A stretch of 64,000 bases of DNA from Liolophura sinensis (taxonomy: Eukaryota; Mollusca; Polyplacophora; Chitonida; Chitonidae). The stretch spans positions 11,358,017 through 11,422,016 of the forward strand of contig NC_088307.1 of assembly GCF_032854445.1 (NCBI RefSeq). The letters are read 5' to 3'. The notes below the pieces were generated by a model. The model was not told where the DNA came from. It ran no database searches and was given only the letters and a program-made list of their open reading frames with translations. Each line of letters begins with the position of its first letter. Within the stretch, counting starts at the first letter, position 1. Position numbers and translations under genes: made by a program. Of this stretch, positions 1 to 64,000 are shown piece by piece.

Positions 1-1336
1 GCAGCACTCGGCCAAATTATCAAAGGGTATTGCTAGTAGAACAACTGTAAAATTGCTTCAGTCACATTGTATTCGAGGCACTTGTTAACTGCAGCCATCA
101 CCACTGCGTCTGCAAATTACGTTGAATAAATTGAAACAAAAAAATCCTACAGCTGGGGAGTTTCTGGTCCCAGATGAATTGTAGTTTAATTCTCTTTCAT
201 TGTTTTAGGTACAAACAAATATATATTATACAAATATATATAAATACAAATATTAATGAGATTGCTTTGTGAGAGTTGTATATTCAAGTTTTGTGGGTAT
301 AAAAACAGGGAAACATATTGTATGTGGGAGTTCACCAGAACATGCCTGTAAAGTCTGTCTCGTATTACATATGTAACATATCACATTAACTTGGAGAAGC
401 ACATCTGTGAAAGTATACTAGATTTGAAATCATTGAACTGTGAACAAAACATGAACAATGAATTGACTCACAAAACTTAAAATCATTTCCAAAAGAAAAA
501 GTCAAAGGAAACTTAAGTTCATTACCGATTTGTTCTCATCAATCTGATTGATCCAATTTCTTCTAATTGATCCAATTTCTTCTGATTGATCCAGTTTCTT
601 CTGATTGATTCAATTTCTTCTGATCGATCCAATTTCTATTGATCGATCCAATTTTTTGGCATCCTGGGTAATTTGATCTTCCTGGTTAGAATTCTTGAGA
701 AAGTGGTTACCTCTGATCAAACAATGCTCACAGACCCAAGTCGCCGGACTATGTGATATCAAGCCTCTTTTCCTTGGTTGAGTAAGCTAGCTGGGGTATA
801 CAGTGTACGACAAGTCACCATCAGGTCACCCAAATTCTGAGACTGGGCAAGGATTTGTTGCTTCCTGCAGTGTCACATTTCACTGGGCATTTGCATACAT
901 ACTATATTTCTGGAGTGGCTCTAGGGCAAGCCTTTTGCATGGTCAAGGAAGCAAATTAAATGGCCATGAAGAGGCCATATCGGGAACAGCTATTACTGTG
1001 TGTTAAATAATGTAGGTGAATAATATATGAGAATTTCATGCCTTGTTTCTGTTGTACATTTTATAATTTATATACATTTCTTTTGTGTGACTAAAGCTGG
1101 TGGCGGGAAGACTGAGAGAAACCACCATTATGATTTAATATTCCATCTTTGATATATACTTAGAAAATCGGCTGCTAAACCGTTATTCAAAATGTCTAGA
1201 CAGTGGTAGGTGTATGAGATGCTGAGTGATATCTTATCATCATCAAAGCGTTGTTGTCTGTAGACTTTCCAGTGATGGCGACAGTCTAACATTTGGTCCA
1301 ATCAGAAAAGTGTTTTGCCATCGGCAATTAAATGAT
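1..1336. other. AT-rich region without recognisable gene
   Basis: I see no exon with supporting splice sites here. It holds one short tandem repeat (542-655) and otherwise unique AT-rich sequence. The missing first exon of the downstream Ly6-like gene could lie in or left of this stretch, but I found no convincing ATG-hydrophobic-donor arrangement. Confidence 0.5.
542..655. repeat. 19-bp tandem repeat, about 6 copies
   Basis: Units of the form CTGATTGATCCAATTTCTT repeat about six times with a few substitutions (GATTGATT, GATCGATC variants). No coding sense is apparent. Confidence 0.85.
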
Positions 1337-1531
1337 TTATTTGATTGGTGTTTTACGCCGTTCTCAATAATTTTTCACTTATACGACGGCGGCCAGCATT
1401 ATGGTGAGAGGAAACCGGGCAGAGCCCGGGGGAAACCCACGGCCATCCGCAGGTTGCTGACAGATCTTACCACGTACGGCCGGAGAGGAAGCCAGCATGA
1501 GCTGGACTTGAACTCACAGTGACCGCATTGA
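1337..1531 (-). mobile_element. SINE1, 5'-truncated, with 16-bp target duplication
   Basis: Minus-oriented copy of the abundant tRNA-derived SINE, lacking the tRNA-like head. It is bounded by perfect 16-bp direct repeats TCGGCAATTAAATGAT at 1321-1336 and 1532-1547. That is the signature of LINE-type target-primed insertion with 5' truncation. Confidence 0.9.
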
Positions 1532-2168
1532 TCGGCAATTAAATGATGTTCCCATCAAACTAAATTTCCGATAAGTTTGACAGTCCGGCATGGGCTTGAC
1601 CAACATTGGCAAATGTAAACTTAAAGTTGGGCGACAGGATGACATTGTGCGAACACCAAGCCAATTCATGTGTAATCGACAGAATAATGCTCTGTCATCA
1701 TTATATACAGCCGACGAAGTCAAACAAAATCAGCAAAGATAGTGTTAGGCCACCACTAGCGACTACCTATTTGGAGTTGTGAGTAGCATTGAAAATCGGG
1801 CCAATGCGGTCAAATTGTACGTGGTAGAAAAGCGACATTCGTATGGTGTATCGACATCGGACTAACGTTGGTCAACCGATGGCGACGCTTGCCACCGTAA
1901 CCTGTTTTCTGTTTTTGTATATGAATCAAGCACTGCTATTTTAAGTTGTATATGACTCCGACGACTAGCTATTTTGCGTTCTTGCAAATCAGGAGCCTTG
2001 CTATTTGGTGGTCCTATACATTTTACATTCTTGTAAGTCAATGGAATTAACTGCTATTCTGTGTTCTTGCAAATCAGGAGAACCGACTGGAGTGAAGATG
2101 GATGCCCACTTGAAGACAGCTGACGGTGGAGTCCTCCCCCCTCCATGTGAGTATATATATATATAAAT

Positions 2169-2390
2169 AATTTGTTAAATTTAAAGGAAGGTTTGTTGTC
2201 TGAGTGATGCTAGAATGTTTTCGGTTATTGCAGCAGATTATTCTGTTAAATGTAACACACATATTCTATTAATTCAAGATATAAGATTATATTAGATTAG
2301 CAGGAGATTGGATTAAATATGACTCAGTATTATCTTGTACTATCAGACCTCACTCAGACAGTATAGGCTGTCTTGTTAAATTAACAGATT
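2169..2390. mobile_element. Palindromic non-autonomous element (family M1), diverged
   Basis: The left end carries TTGTTGTCTGAGTGATGCTA and the right end carries an approximate complement around CACTCAGACAG, so the terminal inverted repeats are about 50 bp long. The interior has no ORF. Related copies lie at 2781-3005, 12960-13182 and 57823-58048. Half copies lie at 46100-46150 and 51240-51290. Confidence 0.6.
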
Positions 2391-2474
2391 GGTTTTTTTT
2401 AGTATAGGTCACAGGCAGAACTTTGAGGAGACATTTATACATACACTATTTAACGCAGGCCTATTAACAATAAT

Positions 2475-2739
2475 CTCCGTGGTCAAGGGGGTTAGCGCGC
2501 CAGCGCGGCACAATGACCCAAGAGCCTCTCACCAGTGCCGTCGCGGTGAGTCCAAGTCCAGCTCATGCTGGCTTCCTCTCTGGTCATACGTGCGGAGGTC
2601 TTGCAGCAATCTCCGGGTGGTCGTGGGTTTCCCCCGGGCTCTGCCCGATTTCCTCCCACCATAATGCTGTCCGCAGTCGTATAAGTGAAATATTCTTGAG
2701 TACTGCGTAAACCACAAATCGACTAAGTAAATTAATAAA
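2475..2739 (+). mobile_element. SINE1, full length
   Basis: It begins with a tRNA-like head (CTCCGTGGTCAAGGGGGTTA) and continues through the conserved body to an AAT-rich tail. Flanking direct repeats TTAACAATAAT at 2464-2474 and 2740-2750 mark the insertion. Confidence 0.88.
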
Positions 2740-2780
2740 TTAACAATAATAGTGTACCGGTATATTAATAACGGCTATTA

Positions 2781-3005
2781 ATCTGTTAAATTAACGGAGA
2801 GACTCTTATCTGAGTGGTGCTAGAATGTACTCTGTAATTGCAGTAGATTATTCTGTTAAATATAACACTCATATTCTATTAATTCAGCATAACCATTCTA
2901 TTAGACTAACAGGATATTATGTTGAATGTGACACAATATTGTGTTATATTAACAGAATACATTCTAGCATCACTCAGACAACAGACTTTCTGTTAAATTA
3001 AACAT
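2781..3005. mobile_element. Palindromic non-autonomous element (family M1)
   Basis: The left end runs TTAACGGAGAGACTC then CTGAGTGGTGCTAGAATG. The right end runs CATTCTAGCATCACTCAG then ACAGACTTTCTGTTAAATTA, its approximate reverse complement. At about 225 bp with no ORF, it fits a MITE-like element. Confidence 0.7.
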
Positions 3006-3464
3006 ATTATTTTGAATTCAAACAGCTTTATTAGCTGTACCTTCAACCAAGCATGTCTTCAATATAAAGACTTTAAATTTTGTTTTTTTTTGTTCTTGTT
3101 TTTTTTTTCTAAGCAATAGGAAGTGGTTTTATTTTTCACATATTTCTCCACGTACATGTATATGTGTTTAGCTTGTAATGATATAACACTTTTCTTACGA
3201 AACTCAAACATCTTATTAGTTTATTTACTATTTTACTAGTATGTGTCATAAAATCTTCTTCCAACAGCTTTATTAATCTCCTGACATATATATTACATGA
3301 GATTATATTTATGGATATTACTTATATGTGTTTAACATGTAAATACATAAAGTCTTAACATGAAACGACATAAATGTCTTACCGTAACATGTAGACAAAA
3401 AATCGGTAATAAATTCACCTGCACATACACACGAGATTACTTATGGACGAACCGTTTGTTACAG

Positions 3465-5560
3465 ATGTTCCAAGAGGTAACAAAAAACACATCGAATGTA
3501 ATATCTGTAACAGTGGTAAGCCTGATGAGTCAAACTTCAACTGTTTAGCCCAGAGAACTGCCAACTGGAAGACAACCTGGAAGAGAAACTGTACAGGCCG
3601 CTGCATTACCAAGACAAATTTTATCTATTCCGATGGTAAATATGCTATCTTCTAGTAGTGATTGAATGACTGATGGCTTGGTGGATTGATAAATGGTTGT
3701 ATTAATTGATTTCAGGTTATGTCTCATTTTGTTTACGTACCTGATTTATTTATTTATTCATTTATTTCTTATTTATTTATTTATGTATTTATTTATTTAT
3801 TTGATTAGAGTTTAACACCAAACTCAAGAATTTCTCGTATAAACGAAAACGTCAATCATGGTTATGGTTGGAGGAAAACCGAAGAGCCTGAAGTGAAACG
3901 CCGTCTTTCGTTACAAATTTAACACTAATCCAGTTGTGTTCATTTCAGGATAATATATTTATTTGAATGGTGTTTTACGCCGTACTCAACAATATTTCAC
4001 TTATACGACGGCAGCCAGCATTACTCTCTTAAATACATCTCTTTGTACAAATTTGCAGATCCACAATGACATGTGTATTGATTGGTATACACATGTATGC
4101 ACAAGTCAGGGTGGGTGTGTTACATGAATTACACAATTTGTGTACTTCTGGTACACAAAATTATGTGGATTTGCAATTTTGCCACAACCGTGTGTACCAC
4201 TAGTACACAGTAGTTTATAGAGAGTATGGTGGGAGGAAACCGCGCAGATCCCAGGGGAAACCCATGACCATCCGCAGGATAATATAACACTTTTTTCTGT
4301 TTCAGATTATCTGTAACTCCAAATTCTGGATAGTACAATCATTCATTTCTGGTTTGCCGGCAACCTACATGTAAATGATGTACTGGTTTCCTGCCCTTTA
4401 AGATGTTCATTCTTTTCTTTCAGTTGAAGTGTTCCGAGAGTGCACAGATACCTGGTACAAGTTCCCGCTACCTTTCCCTCCAGACGGTTGTTACGAGTGG
4501 TACGGGGATACGGTTTGTCTGTGCAATTATGATCTGTGCAATTCAAGCCCCCTAGGTAAGTTGTTTTGTTACGTGGATACTGTGCGTGTGTTCAGTTATG
4601 GTCTATGCAACTTAGGCCCCTAGGTTAGTTCTTACCAGGATACCGTGCGTGTGTTCAATTATGATGTGTGCAACTCAGGCTCCGTAGGTAAGTTCTTACG
4701 GGGATACCGTGTGTCTGTCTGTTCAGTTAACAGTTCAGTTCTGTACGTTATTACGAGTTTTTGTGACCGTTTACTCCTCTTCCCGAATGACTCAGGTTGA
4801 TAATGTTTTCTTTAAGCTAGCGTTGCCTTGATATTTTAGAATACACGCATGCGCAACTGCATGTGCACTATGTCTCGTTCACAAAGTGTTTAGCTCTAGT
4901 ACACAATGTGAAGCGCAGATGTTCAATCCGTTGAAGTAATAGGCGTATAGACCGGCAGCTATTATCACGGCTTAAGCCATGGTGTTAGGTGGCTACAATC
5001 TGAATATTTACAGAAACAGAATAAAACCCCGACGGAGGTAAGCCGACAAGAGGTAGTATGTCATCGGTTACGGGGGACCATTTGCAAATTATCACACTGA
5101 CGTGGTTGCGCTGGTTTTACCATCTGTGCTGTAAGTCCTGTATTATATGTTTAGGATAATATGGTACTCAAGATAAACGCTTGAGAACCGGGTACAAACT
5201 CTTATATACTTTAATTCGGTAAACTCCTTTGTCTTTCCTTTGTGGGCGCCGAACTTTAAATTGCTTTCTGCACGTGTTGTCATGAATACATGCACCACAG
5301 AAGCAGTTGGCACGTGCAAATCAAAGCGAAAGAGTTTCGAACAAGGATGGCACAACAAGGTTTTCCGTAATTAACTGCAGGCCTGCTCTTATTATTGATT
5401 TATTATTATTGACGTGTATTTCTTCTTTTTTTATTCAGGTAAACACAACGGCTTACCTTTAGATGCTCATCTCCTGACAAAAGATGGAGATTCTGGTGCT
5501 ACCATGGCTCAGTTGTCGACTTATCTCTTGTTCGTTCCAATGGTGCTCTACCGTCTCTGA
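3465..5560 (+). CDS. Ly6/uPAR-like GPI-anchored surface protein (exons 2-4; first exon not found)
   Basis: Three exons join in frame: 3465-3635, 4424-4555 and 5439-5560 (TGA at 5558-5560). Acceptors are CAG and donors GTAAAT and GTAAGT, all phase 1. The exons encode about 141 residues. The first two carry ten cysteines in Ly6/three-finger order: HIECNICNSG, FNC, RNC and GRC, then REC, DGCYEW and a closing VCLCNYDLCN that matches the family's CxC...CN ending. The last exon ends in a hydrophobic tail (LSTYLLFVPMVLY) typical of a GPI-attachment signal. Such proteins sit outside the membrane as receptors or channel/receptor modulators. The signal-peptide exon should lie upstream, phase 1; I could not place it. 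The gene is homologous, exon by exon, to the minus-strand gene at 8044-16521, and the two converge. The end of the second exon and its donor are repeated downstream (4501-4726). Confidence 0.82.
3958..4282 (-). mobile_element. SINE1 fragment split by a TIR element
   Basis: The 3' half of SINE1 (TTTTACGCCGTACTCAACAA to GCCAGCATTA) stops at about 4023. It resumes at 4225 with TATGGTGGGAGGAAACC. The 201 bp between are a later insertion. Confidence 0.85.
4024..4224. mobile_element. 201-bp MITE with TA target duplication, nested in SINE1
   Basis: The termini are CTCTCTTAAA on the left and the approximate complement TTTATAGAGAG on the right. TA dinucleotides at 4022-4023 and 4225-4226 match the target preference of Tc1/mariner elements. 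The interior contains further imperfect inverted repeats and no ORF. Confidence 0.72.
4501..4726 (+). repeat. Tandem repeats of an exon end and its splice donor
   Basis: The last about 55 bp of the second Ly6 exon plus its donor recur about 3.5 times at 64-68 bp spacing. The exon copy ends CCCCTAGGTAAGTT. The second copy has GGCCCCTAGGTTAGTT, the third CTCCGTAGGTAAGTT, and the fourth stops before the donor. Copy three keeps a good GTAAGT donor; copy two is weakened to GTTAGT. Confidence 0.85.
4885..5140 (+). repeat. Dispersed repeat R3, diverged copy
   Basis: It shares the R3 blocks AGAATAAAACCC and GGGGGACCATTTGCAAATTA with copies at 21600-22040, 34670-34970, 26695-26945, 31735-32050, 54775-55130 and 63545-63730. 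The nature of R3 is unknown. It lies in the last intron of the Ly6-like gene. Confidence 0.55.
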
Positions 5561-5821
5561 TACGACCAAGTTGGCCGCTATCATAAAATCAGTCCAATCA
5601 TTTACTCAATGAAGAAAGGAACTGATGAAAGAAAGTGTGAATTTTTTTTTTTTGTTCGCCTTGAACGTCCTGTGCGACCACCGTTCCTAGTCGTATAATT
5701 TTGGACGAATTATTCGGACTATACAGCTGCTACACCGACCTTGAAAGTGTTTGGATGACCTTGAAAGTAACTGTGTGACACCTGTTTTGTGACACCTGTC
5801 GTGACATGTCCTGATTGTTTT

Positions 5822-5965
5822 TGAGTGAGTGAATGAGTGCTTGGGGGTTAACGTTCGTACTTAACAATTTTTCTGTCCGATTATGACGAGGGGGTCCTTA
5901 GAGTGTATGTAATGTGTCTCTTTGTTGCAGGACGGATTTCCACCGCTCTTTTGCCTGCTTCAGAA
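5822..5965 (-). mobile_element. SINE2, truncated
   Basis: It starts with the SINE2 end GAGTGAGTGAATGAGTGCTT and keeps the GCAGGACGGATTTCCACCGC block, then stops before the tRNA-like part. The element is in reverse orientation. Confidence 0.8.
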
Positions 5966-6976
5966 AATCGCAAAATTAACCAATTACTGTGGGGAAATAT
6001 TAAGAAAATATCAAACACAACATACATCCTTTCTAAGACGCTACTAAAATTAATATGTATACATGTAACGTTTATTTCGCAACATTTCCTACATAGATAT
6101 ATATGCATATATAATAACATTGTGATAATATATATATATATACATATATACACATTCACTCCAAATATTCACGTTTAATTTCAAAATTAACATATGGCAT
6201 AAAATTACTTCAATGATTTATCTTTATCAAACAAAGACTACAAGTAGCTATTACTAAAACGGATAGAGGTTCACTATATGTCCGCGTATTACTGTTCAAT
6301 CATTATCAATTACAGCTAAATATTCCATAGTAAAATATTAGACAAGAGCTCAAGTCTAGGCGATGTCGATGCAGTTTTTCTTAACAGAAGGTAAGCGAAG
6401 TTTTTCTTGCCTTTCCCTTTATTTTGCCTACTGGTACCTAATTCTTATAATTTTTGGACATCGTTTTTGTTCTTATTAATAAATACGCAGGTATAATTGC
6501 AACAGAAATGCGTAGTTTCTCTTTTCTCACATTGTTAGTCCATCTAATGAACAACATATCAATATCTTTACTTTTCCAAAAAAAATCCTGGAGAGAAATA
6601 GAATTATTAGCTTCAGCACTACTGTATTATCCGCGCTAAAAATTAGATGAATTACGGTACATCAGCACGATATGGCTGGAGTATTGCCGAAGCGACGTTA
6701 ACCAACGATTATCCATTTACATTTATTCGGTGTAATGTTAATCCGCCTTCAGTTTTAACGCAAAATATGATGGTCAAATTTGTCCTTATGAAATACATGT
6801 TCCCATTCCTCTTGCTATGTTTATACACTTAAATTTGGCTGAATAAATGAAGTCACGTGCGCAGAAGACGCGTGACCTATTTTATATACATGCTTTGTTG
6901 AAATGATTGTTGTCCTTGGCGGTTGGGTTTCATAGAAAGCAAACAGGTATCTTGTGTCCAAATGTCAATTATTTAT

Positions 6977-7160
6977 TTATTGATTTGATTGGCGTTTTAC
7001 GCCCTACTCAACAATATTTCACTTATACGCCGGAAATACACGACCATCCGCAGGTTGCGGCCTGACCTCTCCAAGTACGGCCGGAGAGGAAGCCAGCGTG
7101 AGCTTGACTTGAACTCAAAGCGAGTGCATTCGTGGCTGACCACTTCGGTCACGCAGCAGC
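6977..7160 (-). mobile_element. SINE1 fragment with internal deletion
   Basis: It carries the tail side GGCGTTTTACGCCCTACTCA. It then jumps from the TATACGCCGG block directly to the CACGACCATCCGCAGGTTGC block and ends in a diverged head region. Confidence 0.8.
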
Positions 7161-7756
7161 GCCCCCCCCCCCCCCAACCCAATCCCAATTAGGATGGTAC
7201 ACTTATGTACGTACTATTTTCAGATGGACGAATGTTTATATCATTATAAATCGCCCTCATATAAACGCGGCTTCTGCCATCTTGGCTAGTTTAGCAAACC
7301 ATACATAACGGTATCATCACGTGATTAACTTTGACGTAATAGTCCTTTTTGCATTGTTGTCATGGTGATCACATGTAGGTAAAGTATACCATTGTATATA
7401 TTTGACGATACCCCCTATTCTACACATAACTGACATACTTAGTCACTACTGAGGCAAAATTCCTATAATTTCAGACGTGAGGCGTTGCAGGCCTCTACGA
7501 GTATACATCTTACGTGAATTTACGCCCTCGTATAGGTTTACAAAATGCTTCGGCACATGGAACATAGTCATGCGAAAATGTATCCAAATTACGAGCTAAG
7601 AAAATGACACCTAGACTTTAGACACATACATTGACAGCTTGTGTTCGGTGTAGGTAAGCCCTATAACGAACCCGGGACTGGTCATGCCTAAAACTTCACG
7701 GTAGGCCCACTGTCTCGCTTGTCAGCACTGAGAGTTTAGAGCCCGGAAACATGACT

Positions 7757-7870
7757 GGTTGGCCCGGTGTCAGTATAACGTGACTGGGCGGAGTGTCATG
7801 CCTGGTGTCCTCGACATGATACTTTGGTGTCGGCAGCAATTTGGCGACACGGACTCGCCCTAGGGATTCA
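7757..7870 (+). repeat. Dispersed repeat R5
   Basis: The block GCCCGGTGTCAGTATAACGT, followed by a GGCAGCAATTTGGCGACAC block, recurs at 29927-30022 in the same orientation and partly at 8598-8650. Function and class are unknown. Confidence 0.75.
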
Positions 7871-7945
7871 TCATGAACAAGAGGATGAATGGTGGCAAAT
7901 GGCACATGACATTGGCTGTTCCCTGTCAGGAGTTTGCTCTTCAAT
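7870..7945 (-). pseudogene. Possible decayed duplicate of the Ly6 C-terminal exon
   Basis: A stretch of about 32 bp (GATGAATGGTGGCAAATGGC and onward) closely resembles the part of the true last exon at 8090-8125 (AATGAATGGCGGCAAACGAC). In the sense frame it gives SCAICHHSSS before a stop. The similarity is short, so this could be a remnant duplicate or chance. Confidence 0.35.
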
Positions 7946-8043
7946 GTATCGCTTCCTTTCTATTCACAGTGATAGCTAGTGGCTGTTTGTATATAGATGG
8001 ACAATTGTTTTCATACTGATTGAAAAGAAAAATTAATGTTATT

Positions 8044-11000
8044 TTATACAAAAAGGTTGTGTTGGACAAAAAGACCTATAATGAGCGATAAAATGAATGG
8101 CGGCAAACGACACATGGTATTGGGTGAATGATTTTCACCCTCAGGGGTTTCCCCTGTAGAATCCCACAGATGTTCATCAAGCTCTTTGTCTGATGGCTCA
8201 CCTGAAAAGAAAAACAAACAAAAAAAGACCCTGGAGACATAACAAAGATGCGAATGGCTAGGTCAAATACATTGTCGTGCCTTGAAAACGCATAACGGAA
8301 GATGGTGACATTTTTATACAACTGCGGTAGCCTATAATTGAGGCAAAAAATATTGAGACAAACACAACACTTGTGAGCCGTAAAGAAGTATTCCCGGTAT
8401 GTATTGATTTGTTTGATTAGTGTTCTACGCCATACTCAAGGTTATTTCACTTATATGATGAGCTGGATTTGAACTCACATCGATCCCATCAGCGAGTGAC
8501 CTCTGAATAATTGTGCTGTGCAAGAGCGCTAATCCACAGACCTATATTCTGTTCAAGGCAATTTTCTCTGTTTTCATTTAATAATAAATGCAGACCTGGT
8601 TGGCCTGGTGTCAGTATAATGTGACTGGGTGGGGTGGCATGTCATGGACTCACCCTGCCACAGGAAGGTACAGACTATGTACACACACTGAATAACTCAT
8701 CGTCGTCATCTGATTGAAAAAGTCTGAAGTACGGCGTAAAACCCCAAGCATACATACGTACATGTACAACGTAAAACCCCAAGCATACATACGTGCATGT
8801 ACAACGTAAAACCCCAAGCATACATACGTACATGTACAACGTAAAACCCCAAGCATACATACGTACATGTACAACGTAAAACCCCAAGCATACATACGTA
8901 CATGTACAACGTAAAACCCCAAGCATACATAGGTACATGTACAACGTAAAACCCCAAGCATACATACGTACATGTACAACGTAAAACCCCAAGCATACAT
9001 ACGCACATGTACAACGTAAAACCCCAAGCATACATACGCACATGTACAACGTAAAACCCCAAGCATACATACGCACATGTACAACGTAAAACCCCAAGCA
9101 TACATACGCACATGTACAACGTAAAACCCCAAGCATACATACGTACATGTACAACGTAAAACCCCAAGCATACATACGTACATGTACAACGTAAAACCCC
9201 AAGCATACATACGTACATGTACATCACCCCAAGTACTCACCCATGGCATCTCCGTTACAGAGTTCCGTACTACAGAGGCACCACGTGTCCAAATAGTAGC
9301 GGTAACAGCCGTCTTCGGCCAGCGGTTTGGGTAGCTGAGGGAACAACTCCGTGCAGCCGCGGTACGTCGCTACAGAGGGGGTCGAGGGGAGGGAGAAGAA
9401 GAATGATTAGTGATGAAACTATGCTTGATTTTTTATCTCCGCCACTACACAAGGAGGCTATGATTTTTCCCTTGTTTATTTTTGTCTATCTCTCTGTCTG
9501 TTTGTTTGAAACTTTACGGGGAAAAATATGCAGGAACTTTTCTAAACGATTATATACAGTTGACAGATGTAGAGTAATCTCCCTTCCTCCGTCATACGGC
9601 AATCTATGTACATTTAGCTGACGTCAGATTTGTTTACTTTATTGACATTTTACAATATAGTTACTCCTGCTTCTACTTTCTTTCTTTTTTTATTTCACTG
9701 GTGTTTTTCGCCACACTAAGAATTTTTCACTTATACAACGGCGGACAGCTTTATGGTGGGAGGAAACCCACGACCATCCGCAGGTTGCTGCGAGTTCCAC
9801 GTACGACCGGAGAGGAAGCCAACATGAGCTGGACTTGAACTCACAGCGTCCTCATTAATGGGTGGTTCATTGGGCTGTGTTGGCGTGTGCGCGTCTACTT
9901 TGCCCTCTGATCGTATACTTAGTCCCTGAGTAGAGAACATGTTTTCTATATTTATCCTCCAACCGGGTAGAGAACATGTTTTCGATATTGACCCTCTCAC
10001 CGTATACTTAGTGCCCGGGCAGAGAACATGTTTTCTATATAGACCCTCTCACCGTATACTTAGTGCCCGGGTAGAGAACATGTTTTCGATATTGACCCTC
10101 TCACCGTATACTTAGTGCCCGGGTAGAGAACATGTTTTCTATATTGACCCTCTCACCGTATACTTAGTGCCCGGGTAGAGAGCATGTTTTCTATATTGAC
10201 CCTCTCACTGTATACTTAATCCCTTATTAGCGAACCTGGTTTCCTTACAAGCCCGTTCACAGTATATAGACTCAGTAAGGAGTATATTTTTGATAGAGCG
10301 TGTTGTGCTAGCGTGTTTCACCTCTCTCGCGTGTTGGCCACCCCCACCCCTTCCCCCACTCTCCAGTATATTTAATGCCTGGACAGAAAACGTATATTGC
10401 CCCCTCCCTCCGGTATACCTACTGCCCATTTGGTAGACTTGTTCTCTATGTTGCCCCCGCCCCCCCGTATACTGACTATCCGGGTAGAGCACGTGTTTTC
10501 TTACTTACTGCCCAAGTTGAGGAAGTGTTTTTTGTACTGCACCCTATCCCCACTCAGGTATACTTACTGCCCGGATAGAACGCGTGTTTTCTATACTACC
10601 CCCCCTCCCCCGCCCCCGTATACTTACTGCCCGGGTAGAGCACATGTTTTCTATATTGCTCCCTCCAATGTACTTACTGCCCAAGTTGAGGAAGTGTTTT
10701 CTATACTGCACCCCATCCCCACTCCGGTATACTTACTGCCCGGGTAGAACGCGTGTTTTCTGTTTTGCGCCCCACCCCTCCGGTACACTTACTGCCCGAG
10801 TAGAGGACGAGTTTTCTAGCCCCCCCCCCCCCCCCCCACCATTCGGTATACTTACTGCCAGGGTAGAGAATGTTTGTTCTGATGAAGCACTTCTCCGTAC
10901 AGTTAGCCTTCCACGTGGTGGGGTAGTTCACGGATGAGTTACCCAGACAGTTGACGTTAGGCTCCTTAGGGTCCCCGCTGTTACAAGTGTGGCAATGGTA

Positions 11001-14000
11001 CTGAGGACGTTTCTCCTCTTCTGCTAAACAACAAAGTCGTTAACACCAAGTCGTTATATGTTTATTGACTTGATTGGTGGTTTACGCCTTTCTCTACAAT
11101 ATTTCACTCATATACGACGGCGGCCAACATTATGGCGGGAGGAAATCTGACAAAGGCTGCGGTGCGGGTCTGGGCTGAGGTAGAGAGATGGAACCTGCTG
11201 ACAGATCTTCCCACGCACGACCGGAGAAGCCGACATAAGCTGAACTTGAACGCACAGCGATCATATTGGGGAGAGGTTTCTGAGTCATTGTGTTGCACGA
11301 GCACGTTAACCATCGCAGCACAACCCTCCCATCCCCCTCCTGGTTATTTATATATTTTATGATTTGCAGTGTTTAACACTCAACTATTCACTCAAGAGAA
11401 TTTTACTTGTCTTTATTTATTTATTTGACTTTTGCTTAGCGCTACAGTCAAGAACTTCAGTCACATTTACAAATTTTATGGATGGTGGAAACCGTTGAGC
11501 TCTGGGCTAAACTACCGCCTTTCGGCAAGTAACTGACACTCTTTGTGATTACATGTACTTCTGTGCAACAAATGTCACCAGGCCGTTAACTGGTTTATTT
11601 GACTGATGTTTATGTCCACATGTATTTCTCTTTTATATGACGGCAGTCATCTTCACGGGTGACCGAAACTGGAGTGCTCAGAGTACACAACGGGTAAGGG
11701 GTTCTCTAAGCGTCATCATTTTTCACCTGTTAGTAGCTTACATCTGTTACAAATATAGCTGCAATTAAGGTGCGACTGTATAGTCGCTGATAGCGTCCAT
11801 TTTTAACCGCGACCTTCCCGACCCCGCATCTTCCACAAGGGCACGTAGGTCGCGATGTTGTTAAATCCGCACCCTCCTCTGGCTCGCGAAGGTCGCGGTC
11901 AAAAATGTAAGCTTTCAACGACTATAGCGATTCAAGTGAACTTTTCGTGTTAGGGTTGGGTTCCGTATAGCATTATTTTGAACTTATCCTTTGTTCCTGT
12001 GTTTGGGACTTGGTGGGGGTTTTAGTTTGTTCGCAGTAGGCTTATAAGTAACTTTTTAGGATGTCGGGTGGGATATGAAATGTCAGTCGTAGTTGTCTTT
12101 TACACAGAATACCAGTTTGGCTGAATCAGTGTGCTCAGTGCTGTAAAGGGTACGTAGGAATACCCAAATAACGTCGTACTTTTTCAGTCATAGGAATCCA
12201 TAGAGTGCATGTAAGGTGCCCCCTTTTTGCAGGACGGATTTCCACAGCTCTTTTATCTAGTGCTGCTTCACTGTGACGCCTTACGGAAGGCAAGAAAGAC
12301 GTCCCGCCAGAGCCATTATACTGATACGTGTCAGCCAGTCGTCGCACTATCCCCTTCATGCCGAACGCCAAGCGACGAAGTCACAACTTCCTCTCTTAAG
12401 GTCTTAGGTGAGACTCGACCCAGGATTGACCTTGGATCTACCGCTCCCGAAGTGGACGCGCTAGCAACTGTGCTATCGGGGCCGATACCAAATAAGTGTA
12501 CTCGATGCTGTAAACAGCCAGTATGCAGGAATATTTAAAAAAATGTACTCTGTGTTATAATTTGTGTATTCGCAATACTCAATTAGTTATACAAGGAGCT
12601 AATATAATAATACGCTAGCTTGTCGTGTGTCGTAGGGCTAAACCAGGTGAAATGGCATACACAATTCAATGACAGTTAATTTCTAGGTCCATTTAAAGGA
12701 TAAAAACGTATAATTTGGCTGGCTCCTTCAGAATGTCGGGTTTAAACAAATGAGAGGAGGAAAGCGCGGGTCTGACCTGGAGCTGGAAGTGACATGCCTT
12801 AAATAAACTCACTGTGTAAATCTGATTTGCGTTTGCAGGGCGGTTAACCCATCGCCTTCAACAGATCGCCATGTTTGCACATTCTGTCTGATGTAGATTG
12901 TCTCAGAGTCAATCAATGTGACGACGTTACATCGGTGTTTAAACACTAAAAAAAATAATAATTTGTTAAATTTAACAGAAAGCCAGATGCTATAATTTTT
13001 GTTATTGCGGCAGTTATTGGCTTAAATGTAGCAAATATTCTTTACAATAAAATGTTCAATCAGCATGATTATTGTATTAGGCTAACAGAAGATTATGTTG
13101 AATATGACAGGGTACTATGTCATACTAACAGAATACATTCCAGCATCATTCAGAAAACAGACTTTCGGTTAAAATTAACCAACTATTTTTTTTTTGAGTG
13201 AAGCTTTAGTATATTGCGTGAATGCAAAATGGCTTATATAGCTATACAGAGTCATAGACGCTTGATAGTTACAAGTAGCACTGATGCAAAACAAAAACAA
13301 AAGTGCTACACCTAAAAAACTGAAAACATTTAACATTCTATAACTTTTACAACTGAAAACAAAAGACGAAACTGAAGATAAAAAAATTAGAGGGTTAGAA
13401 TTAAACCTAAAAATTATATCTTCTGAGGAAAACCGTTACCTGAAAACGAATGTCAACAAGTGGTTACACAACGGTATAATGTACTCTAACTCCCTCCAGC
13501 CCCCCCCCCCTACCATCACCCCCCCCTTCCAGGAATATGTGACACCTGTTTATGTCACTAGAAGCTGGTGAACTCCAACTTGTAACCTAGTGTCAGTTGT
13601 TGATTTTGTGTTGAATACTATTCGCATTTCCTCATTGTCTGACTAGGCTAAAAATGCACACGTGTTTTTTTTTTTTTTTTTTTTTTTTTGGCAACCTTTT
13701 CTTGAATTGCTCAAAAAAGCGATAAGAGCGATGAGAAATTTGTCAGACAAATAAAGAGCATTTCTAAACACGGAAATAACTTCAGGAAGACAAATCCCGG
13801 CTTTAAAAGAGGCCAATCGTGAAGAATGGCATGGGATTCACATGAAACTCGGCTTCCAAACGGATTTCTTGTTCGTTTGTGCGATCAGCCATCCTGTCTG
13901 AATTTAAAGGCGCAAGAAGCAAACAAAATGGCATGTGTATGTGGAGAGAGGTTTAGACAAATGCTGGGATGACTGGTTGACTGGTTGATCGAATTGTTCG

Positions 14001-16521
14001 TTTGATTGGTTGATTTATTGCTTGCTTTTCTGATTGATTGACTAATTGATTGATTGATTGAATGATTGATTGAATGAATTATTGAATGAAAAATTGGCTA
14101 ATTAATTCATTGAATCGTTCACAGGTCTTGTAACTGATGTACATTAAGGATCATCAAAAATGTGGTGACCCACCCGGATAGCACAGTTGGTAGAGCGTCC
14201 GCTTCGGGACCGGTAGATCCAGGATCAAACCTGAGTGGAGTCACACCTAAGACTTTAAAAGAGGAAGTTTTAACTTCCTGGCTTGGTCTTCAGCATGAAG
14301 GACATCGTACAACGACTGGTTGACACGTATCAGTATAATGGCTCTGGCGGGGCGGCTTGCTTGCCTTCGGTAAGGCGTCTCAGTGAAGCAGCACTAAATA
14401 AAAGAGCGGTGGAAATCCGTCCTGCAACAAGGAGGTACATTACATACACCCTATTGATTCCTTCGTCGTCATACGACTGAAAAATTGTTGAGCACGACGT
14501 TAAACCCCAAGCACTCACTCACACACTCAAAATCTGGCAAAACAGAGTGGTGAGTGAAACACATTGATCATGATACGCTGGTTATGCGAAAAGTCATATA
14601 AATTCACGTATCGGTACTAAATGTGACAAGTAGGGGAACATAGGTGAGTTTTAGTACGAAATTGTTGTTGATTGTTAAAGGGGAATTGTGATAACCAGTT
14701 GAAAAAACAATTTTACGAAACAGTAACAGCCAATATGGCAGTGCTGTGGACAATTACGTGCCTGCTATAAGAAATTTAAAAAAAGGTTGTTGTATATATG
14801 AAATGCGCAGACTTTTTAATTCTACATACGACTGGAGTTATCTCACCAAAACTGTAATCTCAACTGATCTTTATTTTTTTATTACCCTTTTTATTTATTA
14901 TTTTTCTAATCGATACTTCACGTAAGTCCGATTTCTCTCTTTCTACTGACATTGTCAAGTTGTAAAAGCCCGGATTTATGAAAACCTGATTTAAAAAAAA
15001 CAATTTTAAGAAATGTATATTGGGTTGTACATTTACAGTGTTTACTGCAGACTCTATCACAGTGCTGATACAGCGCTCCACAACAAATGTATAAGGAGTG
15101 TATAGGGAGTATTGCACACAAAGCGTTGCACGTGACTGGTAGACATTTGACGCATGCCCGCTAGCGTGTTTAGAATGGGCTCTAGTTCCTGAACGATCCA
15201 GGCTTTATAGCTTGGTCTAATCCGGGAAAGTAAAGATGAAAACACCCCCAGTTTAAACACAGGAAACGAGCCTTTTTTTCACCGCATATAGACAAGACTG
15301 GATTTGGCCTGAACATATAACTTGAACGATACAGACTGTGGTGGAGGTAGTAACGTCATACTCTAAATTGAATACAAGGACTGAGGCCTCTTCATTTACC
15401 ATGACGGGATGTCAACACCATATGGACAAACTTAATCACTGTGAATAAAATAAACCATTATGTCACAAAATGAACCACTGTGAACAAAATGAACCACTGT
15501 GAACAAAATGAACCACTGTGAACAAAATGAACCACTATTAACAAAATGAACCACTGTGAACAAAATGAACCACTATTAACAAAATGAACCACTGTTAACA
15601 AAATGAACCACTGTGAACAAAATGAACCACTGTGAACAAAATGAACCACTGTGAACAAAATGAACCACTGTGAACAAAATGAACCACTGTATGAGCAATA
15701 TGTAAAACCAAAATCGCGCGCAGTCAAAAGCATTAGTACGAAGTCAATACGAAAACGCCGGAGTACCGTTAGATGCTGGCTGGCGAGACTACAACAGTGA
15801 TAGTTTACAAAGCGTCAAGCGATAATACTTGTATAATACCTTACATGCAGTGTAATTTTTGGTTTTGGATTATGTCGATTTGTTGACATTTATTTTAACT
15901 TGCTGGCTTCACGTTTATTGTTCTCTTGACCTTCAGATTTACGGCACGTGGGGTGATGAAGTCTACTCTAGTAAATTCCTATCGTATCGCCCATCACGTG
16001 TCCGCACTCGCACACTCCTAAATGAATACTAGATGTGTGGGTAAGTAAGTGTTCTTGACAGCTAATCCTCTTTTTTGTTGCTATTAAAACGAAAAGACAG
16101 TTCTTACCATAACAGTTATGTGTTTCTTACGTCAATACGTTTCCGAAATGATAGCGGTAGTTTTCTTGTGAATGGCGGTGGTTTCGTGATGAATGGCTGT
16201 GGTTTCGTTTCGAATGGCCGTGGTTTCGTTACGAATGGCGTTGGTTACTTTATGATTGGCAGCGGTTTCCTTAATAATGACAATGGTGGCTTTGCATATT
16301 TTCCGTCTGTTTCCTTCTGCTTCCCTCCTGCCACAGGCTTGACCGTCTTCGTATGAGCGAAGCACTCTTCAGTAAAACCTCAGTCAGATAAATGATTCAA
16401 ATCCATTATGAATTTCAGCAACAATTAAATGTCTATCCTTACCTTCGTCTTCAAGGGATACCTCCACTAAAACGAGCAATGACAGAAGGCAGGTAATCCA
16501 AACAAGACTGTATGTGCCCAT
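8044..16521 (-). CDS. Ly6/uPAR-like GPI-anchored surface protein, complete
   Basis: Four minus-strand exons join in frame: 16521-16443 (ATG), 11023-10856, 9369-9241 and 8201-8044 (TAA at 8046-8044). This gives 177 residues, with every intron in phase 1. Exon 1 is a signal peptide (MGTYSLVWITCLLSLLVLVE). Exons 2-3 hold ten cysteines in three-finger order: YHCHTCNSG, VNC, ANC and EKC, then YRGC, DGCYRY and WCLCSTELCNG, the classic CxC...CN close. Exon 4 is acidic and Ser/Pro-rich, then hydrophobic (FILSLIIGLFV), consistent with GPI attachment. Proteins of this fold act at the cell surface as ligands, receptors or modulators; the partner cannot be told from sequence. It is a clear paralogue of the plus-strand gene at 3465-5560 (shared CNSG, TW-K-NCT-KC and GCY...CLC patterns). 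Intron 2 next to the exon 2 donor is a 1 kb array of donor copies. Intron 3 begins almost inside a minisatellite. Confidence 0.85.
8408..8545 (-). mobile_element. SINE1 fragment with internal deletion
   Basis: It keeps the tail block TGTTCTACGCCATACTCAAG and the tRNA-side block GAGCTGGATTTGAACTCACA, with the middle missing. It lies downstream of (left of exon 3 of) the minus-strand Ly6 gene. Confidence 0.75.
8735..9222. repeat. 35-bp minisatellite, about 14 copies, seeded from a SINE2 tail
   Basis: The unit GTAAAACCCCAAGCATACAT plus ACGTACATGTACAAC repeats about 14 times with T/C variation at one site. The left flank (CTGATTGAAAAAGTCTGAAG then TACGGCGTAAAACCCC) matches the SINE2 3' end. The array lies in intron 3 of the minus-strand Ly6 gene and stops about 15 bp from that exon's donor. 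Confidence 0.95.
9692..9860 (-). mobile_element. SINE1, truncated
   Basis: It runs from the tail block TTTCGCCACACTAAGAATTT through CACGACCATCCGCAGGTTGC to CTTGAACTCACAGCG. The head is missing. It sits in intron 2 of the minus-strand Ly6 gene. Confidence 0.82.
9905..10860 (-). repeat. Minisatellite made of an exon-2 splice-donor junction, about 16 copies
   Basis: Read on the minus strand, each unit contains TTCTCTACCC, GGCAGTAAGTATAC and a GGTGAGAGGG-like part. This matches the true end of Ly6 exon 2 and its donor (10856/10855). The left block (9905-10215) has about seven regular 52-bp units in which the donor is mutated (CACTAAGTATAC). The right block (10360-10860) has about nine irregular units, most keeping CAGTAAGTATAC. 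Two 171-bp higher-order copies start near 10503 and 10674. Confidence 0.88.
11062..11325 (-). mobile_element. SINE1, nearly full length
   Basis: It runs from the tail block GGTGGTTTACGCCTTTCTCT to the head region near GCACGAGCACGTTAACCATC. Its middle is diverged (CTGACAAAGGCTGCGG). Confidence 0.82.
12130..12495 (-). mobile_element. SINE2, near full length
   Basis: It contains the blocks GCAGGACGGATTTCCACAGC, CGTGTCAGCCAGTCGTCGCA and GGTCTTAGGTGAGACTCGAC, and the tRNA-like end CTGTGCTATCGGGGCCG, all in reverse orientation. Confidence 0.85.
12960..13182. mobile_element. Palindromic non-autonomous element (family M1)
   Basis: The ends TTTGTTAAATTTAACAGAAA and CAGACTTTCGGTTAAAATTA face each other as imperfect inverted repeats. 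Internal blocks are shared with the copies at 2781-3005 and 57823-58048. Confidence 0.65.
14168..14526 (+). mobile_element. SINE2, full length
   Basis: The head CCGGATAGCACAGTTGGTAG contains a pol III A box (TAGCACAGTTGG), followed by a degenerate B-box region. The body includes CAACGACTGGTTGACACGTA and ends with TTAAACCCCAAGCACTCACT. This is the best plus-strand reference copy of the family here. Confidence 0.9.
15445..15692. repeat. 19-bp minisatellite, about 13 copies
   Basis: The unit AAAATGAACCACTGTGAAC varies at the GTG/TTA position. It lies in intron 1 of the minus-strand Ly6 gene. The open frame through it is a by-product of the period. Confidence 0.95.
16160..16275. repeat. 24-bp imperfect tandem repeat
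   Basis: About five copies of a GGTTTCGTGATGAATGGCTG-type unit. On the sense strand of the host gene it would read as Thr-rich NETTAI(R/H) repeats, but no splice sites make it an exon. Confidence 0.75.
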
Positions 16522-19110
16522 TCTGACGACCACCCAGAATGGCTGGCTTAACTGTTACTGGGACTCTGTGAAACAAAGTAACATTTTAAACCGATAGGAC
16601 AAACCGCGAGAGAAAGCGTGAGTCACGTGACCTCCGCTAATCCACAGTAAAACACAAGCCGAGCTCAAACAAACCGATCCTTTCATTCGCGATGTAATTC
16701 GCCTCGCTCAGATGTAGGCTTTTGGTTTACAACTCCAGGGCGATGTTTGCTGTTTTCTTTCTGTGTGGCAACCGTAAAGAGCACATATATATATAATTCG
16801 GTCTGTCTGAGTAGAGTGACCCCAGCAACAACAATAGCATTTGTACCATCTTTCATAATGTGTAGAAGGAAAAGGAAAGCAGCATAAAAACAGAACCATT
16901 TTCATCAAATTGCATGAGGACAGAGTGTGAAACTAAATAACGTTATTTATTAACGTTTAAAAAATGAAAATACAGACACGTCCAAGAAAAACAAGCGAAA
17001 CAATAGCGATGTACGCATTTCCAAGATGGCGTCACGCCAAACATTTCAACCGAGAACAAACAAGCCTCTGTGTGCTTATGGCGATGTGATTCCCGTGGAC
17101 AAATGTTTTATTGATTGCATTGCTGACATTTGTTGACACGTTCCTAAAACGACCTTCTTTTCCGAGTTATAAGAAAAAGTAACGAACCCGTATTTGGCCA
17201 ATTTGGGGTATACTGTATAAATCTGCAACAGCATTTTGATTTTCCTGTACAAGGATTAATAATAGAAACAAAACAGAAGTATTATGAAATTATTGTAGCC
17301 ACTACAATGATCTTTGCTAACCAATACACTTCAGATTAAGACAGATGGTCTTAGCCAGTGAAACCGTGAGTTCGAACCCATCTCTGGCTGTTGTGATGTT
17401 TCAATATTTCATCAGATACCTTTGTATACTTAACAAAAATATAAACCCACAAAAGAAAAAAAATGCCATGTTAAAATAACCTTTCGTGAAACATGCCCCC
17501 AAATGTATTTATTTGTATACTAACTGAGTTTTTTCCTCAAATCATGTAGCCCAATTGTAGTGGAAATCTAAGTCACAATTGATACTGAGTATTTACCTTA
17601 ATTGTTGAGTTAACGAGTTATTTAATACTGAGAGACAACAATACAGAAATTGTTTCGTGCGTTCATATTTGTGTTGAGTACAGTTTGGTTTGAATTGTAC
17701 CCGCGATTTTCTTTACTCGTTGACCTAACCACATATTTTCAACAAAATAATAATTCCTGATTTATTGGCACAAGATACATGTCACAATGAAACCAGTCCA
17801 GTAAACAACTATATTCTTAATGCTCCTTAATGGTCACACTAATACCCGGTGTACTAGACTGTTTATCTTTGTTTTTAATCATTTATTAATCAGTATGTCT
17901 TATTTGCAAACAGATCTTACTTCACGATTATTGTTTACGGCTATTTCTGTTCACTTTGGATCCACTTTATTTTTAGATTTTCATTTCATTCTTCATTTTT
18001 CCGGACTCTTTTCTTTTGTTTAATTAGTGAAACGTTCACCCCATAACCTTCAGCTTCACCTCAATACAACTATGAAAGATCAATTTTCGGACACATGCAC
18101 TTCCGCTTCTTTGTAAACAGTTACCCTCTGACATTTGGTGACCTTCCGTGTTATTGGAGACCACCATTTGTTTTCAATGAGTGAAGGATTCAACTGTATG
18201 AGACGCTGATATTTATTTTCTCTGAGCAATCATGGTTTGATTTTGTAGGAAATTAATAAACAAACTGACTCGATTGTTTGTAGCTTTTCAGTTTCGGAAG
18301 AGTTTAGTATTAGATGCATTACTGACACAAAGGCAAAGGTATTTACACAGTAGCAATAACTGGTCGCTCGACACTTGAGGACCCCAAAACCCAGAATCGG
18401 GAGATCTATTAGGCATGGTTGCCGAAGGTCTGTGGTTTTCTCCGGGTTCTTTTTGGCCTTCTCCATCCATAATCCTAGCTGTGGCTCACGTAAGTGAAAC
18501 CAAGAATTCTAGAGCACGGCGTTAAATCTTAAACAAATAAATAAATTAATAAATAAGTAAATGTTAAAAAAAAAAAACAGATTCATATGAATTTAGCCTC
18601 TCATCGATCAGCTATGAACACGATAAAAGCCGGTCTGTGTAGAATTTAGATCTAATAGAGTCTAGTTTTTTCCGATTTATTTATGTTTCTACATCAAGCT
18701 GTGAAGAATGCAGACGAGTGGAACTCACCATCTCGCCAGGACACACAGGGGGCCGCGTTAACAATGTAACCGTTCACATACGCTCGTGTGTCCGTTTGCG
18801 CAATCTCATGTTTGTTAAAGACTATACTTGTATTCCACACAAACGTGGGAAAGTTTGTTAGTATGTTACCCAAGATCGGTGAGATTTACACCTGTGTCCT
18901 TCACCCTTAAAACAGGCCTGCCGTGGCATTAGCAAACATTCGTGAGACGTTAAAGAACTATGAAATAAACAAATACAACGAAGAGTCGAGCCCATCGTTC
19001 TTATGTAAATCGGATAGATAATAACTAAAATCCGGACAACGATATCTGATGGGTGTCAAAACAAGCGGCGATCTTTCTACCAGTTTCTGTAGTTTCTAAT
19101 TTATCCTTGT
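16522..19110. other. Intergenic, divergent from the Ly6 gene toward gene A
   Basis: This AT-rich stretch separates the start of the minus-strand Ly6 gene from the gene A promoter. A diverged SINE1-like tail lies near 18425-18545. A pol III B-box-like GAGTTCGAACCCA occurs near 17369 without a convincing tRNA fold. I see no gene. Confidence 0.55.
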
Positions 19111-19217
19111 GAGATAATGTTATCTGACCAACCCATGTCAGGTGTGCCACGTCCGGGTACTTAAAACGGTCACATCCACACCTGCGCCATTCCTGTGACA
19201 GTCCTTGTGCTTGACAG
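19111..19217 (+). promoter_or_regulatory. Gene A promoter module: GATA palindrome and non-coding first exon
   Basis: GATAATGTTATC at 19113-19124 is a perfect palindrome of two GATA sites. CAGGTG follows 14 bp later, then a stretch ending TTGACAG/GTAAGT with the donor at 19218. The same order and the 93-bp palindrome-to-donor distance recur upstream of B, C1, C2 and D (85-95 bp). The 3' part is read as a 5'-UTR exon joining the ATG exon at 20971. The transcription start is not visible. Confidence 0.72.
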
Positions 19218-20174
19218 GTAAGTCCTTAGATGGCGTGCATATCTGTTAATCGAGAAGCAACGGAGTTCATTTCCTCGCGACTCGAGTCCAAGCTATATTG
19301 ACTCTTGCTCACCTGCAATGCATGATTTGCACACGTTTTCCAGTTCGCCAAAAAAACACCATCACAAATCCAGGAATGAACAACAGATCACACGGCTTGG
19401 ATCTCTTTAGGATGGGAAAGAATCATCATTGTTAAGGTGATGGGTATATGTGAATCGCGCTCCGGGTAGTGAGACTGCCCCTGTAAGTCAGGAAGTTAGA
19501 TATGTTTTGAACAATAAATCGTCTGTTTTGTTGGCAAACTCCCGTTTTCCATTTTTACACCATTTATGTATACGTTTCTATCACCTGAATCAACGAGCAA
19601 CTTTTGGCTTCATTACCGTACAACTATATATGATCTGCTCATCTCTCACCAAGCCACTTTCGGATTCACTATATATACACATACATGTAACTGCAAACAG
19701 TGGGGGCTGGGGGGTGGGGGGGTATTGGTGGTGGAAGGAAAGCCACTTGTTTTATATCTGCCGAGGAGCACTCTTGTTTTGGCGAGAGCGTGGCATTGTG
19801 CACGTCTTCACACTTTGGATAACGAGGTTTGTTGGTCAACGTTGTTAGAAATGTCAGAGATAAAGTCCAGTGGGAAATTTCCAGCTCAGCTTGGCTGAGA
19901 TATCTCATCATGAGTGAACCATTGATATAAACACATGTACGGAAACAGGATTCGCTCAGTAAAACCTTGGCTATAACTGGAGTTTGTTCAAATCCCCCTA
20001 ACTTTAAACGGACTGTTATAAGTAGCGCTTCCAGAAAAAAAAACAACACATATGTCTTCATCGACAAATTTGCAGATTGAAACTGTATTCTTGACATGGC
20101 TAGGTTTTGATCTGGCTTCTGTAGGAAATATTTTAAATGTGCGAATAACTAGTGTTTAGGGTCTAATCTATGCG

Positions 20175-20530
20175 TCAAAACAGGCATTCGTACAACAGCC
20201 GTCAACCAATAAGGACGTTCAAGGGCAATAATTGCAAGACCAGTTTCTAAAACGACGTATAACACAAACCACCAAAGAACGTAGAAAGTATATCAAGTAG
20301 GAAAATAGGACGGAATCATGCAAAGAGAAGCAGTAAACAGTTTTTTATATCTTGTTGTGATCTAATTCAACAAGATGAATATATAGCCCTTAGCCCCGGG
20401 TTAAGCGGAATTGGACATAATCACGAAGCCGCAGAGATTCTGTGCGCTCTGTCCACAAGTACCTACAAAAGAATTATGCTCACTGTAAAACTTAAGAAAC
20501 TTGGAGTGAAGGCGTTTAATGGAATAACCT
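20175..20530 (+). repeat. Dispersed repeat R4 in the 5'-UTR intron of gene A
   Basis: The blocks CGTCAACCAATAAGGACGTT, GAAAATAGGACGGAATCATG and CAGAGATTCTGTGCGC recur at 32055-32520. Parts recur at 41230-41480, 59900-60110 and 61020-61190. Every copy lies in the flanks or 5' intron of a gene-family member. Confidence 0.65.
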
Positions 20531-20689
20531 TGACACACTAGTTTTTGCAGTGATAACTTGTGACGTCACACATCGTCACACATCGTCACACAACGCGCAG
20601 GATCTAACAAATGCAAGATCCTTCGGTATATTGCTGTCCAAGTAAGGATAATTTACAATGCCGAAATATCCCTCTAGTCGTAAAGTTTG

Positions 20690-20805
20690 CCTGTCCCAGC
20701 ACAACGACCCAGACCAATGCGGTCGCTGTGAGTTCAAGTCCAGCTCCTGAGAATTGCGTAAAATATCAATATCAAATTGCCTAACATATCAATCGAATAA
20801 ATAAA
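20690..20805 (+). mobile_element. SINE1 fragment
   Basis: It retains CCAATGCGGTCGCTGTGAGT and the B box AGTTCAAGTCC. It then jumps to a tail with AATAAATAAAT; the body is deleted. Confidence 0.72.
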
Positions 20806-20970
20806 TTAAATGTGCGAAATCCACTATTATTTGTTTGATTGATTAAAGTCGAAGTTTTCACTTTCATTACGGAGATCAATTTTATATGCGGAGGAAACCT
20901 GGGTATATTTATTTTCTGAAATGGATATTCGGTGATTTTGAAGAACAGTTTTCTTCTATATTTATTTCAG

Positions 20971-21059
20971 TCTACACAAAAACCACTCAGCCATAAAACA
21001 GTCGCTGGAATCAGAAATCATGTCAATATTTTGCCTATTAATAATCTGTGGCTTTGCAG
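20971..21059 (+). CDS. Gene A signal-peptide exon
   Basis: The acceptor TATTTATTTCAG ends at 20970 and the ATG is at 21020. Thirteen codons MSIFCLLIICGFA are followed by one base and the donor GTAAGT. The spliced junction gives GFA-A-A-E-R, a credible signal-peptidase site. The same 40-nt coding layout appears in all copies. Confidence 0.88.
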
Positions 21060-24000
21060 GTAAGTGCAATAACTATTTAAACATGATCTGCATGAGAAAG
21101 AAAATACATTGGATATCTTTAAAATTAAATATTACTGTAATAAAGAATTAATTATACATTTTGTCATCTGAAAAAATCACCATGATTTACATCATCGAGT
21201 CTTTTTTTTTTCCTACTGTATGGTTTAAAACAGTTTTTGACATTTCGGCCCTATCCCCAATTCTTATTTAAATTCGCCACTTTATACATGTATTCCTATT
21301 TTAGTGAAATTATTCACCAACACTTATTAATAGATGTTTAAATGCTTTGGATATCATTTCATTTCCATTTTTCAGAGCGTATCTGCTATCTTATATATCA
21401 ATTCGTCTAGCCCCCCAAAATTAATCTCATTAGCCTTCAGTATTCCCTGAAAAAGTATTTCCTTGAAAAAAAAATTGACAAAGCGTGTCTATGAATCTTT
21501 TGTCTTGTCTTTTCCACGACGCCTTTGTCCTATGTACATGGTCTTTATACATGCGCCCCCCCCCCCCCCCGCCAGCCACGGTGCGAGGGGGGTGTATAAT
21601 TGCTACTATAGTTAGAATAACACCGTATCTCAGGTAAACTTACGAGCCCACATATCCCTGGTTACGTCTGACCGTTTGCCACTTTTCACACTGTAATCTC
21701 TACCAAGATTCTTTTGGCGGACTAAGCATCCCAGAGACCTGGTCCCTTTGCACTGTTTTCATGTTATTGTATATTAAACGTGATGACAACACAGCAATTT
21801 TAGTAATTCTAGACCAGTGACGTCTAATAAATTGCAATAAGCATCACTGCATTTATGTTACATAATTTTACTAGAGCCATGGTGCTAGAGAGCTACTGTT
21901 TAAGCATATACGTGAACAGTTAGAATAAAACCCTAACTGAGGTAAATTAACAAGAGACCATATTTCACTTGTTACGTGTGACCATTTGTCAATATTCACA
22001 CTGTCGGCGCTGTTCTGGGTTTGCTCTCTATGCTGTAATCCTATTATTATATACCACAGCCGCAGAGCGTCCCATTAACCCGGCAGAGTTCCCCAAAACT
22101 ACGAAACTCATCACAGATCTAGCCGGAGTTGCTGGACAATCCTCTGCCTTACATATATGCGTCAACAAAGTGGACACTCCTCTAGACAAGACCATCCATT
22201 TTGGCGATCAAGTGGTTCAAATTAGCGACAAGATGAAGAAGATAGAGCAGAGGACGGAAGTGACGATAGATATCATGAATACTGTGATGTTGATACCTTA
22301 CGTGGGACAGGCAGCGTCCATCGTCCTTCACCCAGCGGTGGCCGTCCTTAATACTATCAAGTCTGGGGTAAGTGCGCAAGGAATATGCTCGACTGCTACA
22401 GTTATGGTGTGAGGGTTCACTTTGTAAATGCTTGTCCTAAAATCCGTGGCGATTTTCTTTGGCTTGGGTAGCCATTTTCCTAAAATTAGCATGAGTTTCA
22501 ATTCAAACCCAGCGATGGTCGTTATCAACTTCAACAAGTCTGAGGTAAGCGTGCAAGACACATATGTTCCTGTGCTACAGTTATGGTGAGAGGATTTTTT
22601 TGGACTCGGTAGCACTCCACCTAGAAATAACCTGTTGTCTTTGTCTTTTTCTTTCAGCGTTCAGTTTTTATAAGTAAGTCTCTTAATACAGTTCGTCTAT
22701 TAGTAGTGGCCTCATTGCAGTTTGTAAAGATATTAGGATAAGAAGCAAACACGAGTAAAAAAGGCGTCATGTCCAGAAGTCTAGAGATACTGGACATTCA
22801 GAACTAAACTGTGCGCGCGCACAGAAAACCATACCTGTGCGACTTGAGGCTTAGTGAGCACAAGGTGACAGGTCATGTACGACTTGGTTAAGTATCACTA
22901 TACTGTGACCAGGTGGAGCCTCGTGTCTTTTGTATCTTACACATCTTTTCAGAAAAACACTGCATTGATATATTCTGACGGTAGAAACAGTCTTTATATA
23001 ACAGAAAAAAGCGATGTTAATGCTATATATATAATGTCTGGACTTATATAAAAGGCAATAGACTAGAAAACTAACCAAGTCAGTTAAAGGATTCCTTGAT
23101 ATGCGTACAGATCAGAAAATAACACAGTTATTTTTGGGTTTCGAGATTTCCCAATTCTTCCAACCAGCAATTCTTTTTTTATTATTTAGATAGCGAAGGT
23201 CGAGCCGATTGTTGCCGGGTTTGCCAATAAGCTACATACATGGACTGCTCCTCTCCAGACGGTACAACACAAAATTGACTGGGTGACGGCTAAAATTGGC
23301 GCATTTACCAACATTGTGTCCACCAGTGAGTTTTTATACCATGCATTTTCTCAATACCGAAGGAATTATCTCCTTTCTAACATATACTACAAGAATTGCT
23401 CATAATATGATGAAAATTTTGGTATTTAGGGAGTTTATATTCAGGACAGTAGTTGAAATATAATGTGTGCATTAGTTGAATGTTGTTTTGGAAATGGCTC
23501 TTGCGATTATCGACTTGGAACGCCCTTTACGGACTACGAATGGTATACAAATGTCGGACATGACGCTTATATTTTGGCAATGGATCTATTGGATTTGGAA
23601 TCTATCTACAATGTCTCATTAGTTAGATTCAAATTGTAATTTTCAAATGGACAGCGACATTCTCATGACTCCTAATGTTATATGGTTGATCAATAATGAG
23701 GTAATGTAGGATGAACCTTGGTTACTGGTGTGTAAGCCCCTTTAAGGATATTATGATGTAAAACACGACAGCTTGGAGAGTACAACGAGTGAAGCGACCA
23801 CAACAGCTCTTAAGATTTCGCTCTAACGTCCCCATTTCTTGATGCATACGTTCCCATTTCTTGATGCATACGTCCCCATTTCTTGATGCATACGTCCCCA
23901 TTTCTTGATGCATACGTCCCCATTTCTTGATGCATACGTCCCCATTTCTTGATGCATAAAGGATAAATTTAAACATGTTCACATTGAGACATTTCCTCAG

Positions 24001-27000
24001 AGATGAAACTCAAAGGAGTAACTATTTCTCAAGGAGACAAAATATCTTCCGTATTTCTTATACAAGTCAACCAAAAGCCATAATTTAATTTACTTTTGCG
24101 ACAGTTGATGCCAAAGCAATGGCGGCGGAAGGATGTGCCAACTCACTTCCGGTTGGCAGAACAAAAGTGATCCACGCGCTGGAAGGTGTTTCCGGCAAAT
24201 TAGATATCATTCCGCATGGATTCAGCCACCTACTGGGAGAAGTTAACAAGGGCTGCCAAAAAGTGCAAGGTGTCCTCGGGAAACTCCACCTACTGCGCAG
24301 ACGCAGAGGATTACCAAGTCTCAGCAAAGTGAACCGTAAGCTTATGGATTTAAATTTATATTTATGTTTAAGGCTCCATCAAAAGACGCCATAGTTTGCT
24401 GCGATAGCACTGCTCTTTGTTGTTCATTTTCATAATGAGCACCACTACATTAATCGGACATGGAAAGCTTTACCGGTTTTTATTCATAAAACAAATAACA
24501 AAATAGCTAAAATTAAAAAAAAAAGTTATTGTTTTCACAAAACGTTTTTTTCGCTATATGTGTGACGTTTCATTCGGGTTCCATTTCAGACGTTTTGGAC
24601 GCCATTTTGTCGGCATTTGGACCGCTGGGGCACTTTTTGGATGAGGTCGACCACGTGCTGCACAAAAAGTTCTGTCTGCTTAAAAGGTATCTGTATGCTC
24701 ATCATTCAACCTTTCTCTGTAGCTTGAATATTTGAACCTGCCTTCTGTATTAGGTTCTGTCGTCTTGAAAGGTCGGAGCACTTGATGGCCAAGTGATTGA
24801 TACCGCATTTGACACCACTAACGTCGGTAGTGGATCTACACCAGGAAATTAGAAAATTTGTTGAAATTATAACAGAAAATAGCTCTGATATTCATTCAAA
24901 GAGATATGATTAACAATTCTCGTGGATCTCGATTCAGCAATTGTATCAACACAACAGGATTTTTCTGCGGCGAAATATTTAACAAACAAAGTAAAAGCCA
25001 TTTGTCTTCTGTTTTTAGATTACCAGATTTAATATTCCATTAAAACAACTACAATATTAATATAGACTGAAGTCCCGAAGCTCGTGTTTGTTGCTGTTTT
25101 TTTTTAACTTTTGCAATTTGTTTATGTTTAAAACACAACATAAGCCTACAGGGCTTCATAGGACAAGATGCTATGGCGCATTGTTTAGACTACAGTCACA
25201 TTACATCCACACGCACAAACATATACATGCACACATACACGCACATATACACGTACTCATACATCCATACATACACGCACATATACACGTACTCATACAC
25301 CCATACATACACGCACATACACACGCACACATACACGCACACTTACACATCCACATCCATTTTGATTTGTGAACTTTTCATAAAAGGCTCCATCTGTTTA
25401 TCATGAACTGTGTTCACAGCCTTGAGGAATTAGTTAAAGCCGGTGTGAAAATTGGAAAGGAAGTGGCTAAAGGTGCAGAGCACATCGGAAAAGAAGTGAT
25501 CAAGGGAGCTAAGCACATCGTTGATGAGGCCGGCCATGTGTGGGTGGAGGTAGACAAAGCCGCTGAGCATGTCATTCACGAGGTAGGACACGGCATCGAG
25601 CACGCTGGCAAGGAAATCATTAAAGGCGCCGAACATGTTGTTCACGAAGTTGGTAAAGGCGCCGAACACGTTGGTCACGAGGTTGTAAAAGGCGTCGAAC
25701 ACGTTGGTCACGAGATTAGCAAAGGTGTCCACCACATTGGTCACGTGCTTCATCACATCTTCGGTCGACGGGAGCTGGAAGAGAACCTGTACCTCGTCGA
25801 CGGAAACCTGTACTTACTGGTAAATGTAAGTGACGAGATAGATTGTTGAAGAAAAATGTTTATTTATTTAATTTATTTTTTTTATTTGGTTGGTGTTTGA
25901 CGCCATATTCAATAACACGTTACTTATACGGATGGTGGGAGGAAACCGGGCAGCGCCCTGGGGAAACCAAGACAATCCGCTGGTTATGACTCTTCAACCT
26001 ATATACCCGTGCGGTGGTTGATTGGGTTTTCTGCACCCATTAGCCCCTGTCGTGTTTGTTGGTTAGGTTTCCTCCACCCATTAGCCTCTGTCGTGTTTGT
26101 TGGTTAGGTTTCCTTCACCCATTAGCGTCTGCCGTGTTTGTTGTTTAGGTTTCCTCCACCCATTAGCCTCTGCCGTGTTCGTTGGTTAGGTTTCCTCCAA
26201 CCATTAGCGTCTGCCGTGTTTGTTGGTTATGTTTCCTCCAACCATTAGCGTCTGCCGTGTTTGTTGGTTAGGTTTCTTCCACCCATTAGCCTCTGCCGTG
26301 TTCGTTGGTTAGGTCTCCTCCACCCATTAGCCTCTGCCGTGTTTGTTGTTTAGGTTTCCTCCACCCATTAGTGTCTGCCGTGTTCGTTGGTTATGTTTTC
26401 TCCACCCATTAGCCTCTGCCGTGTTTGTTGGTTAGGTTTCCTCCACCCATTAGCCTCTGCCGTGTTTGTTGGTTAGGTTTCTTTCACCCAAACCTAACCA
26501 TCATTTAAATGTAAAAGAAATATTCAGTACAACTTAGTAAAGGCACTGATGTAGATAAATACATACAAATCACTCAGTTATCTCTAAACCTCGGTTTCTT
26601 CCTACCATAATGCTGGCCGCTGTTGTAAAAGTGAAATATTCTTCAGGACGGCGTGATAGATGTACAGCATAGAGAGTAAATCCAGAGCAGCGGCGACACT
26701 GTGACAGTTGACAAATGGTCACACGTAGCCGCTGAAATACGGCCTTTTGTCAATTTACCTCAGTTAGGGTTTTATTTTAACTGTTCATGTAAATGCATAA
26801 ATAGTAACAAATTACACGCCCCTTAGAACCATGGCTCTAGCAGAATTAGGTAAAAAAAAAATGCAGTGAAGTTAATTGCAATTTATTATACATCACCGGT
26901 CTAGAATTACTCAAAATGCTGTGTTATATATTTATATAACTAAACAGTGCAACAAAAGTAAGTTCCCCCCAAAACGTTGTTTGATATCTCCCGTGTTATG

Positions 27001-28699
27001 TACCAGATCGCAATGAAATTTTGCACACACCATCCCAGTAATCCGACGGACGTGGTATATCAAGGATTAACGTACTGGCGCAGTTGTGCGCTGATGGGTA
27101 TGCGCAAACTGAAAACCGGTCGATTTTGAAAATTTCACAAAAGGAGTTTTGATTTCATCAGAGAATTCGTGTTACCAGTCCTGAAATATTCGTGCGGGTG
27201 GGCATTGAGGACATGATACACACCGCAAGAAATTCATGCGGTTAAACATAACCTGCATCGGGTCTGAGCTGGTCAGTAAAAGGTTCTCGGACCTGAATCG
27301 CCCACACTGCACTCTATATATTTGTAACCAGTTTTGTATTGCAACAGTGGTTTTCACTCAAACAATGAATAACATAAAGTCTATACAAAATAGGAAGCAA
27401 CCTGAATCACTTTAAGTGGGTTAAATACTGCGAGACTACGAAGAAGTTGAAGTTGTTGTTGTCGTCAGTGTGATTTATTCTTTTTTTCAGGGAAGTATGA
27501 ATACGCGCACGCGCAGAGGCATCGATGTTTGCGTGAGTCTAAGCGACATTCTCAAGGGAGTGAACGCGATCACGGGAGGTCTGATTGGTAAAGCTGAGGG
27601 TCTTATTGACAAACTTTTCCACGGGAAAAGTCCATTCCACATTCCAGGTAAAAAAGCTATGTGCGATCTATGTAGGCTTTTTGTGTTGATACTTACCGCT
27701 CCACAAGTAACTCTGTCGGTGTGTCGGTCGGTCAGTGGTCCTGTCGGTTGGCCGTTTTGTCCGCCATTCAAGTCACAAGCATTGCTTTCAGCTTGTCTTC
27801 ATAATGTCACCTGTCCTGAAAACTGATGTGCTGATATGACATTAAATATCTCTGCAAGGAAGAGTCAAGACATAGAAACCCTTACGTTTCAGAAAAGTGG
27901 GGTCGAATATCTTGACAGACTGAGTAACATGGTCCTCATGTATAGGTTGGTACAAACGATGAATGCAATGAGCAGTATTTGATTTCCGCTGAAATATCGG
28001 GAGAATTACGGGATTTTGCCAGTTGGAGTAAGGAACCTCGACCTTATTAACCAGTGCCCTCCAACATAAATAGCTATTGGGTATTTAGAAGATCAACGCA
28101 AATGGAAAACACATGAACAATCTTCCGATATCAATTTCTAATTGTCAATATGAGTCGCGTTAAATAGTGATGTCTACAGCAAAATGACAAACCTTCCTGC
28201 AGTCTGTTATTCCCACTCTCAAAATCTCGTGCTTCTCGCGAGATCTTCAGGAAAACATCTTTGAACTTGTAATTGTTTCCAGGTCTCTCCACCGACGTCC
28301 TGCACATTGGATCCCTTTTCCACAACCTGAACTTTGCATCGATCCTTCCCAGCGCTAAAGACCTTCTCAAGTTGCCGCAGTTAAACATGGAGAATATCCT
28401 TAAGCTAAATGTGAAGCTGTTTGATCAGATGTTACCGCAGTGTGCCGCGACATTTGGTATGTAAAAATATTTTTTTTAATTTTTCTTATTAACAATCAAT
28501 GTTTTATAACGTTAATAGCCTTATGTTAACGCTAAATTTTGGTGCTTTTGGTCGATGTTTCTTAGGTCTAGTTTGTTCGCAATAAGCAGAATATGAGGCA
28601 TTCCAGAAACTGTTCAGGGCAGAAATCTAAATAATAGGACATTTATGTGAATTTATAGAGTCACTTTCTTGTTTTGCAGCTAAAGTCCACTTTGGATAA
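21020..28699 (+). CDS. Gene A: secreted precursor of an unrecognised tandem family, 522 aa
   Basis: Nine coding exons: 21020-21059, 22060-22367, 23190-23325, 24105-24335, 24590-24686, 25420-25825, 27491-27647, 28283-28456 and 28680-28699 (TAA). Intron phases run 1,0,1,1,2,0,1,1. I do not recognise the family. Residues 1-15 form a signal peptide. Residues 16-161 form an N-domain with INPAEFPKTTKLI and a hydrophobic VMLIPYVGQAASIVLHPAV. Residues 162-238 carry EGCANSLPVGRT and end at a furin-type RRRR(226-229)/G. Residues 271-406 are 11-residue amphipathic repeats, very rich in His and ending HHIFGRR. Residues 407-458 open with RTRR(415)/G. Residues 459-522 contain LKLNVKLFDQMLPQC. Six cysteines outside the signal peptide (47, 172, 212, 267, 420, 512) are shared with B. 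The protein is probably exported and proteolytically processed; its role is unknown. It lies head-to-tail with B, C and D. Confidence 0.85.
21600..22040 (+). repeat. Dispersed repeat R3 ending just before exon 2 of gene A
   Basis: Blocks AGAATAAAACCCTAACTGAG and ACGTGTGACCATTTGTCAAT are shared with other R3 copies. The repeat ends about 20 bp from the exon 2 acceptor at 22059. C1 and C2 have the same arrangement. Confidence 0.65.
22507..22592 (+). pseudogene. Duplicated end of gene A exon 2 with its donor
   Basis: CCAGCGATGGTCGTTATCAA through CAAGTCTGAGGTAAGCGTG and a trailing CTACAGTTATGGTGAGAGG repeat the true exon end and donor region at 22331-22415. The duplicate has diverged (TCTGGG to TCTGAG), keeps GTAAGC, and has no acceptor of its own. 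Confidence 0.8.
23827..23958. repeat. 22-bp minisatellite, 6 copies
   Basis: CGTCCCCATTTCTTGATGCATA repeats six times, nearly perfectly, in intron 3 of gene A. Confidence 0.95.
25205..25360. repeat. ACAC/ATAC-rich microsatellite
   Basis: Interspersed ACACAT, ACGCAC and CATACATCC blocks, with one 39-bp partial duplication around ACGTACTCATAC. It lies in intron 5 of gene A, directly upstream of the repeat exon. Confidence 0.85.
25420..25825 (+). CDS. Gene A exon 6: His-rich 11-residue repeat domain
   Basis: Codons 271-406. The core is a run of 11-mers: IIKGAEHVVHE, VGKGAEHVGHE, VVKGVEHVGHE and ISKGVHHIGHV, then LHHIFGRR. The pattern hydrophobic-x-K-G-small-x-H is what an amphipathic 11/3 helix looks like in synucleins and apolipoproteins. 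The ending EENLYLVDGNLYLLVN is shared with the paralogues. His replaces the Ala/Thr/Lys used at the same positions in B and C, so metal binding or pH response is conceivable. Confidence 0.85.
25872..25985 (-). mobile_element. SINE1, truncated
   Basis: Tail block TGGTGTTTGACGCCATATTC, then TGGTGGGAGGAAACCGGGCA. It stops at AATCCGCTGG. It sits in intron 6 of gene A. Confidence 0.75.
26035..26490. repeat. 41-bp minisatellite, about 11 copies
   Basis: The unit ATTAGCCTCTGCCGTGTTTG plus TTGGTTAGGTTTCCTCCACCC has GTC/TTC and CCT/CGT variants. It lies in intron 6 of gene A. Confidence 0.95.
26585..26655 (+). mobile_element. SINE1 tail fragment
   Basis: CCATAATGCTGGCCGCTGTT followed by AAGTGAAATATTCTTCAGGA is the 3' part of SINE1. 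Confidence 0.7.
26695..26945 (-). repeat. Dispersed repeat R3
   Basis: The blocks GACAAATGGTCACACGTAGC, CAGTTAGGGTTTTATTTTAA and ATGGCTCTAGCAGAATTAGG are closely matched at 63545-63730. Confidence 0.75.
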
Positions 28700-29926
28700 A
28701 AAGGTAAGTTGAAATGGGGACTACTGCAATGACGTCCATGGCTAAGTTTTTCATTTTGCCTCTTTCTGAGTGTTCTACTGATCTTTAATACAAAGATATT
28801 TTATATTTGTTTGGGATAAAAGATTTTCTAATAGAAAATATGTTTCAACGCTAAAAGGATTTCATGATATTTATTTGTCTTTAAAATGCTATTTTGGGGC
28901 GACATTTAACGTCAATTACTGTGTATAGTTTCGGGTGTGCAAAAAAAAGTAACTGAAATCGCATGTAAATGAAAAGCAAAAAAATTGTCTGTCTGGGAAA
29001 CATTTCAGACATAATCACAGGTAAACGTTGTTCGATATATGTTGTGTTGAAACAAAGATTGTTTCGGTGTGAGTGTTAATCAACAAATCATTACTTGCTT
29101 CTCCGCTGACAAAAGGCAAAACTTCCTTTAAAATAGCTTTTGAATTTGTAATTTTTTGTTCGAAGTTTATGCACCTATGCGAATTGAAACGACACTAGAA
29201 CATGAAGCACTCGGTCTCCGGGAAAAGCTACTTTTATCTTCATTGATCTGTAAAGTATTCTATAATTTCTTCTTTGTTTCAGTAAAGTCTGGCATCAGCG
29301 GATCGATGCTGTTGTTGTGTCCTCGCAATGCTTTCGCTGAAGAAATGAATCATTCTTGAGGAAGACACGCAAAATGTATTACAAGCATTTACTAACACCA
29401 TATGCAATGTCTTTTCAAATTCTTGGTCTAGTGTTTAACCCCATGCGTAGTAAAACAGCCCAGCAAGTTGTGAAACACCCTACCATGCAAACAGCACCTG
29501 CTAACCTTCAGAGATTATTGTCCATGCGAACAAAGTCCGTGACAATATTATATTTTTCGGCAGTCTTTATTATATCAAGTTTTTCTACAGAAGCTAAATG
29601 TTGACTCAACAACTTCCGTATCGTCAATCTAAACTTTGGAGGAAATATTCGCAAACACTAGGCCTTTGTCAAAGGAAGGAGTTTATGTGTTTACCTTCCC
29701 GTTACACCGATATACCACATCCTTACTGAATTCCAAAAATGCTTAAGGCCCCGCAGAAAGCTCGGGGCCAAGAAGTTGTACCACCAAACGTCTACCTACT
29801 CTCTTAATGAAAGCTGAAGTCGCGACATATGCATCAAACTTGAGTAGGGTCATACCAAAGACTGTAAGACTGTCACTGGCTATAAGCTCAGTACGGAGAT
29901 GTTAGAACAAGGAAACAATAGTGCTT

Positions 29927-30022
29927 GGCCCGGTGTCAGTATAATGTGACTTGGTGGGGTATCAAGTCTGGTATCTTCGGCATGATACGTCAGTGGCGGC
30001 AGCACTTTGGCGGCATGGACTT
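29927..30022 (+). repeat. Dispersed repeat R5
   Basis: GCCCGGTGTCAGTATAATGT and GGCGGCAGCACTTTGGCGGC match the copy at 7757-7870 in order and spacing. Confidence 0.8.
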
Positions 30023-30082
30023 GTCCAGAACCAACTGCGTTAACTGCATGTGTATTCTTAAAAAGTCAAAACGTCTCATTAA

Positions 30083-30377
30083 AGAGTGAATGAGTGAGTG
30101 CTTGGGGTTTAACGTCGTGTTCAACAATTTTTCAGTCATGTGAAGACGAACGAATCCTTAGGGTGTATGTAATGTACCTCCTCGTTGCAGGACGGCTTTC
30201 CGCCTCTCTTATCGAAGGCAGGTAAGCCGCCCGGTAAGAGCCATTACACTGATACGGGTCAACCAGTCGTTGCACTATACCCTTCATGCTGAACGCGTGA
30301 ATTGATCAAGGATTGAACCTGGATCTACCGCTCCCAAAGCGGACGATCTACAAACTGTGCTATCCGGGCCGGTGCAT
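30083..30377 (-). mobile_element. SINE2, slightly shortened
   Basis: It begins GAGTGAGTGCTTGGGGTTTA and ends in the tRNA-like part CTGTGCTATCCGGGCCGG. A short internal segment is missing. Confidence 0.87.
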
Positions 30378-30420
30378 ATTAAAGAACGAGACGCTCAAAT
30401 GCACCTACCGTATAAGGACA

Positions 30421-30643
30421 TATCAGCTTGGGATTGCTCTTCTCTCCACACCACTCTTCCTCCCAAAAAATTCCGAGAAATTCATCACTAATTATGACTG
30501 TTTTCAATAACACCTTTCATCGCTATATTAATATCAGCTTGGGATTTCTCTTCTTTCCACACCACTCTTCCTCCCAAAAAATTCAGAGAAATTCATCACT
30601 AATTATGATTGTTTTCAATAACACCTTTCATCGCTATATTAAC
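30421..30643. repeat. 111-bp direct duplication
   Basis: Two adjacent copies, starting at 30421 and 30532, of a block beginning TATCAGCTTGGGATT and containing CCACACCACTCTTCCTCCCA. They differ at a few sites. Confidence 0.9.
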
Positions 30644-30914
30644 ACGAGAAACAGCATAGCCTTCTTCAGTTCATGGATTACCACTCATGATTACCACTCA
30701 TGGCATATATCGTTGTTCATCGAGTTACTTGAAATTCTCACAAATATCTATGTGAAATTCGGGGAAACCATGTATCAAGAATGTGTAGGTATCGATACAA
30801 GTTGCGTCCTTACGCCCTCCCTCCTTTTAGCTGGCCTGTACTTGTTCTCATAATCAATACGACTATATGCAGGAGTAATCTTTAGCAAACTCAGTCATTC
30901 AAATTCATCCAGCC

Positions 30915-31075
30915 CTATGTGGAGGTTTTTGAAGGTCTTCAGCAACCTGCGGATGGTCGTGTGTTTTCCCCGAGCTCTGCCCGCTGTCCTGCTTCCATAA
31001 TGCTGACCGCCGTCGTATAAGTGAAATATTCTTGAGTACGGCGTAAAACACCCATCAAATAAATAAATAAAATCA
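30915..31075 (+). mobile_element. SINE1, 5'-truncated
   Basis: It runs from AGCAACCTGCGGATGGTCGT to GTACGGCGTAAAACACCCAT with an AAATAAATAAATAAA tail. Confidence 0.85.
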
Positions 31076-31604
31076 TTCAAATTCACTTAACGGGATAATG
31101 ATAATCTGCTGGTTATAAGCCACCAGCACAAACAGCAAAGGTTATCAAAGGTATTTATCCACCTTCCTTGGATTTAAAGGAAACTACACACTCTTCAGAT
31201 GGTACATTTTACTTAGACTTGTATTGTTACAAAAGTCAAAACGGTTTCCAGGATAAATAATGATGATGTAAATTATCTTTACGTGGATAATCAGAAAACA
31301 ATTTCTACAAGTGTAAGGGTTCTTGCCCTAATATTACACGCGTGTAGATTATCATACCTCATGTATGCTTTATTGATTGTGTTTATTGAGGACGGTACTA
31401 GGTTATCAAATCAGAGAGCAAGTCCTGCGTCTGATATCGGATGTTTTCTTTAACATTCCAAAAGTACCCTCCCTTAAAGTGCCTTTCATAAGACCAGATT
31501 CAGGGTACGGGAACAGTAAGATTAGTACTCGCCTTGCATTATAATAAAATACTTACAGCAGAGAGCGAAAAATCCAAAGCAGCAAAGCCAATGTTTATTT
31601 ATTA

Positions 31605-31725
31605 TAAACTTTATTTATTTGATTGGTGGTTCTACGCTGTACTCAAGAATATTTCATTTATACGGCGGATGCCAACAATAAGGCGAAAGGAAACCGGGCA
31701 GAGCTAGGCGGAAATTAAAAGGCAT
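31605..31725 (-). mobile_element. SINE1 fragment
   Basis: The tail TTTATTTATTTGATTGGTGG is followed by the body up to AACCGGGCAGAGCTAGG. Confidence 0.8.
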
Positions 31726-31734
31726 GTGGTGAAT

Positions 31735-32050
31735 ATTGGCAAGTAAACTCACGTAAGCCAGTCAAATACGGGGTCTAGTTAATTTACTTCAGTTAAAGTT
31801 TTTTTCTAACTCTTCATGTAAATACTTCAATACTAGATAATTACACGTTCCCAACCCCCAGCTCAATGGCTTCAGCAGAATTTGCTAATAAAAAATAGAA
31901 AGGTGTTAGTTACAATTTATTAGACGTCCCTGGTCAAGAATAACTCAGCATGCTGTATACTATCATCACATTTAACATTCAAAGACATTACAACAATGCA
32001 AAGAGAACAGGCCTCTGGGATGCTTAGCCCACCAGCAGAATCCAGGTTTA
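31735..32050 (-). repeat. Dispersed repeat R3, long copy
   Basis: CAGTTAAAGTTTTTTTCTAA, then an ATGGCTTCAGCAGAATTTGC block and a run extending to CCTCTGGGATGCTTAGCCCA. The last block also occurs, inverted, near 21710-21740. Confidence 0.6.
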
Positions 32051-32054
32051 TGCA

Positions 32055-32520
32055 GCAAGATGTATCCGAAATCTGTTCATTCGTATTCCAGCCGTCAACC
32101 ACGGACGTTCCAGGGAAATAATTGCAAGGCCATTTTCCAAAACAACTTATATCACAAAACACAAAAAAAACTAAGAAAGTATATAAAATACGAAAATAAG
32201 ACGGAACCATACAAAGAGAAACAGTCAACAGTTTGCTATGATGTTGGAAAGAAGCGAGGTGTGTTCTAGGCGACTGAGTCAAATCAGTATTCCAATCGTC
32301 TACCATGCTAGAATATCAGTCGCCGATAACAAAATATGTATCTCAGATGCGCTTTGATTTCAATTGTTCATTTATCCGTCTAATTCAACATGGGTTAAGC
32401 AGAATTAGACACAATCATGAAAAAGAGCGCCAGAGATTCTGGACGTTTGCCCATATCTACTTACAAGAGAATTATACTCATTGCTAAACTTTAGAAATGT
32501 TGAGTGAAGGTGTTTGGTGG
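32055..32520 (+). repeat. Dispersed repeat R4, longest copy
   Basis: It contains CGTCAACCACGGACGTTCCA, AGTATATAAAATACGAAAAT and GGGTTAAGCAGAATTAGACA. It matches 20175-20530 and lies just upstream of the gene B GATA module. Confidence 0.7.
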
Positions 32521-32619
32521 CACTTAAGCGATTGATAGTGTTCAAAAGCGTACGGGTCATATCCGAAGGAGAACTATATCGCTGTTCTCAATTCAGATCG
32601 TTAACACTTGTCAGGATGA

Positions 32620-32716
32620 GATAATGTTATCAATTTTACGCCAGGTGCGTCGTTTTCCAACTGTTTAACCCAGTCAACCTTACCTAAGGGCCATTCTTGT
32701 GACACACTCAGGACAG
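32620..32716 (+). promoter_or_regulatory. Gene B promoter module: GATA palindrome, E-box, non-coding first exon
   Basis: GATAATGTTATC at 32620-32631, then 10 bp and CAGGTG, then GCCATTCTTGTGACA shared with gene A, ending GGACAG/GTAAGT (donor 32717). Read on the minus strand, CACCTG-N10-GATAAC resembles the E-box/GATA composite site of animal blood-cell regulation. The factor assignment is inference. Confidence 0.72.
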
Positions 32717-33099
32717 GTAAGTTGTATGTCCAGGTCTCAAATTTTTTCTCCTTTTTTGGTTTTCCAAAAAATCATATTTTCTTTTATGTTACGTGAAATT
32801 GTGAAAAAATTATCTCGTCTAGCAGCAGTTGAAATGAGAATCATAATTTAAAACAGAAATTTTAATGTGTTTTTCACCATATGTATAGCAATAAAATAGA
32901 GATGAAGTTCTATTCAGTTTTTTACGCATGTATCAGTTACTAGAGACTAGAAATGATGCATGCCTCACAGTTCATTTCAGTTGTACAGTTATCTACATGT
33001 TTTTCTCTTCATAAGTTGGTATTTCTGAATTCTTCTTACCGTGCTTACAACAGGACCGTCTCTCAAGCACAGCTGTGTCGCTTGAATCCAGTCCCAGCC

Positions 33100-36000
33100 A
33101 TGGTTGTGCTTTTCCTGTTGTTCTTCTGCGGGTTAGCAGGTAAGTTTAACTAAGAAGTTGCAACGGGTGTCTGTATGTTAATGTGACTGGAAAATCTGTT
33201 CTAATGTTTCCAACATTTGTCTGTTCGTATGTCCGGATTTAACCGGCCAAATCGTAGAACGTTCAAAGGTTGGAAAATTTGCCATCAGGAATGACGTCTT
33301 TGGATATGTGGCGTTGAACTCAGAGGATTAATGGTCTTCATGGTGTTTCATTGATGAAGCGAGATAGATTTTGCTAAAATATCAATTATTAATTTTGCTA
33401 AAATGATGTGGACTTATCATATTATTATATTATTGACATATTTCCTGGTGTTAATTTCTTTCTCAACAGCCTCACAACGCTCTATCAACCCCGCCGAGTT
33501 TCCCAAAACCATTGAGCTGATCACAGATCTGGCCGGCGTATCGCAAAAATCCGCTTCCCTTGAAACATGTATCAAGAAAGTGACCAGTCCTCTGGACAAA
33601 ACTGTTCATTTTGGCGACGAGATAGCCACGGTTGGGGACAAGATAACGACGTTGGTACAGCGAACCGAGGTCATTGTTGACATTCTCGATACCGTTATGT
33701 TAATACCTTATGTCGGAGAGGTTGCCTCATTCGTCCTGGAACCCGCCGTGACCGTTCTTAATGTCATCAAGACAGGGGTAAGTGTCAACCCTGGAATGGC
33801 ATCTGCAGAGTTATAGTTGTTGCGAATAGGGTTACATGAATGCGTAATGTTGGGGAAACAGGTTTTCGAGAAAGAGACTGATTGGGATCAAATGATGCAA
33901 CTTAACAGTCTTGTTTTGGAAATACACGCGATTATAGTCTTACGGCAGTCTTACTGCCGTACTGATAAATTTCACAAATACAAAAGTCCCAAAGATGGCG
34001 TTTCCATATGTAACATGTAAATACATACATGACGAGAACGAAATGTAAAAAGTTTTTAAACATCCGGTTCCATTAATTGGGAATTGATTGAAACAGCTTT
34101 TTTCAAAGAGAAGATCTTGCAAAAGCCGACCATTGTTTTTCGTATATTTGAGTAAAATCGTCTAACCAAAATAGGCAGATGTTATGTCCTGGCGATCAAT
34201 GTATTTCAGTTATCAAAAGTAAAGCCAGTTGTTCAGGCCTTCGCCAACAAAATGCATGCATGGATCCAACCCCTTAAGGCCGTGATGAATAAAATCCATT
34301 GGGTGGAAAATTCTATTGGCAAGTTTGCCAAAATTGTAACCGCTGGTGAGTAAAAAAAGTCCTTCAGCGACCATAAATTTTGTTCCTCACATCTAGAATA
34401 ATGATTTGGTAACTTTGTCTGGTATAGAAAGAGAGATTCAAATTATCTTCGCTGAGTCACACTGTTGAGTCGTTCATCGTAGTTTTGTTCTTAAGCACTT
34501 CAACTGTAATACGATCAGTGATCAGTTTGTCAATGTGGCAATCCTTCTTCCTCACACTGTGGTAATATATTTGATTATTGCTTAAAGTAAGCCCGTAACA
34601 TTAGAGTTGTACAGAAAAAAAGCCTTTGGAACACGCCTCCAAAGACCTGATGCTTTGCATTGTTTTTATTTTAATGTATGCTAATTGTGATGACAACACA
34701 GAATTTTTAGTCATTCTGGACCACAGACGTCTCATAAATTGCTATTAACACAACTGCATTTTTTCAGTTAATCCTGTGTTAGCCATGATGCTAAGGAGTG
34801 TTTCATTTGTTACTATTTTAGCATTTACATGGATAAAATAAAGTCATAACGGATGTAAATTGATAAGGGGCTGTATTTCACCAGTTACGGGAGACCATTT
34901 GCCAACTATCATATTGTCGTCGCAGCTCTAGTTTTACTCCCATGCTATAGTCCTTTGATATTTATTTACTTGATGGATGTTTTAGTGGGATGATGTATAT
35001 TCTACTTTTGCCCTGCTTTGTTGTATCAGTCGATGGCAAAGCTGCGGCCGCAGAAGGGTGCGTCAACTCACTTCCGGTTGGCAGAACACCGGCTATCCAC
35101 GCCCTAGAGGGAGTTTCGGGTAAACTGGATGTGGTACCTGACGGATTCGGTGTGGCGTTGGGGGCAGTGAACACCGGGTGCAGCAAAATTGAGGGCTTCT
35201 TAGGGAAAATCCACCTTGTACGCAGGCGCAGAGGATTACCAAGCTTGGGAGCCGTAAACAGTTAGTATGGAAAGCTACTATATATATTTGGCCAATTTGA
35301 AACTAAGTCGACTAATTCATAGTTCTATCTGAGGACGCAGGGAAGAATCCAGAAGTGCCTAACTTGACGAAAGTTGTAACCAGGAGCCCTTGTAATCAAA
35401 ATGCAGCTTGTGGCGTAACAACAACCACAACATGAAAATCAACCCTAAATCTTAATTATTGTTACTGAACTTTAATTCAAGAAGGCGGGCTCTTAATAAA
35501 AACAAGATATAGGATTCAACTAACGACTTACATTTCTGACTGGCAATCATTCATAATTAATTTTGTTTAATCCTTTTAGACGAGAATCGTGTCGGATTAC
35601 CACATCGAAGTTCTAGTTAAAATGGAACTAAATTTTTCCAAAAATTAAAATCCCATCGCTGCCACCAAAATTTCATTCATGTGAGTCAACTTACACCCTT
35701 AATTAATACTAGTAAGTTCTCCCGCCGTACGTGGGAAGGTCTGCCAGCAACCTGCGGATGGACGTGGGTTTCCCCGAGCTCTGCCCGGTTTCCTCCCACC
35801 ATAATGCTGGCCGCCGTCGTATAAGTAAAATATTCTTGAGTACGGCGTAAAGTACCAATCAAATAAATAAATAGATAAATAAATAAATAAATAATAGTCA
35901 GCTAATTGAGGAAAAGCTCAAACATCTTTCTAGAATTTACGTGGAGAAACATTATGGATATATGTTTGATTTATGATATATGATTTTTGCAGAGGTACTG

Positions 36001-39000
36001 GATACCATTTTGCATGCGTTTGGACCGCTCGGTCACTTCCTCGATGAAGTCAATGCAGTACTTCATAAGAAGTTTTGTCTGCTTCACAGGTAAATATGGG
36101 TCATTTTTATGCGATAGTGGTTACTTATATGGGCAGAGGAAGCTAGAGTAACAGGAGTGACCCAACGACCTTTAGCAAGTTACAGACGGACTTTCCAAAG
36201 TGTGATGTTTAGACATGCACACAATATTGGTGGGAGACAAGTGGTCTACAACTGAGATTAGAGTGTGCAAACGGCGACTCCAGCGTCATCTATCGCTTAT
36301 TGTCACCAAGGCCCCGAGGACAGAGAGAGTTGCTGAACATGAATATTCTCTGTTCGTAAAGAGAGTGAATAAATTCCCCTTTTTCAGACTGAGAGGACTT
36401 AGTACTGGAACTTCCGTGGCCGAGTGGTTAGCGTGCTAGCGCGGGGCAATAACTCAGAAGCCTCTCAATAAACGGTTGCTGTGTATTCAAGTTCAGCTCA
36501 TGCTGGCTTCCTCTGTTGTCGTACATGGGAAGATCTCTCAACAACATGAGAATGATCGTGGGTTTCCACAGGTTTCCTCCCACCAATATGTTGGCTGTTG
36601 TTGTACAAATGAATTGTTCTTGAGCACGACGTTAAACACCAGTCAAATAAATAAGTAAATAAATGACTACCAGAATGTACCTCTTGTTAACTCTACCCAT
36701 AATATACTGGTCTATATCATGTAAGCGAAAATTCACCAGTATACCGTTAAACACCAATATGGAAATAAGTCAATCATTAACTTGTAGGCAGAGGCTATAC
36801 AAATGAATTATGTTGCAGTCTGGAAAAACTGGCTGAAGAAGGAGTAAAAGTAGGAAAGGAAGTGGCACAACAAGCTGTGCATCTTGAGAAGACGGTTATC
36901 AAGGATGCTAAGCAGGTTGTGGACGAAGTCGGACATGTTTGGGTTGAAGTGGACAAAGGAGCCGAGAAAGTCATAAACAACGTGGGCAAAGGCGTCGAAA
37001 GTTTGGGCGAGAAAATTATCGACGGCATCAAGGAAGCTGGTGAAGTTGTGGGCAAAGGTGTCGTGAATGCCGCGAAAACGGTCGGTGAGGAAACGAAACA
37101 TGTCGTTGAAGAAGTGGGCAAAGGTGTTGTTAACGCGGCGAAAACGGTCGGTGAGGAAACAAAACATGTCGCTGAGGAAGTTGGTAAAGGTGTCGTAAAC
37201 GCCGGTAAAACAGTTGCCGAAGGAGTTAACACCGCAGTCCACAAAGTTGGGAGCTTCTTTCATCACATTTTCGGCAAACGTGGCGTGGCAGAGAACATCT
37301 ACTTCGTAGACGGGAAACTTTACGTTTTGGTTGACGTAAGCTTTGAATTTTACCAGGCTTTTTCTTATGTGTCATTCATATGCTTTCGTGTTTTCGTAAA
37401 AAAATGTTTTAAAGAAAATAAAATACTTTCCAGCTTCATCAAAAGTCTTCACGGTGGGTTGCATCTAATTTCATCTGTTACTCTACCAGCGTAATCCAAC
37501 ATATTGTTTTCGTTACGGTTATAGCTAAGCACTAGACTTTGATTCAAAGTGATACAGAATCGATTCTGATTGGCTTATGTGAGAGATACACAAGTCCAGT
37601 CTATGCCTTGCCTAAGCTCAATATAAGGTATGATACATTTATTGAAGCTGTGACCAAAGCTGTAAGATTTAACCCAGGAAACCTTATCTCCACTGTCAGC
37701 CAATCAAAGTCGATTATGTATCCCTGTTACACAAATGAAATGGTGTTTTAGTTTTGATTTTCGGTCTTGGTAAGTTTTGCTAACGTGTGTAAAGACTAAA
37801 AATCGTGAAGTACGACTTTAAACCCTAAGCACTCACTCACTCACTCTTTCAGGGAAGTGTAGACACGCGCACGCGCAGAGGGGTGGACGTTTGTTTCAGC
37901 TTGAGCGACGTTTTCAAGGGCATTAACGCCGTCACAGGAGGACTGATGAACAAGGCTAAGGGCTTGATTGACGGCCTTTTCCACGGAAAGACTTCATTTA
38001 AAATTCCAGGTGTGGATACAGGTCAAAGCATTTTCAGGTATAGGGAGGGGTGCAGTGGATGAGTATTCAGTGAGTTAAACAGGACACAAATCTATTGCTT
38101 AGAAATATATCAGTTGCTAAACTTGGAGGAAGCTTCTATAAACTCTGTCTAATTAAAAACTACAAGCACAAATTCAATATTGCTGCCAGACATGACGCGA
38201 AAGGCTCATGACTTCTTGCACGTAGGCCCTTCCTTCAGTAAATACCCTAGGTTAAAATATGTATATGTCACAAATGTTATTGACACACCAATCAGCTGAA
38301 AGACAGACAGAGATTTGTAGGCCCATAATTATTAAGGAACTTAAGAGGTAAAGTTAAGTCATAAATTACAAGGGCTGGAAAAGCCAAAGTCAGAACAGGA
38401 AAGAACTCACACTATAATTAATACATAGTTCTGCAATAAAGAGTCATTGCAAATAGTTTAATCTTTTAGAGCAAAATATTTTTATCGTAGCTGTGGCCAC
38501 AGGTCAGATGTCTGCAACAAAAGACCAACTATTCCAGAATAAAGTTTGCTTAGTGTTAAACCTGAATCGCAGAACATCATGAAAACACTCAAGATTTCCC
38601 CATCTTAATAAGAGAAATCGATTGTTTGTTTGATTAGAGTTTAACGTAAAAGCAGCAGTCTGCAACAGTCATATCATCTTGGTGTCTTATGGTAGCTGGC
38701 CAGAGCCAATACGAAGACTAGAAGGCCATGCAGAAAACACCACGCCCCATCCAATATTGGCATACTCGCAGTAGAGTAGAATTAGAGCCAAGTAGCAAGC
38801 AAGGCATGTACAAAGATTGGTGACGTAAAAGCATAAGACTAGACCCTGTTTTTTTCTTCAAATCCGAAAACGCAAACAAAAACTAAAAACGTAATGTGGG
38901 AAGTTACTTGTACTATAGCTGTTTTATGTATGTCGTTTTAAATCTACCCAGGCCTTACTAGTGATGTCCTCAACATTGGCTCTCTGTTCCACAATCTGGA

Positions 39001-39601
39001 CTTCGGAGGGCTACTCCCGCATCTCAAGGACATCGTGAAGTTACCACAGGTAGACATGGACAAAATCATGAAACTGAATGTGAAACTGTTTGAACAGACA
39101 CTTCCACAGTGTGCTGCGGTATTGGGTAAGTAGAAAATAGCTCCCTTGACCATTTTAGCCCTGTTTATTATTGTTTATTAATAATGATAATATGACTTTA
39201 TTTCAAACTTAATGTTCTCAAAGAAACATTTGAAGGGAGAGAACGAAGTCTTAATTAGACTAGTTACAGGATCATACCGGAAGTTGAATGTAATTAGAGA
39301 AATGAACTTATTGCGCCACTTAGGTCACAATAAAAATGTCCTAAAGGTTTTGATGGGGGAGAGAATTTGCAAATCAGGTTCTGAATAGGTATTGCTCCAT
39401 CTAAATGCTTTCGAAGGCAAAATAACTTTGTGGTACAGCTCATTAATCAGTAATATAACCCACTGAATTATACTGAGTTAAACAATATCCAGATGGCGCT
39501 ATGTCTGTTTTGTCATAAGTGACTATTGTTACTCATTGCCAAAAGTCAATTGACTAAATCATACATATCTCTTGCCAGCTAAATTCAACACGCAAGGATA
39601 A
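33100..39601 (+). CDS. Gene B: secreted precursor of the same family, 560 aa
   Basis: Nine coding exons: 33100-33139, 33470-33777, 34210-34345, 35030-35260, 35993-36089, 36819-37335, 37853-38009, 38952-39125 and 39579-39601 (TAA). Every exon except 6 and 9 has the same length as in gene A (40, 308, 136, 231, 97, 157, 174 nt), and all phases agree. The signal peptide is MVVLFLLFFCGLA. The N-domain reads INPAEFPKTIELITDL and VMLIPYVGEVASFVLEPAV. Exon 4 ends with RRRR(226-229)/G. Exon 6 is enlarged by 22-residue units and ends FFHHIFGKR(423-425). Exon 7 has RTRR(452)/G. The protein ends AKFNTQG. The six cysteines of gene A are kept. The 5'-UTR acceptor is at 33053. The exon 7 acceptor lies in the tail of a SINE2. 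The role is unknown; export and processing are inferred from the signal peptide and basic sites. Confidence 0.86.
34670..34970 (+). repeat. Dispersed repeat R3 before gene B exon 4
   Basis: TGATGACAACACAG, GACGTCTCATAAATTGC and GAGACCATTTGCCAACTATC match R3 at 21770-22010. It ends about 60 bp from the exon 4 acceptor. Confidence 0.65.
35715..35895 (+). mobile_element. SINE1, 5'-truncated
   Basis: It runs from CGTACGTGGGAAGGTCTGCC through CCACCATAATGCTGGCCGCC to an AATAAATAAATAGATAAATA tail. It sits in intron 4 of gene B. Confidence 0.88.
36411..36665 (+). mobile_element. SINE1, full length
   Basis: The head CTTCCGTGGCCGAGTGGTTA holds a tRNA-type A box. The B-box region is TATTCAAGTTC, and the tail ends AAATAAATAAGTAAATAAAT. 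It lies in intron 5 of gene B. Confidence 0.88.
36819..37335 (+). CDS. Gene B exon 6: enlarged 11/22-residue repeat domain
   Basis: Codons 271-443. It contains 22-residue units, VGKGVVNAAKTVGEETKHVV and a near copy, followed by a partial third (VGKGVVNAGKTVAEGV). Each is two 11-mers, and the DNA repeats at 66 bp. It ends KVGSFFHHIFGKR then GVAENIYFVDG. Compared with A it is 37 codons longer and uses Lys/Glu/Thr where A uses His. The KGVVNAAKTV style resembles synuclein KTKEGV repeats; common descent is not claimed. Confidence 0.86.
37549..37724. mobile_element. TIR element R6 (about 180 bp)
   Basis: It opens GTGATACAGAATCGATTCTG with TTGGCT and closes AGCCAATCAAAGTCGATTAT, an imperfect inverted repeat of about 26 bp. 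Copies lie at 47192-47368 and 52332-52508. It has no ORF. Confidence 0.7.
37795..37850 (+). mobile_element. SINE2 tail fused to the gene B exon 7 acceptor
   Basis: AAATCGTGAAGTACGACTTT then AAACCCTAAGCACTCACTCA is the SINE2 3' end. It runs directly into CTCACTCTTTCAG, the acceptor used by exon 7 at 37853. Confidence 0.7.
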
Positions 39602-39659
39602 TCTGGTGAGTTTTAATTTGTGTTGGAACTTTAATGCACTTTTACAAACGTATGAACTT

Positions 39660-39925
39660 GTGTAAACGTCATACTTAATTTACATATTGCATAATACAAC
39701 TTGTGTTAACTTCGTACTTATTTTACATATTACAACTTGTGTAAACTTCGTACTTATTTTACATATTAAAACTTGTGTAAACTACTTACTTGTTGTACAT
39801 ATTACAACTTGTGTAAACTGCGTACTTATTTTACAAACTACATATTACAACTTGTGCAAACTTCTTAATTATATTACATATCACAACTTGTGTAAACTTC
39901 ATACTTGTCAACATATTATCTTACT
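39660..39925. repeat. 38-bp minisatellite, about 7 copies
   Basis: The unit ACATATTACAACTTGTGTAA plus ACTTCGTACTTATTTTAC has some shortened copies. It lies between exon 9 and the proposed 3'-UTR exon of gene B. Confidence 0.92.
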
Positions 39926-39950
39926 GCACAATTTTCCCTTTCTAAAACAG

Positions 39951-40015
39951 CCTTATACTTACACTACTTACGTCATCATGAGTGATTTCAAATAAAACGC
40001 AAATATGTATAAAAG
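39951..40015 (+). other. Candidate 3'-UTR exon and polyA signal of gene B
   Basis: Acceptor TTTCTAAAACAG ends at 39950, and AATAAA follows at 39991-39996. Gene B exon 9 has a donor (GTGAGT) after its stop, so a downstream non-coding exon is expected, and this is the nearest candidate. Confidence 0.45.
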
Positions 40016-40744
40016 TATCTGGTTTGACAAGTGAAGGATATTACCACTGCTTCTATGTAATCAACAAACTGAAAGTCACTTTTATGCTTTCCAAAACCCT
40101 AAGATTTGTGAACTTAATCTTCGAATTGCCACTCAGTTCAAAGTTGATGCGACAGACTAATTCAAAAAGATCTAAGACGTACTGGCACAATGTACACCCT
40201 CGTTAGGGATTAATTATGTAGTTACATGAAAAAGTAAATTATAAATTTCTGACTTCAAGAGATTTTGACTTTTCAGCTGACATTCCAACATAGAGTTCCA
40301 GATTGCAGAAAGTTCCAAGGTGACATTTGTTTTCTTCAGAACTGCATCATTGTACTGGTACTAAACCATCAGTTTTATAAAAACTTTTACTCTTCCACGT
40401 TTATGGTGTTGTTTTTTATTTGGGTTATATACCAATATGTAGTTCTCACATCTCCTATGTATTTATTGCTATTAACTGGGATTTGTTTTCAACGGTTGCA
40501 CCAATGGCGCACATTAAAATAATGCTGCGGACATTCAAGAATTGTTTTAGGCGTATTAGGATGATATCAAAGAGCTACTTAGCTCCAGGAGTGGAGAAAA
40601 TTTCAGCTAACTCTAATGGTAACGGAAGCTAGAGTCTGGTATTAGGAAATCCAAGTAAGATCTAGCAAGACAAGATCTTATCTCTATTTCTACTCTGTCG
40701 CACCGTCAAGTGTAATGGGGCTTACCATCTGGGAATTTCCTTTA

Positions 40745-40882
40745 GTCTGGTCGTAGAAGCGTGGACTGGTACAAATCCCCAGTTTAGGAGTCTAGTCGTG
40801 GAAGCGTGGACTGGTACAAATCCCCAGAGTAGGGATCTAGTCGTAGAAGCGTGGACTGGTACAAATCCCCAGCTTAGGAGTT
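40745..40882. repeat. 45-bp tandem repeat, 3 copies
   Basis: GTCGTAGAAGCGTGGACTGG followed by TACAAATCCCCAG repeats at 40750, 40795 and 40840. Confidence 0.95.
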
Positions 40883-41768
40883 ACACCGGGAATGTGATGT
40901 CTGTATGACTTTTAATATTCAAGAATATTCCAGACATATCAGGGCGGTCAGCTTTATAAGTGGGAAAAACCAGTGCACTTCAGCAGTTACATGACAAACC
41001 TCTGGACTGCAATATAAGCCCACAGACGAGCCAGCCAGATCTAGACTATAGCCTACGGTGTCATGGGTCAGAGGTCGAACCATGACGGTGACTGACGCCT
41101 TCAGCGGATTTATTGATGTGTTTATTTTTTTATTTGATTTGTGTTTTACGCCACAAAAGATATTTCACTTATACGACCGCGCGGTCAGTATTATGGTGGG
41201 AAGAAACCGTTCAGAGCCGGGGGGAGGGGGATCTCGGCGTCGAAATAGGAATTCGCATACCAGACGTCAACCAAAGTTGAAATAACCAAAGAACCAAAAA
41301 AGTATAAAGTATGAAATTGGGATAGATTTATGCAAAGAGCAAGAGTCAACAGTTTACAATGATGTTGGGAAGGCGCAAGGAATGGTCTAGGTGAATGAAT
41401 GAAATCAGTATCCAAATTGTGTGTATCATACTATAGTTTATAGTTTGTAGATAATCAAAGTATGTAACTCCGCTGCGCTTTAAATACCATCCTGCTCGCA
41501 ACGACCACATTGGTGAGTGGCTTCTGAATCATTGTGTTGCAATAGCACGCTAAATCAATCGGTCACAGAGGCCCATGAGCTGACTGAGCGTGCCAATATT
41601 TGTTTGAATCTCATTTGTCTTTGATTGCCTCAGAGTGGAATTCCTAACGTTTTCTCCGCTATGTCTATATGTGTTCCAGTTCTTTCGACAGACACCGTTA
41701 GTTTCACATGGCTATGACAACATTTTTGCTGGAAATTCTTCACAAATGGGTTGGAATGATCTACTCAT

Positions 41769-41769
<1 letters not shown>

Positions 41770-41819
<50 letters not shown>

Positions 41820-42000
41820 TTTGATTGGAGTGTTCCGCCGTACTCAAGATAATTTTACCTGTACATGTATAATGGTGGCCACAATTGTGGTGGGAGGGCC
41901 GTCCGCAGGTTGTTTGCAGACATTCACATATCCGACCGGGGAGGAAGCCTGCATGACTTGGACTTGAACTCACAGCGACTCCATTGGTGAGGGGCTTCTG
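41770..42000 (-). mobile_element. SINE1 with long ATTT tail
   Basis: The element starts at an expanded TTTATTTATTTATTTATTTA tail and runs through CCGCCGTACTCAAGATAATT to CTTGAACTCACAGCGACTCC. The body has a small deletion. Confidence 0.85.
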
Positions 42001-42279
42001 GGGGAAACGCGACTCGAAGTCTGTGTTACTGTGTTATTCTAAGTAGTTCTCTAAGCATTTCCTCAATTGCTTACTCGGAACAAACGTCTTAGAGGGTGAA
42101 ACCATTTCTATACGCCTCACAGTATGCCATATTTGCCTTGTTCCCTTGTCTTGTACTACGCTCATCGCTCGTGGGGATTTAAGAACGATAACCACGTATG
42201 TGATAATAAACTGACGGCCAAAAGAAACTTTTCAAAGCGTTCAGATCAATTTATTTTACCAAAGCAAAAAAACAGGATG

Positions 42280-42995
42280 ACCGTTGTCATGCTGTTAAAC
42301 GACACCACGTGGCTGCTGTTGAAGGAATGGCAGGACAAAAGGACGTAGAATTTCATCCACGTAACGTTGAGCTGTTAGGTTCCCGTAGATGAGACCCAGT
42401 AGTGTCCGTTCCTCTCCTCAGATCCCACCCCACACCATCACGCTGCCGCCACCAAACGGTACTACCTCCTGAACGCATGATGCAGCCGTTCGTTCGTCTC
42501 TCTCACGGTAAACTCGCCGTCTGCCATCGGCTCGGAACAGGCAGAGGCGGCTTTCGTCCGTGAAAATAACACGTTGCCAATCACGTCGCTGCCAACGGCG
42601 TACAATTCGAGCCCATCGCAACCTCTGGCGACGATGTTCGGCTGTCAGCAACTGCCCCCTGAATGGTCGATAGTCCCGAATTCTGTGAGCCATGTGTCTC
42701 CTGGACACGGTCTGCCGACTGACCTGGTGACCTAAGGCATTGATTGACGATGACGTCACTGTCAGAAAGCGGTTCCTTAGGTGATTAGGTGGGCCCCGTC
42801 TTCTCTGGGCGTAGTTACCCTAGGCCTGCCTGTTCTTGGCCTGTCCAATGTCTACCCTGTCTGTCTGTAACGTTGCATCAAGATTGACACAATTGCACGA
42901 GAGCAGCCGAAGGTCCTTGCAATGTGGGCATGGGTGGCTCCCATGGATACCATACCCAGGGCCCTCTCGCGTTGTTCTGGAGTCAATCGAGGCAT
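42280..42995 (-). pseudogene. Tc1-like transposase remnant
   Basis: On the minus strand from ATG at 42995, the reading gives the paired-type DNA-binding part (MPRLTPEQRERALGMV, RPRTGRPRVTT). The catalytic part follows with WQRVIFTDESRLCLF, containing the first Asp of the DDE triad, and FGGGSVMVWGG. A later block contains HDNGHP, equivalent to the family's second-Asp motif. In-frame stops occur after RQTG, after VWGGI and before QHDN, and one frameshift lies near 42775. The C-terminal end is missing, so it cannot encode an active enzyme. It entered the region as a DNA transposon. Confidence 0.85.
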
Positions 42996-43464
42996 TATTT
43001 TGGTGGTTTCTAGTCAGTGTGCAAGTCCAGCACACTGTGTGTAACGTTTTTGTACACTTATGACATGTGCAGTTGCGGCCATCCATGGGTCACGTGATTT
43101 TTCAACTTTATTCGTTGTCTCAAAACAAATTCGTGTGGGCGTATATGACGCTTGTCGCACATAGGAATATGCTCTGTACAATGTTTTCCTACAATAATTT
43201 GGGATTAATTTGCAGAAAATGCTGGTTAATTGATATGCAGTTTTACCAACAAAACTTACTTTCGAAAATTATTGGAAAAGAAAGTCCACATGGAGATCAT
43301 TATTGAAAAATGCGAGGTGCCAGGATCTGATAAATTTTTGCAGCTTGCTTTGCGAGCAGTTTTGTGGGCGAAGGAAACCTGAGTACCAATCTACAGACGA
43401 AAGCAACTGATCATCAACGAACGTAAGACTTTACAAGCGGTCTCACAGCATCCATCGACCGGAT

Positions 43465-43610
43465 ATTTATTAAGATGATTGGTGTTTTTACGCCGCACTT
43501 ATTTCACTTATATGACGTCGGCCAGCATTATGGTGGGAGGAAAGCGGGGTGAGCCCGGCGGCAGGGGGGACCCAATACCATCACTAACCACCTCGGCCAC
43601 CGAGGTCCCT
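43465..43610 (-). mobile_element. SINE1 with internal deletion (duplicated at 48605-48750)
   Basis: It has the tail-side block GTTTTTACGCCGCACTTATT and the head-side block CTAACCACCTCGGCCACCGA, with the middle lost. The second copy is identical by position (+5140). Confidence 0.82.
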
Positions 43611-43861
43611 CTCAAATATGCTTAAATGACTTTCCTTTATATTATGCATACGTTTCTATAGTTGCTGTGTTTCGTAATAAACAGGCCTTCGTGCCGTGTA
43701 GACGCTTGAATTGTGCATTTGCCACCTTGACCTAGTGTTGGAAAGTAATCTTAATTTCGATGGATGTATACCCATATCGTTAAGTAAGACACGTACGTGT
43801 GGGACAGGAATATGTGAAGAGTTCAAGATATAGGGAACTTGTGAATGTTCTACCTGTAGAA

Positions 43862-43963
43862 GATAATGTTATCAGTTTTACACCAGGTGCGGTTATTTTT
43901 GCATATTTCAATGCCGTCATTTTTGCAAACGGGTCTTTCTCGCGGCGTTCATTCCAGTAGCAG
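43862..43963 (+). promoter_or_regulatory. Gene C1 promoter module: GATA palindrome, E-box, non-coding exon
   Basis: GATAATGTTATC at 43862-43873, CAGGTG 10 bp later, and a donor AGCAG/GTAATT after 43963. The palindrome-to-donor distance is 90 bp. The acceptor of the ATG exon is at 44725. Confidence 0.72.
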
Positions 43964-44218
43964 GTAATTTCTATAGACTCATATCAGCCTCCATTTGTTT
44001 ATTCTTGAAATATTTTTGATTCATTCTGGTCTGTTTTTAGGGTTATTTGTCAATTACGATGACCTTGTCAACAAACAAATATTCTCACACAGCCATCTGT
44101 ATATTCTTGCAATATTTTTTTTATTTATTTTGATATCTTTTGGGGTTTTTATTTTATCAACTTTGTTGACTTTTCTTATGAATAATGATAATTCTGCATG
44201 TATGCACTAAATACGATT

Positions 44219-44310
44219 TCATTTGATCTGAGTGGTGTTTTACGCCGTACTCAAGAATATTACACTTATACGACGGCGGCCAGCATTATGGTGGGAAGAA
44301 ACCGGGCAGA
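44219..44310 (-). mobile_element. SINE1 fragment with GCACTAAATACGA target repeats (duplicated at 49359-49450)
   Basis: It runs from GAGTGGTGTTTTACGCCGTA to AAACCGGGCAGA. It is flanked by GCACTAAATACGA at about 44205 and again at about 44310. Confidence 0.82.
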
Positions 44311-44321
44311 GCACTAAATAC

Positions 44322-44692
44322 GAGTGCGTGAGTGTGAGTGCTTGGGGTTTAACGTCGTGCTCAACAATTTTTCAGTCATATGACGACGAAGGAATCATTA
44401 GGGTGCATGTACGTGTAATGTGCCTCCTTGTTGCAGGACGGATTTCCACCGCTCTTTTATTTAGTGCTGCTTCACTGAGACGACTTACCGAAGGCAAGTA
44501 AGCCGCCCCGCCCGAGCCATTATACTGATACGGGTCAACCAGTCGTTGCACTATCCCCTTCATGCTGAACGCCAAGCGAGGAAGTTACAACTTCCTCTTT
44601 TAAAGTCTTAGGTGTGAGTCGATCAAGGATTGATCCTGGATCTACCGGTCCCGAAGCGGACGCTCTACCAACTGTGCTATCCGGGCCGGTCA
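44322..44692 (-). mobile_element. SINE2, full length, nested (duplicated at 49462-49832)
   Basis: It begins GTGAGTGTGAGTGCTTGGGG and ends CTGTGCTATCCGGGCCGG. CACTAAATACGA lies on both sides, sharing the target of the SINE1 fragment to its left. It ends about 33 bp before the ATG-exon acceptor of C1. Confidence 0.9.
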
Positions 44693-44783
44693 CTAAATAC
44701 GAAACCATGTCTACGAATATTACAGGACTTAAGGAAAGACCGCCTCGAAAAGACATTGGAGTCACTCGAATAAAGAAACCAAT

Positions 44784-47700
44784 ATGGCGATACTGTTTTT
44801 GCTACTCTGTTGCGGTTTAGCAGGTAAGTTTTAAAAAAAAAAGATAAGTAAAATGGTGGGATTAAACGGTATGGCTGATACATACTGATATTATAGAACT
44901 GTCTTGATGAGAGAGAGGAATAGACTTTAGTCTTGGAACCATAGAGCAATGCATGGTACTCAGTAATACCTTTGCAATAGTCAGTAATACCTTTACAATA
45001 CTCAGCAATACCTTTACAACACTCAGTAATACCTTTACAATACTCAGCAATACCTTTACAATACTCAGTAATACCTTTACAATACTCAGCAATACCTTTA
45101 CAATACTCAGCAATACCTTTACAAATCCTTCATCCATCATGGTGTCATTCATTTTACATTGTAGTTTTGCAAATAATCCCCCTTCTTTCAGCTGTACAGT
45201 ATATACAGTTATATTTACATTTTTCTTTGACCTCACAATGTAAGATCCCTCGCTAACTAGGTCATTTCAAAGGGGGAGAAAACATAAAAAACAAGCAGAT
45301 GTCATATAATGAGTAAATATAGTCAAGAATTGTTTTGGCGGACTTCTCAAAATAACTTTTCCTTTCTTCAACTTCGTGACCAAGTATAAGACACAGCACA
45401 ATTCATTGTTGGAGAACAGATACAACAGCCGATCTTTAATCTGGTTGAGTGCCATACATACACATGATACATGCATGTACCACACTTTCAGGTGTAAAAC
45501 AGATAAATCGTTTCTTAGAGTTATCTGGAACGTACCCGGCCTTCAAAAAAAACAGAGATAAACCTTTAGCACCATACCAATAATGCTTTGTCTGGCCAAA
45601 CTCTCTGGGAAAAGCACTGGATTGTTCTGGTAAATTTTGCATACATAAAGCAAGCACTACTGTTTACTGTAATGTGTTATGTTTTCTGGTGCACCATTGC
45701 TTATCCACGTATCTTATCAAATTAAAGCAAAAGAAGCCAGAAAACCATCACAAAAGCAGTATTTTCCATAGAAAACATAAATTTTTGAGTCTAGGAACCA
45801 CAAACTGTGATATTGAATGATTATTCAGCCCTCATGCCGACGTACATGGCGTTGCATGCCCGCCAAAAAAGCACCCCTATGGTCCCTCCGTGCGAAGAGA
45901 GCATAATTTCTCTCTAATCTTCCCTCAACCGAGAGAAATTACATTGTTTGCTGGATACTTGGGACCACCTCTTGTTATGATGGAAGATCAATGCATTTAC
46001 ACATTGACATACTCTGAATGAGAATCTGATGCATATCCAATAAATTCATTTAACGTGACAATTCTTGTTTTTAACTAAGATATGAATTATATCATAATAA
46101 CGGAGTACATTCTAGCATCGCTCAGAAAATAGACTTTCTGTTAAAATGAAGAGATTAATCTCTTGAGTGTATCACTCCGAACCACTGTTATACTTCGCTG
46201 TGAAGCAAGTTGTTTTGTTACCGTAAATCCGTGTGACCATTCACCAATTGTCACACTGTCGTCACTGCTCTGGTTTACTCTCTCTGCTGTAGTCTTTTAT
46301 ATTGTGTACTCCAGCCTCAGGGCGTCAGATCAACCCCAAGGAATTTCCGAAAACCACGGAACTTATCGGGGACCTAAGTGGTGTGTCCGGGAAATCTACT
46401 TCCCTAGAAGCTTGCATCCATAAGGTGGCCAGTCCAATCGATAAAACGATTCGTTTTGGCGACGAAATGGCTGCCATCGGCGACAAGATAAAGAAAATAG
46501 TGCAAAGAACAGACGTAATCATTGAGATCCTGGATACCGTGATGCTGATCCCGTACGTTGGGGAGGTGGCGGCGGCCGTCCTGGAGCCGGCCGTGGGTGT
46601 ACTGAACAGTATCAAGTCCGGGGTGAGAGACAAACCGTGGAGAGAACAACCCACCCGTTGAACAGGATTTAGCAATAATTGTCGTTTTATTTATGAATTT
46701 ATTTATTTAATATTTGATTGTTGTTTAAGACCATATTCAAGAATTACCCAGTCAGACGATGACGGTCAGTTCTTATGATCGCTTGTGTTGTTACCAAAAT
46801 CAGGGGTATTATTATTCAAATATAGATAGAGGGCATTGCTGTTATGTGATTTACAAAGTTGCGAGTTGTGCAGATTTGCTTTCCATTAGATATGGCCGAA
46901 GAAAATTGATACTGCTCCCAATAATATGTAAACCCCATTCTCTACAACAAGGAGTCTAACAACAGCTAGAATATCTGTCTTGTGTGCCTGAAAATAATGA
47001 GCCTTCTAAATATAGAATTTTTCCAAATCCGTCAAACGTAAGGTTTTGACATGTCATACATATTATTTAATTGATATCTGGCTGCTATAATGTATGTACA
47101 TCAAGTGAAAATAGAATTCCAAAGTATTCCCGAGTGATGAAGAGAGATTCATGAAAATATTAGTGTGGACTATCAAAACCTTAGGTTTAAAGGGATACAG
47201 AATCGATTCTGACTGGCTGGTGTGAGAGATAGGCAAGTCCAGACTATGCCTGGCCTAAGCTGAATTTTAGGTACGGCACATATATTCACGCATGACGGAG
47301 GCTGCGGTGTTTAACCCAGGAGCCCCGTACCTGTACTGTCAGCCAATCAGCCTCTATTCTGTGTCCCTTGAAAACATTTTGAATCATTGCGAATTTAGGT
47401 GTTAAAGCTTTGAGGTGTTTACTTACAAAAATCTCCTTATTTGAAATGTTTTTTTAATTCCCCTTTTTTTTATCTACAGGCCTATTTTATAGAATACGGA
47501 ATCCTTTCAGATCGCAAAAGTGAAACCGGAAGTTATAGCATTCGGCAACAAAGTTCACCAGTGGACAGAGCCTCTCAAAACTGTCCAGCACAAAGTGGAA
47601 TGGGTGGAAAAATCAATAAACAGTTTTACGGTAATTGTGAATGAAGGTGGGTATAGTGAACATTCATTTTCTGTCCTATTCTTCACCTATTATTTAGGGG

Positions 47701-48430
47701 CCTCCGTGGCTCAGTCGGTTAGCGCGCTAGCGCAGCGTAATGACCCAGGAGCCTCTCACCAATGCGGTCGCTGTGAGTTCAAGTCCAGCTCATGCTGGCT
47801 TCCTCTCCGGCCGTAAGTGGGAAGGTCTGGCAGCAACCTGCGGATGGTCGTGGGTTTCCCCCGGGCTCTGCCCGGTTTCCACCCACCATAATGCTGGCCG
47901 CCGTCGTATAAGTGAAATATTCTTCAGTACGGCGTAAAACACCAATCAAAAAAAAAAAAAAAAATCACCAATTATTTCCGCCTTGCTAGTAAGACTTTAC
48001 ATATTCATAAGCATCTAAAGTCTAATGTATTGTACCTTTTTCTCGGAACTGACACGAGATTAAAAACGGGTTAAGGCGACCTGATTTAGAAGAAAATTAA
48101 CGAAAATCGGAGTTGATACGTTTTATGGAATATACGTTCTTCAGTCGTACAGTGGAAAGAGCTATGTTTTGCACTACTTTTCGTACTCTCTGAACACAGT
48201 TGAAGGAAAAGCCTCCGCAGCGGAAGGATGCGTCAACTCACTTCCGGCTGGTAGGACGCCTGCAATCCACGCCTTGGAAGGAGCGTCGGGCAAACTTGAC
48301 GTCATTCCACACGGATTTCGCGTGGCGTTTGGGGCAGTGGATTCAGGTTGCCGAAAGGTCGAGGGCGCGCTCGCCAGAATTCACCTTGTACGCAAACGCA
48401 GAGGTTTGCCAAGTCTGAGCAAAGTGAACC
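44784..48430 (+). CDS. Gene C1: family member with exons 1-4 only
   Basis: Exons 44784-44823, 46315-46622, 47511-47646 and 48200-48430 have the family lengths (40, 308, 136, 231 nt), all open. The signal peptide is MAILFLLLCCGLA. The N-domain has INPKEFPKTTELIGDL and VMLIPYVGEVAAAVLEPAV. Exon 4 ends at the furin-type RKRR/G. No exons 5-9 follow before the next promoter at 49002, because the tandem duplication ends in intron 4. If exon 4 is not spliced, the frame runs 31 codons into the intron to TGA at 48520, giving about 269 residues that still include the basic site. Alternatively, exon 4 (phase 1 out) could splice in frame to exon 5 of C2 at 54021, or to C2 exon 2. A full SINE1 sits in intron 3. 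The donor of exon 3 is GTGGGT, weaker than in A and B. Confidence 0.78.
44957..45125. repeat. 21-bp minisatellite, about 8 copies (duplicated at 50097-50265)
   Basis: ACTCAGTAATACCTTTACAAT repeats with GTAAT/GCAAT alternation in intron 1 of C1. The C2 copy is identical. Confidence 0.95.
47192..47368. mobile_element. TIR element R6 in C1 (copy in C2 at 52332-52508)
   Basis: GGGATACAGAATCGATTCTG...CTGGCT at the left matches the complement of AGCCAATCAGCCTCTATTCT plus GTGTCCC at the right, giving inverted repeats of about 27 bp. Confidence 0.75.
47697..47958 (+). mobile_element. SINE1, full length, present in C1 but absent from C2
   Basis: This is the best copy of the family. It has A box TGGCTCAGTCGG, B box AGTTCAAGTCC, body CCACCATAATGCTGGCCGCC and a poly-A end. 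Imperfect 13-bp target repeats TCACCTATTATTT and TCACCAATTATTT flank it. The matching place in C2 (about 52820) has no SINE and lacks about 11 further bases. Confidence 0.93.
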
Positions 48431-48483
48431 GTGAGTGTTGTTTGTCTAATTCACTAGAGACCCTTTTTACAAATCATTCGCAA

Positions 48484-51400
48484 CTTGCTTTGCGAGCAGT
48501 TTTGTGGGCGAAGGAAACCTGAGTACCAATCTACAGACGAAAGCAACTGATCATCAACGAACGTAAGACTTTACAAGCGGTCTCACAGCATCCATCGACC
48601 GGATATTTATTAAGATGATTGGTGTTTTTACGCCGCACTTATTTCACTTATATGACGTCGGCCAGCATTATGGTGGGAGGAAAGCGGGGTGAGCCCGGCG
48701 GCAGGGGGGACCCAATACCATCACTAACCACCTCGGCCACCGAGGTCCCTCTCAAATATGCTTAAATGACTTTCCTTTATATTATGCATACGTTTCTATA
48801 GTTGCTGTGTTTCGTAATAAACAGGCCTTCGTGCCGTGTAGACGCTTGAATTGTGCATTTGCCACCTTGACCTAGTGTTGGAAAGTAATCTTAATTTCGA
48901 TGGATGTATACCCATATCGTTAAGTAAGACACGTACGTGTGGGACAGGAATATGTGAAGAGTTCAAGATATAGGGAACTTGTGAATGTTCTACCTGTAGA
49001 AGATAATGTTATCAGTTTTACACCAGGTGCGGTTATTTTTGCATATTTCAATGCCGTCATTTTTGCAAACGGGTCTTTCTCGCGGCGTTCATTCCAGTAG
49101 CAGGTAATTTCTATAGACTCATATCAGCCTCCATTTGTTTATTCTTGAAATATTTTTGATTCATTCTGGTCTGTTTTTAGGGTTATTTGTCAATTACGAT
49201 GACCTTGTCAACAAACAAATATTCTCACACAGCCATCTGTATATTCTTGCAATATTTTTTTTATTTATTTTGATATCTTTTGGGGTTTTTATTTTATCAA
49301 CTTTGTTGACTTTTCTTATGAATAATGATAATTCTGCATGTATGCACTAAATACGATTTCATTTGATCTGAGTGGTGTTTTACGCCGTACTCAAGAATAT
49401 TACACTTATACGACGGCGGCCAGCATTATGGTGGGAAGAAACCGGGCAGAGCACTAAATACGAGTGCGTGAGTGTGAGTGCTTGGGGTTTAACGTCGTGC
49501 TCAACAATTTTTCAGTCATATGACGACGAAGGAATCATTAGGGTGCATGTACGTGTAATGTGCCTCCTTGTTGCAGGACGGATTTCCACCGCTCTTTTAT
49601 TTAGTGCTGCTTCACTGAGACGACTTACCGAAGGCAAGTAAGCCGCCCCGCCCGAGCCATTATACTGATACGGGTCAACCAGTCGTTGCACTATCCCCTT
49701 CATGCTGAACGCCAAGCGAGGAAGTTACAACTTCCTCTTTTAAAGTCTTAGGTGTGAGTCGATCAAGGATTGATCCTGGATCTACCGGTCCCGAAGCGGA
49801 CGCTCTACCAACTGTGCTATCCGGGCCGGTCACTAAATACGAAACCATGTCTACGAATATTACAGGACTTAAGGAAAGACCGCCTCGAAAAGACATTGGA
49901 GTCACTCGAATAAAGAAACCAATATGGCGATACTGTTTTTGCTACTCTGTTGCGGTTTAGCAGGTAAGTTTTAAAAAAAAAAGATAAGTAAAATGGTGGG
50001 ATTAAACGGTATGGCTGATACATACTGATATTATAGAACTGTCTTGATGAGAGAGAGGAATAGACTTTAGTCTTGGAACCATAGAGCAATGCATGGTACT
50101 CAGTAATACCTTTGCAATAGTCAGTAATACCTTTACAATACTCAGCAATACCTTTACAACACTCAGTAATACCTTTACAATACTCAGCAATACCTTTACA
50201 ATACTCAGTAATACCTTTACAATACTCAGCAATACCTTTACAATACTCAGCAATACCTTTACAAATCCTTCATCCATCATGGTGTCATTCATTTTACATT
50301 GTAGTTTTGCAAATAATCCCCCTTCTTTCAGCTGTACAGTATATACAGTTATATTTACATTTTTCTTTGACCTCACAATGTAAGATCCCTCGCTAACTAG
50401 GTCATTTCAAAGGGGGAGAAAACATAAAAAACAAGCAGATGTCATATAATGAGTAAATATAGTCAAGAATTGTTTTGGCGGACTTCTCAAAATAACTTTT
50501 CCTTTCTTCAACTTCGTGACCAAGTATAAGACACAGCACAATTCATTGTTGGAGAACAGATACAACAGCCGATCTTTAATCTGGTTGAGTGCCATACATA
50601 CACATGATACATGCATGTACCACACTTTCAGGTGTAAAACAGATAAATCGTTTCTTAGAGTTATCTGGAACGTACCCGGCCTTCAAAAAAAACAGAGATA
50701 AACCTTTAGCACCATACCAATAATGCTTTGTCTGGCCAAACTCTCTGGGAAAAGCACTGGATTGTTCTGGTAAATTTTGCATACATAAAGCAAGCACTAC
50801 TGTTTACTGTAATGTGTTATGTTTTCTGGTGCACCATTGCTTATCCACGTATCTTATCAAATTAAAGCAAAAGAAGCCAGAAAACCATCACAAAAGCAGT
50901 ATTTTCCATAGAAAACATAAATTTTTGAGTCTAGGAACCACAAACTGTGATATTGAATGATTATTCAGCCCTCATGCCGACGTACATGGCGTTGCATGCC
51001 CGCCAAAAAAGCACCCCTATGGTCCCTCCGTGCGAAGAGAGCATAATTTCTCTCTAATCTTCCCTCAACCGAGAGAAATTACATTGTTTGCTGGATACTT
51101 GGGACCACCTCTTGTTATGATGGAAGATCAATGCATTTACACATTGACATACTCTGAATGAGAATCTGATGCATATCCAATAAATTCATTTAACGTGACA
51201 ATTCTTGTTTTTAACTAAGATATGAATTATATCATAATAACGGAGTACATTCTAGCATCGCTCAGAAAATAGACTTTCTGTTAAAATGAAGAGATTAACC
51301 TTTTGAGTGTATCACTCCGAACCACTGTTATACATCGCTGCGAAACAGGTTGTTTTGTTACCGTAAATTCGTGTGACCATTCACCAATTGTCACACTGTC

Positions 51401-53476
51401 GTCACTGCTCTGGTTTTACTCTCTCTGCTGTAGTCTTTTATATTGTGTACTCCAGCCTCAGGGCGCCAGATCAACCCCCAAGGACTTTCCGAAAACCACG
51501 GAACTTATCGGGGACCTAAGTGGTGTCCGGACAATCTACTTCCCTAGAAGCTTGCATCCATAAGGTGGCCAGTCCAATCGATAAAACGATCCGTTTTGGC
51601 GACGAAATGGCTGCCATCGGCGAAAAGATAAAGAAAATAGTGCAAAGAACAGACGTAATCATTGAGATCCTGGATACCGTGATGCTGATCCCGTACGTTG
51701 GGGAGGTGGCGGCGGCCGTCCTGGAGCCGGCCGTGGGTGTACTGAACAGTATCAAGTCAGGGGTGAGAGACAAACCGTGGAGAGAACAGCCCACCCGTTG
51801 AACAGGATTTAGCAATAATTGTCGTTTTATTTATGAATTTATTTATTTAATATTTGATTGTTGCTTAAGACCATATTCAAGAATTACCCAGTCAGACGAT
51901 GACGGTCAGTTCTTATGATCGCTTGTGTTGTTACCAAAATCAGGGGTATTATTATTCAAATATAGATAGAGGGCATTGCTGTTATGTGAGTTACAAAGTT
52001 GCGAGTTGTGCAGATTTGCTTTCCATTAGATACGGCCGAAGAAAATTGATACTGCTCCCAATAATGTGTAAACCCCATTCTCTACAACAAGGAGTCTAAC
52101 AACAGCTAGAATATCTGTCTGGTGTGCCTGAAAATAATGAGCCTTCTAAATATAGAATTTTTCCAAATCCGTCAAACGTAAGGTTTTGACATGTCATACA
52201 TATTATTTAATTGATATCTGGCTGCTATAATGTATGTACATCAAGTGAAAATAGAATTCAAAAGTATTCCCGAGTGATGAAGAGAGATTCATGAAAATAT
52301 TAGTGTGGACTATCAAAACCTTAGGTTTAAAGGGATACAGAATCGATTCTGACTGGCAGGTGTGAGAGATAGGCAAGTCCAGACTATGCCTGGCCTAAGC
52401 TGAATTTTAGGTACGGCACATATATTCACGCATGACGGAGGCTGCAGTGTTTAACCCCGGAACCCCGTACCTGTACTGTCAGCCAATCAGCCTCTATTCT
52501 GTGTCCCTGTAAAACATTTTGAATCATTGCGAATTTAGGTGTTAAAGCTTTGAGGTGTTTACTTACAAAAATCTCCTTATTTGAAATGTTTTTTTAATTC
52601 CCCTTTTTTTATCTACAGGCCTATTTTATAGAATACGGAATCCTTTCAGATCGCAAAAGTGAAACCGGAAGTTATAGCATTCGGCAACAAAGTTCACCAG
52701 TGGACAGAGCCTCTCAAAACTGTTCAGCACAAAGTGGAATGGGTGGAAAAATCAATAAACAGTTTTACGGTAATTGTGAATGAAGGTGGGTATAGTGAAC
52801 ATTCATTTTCTGTCCTATCATTTCCGCCTTGCTAGTAAGACTATACATATTCATAAGTATCTAAAGTCTAATGTATTGTAGCTTTTTCTCGGAACTGACA
52901 CGCGATTAAAAACGGGTTAAGGCGACCTGATTTAGGAGAAAATTAACGAAAATCGGAGTTGATACGTTTTATGGAAATATACGTTCTTCAGTCGTACAGT
53001 GGAAAGAGCTATTTTTTGCACTACTTTTCGTACTCTCTGAACACAGTTGAAGGAAAAGCCTCCGCAGCGGAAGGATGCGTCAACTCACTTCCGGCTGGTA
53101 GGACGCCGGCAATCCACGCCTTGGAAGGAGCGTCGGGCAAACTTGACGTCATTCCACACGGATTTCGCGTGGCGTTTGGGGCAGTGGATTCAGGTTGCCA
53201 AAAGGTCGAGGGCGCGCTCGCCAGAATTCACCTTGTACGCAAACGCAGAGGTTTGCTAAGTCTGAGCAAAGTGAACCGTGAGTGTTGTTTGTCTTGATGT
53301 GTTTCGAGCTAACACCAGGGCTTCGTTCTACGAAACAGTCTCAACTTCCGCCCGGCGTGACAAGATATATTTCAGACAAAACTCGTTATGTTAATACGCT
53401 TGACGAAGTGTTGCGATAGCTTTGTAACAAGGCATAATTCACTAGAGACCCTTTTTACAAATCATTCGCAACTTGC
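48484..53476 (+). repeat. 5.14-kb tandem duplication, unit 2 (C2 5' half)
   Basis: It is offset by +5140 from unit 1 up to about 52820, where the SINE1 is missing. Unit 2 also has a 141-bp segment at 53295-53435 that unit 1 lacks at 48447/48448. It continues into the unique 3' half of the gene. Confidence 0.93.
49002..49103 (+). promoter_or_regulatory. Gene C2 promoter module (copy of C1)
   Basis: GATAATGTTATC at 49002-49013, CAGGTG and the donor after 49103 are identical to C1. Confidence 0.72.
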
Positions 53477-54020
53477 CGTATCTTCCATGACACCACGAAG
53501 TCAACAGATACGTCACCGTAGTTTTGACAGCTTTGTAAAACACGGGCCTCAGTCAACAGTCGGCGCTGTATATACACAATAGCAAATGAGAGACGAAGTC
53601 GATCTTTCAAATCCAGCTTCCACTCCATAACTTACGTGCATGTTGCTCACCTAAGTCAGGAGGTTTGGGAGTTATCTGCTGATGGGCGGTGATATTAATC
53701 AGGCAATATCCGTAAATATCGATCTGTCTCTATCGGGGGGGGTATCCGTCTGGCACTGTTCGGGGTATCCTTCACGCACTGTGCGGATGTATCTGTCCAT
53801 CGGTTATTACCTGTAATACTCCACTCGTAGGAATCGCCACAATCGTATGTGAATGCCTGCTGCGAGAAATTAATGTCATTTAAATAATTCAAAATTTTAC
53901 ATTTGCGTTTTAATCGTCTCTTAAAAGACTGAATATGTATAGGCTCCAGTTGAGCTATTTGCATAGACATTCTCTTAGTAGTACAAAATGCAAAGTCAAA
54001 GCCCTATTACATGATTTCAG
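53437..54020 (+). other. C2 intron 4, 3' part beyond the duplication
   Basis: This holds the right breakpoint at 53476 and unique sequence. No repeat family or additional exon is recognised. Confidence 0.5.
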
Positions 54021-54259
54021 ACGTTCTGGACGCCATTTTGAAAGCTTTCGGACCGTTTGGACATTTTCTGGATGAGGTCAACGGTGTCTTGAACAAAAAG
54101 TTCTGTCTCCTTGAGAGGTAAGAATACACCGCCCTTAAGGCGAGAGTAGATTTGGTTGACTCAAAAGTGTTTGTGGTTAAAAATTGTATTCCAAAGCATC
54201 ACATGATGTTATAACGAGTTTTGCACGAAAGATCCAAAGCAATATATACTCAATAAAAA

Positions 54260-54625
54260 TACCGGCACCGATGGCTCAGTTTTTCGAGCATCCACCTCGG
54301 GTGCGGTAGATCCAGGGTCAATCCTGGGTCGTGTCGCCCCTAAGACCTTAAAAGAGGAAGTTGTAGATTCCTTCCTTGGCGTTCAGCATTAAGAGGATAG
54401 TGCAACGACTGGTTGACCCTTATGAGTATAATGGCTCGTGTGGGGCGACTTACTTGCCTTCGGTAAGGTTTCTCAGTGAAGCAGCACCAGATAATTAAAA
54501 GAGCGGTGGAAATCCGTCCTGCAACAAGGAGGCACATCACATGCACTCTGCGGAGACCTTCGTCGTCATATGACTGAAAATTATTAAGTGCGACGTTAAA
54601 GCGTAAGCACTCACTAACTCATTCA
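54260..54625 (+). mobile_element. SINE2, full length
   Basis: The head ACCGGCACCGATGGCTCAGT is diverged. The body GTGCAACGACTGGTTGACCC and tail GACGTTAAAGCGTAAGCACT are typical. It sits in intron 5 of C2. Confidence 0.85.
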
Positions 54626-54774
54626 ACAAAAACATAAACGCACGAAGCAATTTTATATTATTTTCTCTTAGTATTGAATATCGGGTCAACCCAACAATTA
54701 GGCTAAGTTTTCATTATCAATTGTGGCTTCAATTTCCACCATATTTTAGCATTTTACAGCAATAGTCCAGGAGC

Positions 54775-55130
54775 TATGGCAGCCTGGAAACAGAGTGGTC
54801 AGTACATACAGTCATATACGCTGGTGGCCAAGCTCTCTAGCACCATGGCAAAAGTAGAATTTAAAAAAAAAACAGTGAATTGTAATATATTGCACGTCCC
54901 TGGGGTATAATTATTCAAAATCTGAATTGTAATTTATTACACGTCACTGGGGTATAATTATTCAAAATCTGAATTGTAATTTATTACACGTCACTGGGGT
55001 ATAATTATTCAAAATCTGAATTGTAATTTAATACACGTCACCGGGGTATAATTATTCAAAATGTGAATTGTAATTTATTACACGTCACAGGGGTATAATT
55101 ATTCAAAATGTTGTGCTGTCATCACAGGCA
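54775..55130. repeat. R3 repeat with internal 47-bp array (about 4.5 copies)
   Basis: AGCACCATGGCAAAAGTAGA marks R3. The block GGGGTATAATTATTCAAAAT plus CTGAATTGTAATTTATTACA plus CGTCACT repeats between 54900 and 55110. Confidence 0.85.
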
Positions 55131-55585
55131 GTGTAGTTTCTTTTTCCTCATCTAAGTGAAATATTCTACTATACCAGAACAATTTAGAAGTGAAAGCAGT
55201 GAGTTGTATAAAACCACCATATTGTTCTTATGAACACTCACAGTATCACACTATACATGGTTTTGACACTGATGAAACTTAAGCGCCTCCTTGCATCTTT
55301 CTAGCATTATAGAAAACAGCTGAATATAAATCCTCTTTACATGATTCCGTCATGATATTTTTACTTTACATACTTTCTTACTCTTTGACTGGTTTGAGAT
55401 GAACGTTGTTTTGGAAACTTGAAATTTTGTGGTTTTTGACTCAGAACCTCCACTAGCGTTGACGATTGGTATACGAATGTCTGTCCAATATTTTTATCCT
55501 AATTGCTGGGTATGATATACCTGTTTTCCATATTTTTATTTATTTATTTATTTATTCATTTATTTATTTATTTATTTATTTGTAG

Positions 55586-56033
55586 CATTGAAAAATTAGT
55601 GGAAGAAGGCGCCAAAGTTGGAAAAGAAATAGCAAAGGAAGCCGAGCATATTGGGAAGGTCGTTGTTCATGGAGCTAAGCATATCGTTGGCGAAGCTGGA
55701 CACATCTGGGTTGAAGTAGACAAAGGTGCCGAGCATGCTATACACGTGGTGGGACATGGTATTGGAAGTGCCTACCACAAAGTCGTGGACGTCGTGAAAC
55801 ATGTTGGCGAAGAAATTGGCCATGGCGTCGTGACCGCGGCCAAGACGGTTGGTCATGAAGCCAAAGTCGTGGGGGAGACGGTTGAAAAAGGCGTCGTGAC
55901 TGCTGCTAAGACGGTGGAGAAAGGTGTGGTAACAGCGGCCCACAAAGTGGGTCACTTTTTCAAACATTTATTCGGGCGAGGAATGGCGGAGAATATCTAC
56001 TTCATTGACGGGGAGCTGTATGTTTTGGTTGAC
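55586..56033 (+). CDS. C2 exon 6: 11-residue repeat domain
   Basis: 149 codons, fully open. The 11-mers include VEKGVVTAAKT followed at once by VEKGVVTAAHK, and an earlier HGVVTAAKTVGHEAK. It ends KVGHFFKHLFGRG, so the dibasic FGKR/FGRR of A and B is reduced to FGRG. The acceptor is preceded by a pure TTTA/ATTT microsatellite (55545-55585). Confidence 0.82.
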
Positions 56034-56649
56034 GTAAGTGTGTAGGTTTTACTGGTTTTATTTTTTGATACCAAGAAGAACCTGTTTTCGATAACACACG
56101 TTGCATCTTGTTGCAATCTTATGGTTAAAGATGCGTTCCCACTGTGCAATTTGCCGTACCAATTTTTTTCGTGCTGTCGACGTACAAGCATGTCATTTCA
56201 GTTGGTTCCATGTGATATTACATTGTGGCATGCGGTATCAACTTGTTGCAGGCGATATCACGTTGTTGCATGAAGTATCAACTTGTCACATATGTTATCT
56301 TGTCACATGCATGTCAAACTCTTGAGTATCAATGAATCGATTGATAGACTGCTTGATTGATATTTGATTTGAAGTTATGTGAATGCCGTACTATTGAATA
56401 TGGAGTTAACGGAAATAATAACTTATTAACCTGTTTCAGGGACATGTGGAGACGCGCACGCGCAGAGGACTTGACGTCTGTTTCAGCTTGGGTGACATTC
56501 TCAAGGGACTTAATGTCGTCACTGGGGGACTGATGAAGGCGGCAAAGGGTTTGATTAGCAAACTTTTCCACGGGAAGAGTCCATTCCATCTTCCAGGTAA
56601 GAAAGGGGCTTGACCTCGCACGTGACAATCTTTAAATGCTCGTTTTATG

Positions 56650-56906
56650 ACACCTCCGGGGCCGAGAGAGTTAGCACGCCAGCGCGGTACAATGATCCAG
56701 AAGCCTCCCACCAATGCGGTCGCTGTGAATTCAAGCACGGCTCACGCTGCGGTCGTAAGTGGGAAGGTCTTCAAGTAACCTGCGAATGGTGGTGGGTTTT
56801 CTCCGGTTTCCTCCCACCATAGTGCTGAACGCCGTCGTAGAAATCAAATATTCTTGAGAACGGCATAAAACACCAATAAATATATAAATCAATAAATAAA
56901 TTAAAA
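56650..56906 (+). mobile_element. SINE1, full length
   Basis: The head CACCTCCGGGGCCGAGAGAG, the B-box region GAATTCAAGCACG and the tail ATAAATCAATAAATAAATT are present. Loose target repeats around GCTCGTTTT and GCCCGTTTT flank it. It is in intron 7 of C2. Confidence 0.87.
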
Positions 56907-57822
56907 GCCCGTTTTCAATGTTCACTACAACTATTGACAATAGAGTGAGTATACTGTTTCAGGATAATGACTACTCCGATCTGAGCGAAAAATGACCATT
57001 GTACTCGTGGTATGAATGAATTCCACCACATTATCAATTTGCTTACAAAACACCATTACGAGGGAGATAATGGACAGTATACTATACTTTAATTTATCAT
57101 ACGTTTACCATATCTTTGTCATGACACAGGCCTCACCGGTGACGTCCTCCATATCGGCTCCCTGTTCCACAGTGTGAACCTGGCATCGATCCTGTCCAGT
57201 GCTAAGGACTGCTCAAGTTACCCCAGGCCGACATGCAGAAGATCATGAAGTTAAATGTGAAGCTGTTTGATCAAGTGCTACCACACTGCAGGGCAGCGTT
57301 TGGTACGTGAGACAAAATTTGCGTGACATTTCATATGCATTGGTGCATACCCTCTTGTTGCCGGCGTATATTGTAAGCTCGCCTGCACAAAGTACAAACG
57401 TAGCTTATATCATACCCCGAGCACCGAGATCCATTAACAGGGAAGGCAATGTTGAAGTAAATGTTAGGGGGATTGCGGGGGGGGGGGGGGGGGGAGGTGT
57501 GTATCTTGGAAAGTGTTCGGCATACATTGAGTTCAAGTTTTGCAAATATGTAGAGCACAATGACACGAGGGTGATGTTGTCTCGGTCATGAAATGTATGC
57601 ATGTACATTAATTACATGCACGATAAATTACAAAATTGACAAAATGCTGTATTATCTATTAAAATCAATGTTAAGGTACATGTTAGGTGTGGCATCTCAA
57701 AGAGTGCTGAATCAATGTGCTGAGCTGGGGCTTTACATACATGCTTTACATACCTTGTGGACAGTGCTTCTTTAGTAAATTTATTGGTCAGTCAGAGAGA
57801 TTGTTGTGACAAAAATTAGCTG

Positions 57823-58048
57823 TCAATTTTAACAGAAAGTCTGTTGTCTGAGTGATGCTAAAATATATTCTGTTTTTATAACATTAATACTGTGTCATAT
57901 TCAACATAATATTCTGTTAGTCTAATACAATCTTTATGTTGCATTAATAGAATATGTGTACTGTATTTCACAGAATAATGTACTGCAAGAACAGAATACT
58001 TTCCAGCGTTACTCAGACAACAGATTTTCTGTTACATTTAACAGATTA
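57823..58048. mobile_element. Palindromic non-autonomous element (family M1), best copy
   Basis: The left end TTTTAACAGAAAGTCTGTTG with TCTGAGTGATGCTA mirrors the right end AGCGTTACTCAGACAACAGA with TTTTCTGTTA. The inverted repeats are about 50 bp. It lies in intron 8 of C2. Confidence 0.78.
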
Positions 58049-58560
58049 TTTCTTTAGTGTAGTTTCATTGTAACCAACTCATAAGGTATGCCTTTGGCCG
58101 AACTAGACATTTACCGTTACTTTGAAAAACTTGAAAAGACTAACCGGAAAAAATTCAAAGCATGCAGTAAATAGCTTTAATAGCATTTTCATTTGATGTT
58201 TTTCATCAGTCGGCATCTGATACTTTCTAAACTTCTTTGTTAAAGAAAATTCTTTCTTTGCAGCAAAATTCAACACGAAGGGATAATCTGGTGAGTCATA
58301 ATTGGCTTTTTCAAATTTTAAATACTGTTATCAACGTAGGAATTTCATAATGAATTTAGAATAGAAAGCATTCTTTTTAATTGTAAAAAATATTATCAAA
58401 ATGTACAATATTCTCCTTCTACTATTATTTGTTTTTCAAGGGGAATAGGTTTGAAAATAATGTTTTCAAGAAAATGATAATCGACGTTGCACAATACCAC
58501 TAGTACGTGGGAAAATTGTTTATATCAATGTTTGGTATGCTTTACATTTGTTTTTGACAG

Positions 58561-58690
58561 TTGATAGATGGATATAGCCAGAAGAAGAAGAATTGACGGT
58601 GGGAATGTCGGCCTCAAAGAGTCAATCAAAACTCATTTTCTTTAAAACAAATTTCAATAAATCTGTGAAAATGTACAAGCTGTTTTCTTT
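58561..58690 (+). other. 3'-UTR exon and polyA signal of locus C
   Basis: The acceptor GTTTTTGACAG ends at 58560. The exon carries AATAAA at 58656-58661 followed by a GT-rich stretch. Exon 9 has a donor (CTG/GTGAGT at 58291) after its stop, so this completes the gene. Confidence 0.62.
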
Positions 58691-60667
58691 TTTTTATTCG
58701 GTGATCGTGATATTTTAAGATTGATTTCACATGAAAGCCACAGGTAAAATAAATCTGACGTAAATATTTGGCTAGAAGCCAGCTATTTTGGGTGCGAATG
58801 TATACGCTTGCGCAGAACGGATCATACGGTAGACAAACAAAGGCACATTATTCATGCTTTAATATCCTGCAACATTGCCAACATAGGTCACAGCCCAGAA
58901 TTTAAGTTTTTATGTGCATTTCGTAAATTTACGACTTGAAAATGTGATCGAGTTCATGTAATGTTTCAGGTGTCAGAAAGATTCACATCAAATGCGCATG
59001 TTTTTTTCTGAATAGCATAAAACTGTCGAGGGTTACAATACCGTAAGATGTTGTTGTTTTTCCCCACCCTGAAGGGTCATGCACACTAAAAACTGTTGTC
59101 TGGCTTATTTGCTTTCATGTCAGTTTATATTGGTATGTTGGACTATAGACTTCCTGGAAAAAAAAATAAAGCACTCGCCTACTTCAATGATGCGGTGCTG
59201 ATTTACATCAGGGGTCAGCAAAAATTTATTTATTTGGTTGTTGGTTAATGTCGTTTGTACTCAAGACTATGTCTTTTGGGACAGAATCCCGGCTTCAGTC
59301 TCCTTCTGATGTTTAGCCCCTTGACGATCCAAACGCAACTCGACTTATTTATTTACTTCATCGGTGTTTTACGCCGTACTAAAAAATATTTCACTTTTAC
59401 GATTGCGACCAGCATTATTGGGAAAAGAAATCGGATAGAGCCAGGGGAAAATCCACCATCTACAAGTTGTTTGCAGATCTTCTCACGTACGCTCGAGAAG
59501 AAACCAGCGTGAGCCGGACTTGAACTCACAGTGACTGTATTGGCGAGAGGCTCCTGAGTCATTGCTCCACTGGCGTGCCATGAAGGCCCTAGTGTTAGTA
59601 ATACCGGACCTTCCAGGCGGGTGGTCAAACCATCAAGCCAGCAAAGCGGCTTGATGTATACAACTATACAGCAACACTAAAGTATTACAGAGAGAAACAA
59701 AATAGTGCACCTCTTGCACGGACCAATTTAGGAGAGTTGTATTCCTTATTCTGCGTTATTGCTATCTGATTTCTCACGATAAACGGGGTGTTCGTCTATT
59801 TCTTTAGTCGTCTGGGGTTTCGTTGATGTTACTAAACTAGACAATTAGATACATTTTAACTCATTGTGGACCGTGAAAACCGGAAAAGGATCAAAATGTA
59901 GTTTACATGATGAAGATCTCAAATGAAAACGAACGTTTAACTGAAACCACCAGAGAACTAAGAAAGTATATAAAGTACGAAAATAGGACAGAATCATACA
60001 ACGAGAAGCAGTCATTGAACAGTTTTCAATGATGTTTGAAAGGCGCAAGGAACGTTCAAGCCGAACGACTGAAAACCTCTCGCACATTAAATGCAATCTT
60101 GTAATTTCAGACATATGTACAACAACAAAAAAACTTTGGGGTAAATGATTTGATATTCTGGGGGACTTTTTCTCATCCCAGAAACCACAAGGTCGCACCA
60201 TGGGAAATTAGACTCTGTATTGTGGCTTGTGATACCAATGTGTGACCTAGCTCTGACTATCCGGCCTAAGGGTCACCGTTATCTATTCTGTAACCGGAAC
60301 CAAATGTGTTAACCTGACGTAGTACTTCCTCTGAGCGAAAGAAGAGACAATCTAATCGGGTATTCCTCGCAATTCCTCAACTGCTGTTTTGAATTTCCTC
60401 TGCCATATTAGTCTCAGCCCGGTTTGACAAAACTTTCAGCATTCAAAAAATTGCTTAAACCAGTATTTTACATAAATCCCCTCTTGGAGTAATTCTTGCT
60501 AAAGGTGTGAAGATTTGCCTTTGGCAACACATATTTTGTGAGCCCAAAGAAGTTAGGAAGTTTCGGATGCAGATATTTTTGTTTAGTTCAAATTGAAGTT
60601 TGTTTGTGGGTGAATCGCCTCAGTTGATCAAACCTCCTGTTACCGTTATATTTTGCCGTCTCAATGA
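58691..60667. other. Intergenic C to D
   Basis: It contains a SINE1 (59345-59588) and an R4 piece (59900-60110). The rest is unique sequence without a visible gene. Confidence 0.55.
59345..59588 (-). mobile_element. SINE1, near full length
   Basis: It runs from the tail block GGTGTTTTACGCCGTACTAA through the body to the head side GAGTCATTGCTCCACTGGCG. Confidence 0.87.
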
Positions 60668-60774
60668 GATAATGTTATCTAGTATCGGACACATGGGCAG
60701 TTCTCACACTGGTAACGCGTTGTTCTCACGCACGGGCGGTATCATGTAGTCTCGGTCTTTTTACGCAAGACAGG
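60668..60774 (+). promoter_or_regulatory. Gene D promoter module: GATA palindrome and non-coding first exon
   Basis: GATAATGTTATC at 60668-60679 and the donor AAGACAG/GTAAGT after 60774, 95 bp later. The CAGGTG element is replaced by CACATGGG. The ATG-exon acceptor is at 61354. Confidence 0.68.
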
Positions 60775-61384
60775 TAAGTAGTAACTACGGTTCTACCATA
60801 CCGCTCCTGATTCGGTGTTTTATGCTGGGACCCGTAAGGACTCATTTGCCTAAGACGTTGATCTCGCCCTTCAGTAGTAGGGTAGCGAGATCCAGTTCAG
60901 TTCGCAATGGTTTAGCTGCGGTATTAGTTGAGAAGAATTGACAAGTACTTGAGGAAACGCGGTCTTTTCCACGTTACTATTCGGTTTCGTCCACCCAATG
61001 ATCTAGGAGTCAAAACAGACCTCGACATTCGTATACCAGTTGTCTACCAAAATGGACGCTCTGGGTCAAAAATCTCTAGACCAACTAACAACATTCAACA
61101 CAAACCACCAAAACAAGTAAAAGTATATGTTGAAAAGGCGCAAGGAATGTTCTAGGCGAATAAATGAAATCAGTTTTCGATAATAAAGGTATGTATCTCT
61201 GCCTTCTTTCCTCACACCATAATGCGACTTTCCTCCCACTATAAGTGAATTTTTTCTAAGTACAACATAAAACTCTACTGAAATTAATAACTGAATCATA
61301 GTGGTGGGCTCGAAGTGTATGTTCCAAGTCGACAATTGTCAGTTCATTTTGCAGAGTTCACCGAGGTGAAAGTTGGGAGCCAAA

Positions 61385-64000
61385 ATGCTTTCATTCCTCT
61401 TGCTGTTGGGCATCACTTGTGTGGGTAAGTTGAACGTTATTGGGCTTTCCTTCTTTTCTCTCCATCTGATTTTTACCGATCTACGTTTAAATCTACTTGT
61501 TTTTTTTTTCTCACTTACCTCAAGAATTTCTTAGTGATGCTGTATGCCGACAGATATGGACGATTCGTTTTCCTTGGGCAACGCTATATTCACGAACATT
61601 TCCGCTACGCAAAATGAAAGTTTCCTCCATTAACTCTTTGTTATTTTTACACTCCAAATGACATTTTTGACATGTGGCGATATCACATCCTTCTCCAGTC
61701 TTTGCCTGACGACGTACTTGTACTACAAATGGTTGTCAGGGAAATTCAATGGCCCTGTACTTCATCGTAGGGATCGAAGGCTTTTGAAGCTATGCATTAC
61801 AAGTTCTTAAAGGATTCTTCGAACTTATATAACCTTATACTTGTAGAGGCGTTTGAACTGTATATGAAAAGTGAAACTCTATAATATTGTTTACCACATC
61901 TTTTAGCATTTTTCATTATTAATTAGGATGCACATTTACCGCATTCATTGCAATGCTCTTGGTAATACAAAATCGTAACTCATCGCACGAAAGTCACTAG
62001 GGTCAGTTGTCACTTACCAATCTTCATGAAAAACATAACTAGATTTTGGGAATCTGATAATTAGAGAAGAATATATTAGTGAGCATCTTTAGTTAATGCC
62101 GAAGCAAGATTAAATATAGCTGCTAAAGCAGAGATGCCGGGGCTCAAGCCGGTATTGCCTGCCTATACGGTGTCGCTTCCGGTTACCTTAATGTTGTCCA
62201 TGTATAGACACATAACCAACCTAATTGGAAAGCCTACAGTCTTCGTAGTCATCAGGACATTGTAAGTACACTGCATAGTGTGTATATATAGATTGCCAAA
62301 CGGGGAAAATCTACCTTTTGACAATATTTGAGGGCGAGGATGTCCCCTCTTTTTCAACACAGCTCAACCATTTTCAGCACACATGGAGTACATGTAAAGC
62401 GCTTTGCACTCAGTAATTTTCAGCTTTACGGCTGTAACAGTTTTCTGTCACGTGACCTGCAAATATGTGGGCGTTTTTTGGCGTTTTGATCGCAATTTGT
62501 GACAAAAATATACATTGCAGAGCAAAAAAAAGACCGGATTCGTGATCAGGAGGTCAAATTACATCAGATAACTTGTAAAATATCACCAAATTCAAATTTT
62601 TCGTTTTCCCATGACGTCATACCACATGTATTAGTCAGAGCCTAATTTGAATAAATATTGCATCCCTTTTCTGTCTAAATAGCCTCCATGGAACGCTTTT
62701 TATGTGTGCTAAATTTCAAGTCAATCGTTTTTACTTTAGCCCATAATGGCCGCCAGATCTCCTGTGGTCTATTACATACCAAAGTTTCACCCAATTTTGT
62801 TGAGACGTTTTTCAATTTTGAAAAATGAAAAATTGGCAATTTTTTTAGCATATACTACTTCCGGTTTGCTGACGCCACTTCCGACTGTGTAAAAGTTTTC
62901 TACTTGCCTTGCGATGATGTTAGGCCTTAAGGTTGCATCTCTAGTTTCATTGGTTGAGGAGATATACCTATTTGAAGTTTTGATGACGTCACTTCGGGTG
63001 TTGCAAAAATTGCATTTTCAGAATCAGCGTCCAAAACCGCATCATATGGGACTATTTGCTCGACTTTTTCTTTGGAATTGTAGAAGTTATTAGCAAAAAA
63101 CTGATTTTTTTGTCACAATGGCGAGCTTCTACAATTTTCAACGGAGAAAGTTCTCGTTCTATCGGTATAGGTACTAACACGTTTGATAACGGTATTAGCA
63201 CCTACACCGAAAAGGCGCTAACTGAATAAACAGAAGTTGTAATTCATATATGTGTTAGGTTGTGACGAATATGGCCAGTCTTATATTAGGGAGTAGCTAT
63301 TTAGCGCAACGGTGCAAGCAATGTACATGGTATATAAATTAACCAGGTTTCAATCCCTGTGGTGGGCAGGGAATTCGTAGATTTTCTTACTCTCGCGGTT
63401 CATGGGACAATAGCTATATTGAGCGGCTAACGACGCGTTTACACAGTCCATTATCCGTTGAAGACTACATGTCTTTTACCGGTTTGGTGTGCATAAACGA
63501 ATATAATTAAGACATACAGTATAGCGAAAAAAACTAGAGCTGCCACCACGGTGTCAGAGCTGGCAAATGGTCACATGTAACCGCTGAAATAAGGCCTCTT
63601 GTCAATTTATCTCAGTTAGGGTTTTATTCTAACTGTTCATGTAAATGCATAAATAGTAACAAATTACAATGCACCAAGTACCATGGCTTAAAGAGAATTA
63701 GGTAAAAAAAATGCAGTCATGCTAATTGCAATTTATCTAAATTTTTATTAATTTATCTAAATAAAACTTTAATATTAAATAAAACCACCCATCATCGTGT
63801 ATATAAGTGAAAAATTCTTGGATATCGCGTTAAACAAATAGTCAAATAAATTCTAAAAAAATAATTAATAACTTCATGAAAAAAATCATATCCGTTTTCA
63901 TCACACTTTTAAGAGCACCTTCACGAAATCCGTGGCCGTTTCCTTCCAGGCTCTCAGCATGTCATCAATCCGGCGGAGTTTCCGGAAACCACCGATCTTA
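61385..64000 (+). CDS. Gene D: fifth family member, 5' end only
   Basis: Exon 1 at 61385-61424 encodes MLSFLLLLGITCV plus one base and the donor GTAAGT, the family layout. Exon 2 begins at 63950 after TTTCCTTCCAG and reads GSQHVINPAEFPETTDL before the window ends. The INPAEFP motif is identical to A and B. The remaining exons lie beyond the window. Confidence 0.85.
61425..63949 (+). other. Intron 1 of gene D: contents
   Basis: A 2.5-kb AT-rich intron with R3 at 63545-63730 and a SINE1 tail remnant near 63795-63850. A B-box-like GGTTTCAATCCC occurs near 63347 without a tRNA fold. No additional exon is seen. Confidence 0.55.
63545..63730 (-). repeat. Dispersed repeat R3
   Basis: GGCAAATGGTCACATGTAAC, CTCAGTTAGGGTTTTATTCT and ACCATGGCTTAAAGAGAATT match 26695-26945 closely. 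Confidence 0.78.

Follow-up and report, generated by a model that had tools for sequence, protein, structure and literature searches.

The chiton Liolophura sinensis possesses a tandem family of genes that probably encode secreted, processed proproteins, and whose most informative feature, missing from the preliminary description of this DNA, is a set of amphipathic 11-residue repeats encoded by exon 6. We tentatively read the products (at a rough probability of 0.4) as processed, disulfide-linked extracellular proteins whose middle chain may coat hydrophobic surfaces, with convergence, not membership, accounting for their resemblance to known lipid-binding families. The genes lie outside all of the family libraries used; their models were compared with database proteins and tested for selection, and few genomes have so far been annotated in this class of animals.

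Organisation of the gene family

The window analysed comprises 64,000 nt of the L. sinensis contig NC_088307.1, in which all members of the family lie on the forward strand. Two of these, referred to as A and B, are complete, with nine exons each. Gene A (LOC135480738; 21020-28699) has exons at 21020-21059, 22060-22367, 23190-23325, 24105-24335, 24590-24686, 25420-25825, 27491-27647, 28283-28456 and 28680-28699, and gene B (LOC135480726; 33100-39601) has exons at 33100-33139, 33470-33777, 34210-34345, 35030-35260, 35993-36089, 36819-37335, 37853-38009, 38952-39125 and 39579-39601. AG/GT is present at every internal exon border of both, and the spliced translations are identical, letter for letter, to the NCBI proteins P0002 (A, 522 aa) and P0001 (B, 560 aa), which are annotated as uncharacterized proteins; a further paralogue, P0003, is annotated as 'suprabasin-like'. 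The exon lengths previously given hold for both genes (40/308/136/231/97 nt, then an exon 6 of 406 nt in A and 517 nt in B, then 157/174 nt), and are followed by a terminal coding exon of 20 nt in A (ending AKVHFG-stop) and 23 nt in B (ending AKFNTQG-stop). Homology between exons is far above chance (E 2e-50 for exon 2 of A against that of B), and the two proteins are 59% identical. Furthermore, dN/dS is 0.16 between A and B, 0.09 between A and C1 and 0.07 between B and C1, with synonymous sites near saturation, so that purifying selection appears to maintain A and B (dN/dS about 0.07-0.16).

The third locus, C, carries a tandem duplication (43337-53294) of two units, 43337-48447 and 48477-53294, offset by 5,140 bp. 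The copies are identical from 43344 to 46158, beyond which there are scattered differences and 293 bp extra in the first copy. As a result of this duplication exons 1-4 are present twice. The first set, C1, consists of these exons only (44784-44823, 46315-46622, 47511-47646 and 48200-48430) and is open in frame. The second set (49924-49963, 51456-51762, 52650-52785 and 53047-53277) is followed by the sole exons 5-9 of the locus (54021-54117, 55586-56033, 56440-56596, 57130-57302 and 58264-58286), which together make up the nine-exon C2 (49924-58286); here exon 2 (307 nt) and exon 8 (173 nt) are each frameshifted relative to A and B, and exon 6 is 448 nt long. Of D, only exon 1 (61385-61424) and the first 51 nt of exon 2 (63950-64000, SQHVINPAEFPETTDL) precede the window end; D may be the gene of P0003.

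While the preliminary description counted five copies, the window holds two full genes (A and B), a single C locus that is duplicated internally in part, and the beginning of D. The proposed head-to-tail arrangement stands, as the genes share both strand and exon structure. The family had also been said to begin at 19,111; nothing accounting for this start was found by tblastn, whose first match to the family in the window is at 22,023, or by an exon-1 pattern search from 16,000 on, which placed exon 1 of A at 21,020. Rfam and tRNA scans of the window, and Pfam searches with ten other ORFs within it, gave no match.

Conserved motifs and predicted processing

A separate hydrophobic exon 1, called by eye as a signal peptide, was found in A, B, C1, C2 and D, as originally described, and the proposed six cysteines were confirmed after the signal peptide in A and B. 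The motifs proposed as common to the copies are real, although not all are letter-identical: INPAEFPKT is found in A and B, with INPKEFPKT in C1 and INPAEFPET in D; MLIPYVGEVA is found in B, C1 and C2, with MLIPYVGQAA in A; LNVKLFDQ is found in A and C2, with LNVKLFEQ in B; and EGCVNSLPVGRTPAIHALEG is exact in B only.

Two conserved furin-type sites (R-X-[K/R]-R) are present in each of P0001, P0002 and P0003; at the C locus they read RKRR in exon 4 (C1 and C2) and RTRR in exon 7 (C2). Together with the signal peptide, these sites agree with the secreted precursor proposed in the preliminary description. A furin-type convertase would be expected to cut the precursor at both, giving three chains with three, one and two of the conserved cysteines, the middle one consisting mostly of the proline-free repeats. 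If all cysteines pair, then at least one disulfide bond would tie chain 1 or chain 3 to the middle chain, since three and one are odd numbers. An AlphaFold model from a three-row alignment had a mean pLDDT of 34, with no residue at or above 70, and so lends support to neither the fold nor the disulfides.

The exon 6 repeats and a predicted amphipathic helix

Exon 6 encodes 112-149 repeat residues without a single proline. In A (25420-25825) these form 11-residue (33-nt) repeats with a consensus of about V-G-K-G-A-E-H-V-G-H-E, C2 (55586-56033) likewise has 11-residue repeats, and B (36819-37335) has histidine-poor repeats of 11/22 residues. Autocorrelation reaches 0.40 at lag 11 in A (shuffle maximum 0.22) and 0.45 at lag 11 in P0003 (shuffle maximum 0.23); in B it reaches 0.35 at lag 22 (shuffle maximum 0.21), with a value at lag 11 of 0.21, equal to the shuffle maximum. 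The repeat regions of A, B, P0003 and C2 are 39-44% hydrophobic and 26-30% charged, with a net charge of -1 to -12.

The best angle for the hydrophobic moment was 98.5, 98.5 and 99 degrees per residue in the three proteins examined. In windows of 33 residues, the moment at the 11/3 angle was 0.42 for A, 0.43 for B, 0.43 for P0003 and 0.37 for C2, in each case above the best of 300 shuffles (0.29, 0.24, 0.21 and 0.24, respectively). Judged against these shuffles, the predicted 11-mer amphipathic helix with its 11/3 hydrophobic face is apolipoprotein-like. Among the 11-mer helices covered by PMC5889406, moments include 0.48 for CCT-alpha, 0.39 for apoA-I, 0.35 for Plin3, 0.30 for synuclein and 0.257 for Plin4, a comparison limited by the hydrophobicity scale that we used and by averaging that may differ from that in the source.

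The reading we favour is that the middle chain would become a long 3-11 helix on meeting a hydrophobic surface, enabling the protein to coat or carry lipid in hemolymph, egg or a gland secretion, and so to work in the manner of perilipin 4 or the exchangeable apolipoproteins while belonging to neither. Binding to such an interface as the main activity is as tentative as the reading as a whole. Like the exchangeable apolipoproteins (PF01442; apoA-I, A-IV and E), the chiton proteins are apparently secreted and have a long 11-mer amphipathic helix of comparable moment; unlike them, they have an apparent multi-chain precursor and six cysteines. Perilipin 4 and alpha-synuclein are intracellular, whereas the chiton family carries a signal peptide, as judged by eye. 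According to PMC5889406, the repeats of these two proteins are also of 11 residues and readable as a 3-11 helix, and those of apoA-I include several prolines, where the chiton repeats have none. If the middle chain does bind lipid, a helix of apolipoprotein type would have originated independently in this extracellular protein, and the histidine-rich and histidine-poor paralogues would provide a natural experiment on the role of the polar face. It is more doubtful that the genes define a class, restricted to chitons, of lipid-coat proteins that are secreted, cut by a convertase and linked by disulfides. Such a class would have acquired its apolipoprotein/perilipin-type 11-mer helix on its own, and tandem duplication would have diversified it, with the polar face switching between a histidine-rich and a histidine-poor form.

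Database comparisons and alternative roles

The family had been called unrecognised, and within the collections searched it is: no Pfam or NCBIfam cut-off was reached, nor any PDB chain. Protein searches retrieved only three proteins, all from L. sinensis (P0001, P0002 and P0003), and in part scored just the 8,000 candidates with most words in common, a scope that leaves room for distant relatives. A literature search with the LOC numbers found no paper, and the family was absent among the matches listed for chiton mucus, suprabasin in molluscs and the chiton shell proteome.

The weak Pfam, NCBIfam and PDB matches, all below cut-off, fall within the repeats and other helical segments. B scores 16.6 bits with the Apolipoprotein profile PF01442 (cut-off 90; A is not listed), too little for membership of that family, and 19.0 bits, also below cut-off, with Senescence; these weak resemblances, and that of B to synuclein chains, speak for the lipid-coat reading. 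Neither a perilipin nor a synuclein Pfam model is listed at E up to 1, and the PDB synuclein chains match B at E 0.28 and weaker, so that membership of these families was likewise rejected. The match of P0003 to WalE1 (NF047982; 24 bits, cut-off 90) was taken as generic helical composition. PHROGs phage tail and tape-measure profiles, which carry no curated cut-off, give B matches as strong as E 9e-10 (38.8 bits, over residues 43-406), and six profiles score better than 1e-4 with B, one with P0003 and none with A. Since these matches fall at differing positions on long phage proteins, and since A lacks comparably strong ones despite its 59% identity to B, they probably reflect generic long-helix composition. 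Some of them nonetheless score B better than Apolipoprotein does, indicating that generic helical composition alone can go far. The lipid-coat reading is weakened by such matches, by the period of 22 rather than 11 in B, by the negative net charge of the repeats, and by the placing of hydrophobic residues at positions 0, 4 and 7 of the 11-mer.

The same positions also suit an 11-residue (hendecad) coiled coil. It is possible, if somewhat unlikely, that the family is a structural secretion of mucus, cuticle or adhesive, in which the repeats form such a coiled coil or a cysteine-cross-linked hydrated network and serve as filler or glue, not as a lipid binder. The variable length of exon 6 would be in keeping with a structural protein, as would the suprabasin-like name of P0003, an automatic NCBI name. 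Suprabasin, too, has repeats rich in G, A, H and K, but is not known to have non-repetitive, cysteine-bearing flanks. Against a structural role, glycine makes up 13-15% of the repeat region, a content unusual for a stable coiled coil, and the non-repetitive flanks outside the signal peptide are conserved at least as well as the repeats (62-76% against 58% identity between A and B; signal peptide 44%). Molluscs commonly have secreted families confined to particular lineages, and an ordinary mucus or cuticle protein would add one more.

Histidine accounts for 13-15% of the exon 6 region in A and P0003, and chitons mineralise iron, according to PMC6351634. The histidine pairs of the repeats (EHVGHE) might serve as binding sites for iron or copper, perhaps within the iron metabolism of the radula, yet we consider this improbable, as B has only six histidines in 149 repeat residues, compared with 17 in 112 in A, under similar constraint. 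Moreover, the known radular matrix protein RTMP1, likewise a chiton protein with a signal sequence and a histidine-rich region (539 aa), is dissimilar: as described in PMC6351634, it is Gly/Ser-rich and predicted to be disordered, with a WF-rich, chitin-binding-like region. With 4.0-4.3% Ser and 9.6-10.4% Gly, the family was set apart from RTMP1 on composition and on this description.

A membrane-active defence or secretory protein, in which a hydrophobic segment encoded by exon 2 (ILDTVMLIPYVGEVASFVL in B) would enter membranes after processing, is similarly improbable. Hydropathy after the signal peptide peaks at this segment (1.54 in A and 1.68 in B) and IPYVG is invariant in P0001-P0003, but these values are borderline for a transmembrane segment, and pore-formers are absent from the Pfam and PDB matches. 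Finally, it is very improbable that the protein is a precursor of neuropeptide type, from which an amidated peptide would be freed at HHIFGKR/GRR: the signal peptide, the basic sites and a single GKR/GRR in each of P0001, P0002 and P0003 would fit, but C2 reads FGRGM at that position, each protein has only two R-X-[K/R]-R sites, which enclose no array of similar short peptides, and the conserved parts are long and cysteine-bearing.

Gene structure and copy number

The protein joined from the exons of B proved identical, in the protein search, to LOC135480726 (P0001), an uncharacterized protein of 560 aa from Liolophura sinensis, a chiton (Mollusca, Polyplacophora, Chitonidae), and comparison with the database protein showed that joined from A to be identical to LOC135480738 (P0002, 522 aa). 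The exons of A measure 40, 308, 136, 231, 97, 406, 157, 174 and 20 nt (the last counted to the stop), and those of B are the same except for exon 6 (517 nt) and exon 9 (23 nt); the exon borders and phases proposed in the preliminary description were borne out on both gene models. The 40-nt exon 1 encodes a signal peptide, as judged by eye (MVVLFLLFFCGLA in B), and the terminal exon contributes AKVHFG or AKFNTQG before the stop.

When P0001, P0002 and a further L. sinensis paralogue, P0003, were compared with the window by tblastn (E up to 0.001), family matches were found on the plus strand only, from 22,023 to 57,301; the first and ninth exons, and the beginning of D, the copy cut by the window end, were located separately, by pattern or eye. 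C1 comprises exons 1-4, and the next 5 kb duplicates this stretch (43,337-47,679 versus 48,477-52,818, 99.2%; 47,968-48,447 versus 52,814-53,294, 97.5%). Since exons 5-9 appear only downstream of the second copy, C is a single locus with exons 1-4 duplicated, and not the two genes, C1 and C2, initially described. The two halves show 46 differences and gaps in total, including a 293-bp gap, with 2 of them before 43,344; between 43,344-46,158 and 48,484-51,298 there follow 2.8 kb with zero differences, and the adjoining stretches differ by about 2% at scattered sites. Recent gene conversion would explain the zero-difference stretch, as would a second haplotype put in tandem by the assembler; the heterozygosities quoted for four other chiton species in PMC12005716 run from almost 1% to 4.12%. 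Relative to C1, exon 2 of C2 has 1 nt inserted and 2 nt deleted, exon 8 of C2 has 173 nt (174 nt in A and B), and the searches that found P0001-P0003 returned no locus C protein, so that the locus could be either degenerating or misassembled.

Of D, the window contains the whole of exon 1 but just the first 51 nt of exon 2. P0003 (426 aa, named 'suprabasin-like'), which begins within the exon 2 part, may be its product. After residue 396 the reading frame of P0003 departs from that of A and B, since tblastn aligns residues 397-407 out of frame with A and C2, and for this reason P0003 may, like C, represent a damaged or mispredicted gene.

Relatives and selection

The whole of B was searched against 5.8 billion proteins at E up to 0.001, the N-terminal part of B at E up to 1, and a four-row profile with most of the repeats left out at E up to 10; each search returned the same three L. 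sinensis proteins and no others. A match here requires words of five residues in common, so that more distant relatives may have escaped. Other invertebrates may have helical secreted proteins that are loosely similar. Pfam gave no family at its cut-off for A or B, the best NCBIfam score (24 bits) was far below the cut-off of 90, and the PDB gave no chain, either by sequence with B (best E 0.18) or by profile (best E 0.45). PHROGs phage tail profiles matched B down to E 9e-10, P0003 down to 5e-5 and A only at 0.003; these matches probably reflect generic helix composition. The family is real and secreted, and is here known from one chiton species only.

Nei-Gojobori estimates (own script) gave dS 1.64 and dN 0.26 for A versus B, 2.80 and 0.26 for A versus C1, and 3.12 and 0.21 for B versus C1, with ratios of 0.16, 0.09 and 0.07 that are rough because synonymous sites are near saturation. 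These coding sequences indicate old paralogues under purifying selection.

Predicted processing and the exon 6 repeats

Exons 2-5 encode a non-repetitive part that follows the signal peptide; next are the repeats of exon 6, then a short stretch, ENIYFVDGKLYVLVD, and last a C-terminal part. The AlphaFold model makes the exons 2-5 part mostly helix, weakly so given a block pLDDT of only 27-52. B has R-X-[K/R]-R sites spanning residues 226-229 and 449-452, with counterparts at equivalent positions in A and P0003; the exon 4 site is RKRR in C1 and C2, and the exon 7 site RTRR in C2. If cut there, A and B would yield chains with three, one and two cysteines, both cleavage and cysteine pairing being inferred.

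Residue autocorrelation in exon 6 peaked at lag 11 in A (0.40) and P0003 (0.45) and at lag 22 in B (0.35), against maxima of 0.22, 0.23 and 0.21, respectively, over 500 shuffles each (lags 2-30); B at lag 11 reached 0.21, equal to its shuffle maximum. The hydrophobic moment was greatest at 98.5 (A and B) and 99 (P0003) degrees, matching three turns per 11 residues. In A, B, P0003 and C2 it was 0.37-0.43 in 33-residue windows, each above all 300 of its own shuffles, and 0.38-0.44 in 18-residue windows, and the repeat stretch lacked proline in all four. For 11-mer lipid-surface helices, the moments quoted in PMC5889406 are lowest for Plin4 (0.257) and highest for CCT-alpha (0.48), apoA-I lying between them at 0.39. 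The amphipathic repeat is of the same type as in apolipoproteins and synuclein, a likeness of kind that does not imply descent.

Binding to lipid surfaces would be the likeliest mechanism, at a probability of about 0.4. The main rival, that these proteins form a structural secretion, we consider somewhat less likely. Metal binding as the main job is argued against by histidine, which is abundant in A (17/112), P0003 (23/147) and C2 (14/128) and not common to the family, B having only 6/149.

Repeats in the window

C1 intron 3 holds an insertion of about 290 bp (47680-47967), which C2 lacks at the corresponding place. It carries GGGGCCTCCGTGGCTCAGT near its left edge and a poly-A run at its end, and a 12-bp direct repeat with one mismatch, CACC[T/A]ATTATTT, flanks it; in these features it resembles a tRNA-derived SINE. 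Partial copies lie on both strands across the window: a probe spanning 47650-48000 matched 31 pieces, 28 besides itself and the two C2 flanks. Minisatellites occur at 8735-9223 (35 bp x14), 9963-10218 (52 bp x4.9), 26017-26490 in A intron 6 (41 bp x11.6) and 54876-55109 in intron 5 of the C locus (47 bp x5). Another dispersed repeat, some 370 bp long, lies at 44322-44700; its four longest other copies, near 12192, 14528, 30084 and 54621, are 71-91% identical to it.
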